Assembly (NCBI GenBank): GCA_946406585.1
Contig: CAMJLI010000005.1
Coordinates: 1-33,871 of the forward strand
Length of the DNA: 33,871 nucleotides
Reading direction: 5' to 3'
DNA from: an uncultured Prevotellaceae bacterium
GTDB taxonomy: Bacteria > Bacteroidota > Bacteroidia > Bacteroidales > Bacteroidaceae
The stretch's first letter is position 1, and every line of letters begins with the position of its first letter. Positions 1 through 33,871 of the stretch are shown in pieces. The translations under genes and the position numbers were made by a program. The notes under the pieces were generated by a model. That model saw nothing but the letters and a program-made list of their open reading frames with translations. It made no database searches and was not told where the DNA came from.

Positions 1-12
1 AACATCGGACAT
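1..12 (-). CDS. Possible start of a divergent gene running off the left edge (partial)
   Basis: On the minus strand an ATG at 12-10 opens a frame reading Met-Ser-Asp-Val before the window ends. It lies about 25 bases downstream of a TACCTTTG element on the same strand (38-45), a sensible distance for a Bacteroidetes promoter and a short leader. Only four codons are visible, so the product cannot be named, and the frame could be chance. Confidence 0.25.
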
Positions 13-37
13 TTAGAACAATTTCTATAATCTCGGG

Positions 38-45
38 CAAAGGTA
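38..45 (-). promoter_or_regulatory. Candidate -7 promoter element (minus strand)
   Basis: The minus strand reads TACCTTTG, matching the Bacteroidetes -7 consensus TAnnTTTG. No convincing TTTG/TTG -33 element is seen 19-21 bases upstream. It would drive the divergent gene at the left edge. The rest of 46-396 holds no gene I can support: it is an AT-rich leader region between this element and the sigma factor. Confidence 0.3.
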
Positions 46-275
46 AGAGTTACGTAGATTGGGGGGTGTACATTCTTCATCATTTTTTATTTTTCATGGA
101 CTTTCTGCTAATATTTTTCATGTCTATGAAATAGGGACAGTTCTTTTCCTACAATGTTACTATCAAATGCCTATACAGCAGTATAATCTTGCATCAAGAG
201 AGAGAAAAATTCCAAAAAGTATATGAGGACAAGCAAAGTGGCAAACAAAAATGCCGTTGTCATGCAAGATTTTCT

Positions 276-283
276 TATTTTTG
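276..283 (+). promoter_or_regulatory. Candidate -7 promoter element for the sigma factor operon
   Basis: TATTTTTG matches TAnnTTTG. A TTG lies at 257-259, a 16-base spacer that is shorter than the usual 19-21. It would start transcription near 290, giving a leader of about 105 bases before the chosen sigma factor start at 397. Confidence 0.35.
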
Positions 284-314
284 TGTTTTTAAAGAATAGT
301 GTTCAAGATTGAGA

Positions 315-348
315 GCTGCAGAATAGGCATGATGGCATGGCCTGCAGC
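315..348 (+). other. Inverted repeat in the sigma factor leader
   Basis: GCTGCAG (315-321) and CTGCAGC (342-348) form a perfect 7-bp inverted repeat around a 20-base loop that contains two GGCATG-like repeats. It lies in the predicted 5' leader and covers the upstream in-frame ATG at 337. It could be an RNA hairpin or an operator; no function is shown. Confidence 0.3.
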
Positions 349-396
349 AAGAAATCATACAAGAACAAAATAGAACATACCACTCGTAGTCGAATA

Positions 397-942
397 ATGA
401 CCGAACAACTCGTCAAGCGCATACGAAATCATGACCAACAGGCGATGAGCCAGCTCTACCACCAGTATGTAGGGATGCTGTCGTCGGTATGCTATCGCTA
501 TGTGACTGCCGAGAGTGATGCCAAGGACGTGCTGCAGAACAGTTTCGTGAAAATCTTCAAGTCGATACCCTCCTTTGAGTATCGTGGAGAAAATGCTTTC
601 AAAGGCTGGATGACAAGAGTGGTGGTGAATGAGTCACTCAACTATCTCAAGGAAGTGAAGAGAATGTCGTTTGTGGCACAGGATGTGGCATCCTTGCAGC
701 AAATACCCGACGAGGGAGAGTTGGACACGGAGTATGTTTCACCTGATGAACTACACCAGATGGTGAGTGAGTTGCCCGACGGATACCGCATGGTGGTAAA
801 CCTCTATGTGTTTGAAGGCTTTTCGCACAAGAAGATAGCTGAAATGCTTGGCATAAAAGAGGCCACGTCAGCCTCCCAATTCTATCATGCGAAACAATTA
901 TTGGCAAGGAAAATAAAGGATTTAATGAAAGGAAAGCGATGA
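397..942 (+). CDS. ECF-type RNA polymerase sigma factor
   Basis: A 181-residue sigma-70 family protein of the extracytoplasmic-function type, which would direct RNA polymerase to a small regulon, usually for envelope stress or nutrient signals. The sigma-2 region covers about residues 1-75 (an acidic SDAKDVLQNSFVKIFK stretch followed by GWMTRVVVNESLNYLK). The sigma-4 helix-turn-helix lies near the C-terminus (LPDGYRMVVNLYVFEGFS, then KKIAEMLGIKEATSASQ). An in-frame ATG at 337 adds 20 residues that look unlike the family, so I start at 397. The stop overlaps the next gene's ATG as ATGA, so the two are translationally coupled. The partner probably regulates it. Confidence 0.85.
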   Translation: MTEQLVKRIRNHDQQAMSQLYHQYVGMLSSVCYRYVTAESDAKDVLQNSFVKIFKSIPSFEYRGENAFKGWMTRVVVNESLNYLKEVKRMSFVAQDVASLQQIPDEGELDTEYVSPDELHQMVSELPDGYRMVVNLYVFEGFSHKKIAEMLGIKEATSASQFYHAKQLLARKIKDLMKGKR

Positions 943-2234
943 AGGAGAACTGGACAGACAAGATGAGACGCAAACTGGAGGGGCATGAGATGTCGCCGCC
1001 CGAAGGATTGTGGGAGGGCATCAGCAAGGAGATGGGCTTCGAACAGAAGTCCACCCGGAAGCCCGTGCCCATCAGGCGATGGCAATGGGCTGCTGCCGCA
1101 GCCGTAGTTGCCCTTGCTGGATTCTTCACTTTATATGACTTCGATAACAACATGGTAGTTTTCGAGGGTGAGTCCTTGTCGCATACCTCAAAGAACAATC
1201 CTCTTTTTGAGGATGAAATGCAAACAGAAAACACAGATGTGGCCGAAGACGTGGCTTCATTGGATAACGATGTAAAACCATCGACCGTGACTGCAACCGC
1301 AACAGAGGCTCAAACTGTTGACGTGCCTAAAATCGCATACGTTCTGGAAAAAAAGTCAGAAAGGTCGGATGTTGCAAATAGAGATGAATCTTCCCAAAAG
1401 GATGAGATGGCAGTAAACATGGAAAAAACTCCGACCACCATCCCTCAAGAAACATCGCAGAAAAAAGAGGATAAAGAAAGTCTGGAAAACAGGCAGTTGG
1501 CCAAGGAGGAACAGCAGTCAAAGCCGGACAGCAGACATAATGACATGAGTGATGGGTTCTTGCCTTATCCTGCATCATCTACAGTTGTGCCTTCCTCTCG
1601 CGGGAAATCGAGCAAATGGACAGTAGGACTTAATGCTTCGGGAGGTCTCCTTGCAGCACAAAACACAGAGCGCCAAGAAAGGGTTTATTATAGTTTTGCC
1701 TCAAAGTCTTATATGTCTGACTATGAAGGCACGTCCATGGTAAACAATGCACATGTAGGATACTCCCCATATTCTTATGCAGATTATGAGGCAAAGCACA
1801 GCATCCCTGTACGTATAGGGATGAATGTGCAATATCGGTTGAATAATCGTCTGTCTTTGCTCAGTGGCATCAACTACACTTATCTGCATTCGCAATTCAG
1901 CGTGCCTCTTTATGACATAACCTTGAACGACCAGAATCTGCATTATTTAGGCATTCCACTTGGCGTGGCCTGCCAACTGTGGTCGGCAGACCACCTGCGG
2001 CTATACGTCTCGGGCGGTGGGATGGTGGAGAAATGCCTGAATGCCAAGCCATGGCAATGGTCGGTGAATGTGGCTGCCGGAGCAGAATATGCCATCACGC
2101 CATTGGTGGGATGCTATGTGGAGCCGTCGGTTGGTTATTACTTTGATGATGGCACTGCATATGAACATTATTACAAGGAGCATCCCACGGCACCAGCCAT
2201 AGAAATCGGCCTCAGGCTGCACCTCAACGAATAA
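939..2234 (+). CDS. Membrane-anchored anti-sigma-like / outer-membrane beta-barrel protein
   Basis: 431 residues. The first ~47 residues are a charged, soluble stretch (PPEGLWEGISKEMG is typical of the N-termini of proteins encoded after Bacteroidetes ECF sigma factors). A single hydrophobic segment follows at about 49-66. Residues 70-225 are low-complexity, rich in Glu, Lys, Ser and Thr, and look like a periplasmic linker. The C-terminal ~200 residues (from WTVGLNASGGLLAA) have the alternating aromatic/glycine strands of a PorT/OmpW-sized beta-barrel and end LRLHLNE. No classical signal peptide is present. The gene overlaps the sigma factor by four bases, so the likely role is control of that sigma factor; binding and the barrel's function are inferred. 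Confidence 0.7.
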   Translation: MKENWTDKMRRKLEGHEMSPPEGLWEGISKEMGFEQKSTRKPVPIRRWQWAAAAAVVALAGFFTLYDFDNNMVVFEGESLSHTSKNNPLFEDEMQTENTDVAEDVASLDNDVKPSTVTATATEAQTVDVPKIAYVLEKKSERSDVANRDESSQKDEMAVNMEKTPTTIPQETSQKKEDKESLENRQLAKEEQQSKPDSRHNDMSDGFLPYPASSTVVPSSRGKSSKWTVGLNASGGLLAAQNTERQERVYYSFASKSYMSDYEGTSMVNNAHVGYSPYSYADYEAKHSIPVRIGMNVQYRLNNRLSLLSGINYTYLHSQFSVPLYDITLNDQNLHYLGIPLGVACQLWSADHLRLYVSGGGMVEKCLNAKPWQWSVNVAAGAEYAITPLVGCYVEPSVGYYFDDGTAYEHYYKEHPTAPAIEIGLRLHLNE

Positions 2235-2246
2235 GTCGTTTGAAAA

Positions 2247-2278
2247 GTTGCGTCCTTGAGATTTATTGCGTAAGTTTG
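2247..2278 (+). promoter_or_regulatory. Bacteroidetes-type promoter before the LOG-family gene
   Basis: GTTG (2247-2250) and TAAGTTTG (2271-2278) are separated by 20 bases, a good match to the TTTG / TAnnTTTG arrangement. Transcription would start near 2285, leaving a leader of about 15 bases before the ATG at 2301. It sits directly after the barrel gene's stop, so the next gene has its own promoter. Confidence 0.55.
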
Positions 2279-2300
2279 CAACCACAATTTGCAAGAGATT

Positions 2301-2828
2301 ATGAACATTTGTGTTTTTTGTTCGGCCAACGAGAACATTGACCCCGAATTCTTCACCATGACAAGCCAATTGGGCGAATGGATTGGCAGGAATGGACATT
2401 CTCTAGTTTATGGGGGATGCGATATGGGGTTGATGGAATGTGTGGCAAAGGCCGTGAGAAAAAGCGGAGGCAAGGTGATAGGTGTCATTCCATCAAGACT
2501 GGAGCAAGGTGGACATTCATCGAAGTATATAGACGAGCGCATCACTTGCGACACCCTGGGAGAGCGGAAGCAATTGATGCTCGAGAACAGTGATGCCATA
2601 GTGGCGTTGCCAGGTGGCATAGGCACGCTCGACGAGATTTTCTCTGTGGCGTCGGAAGGAACCCTCAGCTATCACGACAAGCGAGTCATCGTCTACAACA
2701 TGAAAGGCTTTTGGGATGGATTGCAGTCGCTTCTCGACAGTTTGCAGAAGCGTGGACTGATGCGTGGCGACTATCACCGCCGCATATGCTTCGCCAACTC
2801 ACTTGACGAGCTTGTGAAATATCTTTAA
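2301..2828 (+). CDS. LOG-family (TIGR00730) nucleoside 5'-monophosphate phosphoribohydrolase
   Basis: 175 residues with a Rossmann-like fold. The family cleaves N-glycosidic bonds of (cytokinin-type) nucleoside 5'-monophosphates, releasing the free base. Hallmarks are the N-terminal MNICVFCSAN strand, VYGGCDMGLM, and the signature PGGIGTLDE that binds phosphate and carries the catalytic Glu. I use the ATG at 2301; a TTG four codons earlier is a poorer choice. It is monocistronic, with its own promoter upstream, and converges on comF 16 bases away. Older annotations call this family lysine decarboxylase, which is not supported by its biochemistry. Confidence 0.85.
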   Translation: MNICVFCSANENIDPEFFTMTSQLGEWIGRNGHSLVYGGCDMGLMECVAKAVRKSGGKVIGVIPSRLEQGGHSSKYIDERITCDTLGERKQLMLENSDAIVALPGGIGTLDEIFSVASEGTLSYHDKRVIVYNMKGFWDGLQSLLDSLQKRGLMRGDYHRRICFANSLDELVKYL

Positions 2829-2844
2829 CCTCAATAAGTTGTGA

Positions 2845-3543
2845 CTATTTCACCACGCCAAGAGACATGACGCTTGCGCGTATGTCGCAATGGGGCAGGA
2901 TGGACTCCACGCAAGAGCAGACGGTGGCACCGGAAGTCACGATGTCGTCAACGATTAGCAGGTGCTTGCCCTTTAGGTCGGCTTTCCCCGTCCATTGGAA
3001 CACCCCCTCCACATTCTCCATGCGCTGGCGCAGGCTCTTGCGCGTCTGGCTCTCGCTGAACGAGGTGCGCACCACGGCATCACATACCATAGGCAGGCCT
3101 GTTGCTTCTGCCACGCCTTTCGCTATCTCCACACTTTGGTTGTAACCACGTTGCCTCTCCCTCTTTTTGGCAAGAGGTATGGGCATGATGAGGTCTATGC
3201 CGTCGAAGAAACCATCGGCGGCAAATTCTTCTGCCGCCATGCGCCCCATGAATGTGCCTATTTCTGGATGGTTGCTGTATTTCAATGCATAAATGATGCG
3301 GCTCACCTCCGACCCCGCTTCATAGTAGAACAATCCTGCCGCCCTCTCTATGGGTATGCGTCCCCAGAAGCGGCGAGCCATCACGTTTTCGTAGGCGTTG
3401 GCTGCGAAAAAAGTTCGTGGCAGGTGCAGGTTGCATGGTGTGCAAAGCACTTCCTCCTCGATGCTCAGTCGGTTGCCGCAGATGGTGCATGCCCGTGGGG
3501 AAATGAGGTCGAGCAGTCGGCTCCAGATGCTAATAGTCTTCAT
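2845..3543 (-). CDS. comF: ComF family phosphoribosyltransferase-like protein
   Basis: 232 residues. An N-terminal zinc-ribbon candidate has Cys19, Cys22, Cys34 and Cys37 (CTICG...CTPC). The type I phosphoribosyltransferase domain ends with the PRPP loop IVDDIVTSGAT (about 197-207). Homologues take part in natural DNA uptake (ComFC/GntX), although the same protein is widespread in non-competent bacteria, so the role here is open. It is the last gene of the prmC-recX-comF operon and overlaps recX by 14 bases, which implies coupled translation. Confidence 0.85.
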   Translation of the reverse strand: MKTISIWSRLLDLISPRACTICGNRLSIEEEVLCTPCNLHLPRTFFAANAYENVMARRFWGRIPIERAAGLFYYEAGSEVSRIIYALKYSNHPEIGTFMGRMAAEEFAADGFFDGIDLIMPIPLAKKRERQRGYNQSVEIAKGVAEATGLPMVCDAVVRTSFSESQTRKSLRQRMENVEGVFQWTGKADLKGKHLLIVDDIVTSGATVCSCVESILPHCDIRASVMSLGVVK

Positions 3544-4021
3544 CGTCGGATGCTTCCTCCATGTCGTCGATGTCGAGACATCGCCGTATGATGTCGATGG
3601 TGAAGCCTCGCCCTATGGCGAAGCGGAAGAGTTTGCTGTTGGCCTCGTATTCGCCAAGGCCCTTTAGTTGCCTTTTTTTGTTTCGCAGCAATGGGCGTAG
3701 CACAGACAGGTATTCTTCGTCGTCCACCTCGTCGAGGACAGGCTGGTAGACACTCCTCTCGATGTGTTTTGCATAGAGGGCCTGCTCCACCTTGCGCCGC
3801 CCCCATTTGTTGTATCTTATCTTGTCTTTCACGAAGGCGCGGCAATAACGCTCGTCGTCCACATATTTTTCTTCTGTCAGGTGTTGCATGATGCGTGCCT
3901 GTGCCTGTTCGTCGATGCCCCATCGGCGCATCTTCTCAGTCATCTCCCATGAGCAATGCTCAGCTTTAGAGCATAAGGCGGTGAGGCGCATCAGCACCTC
4001 TTGTTCGGTCATTTCTTTCAT
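3530..4021 (-). CDS. recX: Regulatory protein RecX
   Basis: 163 residues, the usual RecX length. RecX binds RecA filaments and limits strand exchange. The sequence shows the tandem three-helix repeats of the family: LTALCSKAEHCSWEMTEKM, then a second repeat with YVDDERYCRAFVKDKIRYNK, and the RecX signature WGRRKVEQAL. Its ATG overlaps the prmC stop as ATGA, and its own 3' end overlaps comF by 14 bases. RecX genes often lie beside recA, but here it sits with prmC, as in other Bacteroidetes that I recall. Confidence 0.85.
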   Translation of the reverse strand: MKEMTEQEVLMRLTALCSKAEHCSWEMTEKMRRWGIDEQAQARIMQHLTEEKYVDDERYCRAFVKDKIRYNKWGRRKVEQALYAKHIERSVYQPVLDEVDDEEYLSVLRPLLRNKKRQLKGLGEYEANSKLFRFAIGRGFTIDIIRRCLDIDDMEEASDDEDY

Positions 4022-4890
4022 GTTCTTGTGGCTTTCAAGTGTCGGTTTTTGCCGAAAGGGTCTTTTTTTGTTTCCACGATGGCAAAGCCGTGGGAATGCA
4101 GCATTTCGGCAGTCTCGTCAATGTGTGCAGGGTTGCATTCCAGGAGGAGCATTCCGTCTGTGGTCAGCCATTCTTTTGCGCAGAGTGCGATGGCCTTGTA
4201 GAATCTTAGAGGGTCTTCATCGGGTACGAACAATGCCAGATGTGGCTCGTGCGACAAAACATTTTGGTGCATGCTGTCGGCTTCACTTCGGCAGATGTAT
4301 GGGGGGTTGGATATGATGATGTCAAAAGATTCGTTCCAAGATTTTGCTTCCCTGCCAGCATGCGCCATCTCGAGGATGTCGGTTTGCATTGTGCGTATGT
4401 TGGCACCCAAGGCTTTTGCGTTTTGTTGTGTCACTTTCAGCGCCGTTGCCGATATGTCACATGCCGTCACTTGTGCTCCGGAGATGTCGAGAGCCAGTGT
4501 CACGGCTATGCATCCACTTCCGCATCCGATGTCGAGGATTGTGGGAGCTGGCGTGTGGCAAGTGTCGCACACCCATTGGCATAGCGTTTCCGTTTCAGGC
4601 CGTGGTATGAGCACTCCCGGCTCCACGTGGAAAACTCTTCCTGCAAACAAGGCTTCCCCCAACACATATTGCACTGGTTCGCCAGTTGACAGCCTATCCA
4701 TCATGCAGCCAAGCAATACCTTGTCGTTGTCCGACATTTGGGTTGTACCATAGCATAGGATGTCGGCCATGCTCATGGCAAATTGTGTTTCCATCAGCAT
4801 CCGCACAATGGCTTTTGCCTCGCCAGATTCATATAGCGGGGTGAGGCTACGCCAAAGATCTGCATATGTGGTGTTGATATTCCGTTCCAT
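4018..4890 (-). CDS. prmC: Peptide chain release factor N5-glutamine methyltransferase
   Basis: 290 residues from the chosen start. PrmC (HemK) methylates the Gln of the GGQ motif in release factors RF1 and RF2, using S-adenosylmethionine. A helical N-terminal domain is followed by the methyltransferase domain with LIPRPETE, the SAM-binding LDIGCGSGC (about 119-127) and the catalytic NPPY (about 195-198). Two upstream ATGs (4917 and 4941) are in frame, but a TAACTTTG promoter element at 4924-4931 puts the transcription start near 4917, so 4890 is the best start. First gene of prmC-recX-comF. Confidence 0.9.
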   Translation of the reverse strand: MERNINTTYADLWRSLTPLYESGEAKAIVRMLMETQFAMSMADILCYGTTQMSDNDKVLLGCMMDRLSTGEPVQYVLGEALFAGRVFHVEPGVLIPRPETETLCQWVCDTCHTPAPTILDIGCGSGCIAVTLALDISGAQVTACDISATALKVTQQNAKALGANIRTMQTDILEMAHAGREAKSWNESFDIIISNPPYICRSEADSMHQNVLSHEPHLALFVPDEDPLRFYKAIALCAKEWLTTDGMLLLECNPAHIDETAEMLHSHGFAIVETKKDPFGKNRHLKATRT

Positions 4891-4923
4891 GTCGAAATGA
4901 GATATGTTGGCACTCATTGTGAG

Positions 4924-4931
4924 CAAAGTTA
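4924..4931 (-). promoter_or_regulatory. Candidate -7 promoter element for prmC-recX-comF
   Basis: The minus strand reads TAACTTTG, a match to TAnnTTTG. It is about 34 bases upstream of the prmC start at 4890 and decides against the two upstream ATGs. No clear -33 box is visible. Confidence 0.42.
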
Positions 4932-4973
4932 CGAAAAACATGTGAATAGAATAAATGATAACAAGAAAAAGTG

Positions 4974-4981
4974 TAAATTTG
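4974..4981 (+). promoter_or_regulatory. Candidate -7 promoter element for ribD
   Basis: TAAATTTG matches TAnnTTTG and lies back to back with the prmC element. It would start a transcript near 4988, ahead of both candidate ribD starts. No -33 box is recognisable. Confidence 0.38.
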
Positions 4982-5053
4982 CATTTTGAAAAGACAATCT
5001 TGCATCTATAAAGATGGTGGATGGCACTAATTCATATACCTGTTTTTGATGAC

Positions 5054-6025
5054 ATGACACAACAGCAGACAGACGAGAAGTACATGCGCCGCTGCTTGCA
5101 GTTGGCGGCCAATGGTGCCGATGAGGCAAGGCCCAACCCCATGGTGGGGGCTGTAATAGTGGTTGGCGACAGGATAATCGGTGAGGGATATCATGTGAGA
5201 TGTGGCGAGGGACATGCCGAAGTGAATGCTTTTTCCGCTGTAGCTCCGTCGGATGAGAGCCTGTTGCCGCAAGCCACCATCTATGTGAGCCTGGAACCCT
5301 GTTCGCATTACGGCAAGACCCCTCCATGTGCCGACTTGATAGTGTCGAAGGGAGTGCGACGAGTCGTGGTGGGGTGTGTTGACCCTTTTGCCCGTGTGGC
5401 AGGGCGCGGCATACGCAAGATTCAGGAGGCGGGGATATCTGTCACCGTGGGCGTGCTTGAACAGGAATGCCGTTGGCTCAACCGCCGCTTCTTCACTTTC
5501 CACCAGTTGCACCGTCCGTACATCATCTTGAAATGGGCTCAAACAGCAGATGGATTTCTGGACGACCATGGTGCTGCCGTAGCCATATCCACCCCCCTGA
5601 CCAAGATGCTTGTTCATAAGCTGCGTTCTGAAAGCGACGCCATCGTGGTGGGGCGTGTCACCGAGGAGCGGGAGCACCCACGGCTTGACGTGCGCCATTG
5701 GAGTGGACGGTCGCCTGTGAAGATGGTTATGAGCAGCAGCCACGGCATTGATGCCATAATTGGTGAATGCGTGGAACGCAACTTGCAGTCATTGTTGGTG
5801 GAAGGTGGACGGCAGACACTGATGTCGTTTATAGAGGCTGGCCTATGGGATGAGATACGTATGGAACATGGCCAGGTAATAACGAAAGGCGGGACACCAG
5901 CACCTGGTGTCCCGCCTCAAGCCATCCTGCAATCACGTGAGGTTGTGGATGGCAATGTGATAGAATGGTTTACTTTCGACCGAAGTCGGCTGGAATCTCG
6001 CCCCACTGCGCCGTCTCCCACTTGA
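5054..6025 (+). CDS. ribD: Bifunctional riboflavin deaminase/reductase RibD
   Basis: 323 residues. RibD carries out the deamination and reduction steps that turn the GTP cyclohydrolase II product into 5-amino-6-ribitylaminouracil phosphate in riboflavin synthesis. The N-terminal zinc deaminase domain has HAE (about 54-56) and PCSHYGKTPPC (zinc cysteines about 83 and 92). The C-terminal reductase domain starts near ILKWAQTADGF and contains LLVEGGRQTLMSF. The reductase half is somewhat short for the family. I start at 5054 (MTQQQTDEKYMRRC), where family similarity begins; an in-frame ATG at 5021 adds 11 unconserved residues. The 3' end overlaps the convergent RNase H gene by 56 bases and contains a strong inverted repeat. 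Confidence 0.88.
   Translation: MTQQQTDEKYMRRCLQLAANGADEARPNPMVGAVIVVGDRIIGEGYHVRCGEGHAEVNAFSAVAPSDESLLPQATIYVSLEPCSHYGKTPPCADLIVSKGVRRVVVGCVDPFARVAGRGIRKIQEAGISVTVGVLEQECRWLNRRFFTFHQLHRPYIILKWAQTADGFLDDHGAAVAISTPLTKMLVHKLRSESDAIVVGRVTEEREHPRLDVRHWSGRSPVKMVMSSSHGIDAIIGECVERNLQSLLVEGGRQTLMSFIEAGLWDEIRMEHGQVITKGGTPAPGVPPQAILQSREVVDGNVIEWFTFDRSRLESRPTAPSPT
5887..5917 (-). terminator. 13-bp perfect inverted repeat inside ribD, possible terminator for the argS-rnhA transcript
   Basis: GGCGGGACACCA and TGGTGTCCCGCC (5888-5899 and 5905-5916) flank a 5-base loop, and the outer A5887/T5917 pair extends the stem to 13 bp. It lies 53 bases beyond the stop of the minus-strand RNase H gene. On that strand the stem is followed by TTTCGTTATT, moderately T-rich. 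On the plus strand it is read through as ribD codons for the GGTPAPGVPP stretch, with no T-tract after it. A terminator is the simplest reading; a dispersed palindromic repeat is the alternative. Confidence 0.45.
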
Positions 6026-6440
6026 TGATGGGCACTTGCACGGGATGTCGCAGCAGCCAAGCCTCGGCGCGTGCGATGATGTCATACAGCCGCCGGGTTT
6101 TCTCATTGCGTTCCAATGTGGTCTTGCATTTCTTCTTCGACACCCACAATATGGCATTGTAGCTGTCGGAGTATAATGTCTTGTGCAACCCTTTTTGCTC
6201 CATCAAGGCGAGGGCATGCACAATGGCAAGAAACTCACCTATGTTGTTGGTGCCGTAGACAGGTCCGAAATGGAACACCCTCGCCCCCGTTGCCAGGTCG
6301 ATGCATTGATATTCCATGTTCCCGGGATTGCCGGAACACGCCGCATCCACAGCCCATGCATCGGCTTTCACCTCCATAGGAAGGGGCAGCACCGTGTCGT
6401 TGCGGTAGGATGGAGGGTTTTGTGGGAAATCCTTGTTCAT
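5970..6440 (-). CDS. Bacteroidetes-type ribonuclease HI
   Basis: 156 residues with an RNase H fold, expected to cut the RNA strand of RNA-DNA hybrids. The four acidic residues of the active site can be placed: Asp32 (AVDAACSGNPG), Glu69 (NNIGEF), Asp92 (YSDSYNA) and Asp152 (IPADFGRK). The flexible His of the E. coli enzyme is not apparent; the corresponding stretch is WETAQWGEIPAD, as I recall for Bacteroidetes homologues. It begins one base after the argS stop, so it is cotranscribed with argS, and its 3' end overlaps ribD convergently. Confidence 0.82.
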   Translation of the reverse strand: MNKDFPQNPPSYRNDTVLPLPMEVKADAWAVDAACSGNPGNMEYQCIDLATGARVFHFGPVYGTNNIGEFLAIVHALALMEQKGLHKTLYSDSYNAILWVSKKKCKTTLERNEKTRRLYDIIARAEAWLLRHPVQVPIIKWETAQWGEIPADFGRK

Positions 6441-6441
6441 G

Positions 6442-8262
6442 TCACATCCTCTCCGGCACTTCTATGCCCAAGAGTCGCATGCCGTTCTTTATTACCTTGG
6501 CAACATTGGCAGCCAATACCAGTCTCACGGTCTTTTCTTCCTTGCTGTCGGCATTGAGAATGCTGAAGTCGTGGTAGAACTGATTGAACTGCTTGGTCAG
6601 TTCGTAGCAATAGTTGGCGATGCCGCTGGGAGAGTAGTTCTGTCCGGCTTGTTCCACGGCAGCCCCATATTCATTGAGTTTCTGGATGAGGTCTGTCTCC
6701 TTGGCATTTACCGGCATGTCAGTATCAAGTGTTTCGGGAATGACGATGCCTTCTGCCTCAGCCTTGCGAAGGATGCTTCTTATTCTGGCATGAGTATATT
6801 GGATGAAAGGTCCGGTGTTGCCATTGAAGTCGATGCTCTCTTCAGGGTTGAACAGCATGTTCTTCCTTGCATCCACTTTCAGGATGAAGTACTTCAAAGC
6901 ACCCATGCCCACAATGCGGGCTATTTCGTCTTTCTCTGCTTCGCTGATGTCAGTCAACTTGTTCACCTTGTCCTCGCTCATCTGTCTTGCGTCGGCTATC
7001 ATGGTGGCTATCAGGTCGTCGGCATCCACAACAGTTCCCTCGCGGCTCTTCATCTTGCCATTGGGCAGTTCCACCATTCCGTAAGAGAAATGCACCAGCT
7101 CCTTGCCCCATTTGAACCCCAGCCTGTCGAGCAATATCGACAGCACTTGGAAGTGATAGTTTTGTTCGTTGCCCACCACGTAAATCATCTTGTCGATGGG
7201 GTAGTCCTTGAACCTCATCTGGGCGGTGCCGATGTCCTGGGTCATGTATACAGACGTGCCATCGGAGCGCAGCAGCAACTTTTGGTCAAGTCCGTCGTTG
7301 GTGAGGTCAGCCCACACGCTGTTGTCCTCTTTGCGGAAGAACAGGCCGCGTTCCAGTCCCTCCTCCACCTTTGCCTTGCCTTCAAGGTAGGTTTCCGACT
7401 CATAGTATATCTTGTCGAAGGACACTCCCAAAGCGCGGTAGGTCTCATCGAAGCCGGCATACACCCATGAGTTCATTTTCTCCCATAGCGAGCGCACCTC
7501 CTTGTCGCCTTGTTCCCATTTCACGAGCATCTCGTGGGCTTCCTTTATCAGTGGAGCCTCTTCTTTGGCTCGTTTCTCGGCTGCCTCTTCGTCAATGCCT
7601 TCCGACATATATTGGTCCTTGAGGGTCTTCACTTCCTCACGATAGTGCTTGTCGAAGGCCACATAGTAGTCGCCGATGAGGTGGTCGCCTTTCTTTCCAC
7701 TCGTCTCGGGTGTCTCACCATTGCCCCATTTCTGCCAAGCCAGCATCGACTTGCAGATGTGTATTCCCCTGTCGTTCACAATGTTGGTTTTCACCACCTT
7801 GTTGCCATTGGCCGCCATGATTTGAGCCAGCGACCATCCGAGCAGGTTGTTGCGCACATGTCCCAAGTGCAGGGGCTTGTTGGTGTTTGGTGAGGAGTAT
7901 TCAATCATCACCAAAGGTGAAGAGTCGGTTGCTGTCTTTTCCCCGAAATGCTCGTCAGCATGAATGGTGTTGAGCAGTCCTATCCATGCCGATGAAGCGA
8001 TGGAGAGGTTGAGGAATCCTTTCACCACATTGTATTTTGCCACGCTGTCGGTGTTGGCCACAAGATAGTCGCCTATTTCCTTTGCTGTCTCCTCGGGTTT
8101 CTTTTTCGACATCTTGAGGAAAGGAAACACCACCAATGTGAGGTTGCCTTCAAACTCGCTTCTCGTATTTTGGAGTTGCACCATCTTGTCGGGCACTTCT
8201 TGCCCATATAACTCCTTGATGGCGGCTTTCACCGCCGTGCTGATATTGGTATCTATGCTCAT
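6442..8262 (-). CDS. argS: Arginyl-tRNA synthetase
   Basis: 606 residues from the chosen start. This class I synthetase charges tRNA-Arg with arginine. It has the N-terminal additional domain (NISTAVKAAIKELYGQ), the HLGH signature (about 132-135, in NTNKPLHLGHVRNNLLG), a KMSKS equivalent MKSREGTVV, and the C-terminal anticodon-binding DALR domain ending in LLGIEVPERM. An ATG at 8304 is in frame and overlaps the licD stop as ATGA, adding 14 residues (MKSFQYIQNNHTYI) that look unlike the family; 8262 fits better. No promoter element is seen in front of it, so it may depend on transcription through licD. Confidence 0.93.
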   Translation of the reverse strand: MSIDTNISTAVKAAIKELYGQEVPDKMVQLQNTRSEFEGNLTLVVFPFLKMSKKKPEETAKEIGDYLVANTDSVAKYNVVKGFLNLSIASSAWIGLLNTIHADEHFGEKTATDSSPLVMIEYSSPNTNKPLHLGHVRNNLLGWSLAQIMAANGNKVVKTNIVNDRGIHICKSMLAWQKWGNGETPETSGKKGDHLIGDYYVAFDKHYREEVKTLKDQYMSEGIDEEAAEKRAKEEAPLIKEAHEMLVKWEQGDKEVRSLWEKMNSWVYAGFDETYRALGVSFDKIYYESETYLEGKAKVEEGLERGLFFRKEDNSVWADLTNDGLDQKLLLRSDGTSVYMTQDIGTAQMRFKDYPIDKMIYVVGNEQNYHFQVLSILLDRLGFKWGKELVHFSYGMVELPNGKMKSREGTVVDADDLIATMIADARQMSEDKVNKLTDISEAEKDEIARIVGMGALKYFILKVDARKNMLFNPEESIDFNGNTGPFIQYTHARIRSILRKAEAEGIVIPETLDTDMPVNAKETDLIQKLNEYGAAVEQAGQNYSPSGIANYCYELTKQFNQFYHDFSILNADSKEEKTVRLVLAANVAKVIKNGMRLLGIEVPERM

Positions 8263-8300
8263 TATGTATGTGTGATTGTTCTGAATATATTGAAAAGATT

Positions 8301-9077
8301 TCATTTCCAGTAATATACGCCACTGTGATAGGATATCCGTTCTTCTTCAGGAGGCAGTTGCATGTAGTCTCCGTAGCAATGTGTGAGATAATCGTGATAT
8401 CTCTTGATTCCCCTGTATTTGTGGCCTTCGAAGTCCACGTCGATTTGCTCTTCAAAGACATCGAAGTCAAAAATGTTGACGCGTTTTAACCCCCCTGCGT
8501 GGAAGAAGTTCTTCGCCCCTTCGTAGGGATAGCTGAACAGCACGGTGTCATGGTATTCCCGGGTTATGTGGTCGAATCCCGGAATGGTACTTATCGGAAG
8601 CCTCCTCTCAAAGCGTTGTTTCCATATTATTATGTTGGACCGCTTTTTATACAAAGATTGAATGTCTCTAAGGAAAGCTTGTATCTCCTCTTCGCTGTCT
8701 GGCATCCCTACAACAGGGTACAAGTCGATGTTTACACCGTATGTATGGTCGAATTGCCCCGTCTTGCAGTATGTGGGCTCGTAGCCTATTCTGGAAAAAT
8801 GATAGTCGAAATGCTTGTATGTATCGATGTCAAGATATTTCAAGTCCTTCGATTTGAATTTCTTTTTGAACACTTGCATGTCGGGCAATGGCATTATTAT
8901 GTCCATGTCGTCATCCCATGGGATGAAACCTTTATGGCGTATTGCTCCCAATAACGTTCCGAAAGCCAAGGAATATCTGATGCCTTCAGTTCTGCAAAAA
9001 GCATCTATTTCATCCAGCATGTTCAATTGGATGTTTCTTATTTCAGCTTGTGAAAGTCTTTCTCCTTTTTTCATCAA
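8301..9077 (-). CDS. LicD family phosphotransferase
   Basis: 258 residues. LicD proteins have a nucleotidyltransferase-like fold and attach phospho-alcohols such as phosphocholine, from CDP-activated donors, to surface glycans. The hallmark GTLLGAIRHKGFIPWDDDMD is complete (about 40-59; Asp55, Asp56, Asp57 and Asp59 probably bind metal), followed by a D-Y-P region (NIDLYPVVGMP). It is the last gene of the accessory cluster, 22 bases after the small unknown gene, and abuts argS. A TagD-like cytidylyltransferase at the other end of the cluster could supply its donor, but the alcohol cannot be read from sequence. Confidence 0.85.
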   Translation of the reverse strand: MMKKGERLSQAEIRNIQLNMLDEIDAFCRTEGIRYSLAFGTLLGAIRHKGFIPWDDDMDIIMPLPDMQVFKKKFKSKDLKYLDIDTYKHFDYHFSRIGYEPTYCKTGQFDHTYGVNIDLYPVVGMPDSEEEIQAFLRDIQSLYKKRSNIIIWKQRFERRLPISTIPGFDHITREYHDTVLFSYPYEGAKNFFHAGGLKRVNIFDFDVFEEQIDVDFEGHKYRGIKRYHDYLTHCYGDYMQLPPEEERISYHSGVYYWK

Positions 9078-9099
9078 ATAAAATGGTGTTCGGTTTTTG

Positions 9100-9495
9100 T
9101 TAGGATTTGTTGGCTATTCTTTGGCGAATGTCCTCCATTTTCTGCAATCTGTCAGCGGAGTATAGCTTGCCTTGCCTGTCGACATATTCGAAGAGTGTCA
9201 GTGCGCGTTCAAGCAATGTCTCATTGATGGGATATGCTCTGGTGTCAGCCTCTACGTAATATAGTTCTGCGAGCATTTCGGCACGGTCAATACGTTGGTC
9301 TTCGGGGTATTTCGTAAGGTGCTCCAATGCTTCGTCCACTGTGGCGTTTTGGTAGAATTCATATCCTCCAAGATATTGCTCATACAGATCGTGTATGGCT
9401 TTGCTTCTGTCTTCGATGTCTTTGATGTTCATGGCTCGTGCCAAGGCATCGAAGAAGGCACGGATGACACGTATGAAATAGTCTTGTCTTATCAT
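9100..9495 (-). CDS. Small helical protein of unknown function
   Basis: 131 residues with no signal peptide or membrane segment. The N-terminus (MIRQDYFIRVIRAFFDALAR) recalls small DUF6483-type proteins that start with a QDY..R.I helix, but this is a weak resemblance. The remainder looks all-helical and TPR-like (ALEHLTKYPED, AELYYVEADTRAYPINETLLERALTL), which suggests a protein-protein interaction role. It lies 7 bases after the CarB-like ATP-grasp gene and before licD, so it belongs to the same transcript. Function not recognised. Confidence 0.65.
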   Translation of the reverse strand: MIRQDYFIRVIRAFFDALARAMNIKDIEDRSKAIHDLYEQYLGGYEFYQNATVDEALEHLTKYPEDQRIDRAEMLAELYYVEADTRAYPINETLLERALTLFEYVDRQGKLYSADRLQKMEDIRQRIANKS

Positions 9496-9502
9496 GCTGT
9501 TG

Positions 9503-10708
9503 TCACTTTATGTGAAGTAAGTTTTTTATTCTTTGTTTTATGAGGTCCATGGGGAACCGTCTTGTTATTTCCAAATAAGGCATTTCATCTGTCGGTTCGT
9601 TCATCAATGCCACGTCTGCTTTTTGCTGGAGTGACCTGAAATCCTTCATCGACCTCAAGCCGAAGGCAACATCGTCTAATGCCACTTTCTCGTTGATGTA
9701 GCTGCATTCTCGTTGGATGGTTGAGACAGGGATTTCCAGCACGTCTGAATAGGCACTCCTCACCATCATCGAGGGCAGGTTCACGCCAGCCTTGGTGATG
9801 GCATATCCATAGGCAGCATAGCGGAGGTTGAGTTCTATGAAGTAGACCTTTCCTTTAGATATTGCCAAGTCAACATTGAATAGTCCAAACAATCCGATGG
9901 ATTTTACGAGATTGGCAACCTTTTCGGTGAGTCCTTCGCCCTCCTTCTCTTTCCTCACCTTTCCGAATACAGACACCCCTTTGTGTGCGCCACGGCCAGA
10001 CTCCAGCAATTCCACGATGGCAGGCACCACGCATTGTGTTCCGTCGCAGAATCCCATTATGCCCAAGTCTTTCTCTGTTTCAATGTATTCCTCCACCATC
10101 AATGGATGCTTGGCAGTGCGTCCCAATTTGTCCAAGGCGCGTGTCAAGTCTTCTTCTGTGTCGAAACGCCCTTGGCTGGATTTCATAGTGTGGTAGCTCA
10201 GCAGACCTTTCAAATAGCAAGGGAAGGTGATGCCTTGGGGCAGAACATAATGCCCGTCATGATGTTCCACCACCCAACTTTTGGTGATGTCGAACCCCGC
10301 TTGTAAAGCCTGTTGTTTTTGCACCTGTTTGTTCATGAGCCTGCCAATCTCCCCTTGTTTGTTGTTGATGTGGGCGAAGTGGAAATGCTCTCTCAGTTTG
10401 TCGAGCGAACTGTCAACAAGGTGTGCGGAGTCGTCGTCTACAGACAAGATCAGTGGCTTGCCATTTTTGTCAGCACATTGGTGGAGTAGCAGTTTGCACA
10501 GTCCGTCAGCATCAAATTTTATGGCACGAAGAAGCCTCTTCACATACATGGAATGACAATCCACCGGTTTGATATCCTTTTTTGGTATCTCACCTACCAT
10601 GTCCACCACGGTGATGTCGCAGGGGGTCACCTCGCCGATGGAGCGTATCAAGCTCAGGCGGGTCATGGGATTGCTGCCAATGATGATGATGCTTTTTTTC
10701 TTGGTCAT
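9503..10708 (-). CDS. CarB-like ATP-grasp domain protein (carboxylate-amine ligase candidate)
   Basis: 401 residues. An N-terminal Rossmann-like pre-ATP-grasp domain (IIIIGSNPMTRLSLIRSIG) precedes an ATP-grasp fold with MVEEYIETEKDLGIMGF and the metal/ATP-binding FIELNLRYAAYGYAI (Glu292, Asn294, Arg296). Such proteins activate a carboxylate as an acyl phosphate and join it to an amine or thiol. It differs from the four sugar-transfer-associated ATP-grasps in this cluster and looks closer to CarB/PurK-like ligases seen in polysaccharide loci. It is far too short to be carbamoyl-phosphate synthase. Substrates are unknown; the context suggests an amino acid linked to a surface component. Confidence 0.78.
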   Translation of the reverse strand: MTKKKSIIIIGSNPMTRLSLIRSIGEVTPCDITVVDMVGEIPKKDIKPVDCHSMYVKRLLRAIKFDADGLCKLLLHQCADKNGKPLILSVDDDSAHLVDSSLDKLREHFHFAHINNKQGEIGRLMNKQVQKQQALQAGFDITKSWVVEHHDGHYVLPQGITFPCYLKGLLSYHTMKSSQGRFDTEEDLTRALDKLGRTAKHPLMVEEYIETEKDLGIMGFCDGTQCVVPAIVELLESGRGAHKGVSVFGKVRKEKEGEGLTEKVANLVKSIGLFGLFNVDLAISKGKVYFIELNLRYAAYGYAITKAGVNLPSMMVRSAYSDVLEIPVSTIQRECSYINEKVALDDVAFGLRSMKDFRSLQQKADVALMNEPTDEMPYLEITRRFPMDLIKQRIKNLLHIK

Positions 10709-10766
10709 GGTACGCGTTGCCCAGTTCTTTCTTCCAGCAAGTCTTCTATTCCCTTTATTGTTGTTG

Positions 10767-11861
10767 TTAGAATATTTTTAACAATTCTTTCATTTTCAGA
10801 TGAATTCGGTGGAGAATAGCCCATTTATCCTTTATTAGACAACCTATATAAAGATTCAATAAAACTTCCTTGAGGCTTTGTTTTCTCCGATGGACAATCA
10901 GGTTGCTTTCAGTCAACTCGGTATGATATTTATTGATATCCCATCGACTTCCATTCAAAGACAACTTCAAAACCATCCCCAATCTTTCCTTTTGGGATAC
11001 ACGCTTATAACTTAAGGATTCTACTATTTTGAAAGAATTGACTACTTTGATGTCTTGGCTTGCCAACTCTTCATCAGTAGGATAATAAGATATTCTGGGT
11101 TTTACAATATATCTGTCAGGAAAGGCAAAATTGCCCAAGTTCATTGCTATTACACCTTCGTGGTATTTGATGACAGGCTGTACAATATGTGCATGGCTGC
11201 CAATAACACCACTTGCCCCAGCCTCAATGATTTGATGTGCTTCTCTTTCCTCTTCTAATCTTGGATATGCTGTCCCTTCTTTTCCCCAGTGAGGCATCAC
11301 GAAGACATAATCATACATTCTCTTGTATTTATTGACATCTTCTATCACCCGCCCCAATTCGAAAATATTGACTCCTCCTACTTGCTGTGTGGGTCTGTAT
11401 GCTTCTCCTCTATAGAGGTATTTGTATTCCTTAAGATAGCCTAAAAAACAAAGAGTTTTTCCTTTATGTTCAAGGATTAAAGGTTGGGCAGCCTCTTCTG
11501 CATTGTGCCCTGCACCAAAATGTTTGATTCCATTTAGATCCAGAAGCTCCATGGTATGATAAAGGCCTTCAAGGTCGCAATCGCATGAATGGTTGTTTGC
11601 CAAACTGACAGCATCGATTTTCATCTTTATCAGCATGTCTATACACTTGTCTGGAGAATAGATGATGGTGCCCAGTTCTGCGTTGTTCTTTTTGTGGCAA
11701 AGACGAGACCCGTCTCCGAAAGCCGTTTCCAATGTTCCTATTCGAAGGTCACAATCGGACAAGTAGTGCAGCACCTTGTCTTCAATGCCGCCTTGCCTGA
11801 CAAACATGCCGCCAGGCATGATGTCACCCACAAAAGCGATTGCAAGCTTTTCGTCGTCCAT
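10767..11861 (-). CDS. CapA family protein (poly-gamma-glutamate capsule-type metallophosphatase fold)
   Basis: 364 residues. It carries the PGA_cap fold, a calcineurin-like metallophosphatase relative: VGDIMPGG (Asp13), ETAFGD (Glu45), SLANNHSCD (Asn90, His91), MPHWGKEG (His191, Glu195) and GSHAHIVQ (His223, His225). CapA proteins help synthesise or move poly-gamma-glutamate capsules, though many family members sit in polysaccharide clusters without CapB or CapC, as here. No signal peptide is seen, so it is probably cytoplasmic. It follows ATP-grasp copy A by 3 bases. A hydrolase acting on a phospho or peptide intermediate is one reading; the reaction is unproven. Confidence 0.82.
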   Translation of the reverse strand: MDDEKLAIAFVGDIMPGGMFVRQGGIEDKVLHYLSDCDLRIGTLETAFGDGSRLCHKKNNAELGTIIYSPDKCIDMLIKMKIDAVSLANNHSCDCDLEGLYHTMELLDLNGIKHFGAGHNAEEAAQPLILEHKGKTLCFLGYLKEYKYLYRGEAYRPTQQVGGVNIFELGRVIEDVNKYKRMYDYVFVMPHWGKEGTAYPRLEEEREAHQIIEAGASGVIGSHAHIVQPVIKYHEGVIAMNLGNFAFPDRYIVKPRISYYPTDEELASQDIKVVNSFKIVESLSYKRVSQKERLGMVLKLSLNGSRWDINKYHTELTESNLIVHRRKQSLKEVLLNLYIGCLIKDKWAILHRIHLKMKELLKIF

Positions 11862-11864
11862 ATA

Positions 11865-12998
11865 TCACAACCTTTTGTATATGCAGTCACGTGCGAGTTG
11901 AGACCACGTGTTTTTCTTTTTCATCGCATCCTTCACTATCATCTCTGTATGCTCCCCGAATGCTGGTCCATTGGCAGATTGGCTTAAGTCGGGGTTGACA
12001 TTAAACTCTATCATTATGGGCTTCCCTTCTTTGTCAATGGCTATGTCCCATCCCACCAAACTGAAAAAAGGAAGTTGCAAATGCAATTTTTTTGTCAATG
12101 CCACCGCGTTTTCAAACGATGGGATTTCATAGCCATCAAGTTTGACGCCAGAGTCGGTATATTCCACTTTGTCGATGCCAGGTGCCCCATAGGCATATTT
12201 GGCAATCCGTCCATCGCTATTGATTCGGGCACTGATACCGCCAGCACTTTCATTGTCTATTGTTTGGTCTTTCCTTCCTATTCGAATTACGCTATAGGCT
12301 ACCACAACTTCCATGTCTTTTCTGTATGTCAACAAGCGAATTGTATTCACAGATGTGGGGTTCAGAGCCTCCATTCTTTGGTGCTGATGAACAACTTCCT
12401 GTATCATATAATCTTTCTTGTATTCATCAAACAAGTCAGACAAAGACAAATTGTCTTTGATGTTGGTGCCATCTATCACATGCAGTTTCTGTATGCCGCG
12501 TCCTCGTGAAAGAGTTGATGGCTTGATGATGGCCTCACCTATATTTCTACATTTGTCTATTGCTTGCTCTCTTGAAACCGCCATGCCTTCAAAAAAGAAA
12601 CAACCATTCATGTTTTTCAGAATGATCTTCGGCTGAGGAGCCATGGGCAGAATCAAGTCTGTTATGTTCTTGTCTGTATATGCTTTTTTCAAGGTGTAGT
12701 CGTTGAGCCGCCCCATGATTTCCGTGCGATAGAGGCTTGTGGGCATGTATTTGACAGAAAAGACATCGGTTCTTGAATAAAAATAACGATGCCAATCAAG
12801 TGGCACCTGATGTCCCAATAAAGCTGTGTAGTATTCTTGAATGTCTCGCTTTTGTTCATTTGTCAAGTCTTTCTTGCGAGTTAGTTTGTCATAACTATTC
12901 TTTATGCCCGCGATATAAGATTCTCTTTCACTTCTATCTTTGTATTTAGATAATACTATTATTAATCTATTTACAAGTGAATATAAGATTTTAGACAT
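11865..12998 (-). CDS. Sugar-transfer-associated ATP-grasp protein (copy A)
   Basis: 377 residues of the ATPgrasp_ST family (PF14397 type), predicted amidoligases or kinases tied to cell-surface polymer synthesis. The ATP-grasp core shows IIKPSTLSRGRGIQ (glycine-rich loop), LNPTSVNTIRLLTYR, GWDIAIDKEGKPIMIEFNVNP (Glu331, Asn333, metal ligands) and DLSQSANGPAFGE. The N-terminal ~90 residues contain DWHRYFYSR, shared with copy B. Copies A and B form one subtype, marked by PDLSQ-A-GPAFG. It is followed by the CapA gene 3 bases on and preceded by a 176-base AT-rich gap. The substrate cannot be inferred from the sequence. Confidence 0.82.
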   Translation of the reverse strand: MSKILYSLVNRLIIVLSKYKDRSERESYIAGIKNSYDKLTRKKDLTNEQKRDIQEYYTALLGHQVPLDWHRYFYSRTDVFSVKYMPTSLYRTEIMGRLNDYTLKKAYTDKNITDLILPMAPQPKIILKNMNGCFFFEGMAVSREQAIDKCRNIGEAIIKPSTLSRGRGIQKLHVIDGTNIKDNLSLSDLFDEYKKDYMIQEVVHQHQRMEALNPTSVNTIRLLTYRKDMEVVVAYSVIRIGRKDQTIDNESAGGISARINSDGRIAKYAYGAPGIDKVEYTDSGVKLDGYEIPSFENAVALTKKLHLQLPFFSLVGWDIAIDKEGKPIMIEFNVNPDLSQSANGPAFGEHTEMIVKDAMKKKNTWSQLARDCIYKRL

Positions 12999-13174
12999 TA
13001 TTATAAAGTTTATATTATACTTTTCTAAAAATATTAGTGTATGGTGTTTTTGCCATAATCAATTTGCAAACAAACTAATCATGAAGATGGAACTATAATA
13101 ATCTTTGCATTAACATGCTTCTTGCATTTACTTTCAAGTCATTGGTGTATGCACAGCCATGCTATTCATGATTA

Positions 13175-14311
13175 TTAGTTCTTTGACAACCACAATCTTG
13201 AATCAAAAGTATCAGGCTGAGCCAATGCGAACTTTACAATATCCTCTGTCATATCACCAAATGCGGGGCCATGGGCTGTCTGACTTAAATCTGGACAACG
13301 ATTCCATTCTATCATGATAGGGCGCCCTTCGCTATCAATACCAAAATCCCAACCAATAATATGAAAATATGGGAGTCGAAGGTGCAAGTCCTTAACGATT
13401 GATATCGTCTCCTTAAAAGACGGTATTTCAAATTCTTTTAATATAGTACCGATATCTGTCATGGTGATTCGCTTCTCGGCAGGGGTTCCATAAGCACAGT
13501 CCTTGATGCATCCACTTGAAAGATCTATGTCTGCATTAATTCCCCCTGCTGTCTCATTGTCAACAATTTTATCTTTTCTTCCAATACGCACGACAGCATA
13601 CAAAATAATTACCTCATCACCATGTCTATACGACAATATTCGTAAAGTATTCAAAGAGGTAGGGTTCAGACGAGCCATTTCCCTATGCTGAACGACCTTC
13701 CTTTGTATGATAAAGTTCTTTCCAAATTGATTAAACAAATCATTAATAGATTCGCTTTCTTGAATCATTCCTTTTTCTGATGAAAAAATCCTAACTCCTG
13801 TACCCCACTTCCCAATCATCGACGGCTTTATCACAACATCTTCTAAATTTTGACATCTCTCTAATGCTTCTGCTCTGCTAATAGGTTTTTCCGCATCATA
13901 GAAATATCCGTTAATATTTCTAATAATTGTCTGAGGTCGCCATACGTCAGTTAAGTAATTATCATAAGAGTTCTTGTCTGTATAAGCCATCGTCAATGGG
14001 CGAGAATTTAAACGAAATATAATGCTGGAGTGGTACAAGCACGTTGGAATATATTGCAACGAATATTCTCCATTGCGAGAGTAGAAATATTCATGCCAAT
14101 AAACAGGAACATCTTTGCCTGTAAGTGTTTTCCAGTATTCCTTTATGTCTTTTATTTGTGTGGCTGATAATTGAACGACATCACATTGTGACAATTTTTC
14201 TTTGATATTGTTTATGTCCTCTTCATACCATAACTTCTCACGAAGTGAAGTCATCGCTGAATGTACATTACGTTCAAAACGACGAAGTCTTTTTATTGTT
14301 GGCTTTTTCAT
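13175..14311 (-). CDS. Sugar-transfer-associated ATP-grasp protein (copy B)
   Basis: 378 residues, the closest paralogue of copy A. Matching segments include WHEYFYSRNGEYSLQYIPT, MAYTDKN, VVIKPSMIGKWGTGV, RLNPTSLNTLRILSYR and MIEWNRCPDLSQTAHGPAFG (Glu335, Asn337). Metal and ATP-binding residues are intact, so it should be active. Its DNA is visibly more AT-rich than argS or ribD, and a 176-base AT-rich gap separates it from copy A, which hints at separate acquisition or loss of a gene between them. As for copy A, the family role is a predicted ATP-dependent ligase or kinase in surface polymer synthesis. Confidence 0.82.
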   Translation of the reverse strand: MKKPTIKRLRRFERNVHSAMTSLREKLWYEEDINNIKEKLSQCDVVQLSATQIKDIKEYWKTLTGKDVPVYWHEYFYSRNGEYSLQYIPTCLYHSSIIFRLNSRPLTMAYTDKNSYDNYLTDVWRPQTIIRNINGYFYDAEKPISRAEALERCQNLEDVVIKPSMIGKWGTGVRIFSSEKGMIQESESINDLFNQFGKNFIIQRKVVQHREMARLNPTSLNTLRILSYRHGDEVIILYAVVRIGRKDKIVDNETAGGINADIDLSSGCIKDCAYGTPAEKRITMTDIGTILKEFEIPSFKETISIVKDLHLRLPYFHIIGWDFGIDSEGRPIMIEWNRCPDLSQTAHGPAFGDMTEDIVKFALAQPDTFDSRLWLSKN

Positions 14312-14358
14312 AATCCAGTATAAATAAAGGTATCTCTAATAATTTGCAGGTCAAACTC

Positions 14359-15576
14359 TTATATCCCATTCTTGCTTGATTTGGCACTTCTAAAAATAGA
14401 ATGTATTTGACCTTTGTCATCAAAAGTAATTGATACTTTGGGCAATCTTGTAAATGTATGCATTTTGATATGTTCCATGATTTCGTCCAAGTCTTCTTTT
14501 TCGAACATCGGCCCATTGGCAATCTGGCTTGTTCCCAATCCAGGCTGAAAATTATATTCAATAATCAACGGATGGCCATCGGGGGTGACAGACATGTCCC
14601 AGCCAATGAGTGCAAATTGAGGAAATCGAGTGTGCATGAATTTCACAGCTTTCACAACTTTGTCGAAACATGGTATCTTCTCTGGAATGCTGTCGTCCAA
14701 AAAGGTGGTTTTGAGATTCCGATAGTGATGTATTTCACGTTTCACCGTTCCGTCAGGCATGATGGCACAAAAACCTCCTGTTCCTTTAGGGTCGTCAGCG
14801 TTGTCGTACACCTTTCCTTTGCCACCAAAGCGTTGTGATGCATAAAGAACTTTAACATTACCTCTAAAGTCCATATATGTAGTGATACGAATGGAATTGA
14901 CTGAAGTTGGATTGAATGCAGCAAGATGAGGATGTTGGATGATTTTCTTTTGTACTGTGAAATTATTATCATATTTGGAAAATAAATCTTTGATAATCTC
15001 TTTTGAGAGATTGCCCCTTTCTATAAGGGCAACACCCCTTCCATGAGTGGAGTCTAATGTAGGCTTGATAATCATGTCTTCCTTGTAATCCATGACAAGT
15101 TCAATGGCTTTTTCCAAATTGCATGGGTCGTCATTTGGCATGTAGAAGCATCCATTGTCGCAATATACTATGCATTCTGCCATCTGAATGTCTATGTGTT
15201 TTTGAGCCTCCTTGATATTCAGAAAGCGAGAAAACATGTTCTTCTCTGTATAAGAGACCCTCCATCTTTCAGGATTAAGATAAGGGTATAGAAACATCTT
15301 ATAGAATGACAATGGAATGTATAGGTCTGACTTGATTCCATTGCATTGATAATAATATTCATTATCCAACATGGAATACTTGAAACCATATTTTTCAAAA
15401 TAAGGATTGATTTTTTTTACGTATGGTTTCCAATCAAAATCCGGATCCATGATCTTTTTTTTGAAACTATTGATGCCATCTTGGTAAGTTAGTTCTTCTT
15501 TGGATGGAAGTGTATGGCAATATAGTTTCCAAAGAAAAGACTGTAAATATTCTTTTATAAATGTAATCATAAGCAA
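14359..15576 (-). CDS. Sugar-transfer-associated ATP-grasp protein (copy C)
   Basis: 405 residues. The same ATP-grasp core as copies A and B is present: IIKPTLDSTHGRGVALIERG, FNPTSVNSIRITTYM and GHPLIIEYNFQPGLGTSQIA (Glu340, Asn342). However, it carries the NGPMFEKEDLDEIMEH ending and the MDPDFDWKPYVKKINPYFEK start region shared with copy D. C and D are therefore a second subtype, distinct from A/B, and may use a different substrate. It starts 16 bases after the flippase gene ends, so export and ligation genes are cotranscribed. Confidence 0.82.
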   Translation of the reverse strand: MLMITFIKEYLQSFLWKLYCHTLPSKEELTYQDGINSFKKKIMDPDFDWKPYVKKINPYFEKYGFKYSMLDNEYYYQCNGIKSDLYIPLSFYKMFLYPYLNPERWRVSYTEKNMFSRFLNIKEAQKHIDIQMAECIVYCDNGCFYMPNDDPCNLEKAIELVMDYKEDMIIKPTLDSTHGRGVALIERGNLSKEIIKDLFSKYDNNFTVQKKIIQHPHLAAFNPTSVNSIRITTYMDFRGNVKVLYASQRFGGKGKVYDNADDPKGTGGFCAIMPDGTVKREIHHYRNLKTTFLDDSIPEKIPCFDKVVKAVKFMHTRFPQFALIGWDMSVTPDGHPLIIEYNFQPGLGTSQIANGPMFEKEDLDEIMEHIKMHTFTRLPKVSITFDDKGQIHSIFRSAKSSKNGI

Positions 15577-15592
15577 TGAAGTTTTTTTGTTA

Positions 15593-17071
15593 TTACTTTT
15601 TACTTTTGTTTGTCAGTCTTTTCCAAAAAAGATACTTTTCCGGGATAAGACCTTGAACATATAAAAACGACTGTGGCTTGAAAAGAAATGACCAGCCCAT
15701 GTAGAGAACTGCAAAAAGAATTGTCTTGACAATCCCATCGGCATATAATCCCAAGTTCAGAACCCAACCCAAAATATAGCAAATGGCAAATATAATGGTA
15801 GAAGCTATGGTAACAGGAGCAAGATCTAATAGTTGTTGTTGCCACTTATAACCAATATGTATGGAAACCAAACGAATGTTGACAAAATAGCAAAACCAAT
15901 TGTAAACGACTACTCCAAATAAGAAACCCTTCATTCCATAAAATACCAAGCCTCCTATCATGAATGATGAGCCTACACCTCTCTTCACCAGTGTCCAATT
16001 GAACATCGTTCTGCTTTTGCCAATGGCTGCAATGGTCTGTAAGTTTACTGCTTGCAGGCATGTTGAAATGCCAACCAGGCAAAGTACTTGGAAATAAGGT
16101 ACACATGGCAACCATCGGTCTGAGTATAGCAATACGAATAAGGGTTTTGCTATCAGGATTAGTAAAAACATCAATGGAAAAGTGATATAACTTATAGATG
16201 TCGTCAACCTTTTGATCATACTCACCATGGCAGGTTTGTCATCCTGCACCATTGCATATAAAGGATAAGTGATTTGAGTCAAGACAGAAGAAATGCTGCG
16301 TGAGGCGATAGCCTCCAGACCCGATGCTTTGGAATAATAGCCAAGGGTTGCCGGACTGTAAAGCTTTCCTATCAACAACGCCTGAAGTTTGGAAAAGAAC
16401 GTGTTGATCAAGTGTGTCATAAACATGTAAACACCGAAACTGAATAGTTCTCTGAAAGATTTCCAGGAGAAAGTCCATAAAGGGCGCCATCTGACATAAA
16501 ACCAAAAGACAAGGGAGGGTATGAATGCTATAATCAGGTTTTGTGCAACTAAAGACCATACTCCGTAGCCATTATAGGCCATCAAAATAGTAACAGTCAA
16601 ACTGACAAAAGTGGCAACCAAGGAAACAATGGCCAAAAGTTTGAAATTCATCTTCTTCTTTAACTGGTTGCGCTGTATTATGTTGAATGCATAGATGAAT
16701 AAAATCAAACCTTGTACCCTCAGAACATCGCACAATACCGGTATTTCATAAAAACTTGATATTGCAGGAGCACTGAAAAAGAGTATCGTGTATAATACAC
16801 AAGCCATGCACATGTTCCAATAGAATATTGTGGAATAGTCTGTTTGGGTGGGGTTTTTCTTCTGTATTAATGCTGAACCGAATCCTCCTTCAATAAATGC
16901 GTCAGACAGGGACATGAAAATGGCCAACATCCCTATACAGCCGTAATCAAAAGGAGTGAGAAGGCGAGCAAGGATAATGCCTGAAATGAATTCTATGCCC
17001 ATTTTGGAAAACCTTTGGAAAGACGTCCAAATCATTCCAGAAAGGGTTTTCTTCCTTAAATCCATTGCCAT
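15593..17071 (-). CDS. MOP-superfamily polysaccharide flippase (Wzx-like)
   Basis: 492 residues, an integral membrane protein with roughly 12-14 hydrophobic helices. Family members flip lipid-linked oligosaccharides or other undecaprenyl-linked precursors across the inner membrane. The N-terminus (GMIWTSFQRFSKMGIEFISG, then ARLLTPFDYGCIGMLAIFM) is typical of PST/TuaB-type flippases. An in-frame ATG at 17065 two codons in is an equally good start; an AAGGA sits about 10 bases upstream. It sits in the middle of the D-alanine/ATP-grasp cluster, separate from the polymerase and sugar-phosphate transferase 14 kb away, which suggests that the cluster's product is itself exported. Confidence 0.9.
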   Translation of the reverse strand: MAMDLRKKTLSGMIWTSFQRFSKMGIEFISGIILARLLTPFDYGCIGMLAIFMSLSDAFIEGGFGSALIQKKNPTQTDYSTIFYWNMCMACVLYTILFFSAPAISSFYEIPVLCDVLRVQGLILFIYAFNIIQRNQLKKKMNFKLLAIVSLVATFVSLTVTILMAYNGYGVWSLVAQNLIIAFIPSLVFWFYVRWRPLWTFSWKSFRELFSFGVYMFMTHLINTFFSKLQALLIGKLYSPATLGYYSKASGLEAIASRSISSVLTQITYPLYAMVQDDKPAMVSMIKRLTTSISYITFPLMFLLILIAKPLFVLLYSDRWLPCVPYFQVLCLVGISTCLQAVNLQTIAAIGKSRTMFNWTLVKRGVGSSFMIGGLVFYGMKGFLFGVVVYNWFCYFVNIRLVSIHIGYKWQQQLLDLAPVTIASTIIFAICYILGWVLNLGLYADGIVKTILFAVLYMGWSFLFKPQSFLYVQGLIPEKYLFWKRLTNKSKK

Positions 17072-17133
17072 AAAGTCATCCTTTCGTAATAATTACAAAT
17101 TAAATTTTTATTCTTATAAAGGGCTTCATATGA

Positions 17134-18282
17134 CTAAAGGAAATAGAACCTTTGCACGCGTTTTGACAGTTGGCACAACACTTCGTAGCCGATGGTGTTC
17201 AAGTCGGAAGCCATGTCGTCGGCATTGTATGACAGGTTGCCGCTCTTGCCGAGTATTATGGCATGTGTTCCCATCTTGACGGATGGTATGTCGGTGACAT
17301 CTACAAGTGTCTGGTCCATGCAGATTCTTCCCAATATGGGAGCCTTGCAGCCATTTATAAGGACATTGCCTGAATTGGAAAGATGCCGGTTGAGGCCGTC
17401 TGCATAGCCTGTGGCCACGGTTGCCACGGTCATTTCCTTGTCTGCCTTGAAGGTGCGTCCATAGCCTATTGTCTCGCCAGGATGCACTTGTTTTACCATC
17501 GATATGACAGACTTCCACGATAGCGCCGGCTCTATGCCTTGCGGCAGTTCATTGGACACGTCAGGTTTCAGTCCATAGAGTATGATTCCCAATCTCACGA
17601 TATTGCCGATGGTTTCATAAAATGGTGTGTCGTCGAGATAGAAAAGCCCTGCTGCCGAGTTGCAGCAATGGATATATGGCAAATTCAAGTCGGAAATCCT
17701 GTCTGCCACGTCTTTGAACTTGTTCAGTTGGTCGTGTGTGAATGCAATGTCCGACTCGCTGTTCCCGTCAGCCACGCATAAATGTGTGAATATGCCATTG
17801 ATATGAAGCAGTTTGGAATAATTACGGATGGTTTGCTCGCATTCTTCTGGTTGGTCAGCATCGATGCCTATCCTATTCATGCCGGTGTCTATGGCAAACT
17901 GACACTTGATGTCAATTCCAGTATTGGCAAGTTGTTCGGCATATTGTTCCGACACAATGGCTTGGGTAAGGTCTTGGTCGTGCAGTGTTCTTGCGTAATA
18001 TGGGGAAGAATAGCCCAAGATGAGTATTTCTCCCTTTATGCCAGCTTCCCTTAGACATACCGCTTCGTCGATGTTGGAAACGGCAAACATGTTTACACCC
18101 AAGTCGGAAAGCAAGCGTGCCACCTGTACGTCGCCATGCCCATAGGCATCTGCCTTGATGACAGCCATTATCTCTGCATCCCGCTTCAGGCATTTCTTAT
18201 AATTGATGTAGTTGTTCATGAGTTGTGTCATGTCAATTTCAACCCATGACCGTTTTTCTATTTGGTTGGCGTGAACCTCCAT
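17134..18282 (-). CDS. alr: Alanine racemase (stand-alone)
   Basis: 382 residues, PLP-dependent fold III, interconverting L- and D-alanine. The PLP lysine is Lys43 (VIKADAYGHG) and the second catalytic base is Tyr274 (IGYGRTF); GYADGLNR (292-299) and GRICMDQTLVDVT also match. By eye, the carbamylated Lys of the Geobacillus enzyme is Ala130 here (FAIDTGMNRIGI), and the position of its Tyr354 is Lys374 (CQLSKRVQRF). Specificity for serine or another amino acid is therefore possible. In Bacteroidales the housekeeping racemase is, as I recall, fused to MurF, so a free copy 6 bases after ddl within this cluster suggests a dedicated role. Confidence 0.88.
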   Translation of the reverse strand: MEVHANQIEKRSWVEIDMTQLMNNYINYKKCLKRDAEIMAVIKADAYGHGDVQVARLLSDLGVNMFAVSNIDEAVCLREAGIKGEILILGYSSPYYARTLHDQDLTQAIVSEQYAEQLANTGIDIKCQFAIDTGMNRIGIDADQPEECEQTIRNYSKLLHINGIFTHLCVADGNSESDIAFTHDQLNKFKDVADRISDLNLPYIHCCNSAAGLFYLDDTPFYETIGNIVRLGIILYGLKPDVSNELPQGIEPALSWKSVISMVKQVHPGETIGYGRTFKADKEMTVATVATGYADGLNRHLSNSGNVLINGCKAPILGRICMDQTLVDVTDIPSVKMGTHAIILGKSGNLSYNADDMASDLNTIGYEVLCQLSKRVQRFYFL

Positions 18283-18288
18283 GTTTTG

Positions 18289-19257
18289 TCAGTCTATTAA
18301 GTCTCGTTTAGCTTCATATCCAAGAAGCAGCGTTTTTTCCACCAGTTCCTCAAATGATATGCCCATGAAGCGCGCTGCAGCAGGGAAGAGGCTCATGGCC
18401 GTCATTCCAGGCAGGGTGTCCACCTCGATGATCATGGGGCCTTTGACCTTGTCCACTATGAAGTCCATTCTGGAGAGGCCCCGGCAGTTGAGCAACCTAT
18501 AGGCTTCAAGCCCAATGGATTCCACTTGCTTTGCTGTGGCTTCATCAATGCATGCTGGGATAATATGTTGGCACAGTCCCTTGGTGTATTTGGTTTCATA
18601 GTCGATGAACTCTCGTTCAGAAACGATCTCTATGATGGGTAGTGCCATAGGGTGCTCGTTTCCCATGATTGGCAAAGACAATTCCACGCCTTCAAGGAAT
18701 TGCTCCACCAATAGTTGGTCACCGTATTTGAACGCTTCCTCCAAGGCATTTTGTATGTCTTCCTCTTTTCTCACCATCACAATGCCGATGCTCGAACCTT
18801 GGCTTGATGGTTTGAATACCAAAGGCAACCCAAATGTCTCTTTGATGTGTTGTGAGAAAATGTTTATGTCTTTGATGTCGTCTTTATAATATGCCTCGAA
18901 CTTGGCTGTTGGAAGGCCTGCACTCTCAAGGAAACGCTTGGTCACAACCTTGTTCATGCATACTGCGCTGCTGCAAATGCCCGGTCCGGTGTATGGTATG
19001 TTGGCCCATTCCAGAAAACCTTGAATGGATCCGTCCTCGCCGCCTTTGCCATGAAGGGCGATGTAGACCATGTCAGGCTTTTGCTTGATGATGTCTATGG
19101 CATTGTCGCGTGCGAGATCGAAAAGAGAGGCATTTTCATAACCTAACTTGAGCAAGGCTTGGTGAATGGCCATGCCGCTCAGAAGCGATATTTCACGCTC
19201 GGAGGAAATACCGCCACATACTACCAAAATCTTATTGTCTTTGCTAATTGTGTTCAT
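18289..19257 (-). CDS. ddl: D-alanine--D-alanine ligase (Ddl type)
   Basis: 322 residues, ATP-grasp fold. Visible features are GGISSEREISLLSG (Glu22, catalytic Glu), ALHGKGGEDGSIQGFLE, KPSSQGSSIGI, YETKY (Lys223-Tyr224) and the metal-binding EVDTLPGMTAMS (278-289), where Asp280 stands for the usual Asn. The Tyr of YETKY is the residue that goes with D-Ala-D-Ala rather than D-Ala-D-lactate formation. The sequence looks more like Proteobacterial/Firmicute Ddl than the Bacteroides housekeeping enzyme that I recall. Its alr neighbour could supply D-Ala. It may serve peptidoglycan, or make a D-Ala-D-Ala unit for the cluster's product. Confidence 0.88.
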   Translation of the reverse strand: MNTISKDNKILVVCGGISSEREISLLSGMAIHQALLKLGYENASLFDLARDNAIDIIKQKPDMVYIALHGKGGEDGSIQGFLEWANIPYTGPGICSSAVCMNKVVTKRFLESAGLPTAKFEAYYKDDIKDINIFSQHIKETFGLPLVFKPSSQGSSIGIVMVRKEEDIQNALEEAFKYGDQLLVEQFLEGVELSLPIMGNEHPMALPIIEIVSEREFIDYETKYTKGLCQHIIPACIDEATAKQVESIGLEAYRLLNCRGLSRMDFIVDKVKGPMIIEVDTLPGMTAMSLFPAAARFMGISFEELVEKTLLLGYEAKRDLID

Positions 19258-19305
19258 TCCAATTTTAATCCCTTGTCACCATATTTCATGGTTGTTGAAT
19301 ATTTA

Positions 19306-19914
19306 TTATTGCCGACCTAAGATGCAACGATTAATCCAACTTATTGTCTTATAAAGATACTTGTTCCTTATGAAACAGAGAGAACAATGAAGATTCGAAT
19401 AAGGGCGCTTGTTCAGCCATTTTATCATCAAGACCGAGTTGTGGTCGGAGCGAATAGCATAATCAACTAGAGAGAATCCTCTCTTCTTGCTCATGTCAAT
19501 TATCTTCTTGTTGTTTTCATGTGTATCGAAATATACTTTATCCACTCCCTTTGATAGGATATAATTTTCTCGCGCCTGTACCAATGCCTTATAAACGCCT
19601 TTGCCCGCGAACTCTGGGAGAACGGAGCCAAAACAAATATATCCAATACGCCCCTTGGCACACCACCATTTTATTTCTCTGATGGCAACCGCACCTGTTC
19701 CAACCAACCTTCCTTTCAGCAAGGCAACAAACATCACCCCTCCCATCTTGTCAATCTTTTCCTTTATCTCATCTGGTGGTAGAAAAGGGTTGTGCATGTA
19801 TATTCCTTCTTCTATGTTCTTTTGGTGAGCATGTCGAAGAACTTGGCTGATATCATCCCATGTGATGTTGTGTGGTTTTACAATGACTGATAACTCTCTG
19901 TCGTCTTGCATCAT
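19306..19914 (-). CDS. GNAT-family N-acetyltransferase-like protein
   Basis: 202 residues. The acetyl-CoA-binding motif A is visible as SVLPEFAGKGVYKALVQARE (about 98-116), with the preceding beta strands GVMFVALLKGRLVGTGAVAI. GNAT enzymes transfer acyl groups from acyl-CoA to amines, and some family members instead act as aminoacyl transferases on peptides. A basic, Cys-containing tail of ~30 residues follows MIKWLNKRPYS. Between ATP-grasp copy D (24 bases upstream) and ddl, it may acylate or aminoacylate an amino sugar or amino acid in the product. Substrate unknown. Confidence 0.75.
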   Translation of the reverse strand: MMQDDRELSVIVKPHNITWDDISQVLRHAHQKNIEEGIYMHNPFLPPDEIKEKIDKMGGVMFVALLKGRLVGTGAVAIREIKWWCAKGRIGYICFGSVLPEFAGKGVYKALVQARENYILSKGVDKVYFDTHENNKKIIDMSKKRGFSLVDYAIRSDHNSVLMIKWLNKRPYSNLHCSLCFIRNKYLYKTISWINRCILGRQ

Positions 19915-19938
19915 CTTAAATCAATTATGATAGCAACA

Positions 19939-21120
19939 TTACATGCCCAGGAATTTTAAAAGAACTGTTTTCCTTTCAGGAAAATCAGAAAAACGAATGA
20001 CAGGAAAAGGATGGTAGGATGCTTTTGGTTTTGCAATATGTGTCATGATTTCATCAAGGTCTTCTTTACAAAACATCGGACCGACCGCTTGCTGCAAACC
20101 TACACCAGGTCTTGGATTGAATTCAATCAATACCACTTTGCCTTCAGGAGTCAAAGTGAAATCCCAACCAACAATGTTCAATTGTGGTAATCTGCCATGC
20201 AAGGATAATACCGATTTCACCAGTTTATTCCAAAAGGGAATCTCATTTGGCAATTGTTCGGAGAGCAATGGTGAGTCCATTTGGAAATATGTATGCCGTT
20301 TCCTGTCAAGAAGCGTTCCTGTTTTTATGTTGATGCCTGTGAAACCGCCACCGGAACAAACGTTGTCCATTACAGAACCCTCACCGCCAAAGCGCAAACA
20401 AGCATAGAGTATTTTGCAAACTTTGTTGAAATCCCGATAAGTGACAATTCGAATGGTGTTTACAGATGATACATTATACTGTGCCAAAATAGGATGTTGC
20501 TTGATTATCTTTTGAAAGATATAGTTGTATCGGTATTTGTCAAACAACAGTTTGTATTCTTCTCTGGTGGTGTTGCTTGAAACTTTTATGATTCCATGTC
20601 CGCCATAAGATTCTACAGATGGTTTCAAAATGGTATCCTCGCCATTGCTTACAAGCAAGTCAAGGGCGTCGTCTTCCGAACACTCGTTGTCGTTGGCATC
20701 AAAGAAAATGCCATTGTTGTTGCATATTACGGTTTCAGGTATCTCAATGTCCAAAGCAGGGTCTGGCAAACGTAGAAAAAGCCTTTGTGCATTTTTGTCC
20801 ATATAGGCTGGCAAAAAGTCATATCTGTCCAAAAACGGGTATATATAATGCACAGCCATGGAACGAGTCACATAATGATTGGCTCTGATTCCAGATACGT
20901 GACTATAATATTCGGCATCTAATTGAGAAACAGAGAACCCCCATTTTTGAAAATATTCATTCTTCTTTTCTACATGATTTTTCCATGGAAATTGTGGATC
21001 CATCTCATTGTTTAGGAACATGCGTAGGTCAAAAGCCTGAAAATGTTCTGACATGGTAGGAGAAAAGTGCTCCCATGCGCGATAGAACGCAGCACCTATT
21101 TTGTTTTTTATTTTATTCAT
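19939..21120 (-). CDS. Sugar-transfer-associated ATP-grasp protein (copy D)
   Basis: 393 residues, the partner of copy C. Shared segments are MDPQFPWKNHVEKKNEYFQK near the start, ILKPSVESYGGHGIIKVS, NVSSVNTIRIVTYRDF and VVLIEFNPRPGVGLQQAVG (Glu333, Asn335), ending PMFCKEDLDEIMTHI. The ATP-grasp residues are intact. It is separated from copies A-C by the GNAT, ddl, alr and flippase genes, so it probably acts at a different step. The family is predicted, not proven, to form amide bonds or phosphates in surface polymer assembly. It lies 68 bases downstream of the opine dehydrogenase gene. Confidence 0.82.
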   Translation of the reverse strand: MNKIKNKIGAAFYRAWEHFSPTMSEHFQAFDLRMFLNNEMDPQFPWKNHVEKKNEYFQKWGFSVSQLDAEYYSHVSGIRANHYVTRSMAVHYIYPFLDRYDFLPAYMDKNAQRLFLRLPDPALDIEIPETVICNNNGIFFDANDNECSEDDALDLLVSNGEDTILKPSVESYGGHGIIKVSSNTTREEYKLLFDKYRYNYIFQKIIKQHPILAQYNVSSVNTIRIVTYRDFNKVCKILYACLRFGGEGSVMDNVCSGGGFTGINIKTGTLLDRKRHTYFQMDSPLLSEQLPNEIPFWNKLVKSVLSLHGRLPQLNIVGWDFTLTPEGKVVLIEFNPRPGVGLQQAVGPMFCKEDLDEIMTHIAKPKASYHPFPVIRFSDFPERKTVLLKFLGM

Positions 21121-21188
21121 CGCAGGCTGGTGAACTATTTCATGGAGGTTCGCCGATTCTTTATACTCTAATTAGGGTGGCTTGCAAC

Positions 21189-22271
21189 TTAACTGATAGC
21201 ATCTTTGATGTCATCGATTGTCACGTCTTCTTTTCCCAGCAAATATTGTATTGTGCGTGATTTCGCTTTAAGGTCTTTTCCCAACAACGCAGATGCCAAT
21301 GTCATGATGCTTTCCTGGATGCTTGTGTCATGGCCAAGTACCTTGCCTATTGAGATGTAAAGACCGAGCCCCATGGGGACGTCTTCGTTGAGATAACGGT
21401 GGTCGATGAATGACGGGCCTTTGTTTGAAGATTCCCCGAAAGAATGGAATACATCCATTGCCGGAATGCTCAGGTCTTCTTCATTGCGCCATTTTGCAGC
21501 CTCGAAATAGTCCAAGGGTTCGCATCCAAAGGCTTCCAAGATTTTGTTCTTTCGCTTGTCAAATTCTTGAATCACACGAACCACCGATGGTGTGAAGGCT
21601 TCCCTATACATCCAAAATTCACCACCACTATGTTCTATTCGTGATGCAGAAAAGAGGATGCCTATAGGATGGACAATCATGTTTGGATTGTGGATAGCCG
21701 ACTCCAAAATGTTCTTTCTGAGATATTTTGTGTTGTCGAACAATTGAGACAATTTGCCCAGCACCTCTTGGTTTCTTTCTGACGGCAATACTGAGATGGC
21801 ATTTCTTGGATTGTAGAAAGTAATGCGTACAAAACTGCCATCTATTATGCGTCCGTTATATGCTGTAGTCTCCCATTCTGAATATGTGACGTCTTTTTTT
21901 ATGTATTTCTTGAATATCAAACTTCCCATGTACCCTGGGCAAAGAACTATCAGTTGGCCGTCACGTACATAAGGTGCTATGATTTTGGCCACGTCTTCGT
22001 GCTGAAGGGTTGTTGTCATTACAAATATGACATCTGCAAAATCTATCGCTTTCTTCACATCACGTGTTATGAATTGCATTTTTGCTGTGAATTTCTTTCC
22101 TTTATTAGTCAAGTCCACAACATCATACTCTCCTTTTTCTGCAATTCTATTGAAAAAATCCATGTTTCCATAGCTGGATGTTTTCAACACGCTAACAGGA
22201 AATCCTTTCTCATAAATTTTAGCGGCGTGAATCAGTCCTGCATTGCCACTGCCTATTACTGTTATTTTCAT
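21189..22271 (-). CDS. NAD/NADP octopine/nopaline dehydrogenase family protein
   Basis: 360 residues. An N-terminal Rossmann fold opens with MKITVIGSGNAGLIHAAKIY (GxGNxG at residues 7-12). The C-terminal domain has the family-specific NPNMIVHPIGIL, SGGEFWMYREAFTPSVVRVI and EAFGCEPLDYFEA. The family reductively condenses an amino acid with an alpha-keto acid to give an opine; some relatives act on other substrates. Opine-type residues such as N-(1-carboxyethyl)alanine are known components of some O-antigens. With alr and ddl in the same unit, an alanine-derived substrate is plausible. It starts 37 bases after the cytidylyltransferase gene. Glycerol-3-phosphate dehydrogenase shares the N-terminal fold but not this C-terminal domain. 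Confidence 0.82.
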   Translation of the reverse strand: MKITVIGSGNAGLIHAAKIYEKGFPVSVLKTSSYGNMDFFNRIAEKGEYDVVDLTNKGKKFTAKMQFITRDVKKAIDFADVIFVMTTTLQHEDVAKIIAPYVRDGQLIVLCPGYMGSLIFKKYIKKDVTYSEWETTAYNGRIIDGSFVRITFYNPRNAISVLPSERNQEVLGKLSQLFDNTKYLRKNILESAIHNPNMIVHPIGILFSASRIEHSGGEFWMYREAFTPSVVRVIQEFDKRKNKILEAFGCEPLDYFEAAKWRNEEDLSIPAMDVFHSFGESSNKGPSFIDHRYLNEDVPMGLGLYISIGKVLGHDTSIQESIMTLASALLGKDLKAKSRTIQYLLGKEDVTIDDIKDAIS

Positions 22272-22308
22272 ATTTTAATGATTATAATGTCACAAAAAAA
22301 TATTGTGG

Positions 22309-22713
22309 TTATTTCGACTTGCTATAGTTTCGCAACATGGTGGACGAGATGCCCTCAGTCCTAGGAATGATGACCACTTCCTTGCCATTTTCCTTGCACC
22401 ACTCAACTGCTCGCTGGAATCCCGAATGTATTTGGTCGGGGCCTTTGGCGAATATGTCGAAGTCATTCTGCTGGATGTCGATGTCCACATCCTTGTAAGT
22501 GACCACCTCGTCGACATATTTGATGCAGCTGACCATGTAAAGGCGCTCCTCGGTGGTGTATACCATGTCGGCCTCGGGCTTGTATTTCTTGATGAAGTCG
22601 CCGTCTTGAACGGCAACGGTCAGGTGGTCGCCTAATTCCTTGGCACGCTTGAAAAGCAAGATGTGCCCTATATGCAACATGTCGTAAACTCCGAAAGTTA
22701 TTACTTTTCTCAT
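22309..22713 (-). CDS. Cytidylyltransferase, glycerol-3-phosphate (TagD) like
   Basis: 134 residues, a complete small nucleotidyltransferase. It has the HxGH motif (HIGH, 14-17, in GVYDMLHIGHILLFKRAKEL) and the C-terminal RTEGISST (118-125) that is characteristic of TagD/GCT enzymes making CDP-glycerol from glycerol-3-phosphate and CTP. Related enzymes make CDP-ethanolamine or activate heptose phosphates, so the alcohol is not certain. It is the first gene of the accessory cluster, behind a TAATTTTG element. With LicD at the far end of the same cluster, it probably supplies a CDP-alcohol donor for phosphodiester attachment. Confidence 0.82.
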   Translation of the reverse strand: MRKVITFGVYDMLHIGHILLFKRAKELGDHLTVAVQDGDFIKKYKPEADMVYTTEERLYMVSCIKYVDEVVTYKDVDIDIQQNDFDIFAKGPDQIHSGFQRAVEWCKENGKEVVIIPRTEGISSTMLRNYSKSK

Positions 22714-22777
22714 TCTTGAATAAGTGAATCCTTTGACTATTTTCCATCTCCAAAACTTGGTGGATGGATATGGAATG

Positions 22778-22785
22778 CAAAATTA
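22778..22785 (-). promoter_or_regulatory. Candidate -7 promoter element for the accessory cluster
   Basis: The minus strand reads TAATTTTG, matching TAnnTTTG, in the 159-base gap between the helicase stop and the cytidylyltransferase ATG. The transcription start would fall near 22770, giving a leader of about 57 bases. No clear -33 element is seen. The gaps downstream to argS are mostly under 70 bases, so one long transcript is possible. Confidence 0.42.
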
Positions 22786-22872
22786 GACAATAAATGTGGA
22801 TATGACGATTGCTGTGTTTCCTTATTGGTAAAGTCAAATTCCGCAATAACAAATTTTAACTGTTTTCTCGGA

Positions 22873-24795
22873 TTATGTGCCGTATTCGCAGGCTTGATCT
22901 TGTTTTTCCTCAGACATGACGTGATTGTATAGCCGCTTATAGAAAGGGTGTCGTGTAAGCGTGTCGGAGTCGCCCAGAATGATGAGTTTCATCCTGGCAC
23001 GGGTGATTGCAACGTTCATCCGTCGCAGGTCTTTCAAGAAACCTATTTGACCCTCTTCGTTTGCCCTGACCAATGAGATGATGATGATGTCGCGTTCTTG
23101 TCCTTGAAAACCATCTACTGTGTTGACGGTCAGCAGATGGCGTAATGGTTTGAAAAACTCCTTTTTCATCAGCAAACGTCTCAGGTATTGCACTTGAGCG
23201 CGATATGGAGATATGATGCCTACGTCGATTCTTTCTTCGAGCATGCGTTGCCGGCCTATTTTGTTGACATATTTCTCAAGTGTGTCGAGAGTGAGTTGCC
23301 CTTCCGCCTTGTTGATTCGCCCGAATGTCTCGCCCACGAATTCCTCATGGCTGTCGAGCGATGACGTGTCGATCCATGTCATCGGGTTGTCGTAGTCGAG
23401 AATGCTCCGATGCTTTATTTGAGGTGCAGTCTCCACCTCCCCTCCATAGAAATATTCTGACGAGAAGCGCATGATGTGCTCGTTCATGCGGTATTGCACC
23501 TTGAGCATTGTCACTACTTCCGGCTTGTTCTCCACGATGCGCTCCATGAGGGTCTTCCCGAGACCTCCTTTCAGGGCGGCTATGCTTTTCACTGTAGGGG
23601 GAAGTTGGCAATGGTCGCCGGCAAACACCACCCTGCTTGCCTTTCTGATGGGTATCCAGCAAGCGGCTTCCATGGCTTGGGCTGCCTCGTCGATGAATAG
23701 CGTGCCGTATTTCTGGCCGTCGAGCAGGCGGTTGGCAGAACCGACAAGCGTGGAGGCTATGACTCTGGCTTCACCGAATATTTCGTTTTGGATGCGCAGT
23801 TCCAATTCTGTGGCACGGCTCTGCAGGCGGTCCATCTTCTGGTGATAGTTGTCGTTGCGACGTCGTTGCTGCCGTTGTTCGCGAATGGCCTTTCGAATGC
23901 TCCATAGCTGGGGGTAATCGGGATGTGCCTCAAAGCGGCGCTCGTATGTGAACGACAGCATCTTGTCGTTCACACGAGTGGGATTGCCGATGCGCAGCAC
24001 GTTGATGCCGCGGTCGGTGAGTTGCTCTGAAATCCAGTCGACAGCCATGTTGCTTTGTGCACAGACAAGCACTTGGCTCTCGCGATGGAGGGTTTCGTTG
24101 ATGGCCTCTACAAGCGTGGTGGTCTTGCCTGTTCCAGGAGGGCCATGCACCACCATCACATCCTTTGCGCGCAGCACTTCGTTCACGGCTTTCTCTTGTG
24201 TGCCGTTGAGCCAAGGGAAGCGCATGGGGGCAAAGGTGAAGCGTGCCGCCGGTTGGTGTGAGTAAAACAGGTCTCTGAGGTATGCCAGTCGGTTGCCCTT
24301 GGCTTTCTTGGTACGGTCGAGGGCGTCGAACATCAGCCGATAGGATGTCTCGTCGAAAAAGAGTTGTACGCCAAGATGGTCGCCATTCTGCACCTCGGAA
24401 ACCATGTTGCTGTCCGGGACGATGACCACCATGCGGTCGCCGTCTGCATAGTTCACGGTGCAGGTGGACTTGAAATAAGAGATGCTTCCACCTTGCTTCT
24501 TGTCCTCGCTGACACGGAAAAAGCAAATTGGCCGGCCATATTCGAAATTGTGTTCAATGTCGTTGTCGGCCAAGCGGAATATTTCAACAACCAGCTGGTT
24601 GAGAGAATTATAGTACGAGCGTCCGCCTTTGACAGGATACCATGCATCACCACGCTTCACCTTGCGCATCAATCCCACAGATTCCGTCTGCCTTCGGTAG
24701 GCTTCACGCTCGGTGTTGTATTCTATCTCAAGCAACAGCCGTTGCTGAGCGAGTGACGAGATGGCGTCCATGTCTTGTTGCACCGCCTTGGACAT
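22873..24795 (-). CDS. SF1 superfamily (Upf1/IGHMBP2-like) DNA/RNA helicase
   Basis: 640 residues. All the helicase motifs are present: Walker A HGPPGTGKTTT (217-227), AQSNMAVD (motif Ia), Walker B FIDEAAQ (367-373), GDHCQLPP (393-400), VQYRMNE (433-439), VDGFQGQE (560-567) and VAITRAR (595-601). An insertion with a long charged helical run lies between motifs Ia and II (about 300-345). Members of this group unwind DNA or RNA 5' to 3'. The N-terminal ~190 residues form the beta-barrel/stalk region of Upf1-like proteins. It separates the fucose genes from the accessory cluster and has no obvious tie to either. It lies 19 bases after the glycosidase-like gene. Confidence 0.9.
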   Translation of the reverse strand: MSKAVQQDMDAISSLAQQRLLLEIEYNTEREAYRRQTESVGLMRKVKRGDAWYPVKGGRSYYNSLNQLVVEIFRLADNDIEHNFEYGRPICFFRVSEDKKQGGSISYFKSTCTVNYADGDRMVVIVPDSNMVSEVQNGDHLGVQLFFDETSYRLMFDALDRTKKAKGNRLAYLRDLFYSHQPAARFTFAPMRFPWLNGTQEKAVNEVLRAKDVMVVHGPPGTGKTTTLVEAINETLHRESQVLVCAQSNMAVDWISEQLTDRGINVLRIGNPTRVNDKMLSFTYERRFEAHPDYPQLWSIRKAIREQRQQRRRNDNYHQKMDRLQSRATELELRIQNEIFGEARVIASTLVGSANRLLDGQKYGTLFIDEAAQAMEAACWIPIRKASRVVFAGDHCQLPPTVKSIAALKGGLGKTLMERIVENKPEVVTMLKVQYRMNEHIMRFSSEYFYGGEVETAPQIKHRSILDYDNPMTWIDTSSLDSHEEFVGETFGRINKAEGQLTLDTLEKYVNKIGRQRMLEERIDVGIISPYRAQVQYLRRLLMKKEFFKPLRHLLTVNTVDGFQGQERDIIIISLVRANEEGQIGFLKDLRRMNVAITRARMKLIILGDSDTLTRHPFYKRLYNHVMSEEKQDQACEYGT

Positions 24796-24814
24796 CCATG
24801 GCGAGCCAATGAGT

Positions 24815-26950
24815 TTAAGGTAATGGGAGGAGTCCTTCCCATCTCACGTCCCAACCCTCTGATGGGAAACCTGGGTTATGGCGTTGCTCGCCATCCCATC
24901 CTGCACACATCATGGCTACTGCCGTGAGCAATCCCCCATTGCCTGGAAGATAGCAGCGCAGCCGCCCGTCTTGGTAGTTGTGTCCGTTGGGGAGATATGT
25001 GTTTGTGCGTTGCGGCATCAGCAGGGCGTCGATGGCTTTCTCTGGTTCGCCCAACCGAGCGGCATTCATTGCAGTCATTGGAAAATCCCATCCCCAAGTC
25101 TTGTCCCAATTCCAGTTGCCGAGCACCCAGTTCAGTGTGTTGCGCATGACATCGTTGTCGGCTTGTGGTGTGCATGGCAATATGCCTACAGCACCAAGCA
25201 CAGCCATGTGGTCGCTTGTGAATCGCAAGTCTTCGTATGTCTGAGGGGCAGTCTCGGCAGCGAGATAAAGATTGTCTTTTGAAGCTAATGATGACAGCTT
25301 GGCTATGATGTCGTCCCATTCGGCTTTCCTTGGCTCGTTGGTTCGCTCACGCCATTGCTGGGCTACTTGCAATGCGAAATGCCAGTATGACAATTCAAAT
25401 GGTGGGTTTACTGTTTCGGCAGCTCGCAATGTCTCTTGTGCGGGAATGCAGCCTTTTAGCACATACCGGTTGTTTTTTTTGTCGTATGTGGCGAACGATT
25501 CCATGAAGTCTGCCGTCTCAGCCACAATGTCCTTGAATTTCTGTATGATGCGTGGTTTGTCGCCGGGGGTGGCGGCACGATAAAGCAGTTCAGCCAGGAA
25601 AATGGGATGTGGCTGCTGCCAAATCAGGAAGCTGCCCACTTTCGAAGGTGCCTCGATGCCTGACGGGTCGGTCATTTTCATCCATCTCACCCCTCTGAAA
25701 CCTTGACGGCGTGCAATGTCACGAGCTATTGGCTCCACCTTGTGATACCAGTCGAGGGAATGTTCCAATATTTCGGGATGCCCCCAAAGGGCAAATTGTG
25801 CTTGATGCCACCATATCATCTCGAGGTGGAATTTGCCAAACCATGAATTGTATGTGAGTCCTGTTTCCTGTGGAGGAGTGTCGCCTCCGTCATTGACGGC
25901 AAGCAAATATTGGCTTAGCACGACACGTCGCTCCAGTTCGCGGGCACGCTGGTCTGTGCAATTGGAGAAGTCTGCGATTGCTCCCTTGTTCCAATAGCTT
26001 TCCCAATGCTTGCGCGATGCTTCTGCCACCTCGTCGAATGACAAAGACGGACGGCCAGGCTCCTTTTTCTCTACAAATTCGCAGGTGAAAGAGGTGGTGT
26101 GTTCCGGGCATTCGAAATGTAGTTCATTCCACAATGGATGACTGCCACAGCGGTTGATGTAATGGTGCTTGTTGTTGTTCCAGTGTATTACGACATAGTA
26201 TGCAGCTTGGTCGAATCGGGACTTGCCGTCTAAAATGCGTTTTAATGTGTCGGTGCAGCTGTTTCCAAGTCCCTCGAAGCTCGTTATGTTTTTCTCCCAC
26301 TCGTCCCAGTTGCATGCATCGTCACTATGCTTGCCGGTGGGGTAGGGGAACTTGAATGTCACTTGGTTGTCGGGGTTGTCGGTCTCGATGCGCGTGGCTA
26401 TCATGTCGCGTGTGGGATGGCAAGCAGTCTGCACGTGATATTTGTAGCCGCGATAAGTGAAACGGCTGTCGATGATTCCTGTCCAAAGGTCAAGAGTCTG
26501 GTCGATGTCTGTCACTTCATTGCTGTTCAAGTTGAGCCCGATGGCACCCAAATGCATGCGATGAGGATTCTGACGATACCATTCCGAGGCTCCCTTGGGG
26601 CGGCCTTCATTGAATTGCGTTGCATAAAACTCCGTGTGGCCATGGCCGAAGTCGTATGCTTTCAACGCTTCTTCCAGGCGGTAGTTTTCGGGATTGGCAA
26701 AGCTATGCCATCCCCAGTCGCTCATCGTTCCGAGTGGCACGCCATTGGTGTACATTTTGGGAAACGATTGCAAGCCGGTAGCGTCTACCGTGAATGCAAA
26801 ACCGCCATTGCCTACGGTTAATGATGCCAGTGTGTCGAGTGTTGTCACATGGGGATTGTTGCGTTTAATAACGGCTTCCCTGTCTATGGGTTGTGCCAAG
26901 GTGACAATGGAGATGAATGCAAGAATGAATGTAAGTGGTGCCTTTCTCAT
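24815..26950 (-). CDS. Exported (alpha/alpha)6-barrel glycoside hydrolase-like protein
   Basis: 711 residues from the chosen start. A signal peptide is clear (MRKAPLTFILAFISIVTLAQ); ATGs at 26977 and 26995 would only lengthen its n-region. No lipobox Cys is present, so it is probably periplasmic. A beta-rich N-terminal domain (to ~300) precedes a helical toroid domain with NSWFGKFHLEMIWWHQAQFA, GHPEILEHSLDWY, and C-terminal NWNWDKTWGWDFPMTAMNAA. The architecture resembles GH65/GH95-type enzymes (clan GH-L or relatives), but I cannot place catalytic residues with confidence. It may trim host or self glycans. It lies between GDP-fucose synthesis genes and a helicase, so a fucoside substrate is possible but unproven. 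Confidence 0.65.
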   Translation of the reverse strand: MRKAPLTFILAFISIVTLAQPIDREAVIKRNNPHVTTLDTLASLTVGNGGFAFTVDATGLQSFPKMYTNGVPLGTMSDWGWHSFANPENYRLEEALKAYDFGHGHTEFYATQFNEGRPKGASEWYRQNPHRMHLGAIGLNLNSNEVTDIDQTLDLWTGIIDSRFTYRGYKYHVQTACHPTRDMIATRIETDNPDNQVTFKFPYPTGKHSDDACNWDEWEKNITSFEGLGNSCTDTLKRILDGKSRFDQAAYYVVIHWNNNKHHYINRCGSHPLWNELHFECPEHTTSFTCEFVEKKEPGRPSLSFDEVAEASRKHWESYWNKGAIADFSNCTDQRARELERRVVLSQYLLAVNDGGDTPPQETGLTYNSWFGKFHLEMIWWHQAQFALWGHPEILEHSLDWYHKVEPIARDIARRQGFRGVRWMKMTDPSGIEAPSKVGSFLIWQQPHPIFLAELLYRAATPGDKPRIIQKFKDIVAETADFMESFATYDKKNNRYVLKGCIPAQETLRAAETVNPPFELSYWHFALQVAQQWRERTNEPRKAEWDDIIAKLSSLASKDNLYLAAETAPQTYEDLRFTSDHMAVLGAVGILPCTPQADNDVMRNTLNWVLGNWNWDKTWGWDFPMTAMNAARLGEPEKAIDALLMPQRTNTYLPNGHNYQDGRLRCYLPGNGGLLTAVAMMCAGWDGEQRHNPGFPSEGWDVRWEGLLPLP

Positions 26951-26984
26951 GGATGTTAGGATTCTTAGGTTTTTCATATATGAA

Positions 26985-27032
26985 TATAAAAACAAATGAA
27001 GGAAGCAACCGCTAAATAGCGTGACTGCCTCC
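26985..27032 (-). terminator. Possible terminator/attenuator after fcl
   Basis: On the minus strand GGAGGCA and TGCTTCC form a 7-bp stem with one G-T pair, enclosing CGCTATTTAGCG, itself a short palindrome. TTCATTTGTTTTTAT follows, a broken T-tract. It is 77 bases past the fcl stop and just upstream of the glycosidase-like gene, so it could end the polysaccharide transcript or attenuate read-through. Confidence 0.4.
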
Positions 27033-27058
27033 TGTCTGTATTATGTTTGTTAGTTGAA

Positions 27059-27085
27059 GTTCCCGTTCATGAATGTTTAGGGAAC
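27059..27085. repeat. Short inverted repeat between fcl and the glycosidase-like gene
   Basis: GTTCCC (27059-27064) and GGGAAC (27080-27085) are a perfect 6-bp inverted repeat, with CATGAATG inside the loop. No T-tract follows on either strand, so it is more likely an operator-like site or part of the 3' untranslated structure of fcl than a terminator. It is short enough to be chance. Confidence 0.2.
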
Positions 27086-27108
27086 GATCATTGCTTTTAG
27101 TCGTGGTC

Positions 27109-28188
27109 TCATGCCTTGGAATACCATTGGTAAAGCCGGTGTATGCCTTCTTCGATTTCCACTTTGTGCCGCCAGCCCAATTGGTGAATCTTGCTAACAT
27201 CGGTGAGTTTTCTCGGTGTTCCGTCGGGCTTGGATGCATCCCATCTGATATCTCCTTTGAATCCAACCTCTTCTTTCACTTTGGAAGCCAGCTCACGAAT
27301 GGATAGCTCTTTGCCAGAACCGATGTTGATGTGGCAGTTCCGTATTTCCCGGTTGCTGTGGTCGTAGGTGTCGGCAAAGTCAACGTTCAGCAAAACGTGT
27401 ACACTGGCATCGGCCATGTCCTCGCTCCACAGAAATTCGCGCAATGGTGCCCCCGTGCCCCATAGTGTCACTGCTTCTGATGTGATGCCGTATTTGGACA
27501 ATATGGTTATTATGTCGTCCTTGCTGCCTTGGCCGTCAACACCTTCCACGGGACGACGGTCGAGGTCACGCCGCACACCATCCCAGTCGCTTTCGTTCAA
27601 GCATTTTGCCAGATGCACTTTGCGTATCATGGCAGGAAGCACATGGCTGTTCTCCAAATGGAAATTGTCGTTTGGACCATATAGGTTTGTAGGCATCACA
27701 GCTATGTAATTGCACCCATATTGTATGGAGAAACTTTCGCACATCTTCAATCCCGCGATTTTGGCAATGGCGTAAGGTTCATTGGTGTATTCCAATTCAG
27801 ATGTGAGCAGCGACGACTCTGGTATGGGTTGGGGGGCGAGGCGTGGATATATGCATGTGGAACCTAGGAACAGGAGCTTCTTCACGTCGTGACGGAAACT
27901 CTCTCCAATTACATTTTGCTGTATCTGAAGGTTTTGGTATATGAAGTCTGCACGATATTGCAGATTGGCCATGATGCCTCCAACATGTGCGGCAGCCAAC
28001 ACCACGGCATCGGGGCGTTCTTGGTCAAAAAAACGACGCACAGCCACAGGGTCGAGCAAATCAAGATCTCTGTGTGTGCGCCCTACAAGGTTGGTGTGGC
28101 CTCTTTGTTGCAAGTTGGACCATATGGCAGACCCAACCAACCCTCTGTGTCCTGCTACGTAAATTTTGGCTTGTTTGTCGAGTGCCAT
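27109..28188 (-). CDS. fcl: GDP-L-fucose synthase
   Basis: 359 residues, short-chain dehydrogenase fold. It converts GDP-4-keto-6-deoxy-mannose, made by Gmd, to GDP-L-fucose by epimerisation and NADPH-dependent reduction. Visible are the nucleotide-binding VAGHRGLVGSAIW, VVLAAAHVGGI, the STCIYP strand with the catalytic Ser, and the YAIAK catalytic Tyr-Lys pair. The length is somewhat above the ~310-320 of enterobacterial enzymes because of an insertion around RRDLDRRPVEGVDGQGSKDD. It starts 10 bases after gmd ends. In Bacteroidales GDP-fucose feeds fucosylated capsules and O-glycoproteins. Confidence 0.92.
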   Translation of the reverse strand: MALDKQAKIYVAGHRGLVGSAIWSNLQQRGHTNLVGRTHRDLDLLDPVAVRRFFDQERPDAVVLAAAHVGGIMANLQYRADFIYQNLQIQQNVIGESFRHDVKKLLFLGSTCIYPRLAPQPIPESSLLTSELEYTNEPYAIAKIAGLKMCESFSIQYGCNYIAVMPTNLYGPNDNFHLENSHVLPAMIRKVHLAKCLNESDWDGVRRDLDRRPVEGVDGQGSKDDIITILSKYGITSEAVTLWGTGAPLREFLWSEDMADASVHVLLNVDFADTYDHSNREIRNCHINIGSGKELSIRELASKVKEEVGFKGDIRWDASKPDGTPRKLTDVSKIHQLGWRHKVEIEEGIHRLYQWYSKA

Positions 28189-28198
28189 TGACTAAGTG

Positions 28199-29278
28199 TT
28201 ATTGTTCATCAGCTTTGTGGTGCAACTTTCTTGCGAATTTCATGTCGTGGTCTACCATGATACGCACCAATTCTGAGAAAGATGTCTTCCTTGGCTCCCA
28301 CCCAAGCACATTTTTTGCCTTTGTGGGGTCGCCCAGCAATTGGTCTACTTCGGCTGGCCTGAAGTATTTGGGGTCCACTTCCACCAGAATGCGCCCTGTG
28401 GCTTTGTCGATACCCTTCTCATCAACACCTTCGCCTTTCCATTCCAAATGTATTCCTACATGTTCGAATGCCAATGTGGCAAATTCCCTCACGGTGTGGT
28501 ATTCCCCTGTAGCTATTACAAAGTCATCGGGTTTGGGTTGTTGCAGGATGAGCCACATGCACTCCACATAGTCTTTTGCATACCCCCAGTCGCGTAACGA
28601 GTTGAGATTGCCAAGGTATAGCTTGTCTTGGTATCCTTGTACGATGCGTGCCACTGCAAGGGTTATCTTTCTGGTGACGAATGTCTCGCCTCGACGCTCG
28701 CTCTCATGGTTGAAGAGAATTCCATTGCTGCAAAACATGCCATAGCTCTCACGATAATTCTTCATTATCCAATAGCCATAAAGTTTTGCCACGGCGTAAG
28801 GCGAACGTGGGTAGAATGGTGTTGTCTCCTTTTGCGGCACTTCCTGCACCTTGCCGAAGAGCTCAGACGTTGAAGCCTGATAAATTCGGCATTCCTTCTC
28901 CAAACCGCAGATGCGAACAGCCTCCAAAAGGCGGAGGACTCCCACGGCATCCGTATCGGCTGTATATTCAGGCACGTCGAACGACACTTTCACATGACTC
29001 TGGGCAGCCAGATTGTATATTTCGGAAGGTCTTGTTTCACCGATAATTCGGATGAGCGATGATGAGTCGGTCATGTCGGCCCAATGCAGGTTGACCAATC
29101 TGTCTTTCTTCATGTCGCGCACCCATTCGTCAAGATACAAATGTTCTATGCGCCCGGTGTTGAATGATGAGGAGCGGCGCATCAATCCATGTACCTTGTA
29201 TCCTTTTTCTATAAGGAATTCAGCCAAATAAGAGCCATCTTGTCCTGTAATACCTGTGATTAGAGCTGTCTTCGACAT
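28199..29278 (-). CDS. gmd: GDP-mannose 4,6-dehydratase
   Basis: 359 residues. It dehydrates GDP-D-mannose to GDP-4-keto-6-deoxy-D-mannose, the precursor of GDP-fucose and GDP-rhamnose. Signature elements are [19 protein letters not shown] (residues 9-27), [45 protein letters not shown] and the catalytic [10 protein letters not shown]. The length is normal for the family. Its neighbours are manC, which makes its substrate, and fcl, which uses its product: a complete mannose-1-phosphate to GDP-fucose path. Confidence 0.95.
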
Positions 29279-29307
29279 TGTGTGATGTATGTTAGATTTG
29301 TGCAGAC

Positions 29308-30381
29308 TTATGATTCTTCTGCAAATTGTCTGATCTTTTGCTCTTCGCTTAGTTTGCAGATAAGCAATTTGCCGTCTTTTTCAGCCACGATGTATCCGTC
29401 GAGGCCCTGTACCACTACTTTTTGGTTTTCTGTGGTGTGTATGATGCAGTTGTGTGTGTCGTAGAGGGATATGTTGGAACCTATCTTGCAGTTGCCGTAT
29501 AGGTCTTTGGGTGTCTGTTCCATCAATGAACCCCATGTGCCCAAGTCGCTCCATCCGAAATTGGCAGGACAGACAAATATTTCGGAAGCCTTCTCCATGA
29601 TGGCATAGTCAACGGAAATGTTTTCGCATTCCGGGTAACGCTGGTTGATAATCTGCTGCTCTTCTTCTGTCTCATATATGGGCAGCATGCTCTCAAAGAG
29701 TTTCGACATGGCTGGCATGTAGATCCTGAAGGCGTTGACAATGGTGCTGACTCTCCAAATGAAGATGCCGGCATTCCAGAAATAACTCTTGCTCTTGATA
29801 TATTGCTTGGCTGTCTGCTCGTCGGGCTTTTCACGGAAAGAGTCCACACGATAAATTTCCTTGTTGCGTGCCGAACTTGTGGTCAAGTCGGCCTGAATGT
29901 ATCCATATCCCGTTTCCGGGCGGGTGGGTTTCATTCCGAGGGTGATTATGGCATCGGTCTCGCTTGTGAATTTCAGGCAGGTGTTTACAACCCTTTTGAA
30001 TTCGCTGCCATTGGTGACGATATGGTCGCTTGGAGCCACCACCACATTGGCTTTGGGGTCGATTTTCTTGATTCTCCAGCTGACGTAGGCAATGCATGGT
30101 GCCGTGTTGCGACGGCAAGGTTCAAGTAGGATATGGTCGATAGGAATCTCTGGCAGTTGCTCATGTACGATGTCGGCGTATCTTACGTTTGTCACCACCC
30201 AGATGTTTTCTGGAGGACAGATACCCTCGAAACGGTCAAAGGTCAACTGGAGCAGTGTGCGACCCACTCCCAGCACATCTATGAATTGCTTTGGCCTGTC
30301 GGCTGTGCTCATGGGCCAGAAGCGGCTCCCAATACCGCCGGCCATGATGACCAGATGATTTCTTGAAATTTTGCCTTCCAT
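29308..30381 (-). CDS. manC: Mannose-1-phosphate guanylyltransferase
   Basis: 357 residues. It makes GDP-mannose from mannose-1-phosphate and GTP. The nucleotidyltransferase signature [13 protein letters not shown] (13-25) and the catalytic RPKQF (Lys31) are clear, followed by VAPSDHIV and WNAGIFIW. The C-terminal isomerase domain of bifunctional ManC is absent, as in short enzymes of Bacteroidetes, so mannose-6-phosphate isomerase must be encoded elsewhere. It lies 29 bases upstream of gmd in the same transcript. Confidence 0.92.
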
Positions 30382-30387
30382 GTAAGT

Positions 30388-31515
30388 CTATTCGCTTTTA
30401 TTGTTACGGTCTTCCCAACTCTTTTTAAGGTCATGATATGGGCGCCATATCACCTCGCTGGGGTAATGTTTGAGCAGACGGAAATTGTATTTTTCCAAGA
30501 TTAGGAAACGCTTGAAATGTCCTTTTGCATTCTCCAAGGCTTCCAGACGTTTCTCATAACGGCCGAAATTGCCCAATAGAAGCACTTCATTGAGCAGGAA
30601 TTTCCCTTCTTTCACATCGGGTTCTATCAACAGACATTCCTTGCTTATGCCAAGCACATCGTGCATGATGTACATTATGGCTCTTGCAAAGCGGGTAAGA
30701 TTCAACTCCTTGAGAGTGGCTTGGAACTCTTTTTGTGCTTGTTGAGAGAAGCCATCAGCATTGCATTTGCGTAGCAAGTAATAATAGTCTATGACCTGAC
30801 GAAGTCCTATGCCCACAGTGGAAATATGCCTGTAAAGGTGAAGCAATTGATAAATGACATTGAACTCGTTGGTGGGTGCAAAGAACGAATATTTGCCGTC
30901 AGGGGTTGAAACCTTGTGGTTGAACTGACTGTCGCCTATCCTATCGAAATATTTTGTCAACTTTTTCTCCGTGAAGGGGTTGAGCATGTAGGATGGCTTG
31001 AAATGCACTTCCACCTCTGCATCCCTGAACATTGGAAAGTCAACATGGATTCGTGTTGCGGGCTGGTTATAGTATTTGGTGGTGAATTCGAGTATTTTCT
31101 CACGCCCCCCCGCCAGCCAAATGTCGATGTCGCCAGGCTCGCGTTGGTATGCGTCAGGATACATGATGGAATTACCCTGTCCCTTTAGTATGCAATTTGG
31201 AAAGCCATTTTCCAAGAACCATTTGCTCGCCTTGTCTGCACATTTGTAAAGTTCTTCATTGCGTTTGCGCAGACGATGGAGTTCAAAGTACCATTCCATT
31301 ACATCATCATCTGTTGGCTTGTTGCCTTGGAATCCATCTTTGGCAAGCTTGCCATTTTGCATCATTATTGTTGGTGCATACACGCCAGTGATGGTTTGGC
31401 TTGTGGAAAATTCCAACAATTTGTGCCAATTGATGTCTTTTATGCAAGCAGGAACAGGCTCTTTTTCGTTAAGGCAAAATTTGAGTAATTCAAGATAGGC
31501 GATTGTCTCATCCAT
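30388..31515 (-). CDS. Uncharacterised nucleotidyltransferase-fold protein (NTP_transf_5 type)
   Basis: 375 residues. The N-terminal part contains ILKGQGNSIMYPDAYQREPG followed by DIDIWL, that is KGxxxxxxYP...RxxxDIDI with Asp129 and Asp131 as metal ligands. This is the signature of the uncharacterised nucleotidyltransferase family common in polysaccharide loci. The middle shows YQLLHLYRHI and a helical C-terminal domain. No reaction has been assigned to the family with certainty; transfer of a nucleotide or phospho group to a glycan or lipid intermediate is a guess. It sits between the sugar-phosphate transferase and manC, with gaps of 13 and 6 bases. Confidence 0.75.
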   Translation of the reverse strand: MDETIAYLELLKFCLNEKEPVPACIKDINWHKLLEFSTSQTITGVYAPTIMMQNGKLAKDGFQGNKPTDDDVMEWYFELHRLRKRNEELYKCADKASKWFLENGFPNCILKGQGNSIMYPDAYQREPGDIDIWLAGGREKILEFTTKYYNQPATRIHVDFPMFRDAEVEVHFKPSYMLNPFTEKKLTKYFDRIGDSQFNHKVSTPDGKYSFFAPTNEFNVIYQLLHLYRHISTVGIGLRQVIDYYYLLRKCNADGFSQQAQKEFQATLKELNLTRFARAIMYIMHDVLGISKECLLIEPDVKEGKFLLNEVLLLGNFGRYEKRLEALENAKGHFKRFLILEKYNFRLLKHYPSEVIWRPYHDLKKSWEDRNNKSE

Positions 31516-31528
31516 GTTGAATGTGGTT

Positions 31529-32116
31529 TTAGTGTTTGATTATCTTGCTGACAGTCAAGAATATAATCTTGAAATACTGGGATAACGAAGGGTCTTTGAT
31601 GTACTTCATGTTGTACTCTATTTTTTTTGGCATTATCTCTTCCACATACATCTTATGGGGGTCTTTGGCTTTGCCAAGTATTTCATTCTCATTGGAATAA
31701 TGTATGGAAGCATAGTCGGTGATGCCAGGAAGCACACTCAGCACAACACGTTGTTCAGGGGTGTAAAGACGCACATATTTCTCAACTTCGGGACGTGGCC
31801 CCACAAGGCTCATTTCGCCCTTTATGACGTTTACCAATTGTGGTAGTTCGTCAAGTTTGTATTTACGCAAGTGCTGCCCTATTTTTGTTATACGTTCATC
31901 CTTGCCAATTGTAATCTGGTTGCCTTTGTCAGAACCTTCTCTCATGGTTCTGAACTTCAAGAGCTTGAATGGCTTGCCATCTTTCCCTATGCGCTTTTGG
32001 GCATACAAACTAGGACCTTTGCTTTCGGTTTTTATCAGTATGTATATGATAAGCAATATGGGTGACAGGAATACAAGACCCAAGCACGAAATGATTATGT
32101 CAAATAAACGCGTCAT
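31529..32116 (-). CDS. Monotopic sugar-phosphate transferase (PglC-like initiating enzyme)
   Basis: 195 residues, the catalytic-domain-only form. It moves a sugar-1-phosphate from a UDP-sugar to undecaprenyl phosphate to start a lipid-linked glycan. An N-terminal re-entrant hydrophobic helix (IIISCLGLVFLSPILLIIYI) is followed by AQKRIGKDGKPFKLLKFRTM and KLDELPQLVNVIKGEMSLVG with the PRPE motif. The size fits PglC rather than the large WbaP. The neighbouring DegT aminotransferase suggests that the first sugar may be an amino or diamino sugar such as a bacillosamine derivative. Confidence 0.92.
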   Translation of the reverse strand: MTRLFDIIISCLGLVFLSPILLIIYILIKTESKGPSLYAQKRIGKDGKPFKLLKFRTMREGSDKGNQITIGKDERITKIGQHLRKYKLDELPQLVNVIKGEMSLVGPRPEVEKYVRLYTPEQRVVLSVLPGITDYASIHYSNENEILGKAKDPHKMYVEEIMPKKIEYNMKYIKDPSLSQYFKIIFLTVSKIIKH

Positions 32117-32124
32117 CTAAGAAT

Positions 32125-33336
32125 TCAACCAACTATTTTGTCATGTGCTTCCTTTACAGCCTTTATTACGAACTGCACTTTCTCTTCATCAAGTTGTGGG
32201 TATACCGGAAGTGAAATCTCATGTGCGTAATCCTCGTATGCTTTTGGGTAATTGGAAATGTCATAGCCAAGTCCTTTGTAATAAGACAACATGGCAAGTG
32301 GGACAAAATGCACATTTACTGCAACTTCTTGCTTTGCAATCTCGTTGATCATGGCATCTCGTTGTGCTTCATCCACATCCTTGATGCGAAGCGCATAGAC
32401 ATGGTAAGAACTTTCTCGGAACCCGTCATGGGATGGTGGTGTGATAGCCCAATCGCAGCATCTGAAAGCTTGGTCGTATGTGTTGAAAATATGTTTACGT
32501 ATTGCCAACAGGCGGTCGTATTGGCGAATTTGTGCCAATCCTATAGCTGCGTTGATGTCTGCCATGTTTGCCTTCATGCCTTTGCCCACGATGTCGTAGC
32601 GCCAACCGCCAGCCTGGCTTTTGGTGAAAGCATCCTTGGTCTGGCAGTTTAGTGTCATGAGGCGCAATTCCTTGTATAGAATCTCGTTGTCGAATGGTGC
32701 TGGGAGATTGAAACAGATGGCACCGCCTTCAGCCGTGGTGATGTTTTTCACGGCATGGAGTGAGAAAATGGATATGTCGGCTTGTTGCTCTTTATCTTTA
32801 TTGATGGAGATTGCACCCAAGGAGTGGGCAGAGTCACTCAACACGAGGATCCTACCCAATTTGCGCTGCACTTCGTTGCCAGGAGTGAACAATGACTTGA
32901 TTTCTGGTTCTTTCACTAGCGACATTATGGAAGCATAGTCGCAGGGGAAACCGGCTATGTCTACAGGTATGATGGCTTTTGTCTTGGGGGTTATTGCCTT
33001 TCTTATGGCTTCTATAGAAATGTTGAAATCATCGCCGGCATCCACCATTACAACTTTCGCTCCTGCCCACATCACTGCCATTGCTGTTGCACAATAGGTG
33101 TATACTGGAATGATTACCTCGTCATCCGGGGTGACACCAAACCATCTCAACATCATGATGGCTCCTGAAGTCCAGGAATTTACACATAATGTGGCTTGTG
33201 CGTCTGTAAGTTTCTTTATCTCGGCTTCAAGAGCCTTCACTTTTGGTCCCGTCGTAATCCATCCTGACTTTAGAGAATCCATTACTTCGTCTATGACATT
33301 TTGATCGACGTATGGGGGAGAAAAAGGTATCTTCAT
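32125..33336 (-). CDS. DegT/DnrJ/EryC1/StrS family sugar aminotransferase
   Basis: 403 residues, PLP-dependent fold I. It aminates a nucleotide keto-sugar. The cofactor lysine is Lys197 (SLHAVKNITTAEGGAI), with the PLP-stacking Asp168 and His171 in SDSAHSLGA and substrate-loop NVHFVPLAML near the C-terminus. No 4,6-dehydratase for a UDP- or dTDP-sugar is visible here, so its keto-sugar must come from a gene outside the window, or from the Gmd product (as in perosamine synthesis). It starts 119 bases downstream of the polymerase/ligase gene and is 9 bases from the sugar-phosphate transferase. Confidence 0.9.
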   Translation of the reverse strand: MKIPFSPPYVDQNVIDEVMDSLKSGWITTGPKVKALEAEIKKLTDAQATLCVNSWTSGAIMMLRWFGVTPDDEVIIPVYTYCATAMAVMWAGAKVVMVDAGDDFNISIEAIRKAITPKTKAIIPVDIAGFPCDYASIMSLVKEPEIKSLFTPGNEVQRKLGRILVLSDSAHSLGAISINKDKEQQADISIFSLHAVKNITTAEGGAICFNLPAPFDNEILYKELRLMTLNCQTKDAFTKSQAGGWRYDIVGKGMKANMADINAAIGLAQIRQYDRLLAIRKHIFNTYDQAFRCCDWAITPPSHDGFRESSYHVYALRIKDVDEAQRDAMINEIAKQEVAVNVHFVPLAMLSYYKGLGYDISNYPKAYEDYAHEISLPVYPQLDEEKVQFVIKAVKEAHDKIVG

Positions 33337-33454
33337 CTTGATTATAATTGTTCTTAAGGAATTCTTGTATAGTATGTTTGTCTATTTTCTAATAGTTTTT
33401 TCCAAAGCGAATCTTATTCTTGCAGATTCAACCGCTTCTTTGACAACAGTCCTG

Positions 33455-33871
33455 TCAGTAAGTCGTTATTCTGTTTTTTTGAAAACGATTCTTTATGGAG
33501 TATTTTTTCTTCATTTCGTCGATGTGGAGGAAAAATATCATAAGGATAAAGTATGTATCCTTGTGAAAATACCTCACTGCTCCCCAGTCTGTTGCTATGA
33601 TGCATAAAATCCATACAACAAATAGGGTGGCTAATTTGTCTTTTTTGTAGTATTTCATTTCTTGAAGCAACAAATAGAAATATATGCTGTAATATGAAAT
33701 AAAACCAACTAAGCCGCCACAACAAAGCATTTCCACAAAGTTGTTGTGGGTGTAGGTGCTTTTAAAGCCTCCTCTCGACAAGGCTACAGGAGAGTTACCT
33801 ATGCCTATTCCAAATATTGGATTTTCCAAGAAGTTTTCCCATCCAATTCGCCTATATTCATCTCTCAATTC
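33455..33871 (-). CDS. O-antigen polymerase/ligase family membrane protein (C-terminal part, partial)
   Basis: The frame is open to the right edge, so only the last ~138 residues are present. The visible part contains the Wzy_C/RfaL-type periplasmic loop WENFLENPIFGIGIGNSPV, then THNNFVEMLCCGG with the conserved His, followed by two or three hydrophobic helices. These proteins polymerise repeat units or ligate glycan to a lipid or protein acceptor. The TTG near the edge is not a start: the frame continues past it. It ends 118 bases before the aminotransferase start, in a gap where I see nothing definite. Confidence 0.8.
   Translation of the reverse strand, partial: ELRDEYRRIGWENFLENPIFGIGIGNSPVALSRGGFKSTYTHNNFVEMLCCGGLVGFISYYSIYFYLLLQEMKYYKKDKLATLFVVWILCIIATDWGAVRYFHKDTYFILMIFFLHIDEMKKKYSIKNRFQKNRITTY

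What the first reader, a model, noticed from the sequence alone, without database searches (positions are those of the whole stretch)
8301..22713. Glycosyltransferase-free surface-conjugate cluster built on ATP-grasp ligases, D-Ala enzymes, an opine dehydrogenase and CDP/LicD chemistry
Fourteen minus-strand genes run from a TagD-like cytidylyltransferase to LicD. They hold six ATP-grasp enzymes (four sugar-transfer-associated, one CarB-like, one Ddl), an alanine racemase, an octopine-type dehydrogenase, a GNAT, a CapA protein and a flippase, but no glycosyltransferase that I can recognise. ATP-grasp/GNAT sets are known or predicted amide-bond systems. The inference is a pathway that builds and exports an amino-acid/opine, phosphodiester-linked decoration or polymer.
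Basis: partly seen in the sequence, partly recalled or inferred. Interest (0 to 1): 0.75.

Follow-up and report, generated by a model that had tools for sequence, protein, structure and literature searches.

The report
Amino-acid-rich surface-glycan locus in gut Bacteroidales
A gut bacterium's surface-sugar gene cluster carries six enzymes of a kind that joins amino acids and similar building blocks by amide bonds, plus enzymes for D-alanine and an opine, so it probably makes an amino-acid-decorated surface polymer; it looks free of sugar-joining enzymes mainly because the window cuts the cluster off.

Summary
The 14 genes are present as described: six ATP-grasp enzymes, alanine racemase, D-Ala-D-Ala ligase, opine dehydrogenase, CapA, GNAT, Wzx flippase, TagD-like and LicD proteins, one unknown. 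No glycosyltransferase family matches inside 8301-22713, but the locus does not stop there: the same strand carries an initiating phosphoglycosyl transferase, GDP-fucose genes and a PseC-like aminotransferase, and the window edge cuts a Wzy_C gene (33455-33871). In the syntenic relative G025, five glycosyltransferases lie upstream of that aminotransferase. 'Glycosyltransferase-free' is probably largely a window-edge effect. I read the block as the decorating and export half of a PGT/Wzx/Wzy O-antigen- or capsule-type locus. The ligase richness is real: the four PF14397 ligases fall in four ortholog groups with intact active sites, and in 20 selected genomes 63 of 74 PF14397 hits sit at the opine-dehydrogenase locus. 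Ddl and Alr differ from those of nearly all relatives examined; the locus sharing three ligase groups has a MurF-like paralog. Likely product: a glycan with amide-linked amino acids, D-Ala or D-Ala-D-Ala, an opine and a phospho-alcohol. Chemistry is inferred.

The parts
8301..9077 (-). LicD-family phosphotransferase
   Evidence: PF04991 112.5 bits; 65% to LicD in the G006 locus
9100..9495 (-). 131-aa protein of unknown family (u131); doubtful member, also found beside argS in relatives
   Evidence: no Pfam or NCBIfam hit; 66% in L008 and L009 between helicase and ODH/argS
9503..10708 (-). CarB/PRK12767-like ATP-grasp ligase (AGcarB)
10767..11861 (-). CapA (PGA_cap) metallo-enzyme, possible epimerase or hydrolase
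   Evidence: PF09587 171.8 bits; profile hits 8gq9 at 8e-34 (that 8gq9 is the MslH epimerase is recalled)
11865..12998 (-). ATP-grasp ligase AG4 (PF14397)
   Evidence: 152.3 bits; model pLDDT 94.6, best VIA fold matches ArgX, RimK, LysX, Ddl
13175..14311 (-). ATP-grasp ligase AG3 (PF14397)
   Evidence: 128.0 bits; own ortholog clade
14359..15576 (-). ATP-grasp ligase AG2 (PF14397)
   Evidence: 94.2 bits; own ortholog clade with L003
15593..17071 (-). Wzx-type MOP flippase
   Evidence: PF13440 318.2 bits
17134..18282 (-). stand-alone alanine racemase
   Evidence: TIGR00492 343.6 bits; 32-35% to the Alr of 18 of 20 relatives, 72% in G001, no match in G010
18289..19257 (-). second-type D-Ala-D-Ala ligase
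   Evidence: TIGR01205 302 bits; 32-37% to a Ddl in each of 20 genomes, 64% to a second copy in G001 only
19306..19914 (-). GNAT acyltransferase
   Evidence: PF00583 43.6 bits; its family is present in 8 of 8 AGcarB loci among 51
19939..21120 (-). ATP-grasp ligase AG1 (PF14397)
   Evidence: 130.8 bits; ortholog clade with L001, L007, L034
21189..22271 (-). opine (octopine/CENDH-type) dehydrogenase
   Evidence: PF02317 107.8 bits; H201, R292, D297 align with H202, R292, D297 of 1bg6
22309..22713 (-). TagD-like cytidylyltransferase
   Evidence: PF01467 73 bits; best solved relative 1coz, glycerol-3-P cytidylyltransferase, 4.6e-21
27109..28188 (-). GDP-L-fucose synthase-like (fcl)
   Evidence: NF047922 430 bits, below its cut-off of 500; 82% in G006 locus
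28199..29278 (-). GDP-mannose 4,6-dehydratase (gmd)
   Evidence: TIGR01472 578.3 bits, cut-off 415
29308..30381 (-). mannose-1-phosphate guanylyltransferase-like (manC)
   Evidence: PF00483 127.9 bits; TIGR01479 261.2, below its cut-off of 372.95
30388..31515 (-). NTP_transf_5 protein, function unknown
   Evidence: PF14907 83 bits
31529..32116 (-). initiating phosphoglycosyl transferase (PGT)
   Evidence: PF02397 199.9 bits; 68% in G006 locus, 72% in G025 locus
32125..33336 (-). PseC-like DegT sugar aminotransferase
   Evidence: PF01041 262.6; TIGR03588 261, below its cut-off of 423.5
33455..33871 (-). C-terminal 138 residues of a Wzy_C polymerase/ligase, cut by the window edge
   Evidence: PF04932 35.7 bits, cut-off 31.7; 48% and 51% to Wzy_C proteins of G006 and G025

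Best explanation
The 14 genes are the decorating and export half of a larger PGT/Wzx/Wzy-type surface-glycan locus (O-antigen or capsule) in a Prevotella-like gut bacterium; the locus runs on past the right edge of the window. Model: a phosphoglycosyl transferase loads a sugar on undecaprenyl phosphate (an amino sugar from the DegT enzyme is possible), and glycosyltransferases outside the window add sugars, probably including L-fucose. ODH reductively condenses an amino acid with a keto acid to an opine, and Alr and Ddl supply D-Ala and D-Ala-D-Ala. The small-molecule-type ligase AGcarB, with the GNAT, prepares an acyl or amino-acid unit. The RimK/LysX-like ligases AG1-AG4 then amide-bond these units, one specificity each, to sugar carboxyl or amino groups or to one another. 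TagD and LicD add a phospho-alcohol, CapA trims or epimerises, Wzx flips the unit, and the Wzy_C protein polymerises or ligates it. Shown here: gene content, families, conserved active-site residues, predicted folds, linkage. Inferred: substrates, order of steps, linkage chemistry, product.
For: PGT, fcl, gmd, DegT and a Wzy_C C-terminus on the same strand. In G006 relatives of DegT-PGT-NTP5-ManC-Gmd-Fcl, a small unknown, GT2, Wzx, PF14397, AGcarB, GNAT, CapA, AGcarB and LicD form one run with a Wzy_C gene immediately upstream of DegT. In G025 DegT, PGT, NTP5-ManC-Gmd-Fcl and AGcarB-GNAT-AGcarB lie a few kb from GH-helicase-argS, with five glycosyltransferases and a Wzy_C upstream of DegT. PF14397 hits concentrate at the ODH locus: 63 of 74 in 20 selected genomes; of 301 family genomes 35 have any over cut-off. 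AG1-AG4 keep two Lys, N-x-x-R, Asp and E-x-N, invariant in 66 of 66 full-length family members, and fall in four supported clades with orthologs elsewhere; the closest folds by VIA-align are amide ligases. ODH keeps the CENDH His/Arg/Asp. Low-GC core, 0.37-0.41, against 0.48-0.53 in argS, helicase, GH, fcl, gmd, manC. Precedents: a TupA-like ATP-grasp domain amidates GlcA in the Campylobacter capsule (PMC11800379, passages); alanopine on an amino sugar is in the reference list, and N-(1-carboxyethyl)lysine in the text, of PMC10609480 (passages).
Against: No enzyme was assayed and no polymer analysed. No whole genome is held for the window, so its own glycosyltransferases are not seen. Helicase and GH genes (22873-26995) sit between the two blocks, so they may be separate transcription units or even separate pathways. 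No uronic-acid pathway gene was found in the window, so the acceptor is unknown. Two related loci (L025, L028) show no PF00534 or PF00535 hit on their contig, though both are cut by a contig end. Foldseek ranks biotin-carboxylase domains first for AG4 by E-value, so the fold alone does not prove amide ligation. Alr and Ddl are absent from all 51 other ODH loci counted and may be passengers.
Confidence: 0.7

Rival explanations
1. The block builds an essentially non-glycosidic product: a lipid-linked oligo-amide (amino acids, opine, D-Ala) on a single PGT-loaded sugar, exported by Wzx, without further glycosyltransferases.
For: No glycosyltransferase besides the PGT among the window proteins scanned. 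By my own GT2/GT4 profiles 6 of 15 extended loci have no hit (L003, L019, L022, L025, L026, L028), and two of these (L025, L028) have none on their contig by Pfam either.
Against: Wzy_C gene at the edge; GDP-fucose genes call for a fucosyltransferase; in G025 a GT11 lies 84 bases before DegT. Nine of the 15 extended loci have a GT4 by my profiles and four more a PF00534 hit on the locus contig, one of them about 35 kb from ODH. L025 and L028 are cut by contig ends.
Confidence: 0.12
2. Alr and Ddl are not part of the pathway: they are an acquired spare or replacement pair for peptidoglycan precursors (for example tolerance to alanine-analogue antibiotics such as D-cycloserine, which hits both enzymes), parked in the operon.
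For: None of the 51 other ODH loci has either. In G001 the close relatives of both lie unlinked outside its ODH cluster, and G001 shows no MurF-Alr fusion, so its stand-alone Alr may be the housekeeping one. Their GC (0.47-0.48) differs from the 0.37-0.41 core, though AGcarB and TagD are also at 0.48. That D-cycloserine targets both enzymes is recalled.
Against: In line on the same strand, gaps 6-62 bases. In G074 the other close Alr follows a run that I read from my profile labels and N-termini as sugar-nucleotide genes, and is followed by a PF24793 protein cut by the contig end. L007, which shares AG1, AG3, AG4, GNAT, AGcarB, ODH and Wzx, has a MurF-like paralog beside housekeeping MurF.
Confidence: 0.3
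3. The cluster makes a secreted small molecule, such as an opine metallophore or a peptide natural product, with Wzx as exporter.
For: ODH + ATP-grasp + GNAT resemble small-molecule peptide pathways (recalled); AGcarB folds like an L-amino-acid ligase and PylC, and also like PurK and biotin carboxylase.
Against: Wzx matches polysaccharide-flippase families; PGT, GDP-fucose and Wzy genes accompany the set here and in relatives.
Confidence: 0.06
4. The cluster belongs to the anionic-LPS/type IX secretion anchor pathway (Wbp/Vim-type amino-acyl linking sugar).
For: A VimE-like deacetylase (L025 member: NF053580, 89.8 bits of a 440 cut-off) belongs to a cluster with members in seven related loci, next to ODH-Wzx in most; P. 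gingivalis anchors carry 2-N-seryl, 3-N-acetylglucuronamide (PMC7468200, passages).
Against: No VimE-like hit among the window proteins scanned with NCBIfam; the published pathway assigns the amino-acid transfer to VimA, and its main text does not mention ATP-grasp.
Confidence: 0.08

Closest known systems
Wzx/Wzy-dependent O-antigen and capsule loci
   Same: PGT, Wzx, Wzy_C, sugar-nucleotide genes, low-GC core, mosaic gene content between relatives
   Different: six ATP-grasp proteins, opine dehydrogenase, Alr and Ddl in one run; no glycosyltransferase seen within the window
Campylobacter jejuni HS:2/HS:19 capsule amidation (Cj1438 TupA-like ATP-grasp domain)
   Same: ATP-grasp amide-bond decoration of a capsule sugar (PMC11800379, passages read)
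   Different: there one TupA-like ligase domain fused to a GT2, joining serinol-P or ethanolamine-P; here four separate PF14397 proteins plus a CarB-like one, substrates unknown
Opine-bearing O-antigens (Providencia alcalifaciens O35 alanopine; P. rustigianii O14 carboxyethyl-lysine)
   Same: an opine as amide-linked glycan substituent, which an ODH plus a ligase could supply
Teichuronopeptide (TupA) of Bacillus
   Same: ATP-grasp enzyme in a peptide-glycan surface polymer (recalled; only the family name PF14305 appears in calls)
   Different: different ATP-grasp family; TupA-like proteins occur in 21 of 51 related ODH loci but no PF14305 hit was found in the window
Peptidoglycan D-Ala branch (Alr, Ddl, MurF)
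   Same: racemase and D-Ala-D-Ala ligase; a MurF-like paralog in the related locus L007
   Different: coded in a surface-glycan run and far from the Ddl and MurF-Alr of most relatives; no Mur ligase in the window

Membership tests
Wzx/Wzy-dependent surface-glycan locus | initiating phosphoglycosyl transferase | tested here: met
   PF02397 199.9 bits at 31529-32116
Wzx/Wzy-dependent surface-glycan locus | Wzx flippase | tested here: met
   PF13440 318.2 bits
Wzx/Wzy-dependent surface-glycan locus | Wzy polymerase or O-antigen ligase | tested here: met
   partial gene, PF04932 35.7 over cut-off 31.7; the family does not tell polymerase from ligase
Wzx/Wzy-dependent surface-glycan locus | glycosyltransferases | tested here: inconclusive
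   none besides the PGT in the window proteins scanned; five upstream of DegT in the syntenic relative G025
PF14397 ATP-grasp ligases | family score and catalytic residues | tested here: met
   94-152 bits vs 31.4; Lys, Lys, N-x-x-R, Asp, E-x-N in 66 of 66 full-length members
PF14397 ATP-grasp ligases | amide-bond formation on a sugar or amino acid | not testable with these tools
   needs enzyme assay
Opine dehydrogenase | PF02317 and catalytic His/Arg/Asp | tested here: met
   107.8 vs 30 bits; H201, R292, D297 (that these are the catalytic ones in CENDH is recalled)
Glycerol-3-phosphate cytidylyltransferase TagD (TIGR01518) | equivalog score | tested here: not met
   72.5 vs 165.4 bits; CDP-alcohol identity open
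Alanine racemase (TIGR00492) | equivalog score | tested here: met
   343.6 vs 168
VanT serine racemase | NF033131 score | tested here: not met
   400.1 vs 460; the best solved relative is nevertheless a serine racemase, 4ecl
D-Ala-D-Ala ligase (TIGR01205) | subfamily score | tested here: met
   302 vs 245.65; the E-V-N seen in solved Ddl 3v4z reads E-V-D here
VanG D-Ala-D-Ser ligase | NF000091 score | tested here: not met
   215.4 vs 495
MslH lasso-peptide epimerase (NF038314) | equivalog score | tested here: not met
   41.4 vs 700; the wider family PF09587 is met
Wbp/Vim linking-sugar pathway | VimE deacetylase in the locus | tested here: not met
   no such hit among window proteins scanned with NCBIfam; the locus continues outside the window
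Non-glycosidic, glycosyltransferase-free system | no glycosyltransferase in the complete locus | tested here: inconclusive
   locus is cut by the window; PGT and Wzy_C present; 13 of 15 extended related loci have a GT4-type hit on the locus contig

The most novel reading that the evidence does not exclude
A lipid-II-like second glycopeptide: the undecaprenyl-linked repeat carries a branched peptide ending in D-Ala-D-Ala (or D-Ala) plus an opine, built by a chain of dedicated ATP-grasp ligases instead of Mur ligases, flipped by Wzx and polymerised on the cell surface. The window supplies D-Ala-D-Ala with Alr-Ddl and could attach it with AG2; the related locus L007 would attach it with a MurF paralog.
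Probability: 0.2. Interest if true: 0.85.

Novelty: new variant of a known kind. Interest (0 to 1): 0.5.

Why it matters
Amino-acid and opine substituents of bacterial surface glycans are known chemically, but I know of few assigned ligases (recalled). These loci offer a modular set (four PF14397 clades, CarB-like ligase + GNAT, ODH + Wzx, CapA) in which specificities could be read off by comparing loci and products. If D-Ala-D-Ala really sits on a surface glycan, it would be a new place for a peptidoglycan motif that antibiotics and immune receptors recognise. The case also warns that an apparent absence of glycosyltransferases can be a window-edge effect.

Tried and rejected
Rejected: (1) Housekeeping Ddl: each of 20 relatives has a Ddl only 32-37% identical to the window's, and only G001 has a second copy, at 64%; at E<=1e-70 the type is in 1 of 399 family genomes. 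The type itself is common in the protein database (at least 712 proteins at E<=1e-80). (2) Tandem duplication of the PF14397 genes: four separate clades. (3) Serine racemase / D-Ser ligase: below the VanT and VanG cut-offs. (4) Defence island: no PADLOC hit for the nine cluster proteins scanned; only the neighbouring helicase matched. (5) Recent plasmid transfer: no near match of the 14-kb block among plasmids; AG4 finds 13 plasmid records, all under 60% identity. (6) L007's MurF-like gene as the housekeeping MurF: G005 has another at 349.5 bits.

Led nowhere: Rfam and tRNA scans. Literature: no paper held all the terms opine/opine dehydrogenase/LicD with ATP-grasp and capsule or O-antigen, none named PF14397 or ATPgrasp_ST/TupA; some searches gave listings (in one search, 25 of 54 shown), from which PMC11800379, PMC10609480, PMC7468200, PMC4431377 and PMC2824669 were seen as passages only. 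I saw no description of such a cluster, but these searches cover open-licence papers only.

Weak points of the counts: the 20 genomes and the 15 extended loci were picked from 80 loci mostly because they looked ligase-rich or syntenic, so they are no random sample. 'At the ODH locus' was judged by contig, from coordinates transcribed by hand, with hits below the curated cut-off left out. Gene calls in relatives are longest-ORF calls, which missed a PGT in G025 and argS in G007 until a direct search; families there come from my own profiles at 35 bits or more, and my GT profiles missed GT4 genes that Pfam found. Many loci are cut by contig ends; the 51-locus counts use the unextended stretches.


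Full report
OBSERVATION. The window's minus strand carries, in transcription order from 33871 down: a cut gene, degT, PGT, PF14907, manC, gmd, fcl, a GH-like 726-aa gene, a helicase, then the 14 reported genes tagD, odh, AG1, GNAT, ddl, alr, wzx, AG2, AG3, AG4, capA, AGcarB, u131, licD, and then argS. Gaps between them are 3 to 176 bases.

BOUNDARY. The absence of glycosyltransferases cannot be read as a property of the locus. A PF02397 initiating phosphoglycosyl transferase is at 31529-32116. The last 417 bases of the window (33455-33871) encode the C-terminus of a Wzy_C protein (PF04932 35.7 bits, cut-off 31.7), 48% and 51% identical to Wzy_C proteins of the relatives G006 and G025. ArgS places the window near G001 (90%), G025 and G007 (89%), G006 and G026 (88%); their record titles name Prevotellaceae or Prevotella MAGs (that RUG means rumen is recalled). 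In G006 one run holds relatives of DegT-PGT-NTP5-ManC-Gmd-Fcl, a 113-aa unknown, GT2, Wzx, PF14397, AGcarB, GNAT, CapA, AGcarB and LicD, with Wzy_C directly upstream of DegT. In G025 DegT, PGT, NTP5-ManC-Gmd-Fcl and AGcarB-GNAT-AGcarB stand a few kb before GH-helicase-argS, the window's own site, and within 8.3 kb upstream of DegT are GT2, two GT4, CapA (other strand), Wzy_C, GT4 and a GT11. The window ends just where these would begin. Of 15 related loci read with an extension, 9 have a GT4 hit by my profiles; of the other six, four have a PF00534 hit on the locus contig (G003, G010, G015; in G013 about 35 kb from ODH), and two, L025 and L028, have none for PF00534 or PF00535 but are cut by contig ends.

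RELATIVES. A profile of the opine dehydrogenase matched 125 related stretches in a collection of 84,980 species genomes; the best 80 loci were kept. Of the 51 with ODH at 63% identity or more, 40 have at least one PF14397, TupA-like or AGcarB gene in the fetched stretch, 31 have Wzx within two genes of ODH, 19 have CapA, 8 have AGcarB and all 8 of those have the GNAT (9 loci have the GNAT), 3 have TagD, 2 LicD, and none Alr or Ddl. In 20 selected genomes 63 of 74 PF14397 hits over cut-off lie at the ODH locus; one genome has no hit, and in G006 both hits lie elsewhere, one in its DegT-to-LicD run. Of 301 genomes of the family, 35 have a PF14397 hit over cut-off and only G001 has more than two. 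Content is mosaic: L002 and L006 carry five GT2-type genes each, six loci hold a compact ODH-Wzx-TupA-GT4-GT2 run, and some add teichoic-acid-like genes: TagF-type PF04464 (L081, L086, L090), a TagD fused to a Gfo/Idh oxidoreductase (L086), IspD-like.

D-ALANINE. Each of 20 relatives has a Ddl 32-37% identical to the window's; only G001 has a second copy, at 64%, and only G001 among 399 family genomes passes 1e-70. The window's Alr is 32-35% identical to the Alr of 18 relatives, in 16 of them within a frame of 787 residues or more, as in a MurF-Alr fusion; G001 has one at 72% and G010 no match. At 1e-90, 2 of 301 family genomes have it. In G074 it follows genes that I read as sugar-nucleotide genes from my profile labels and N-termini. 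Against pathway membership: in G001 both genes are outside the ODH cluster, no MurF-Alr fusion was found there, and alr-ddl at 0.47-0.48 GC differ from the 0.37-0.41 core, though AGcarB and TagD are at 0.48 too. For membership: L007, which shares ODH, Wzx, AG1, AG3, AG4, GNAT, AGcarB and a CapA with the window, has a MurF-like protein (TIGR01143 213.6, below the cut-off of 288.6) in addition to a MurF at 349.5 bits elsewhere in its genome. Two related loci thus hold different D-Ala-D-Ala-linked genes. I take this as a lead, not as proof.

OPINE AND PHOSPHO-ALCOHOL. The ODH profile aligns over most of its length with CENDH 1bg6, with His, Arg and Asp kept (their catalytic role is recalled). TagD-like (72.5 of 165.4 bits for TIGR01518) and LicD suggest a CDP-activated alcohol; which one is open.

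VERDICT. A mosaic PGT/Wzx/Wzy surface-glycan locus with an unusually large amide-ligase set. The general reading is likely (0.7); the amino-acid/opine decoration is well motivated but unassayed; the D-Ala-D-Ala-bearing, lipid-II-like reading stays possible (0.2).

Noticed in passing
window 9100-9495; L008, L009: 131-aa protein without any Pfam or NCBIfam match, also present (66%) between a helicase and an opine dehydrogenase next to argS in two relatives.
   Followed up: partly
window 22873-26995; L009, L125, L126, L127, L124: The GH-like gene, helicase and argS lie together in G006, G007, G025 and G026 but not in the G001 stretch; the stretch between helicase and argS varies from about 2 kb (G006, G007, G025) to 9 kb (G026) and 14.6 kb (window).
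   Followed up: partly
window 18289-19257: Ddl has E-V-D where solved Ddl have E-V-N at the metal site; two near homologs (95% and 79%) share it, the 70% and 64% ones have Asn.
   Followed up: partly
L081, L086, L090: Bacteroidales loci with TagF-type PF04464 transferases and a TagD-family protein of about 450 aa, shown in L086 to be fused to a Gfo/Idh/MocA oxidoreductase: teichoic-acid-like genes in Gram-negatives.
   Followed up: partly
L032, L036, L039, L040, L046, L052: Compact conserved cassette ODH-Wzx-TupA-GT4-GT2, a small version of the same idea.
   Followed up: no
L009, ODH starting at 9908: A lone opine dehydrogenase directly before argS in G006, at the window's site, while the ligase-bearing run of that genome (L098) is on another contig.
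   Followed up: no
L121, L122 (G001): Close relatives of the window's Alr and Ddl lie unlinked in G001, which shows no MurF-Alr fusion; the Ddl stands before a sugar-nucleotidyltransferase-like gene (my reading of its N-terminus).
   Followed up: partly
window 24815-26995: 726-aa protein with only a weak GH65N-type match (25.7 bits, cut-off 27.7).
   Followed up: no
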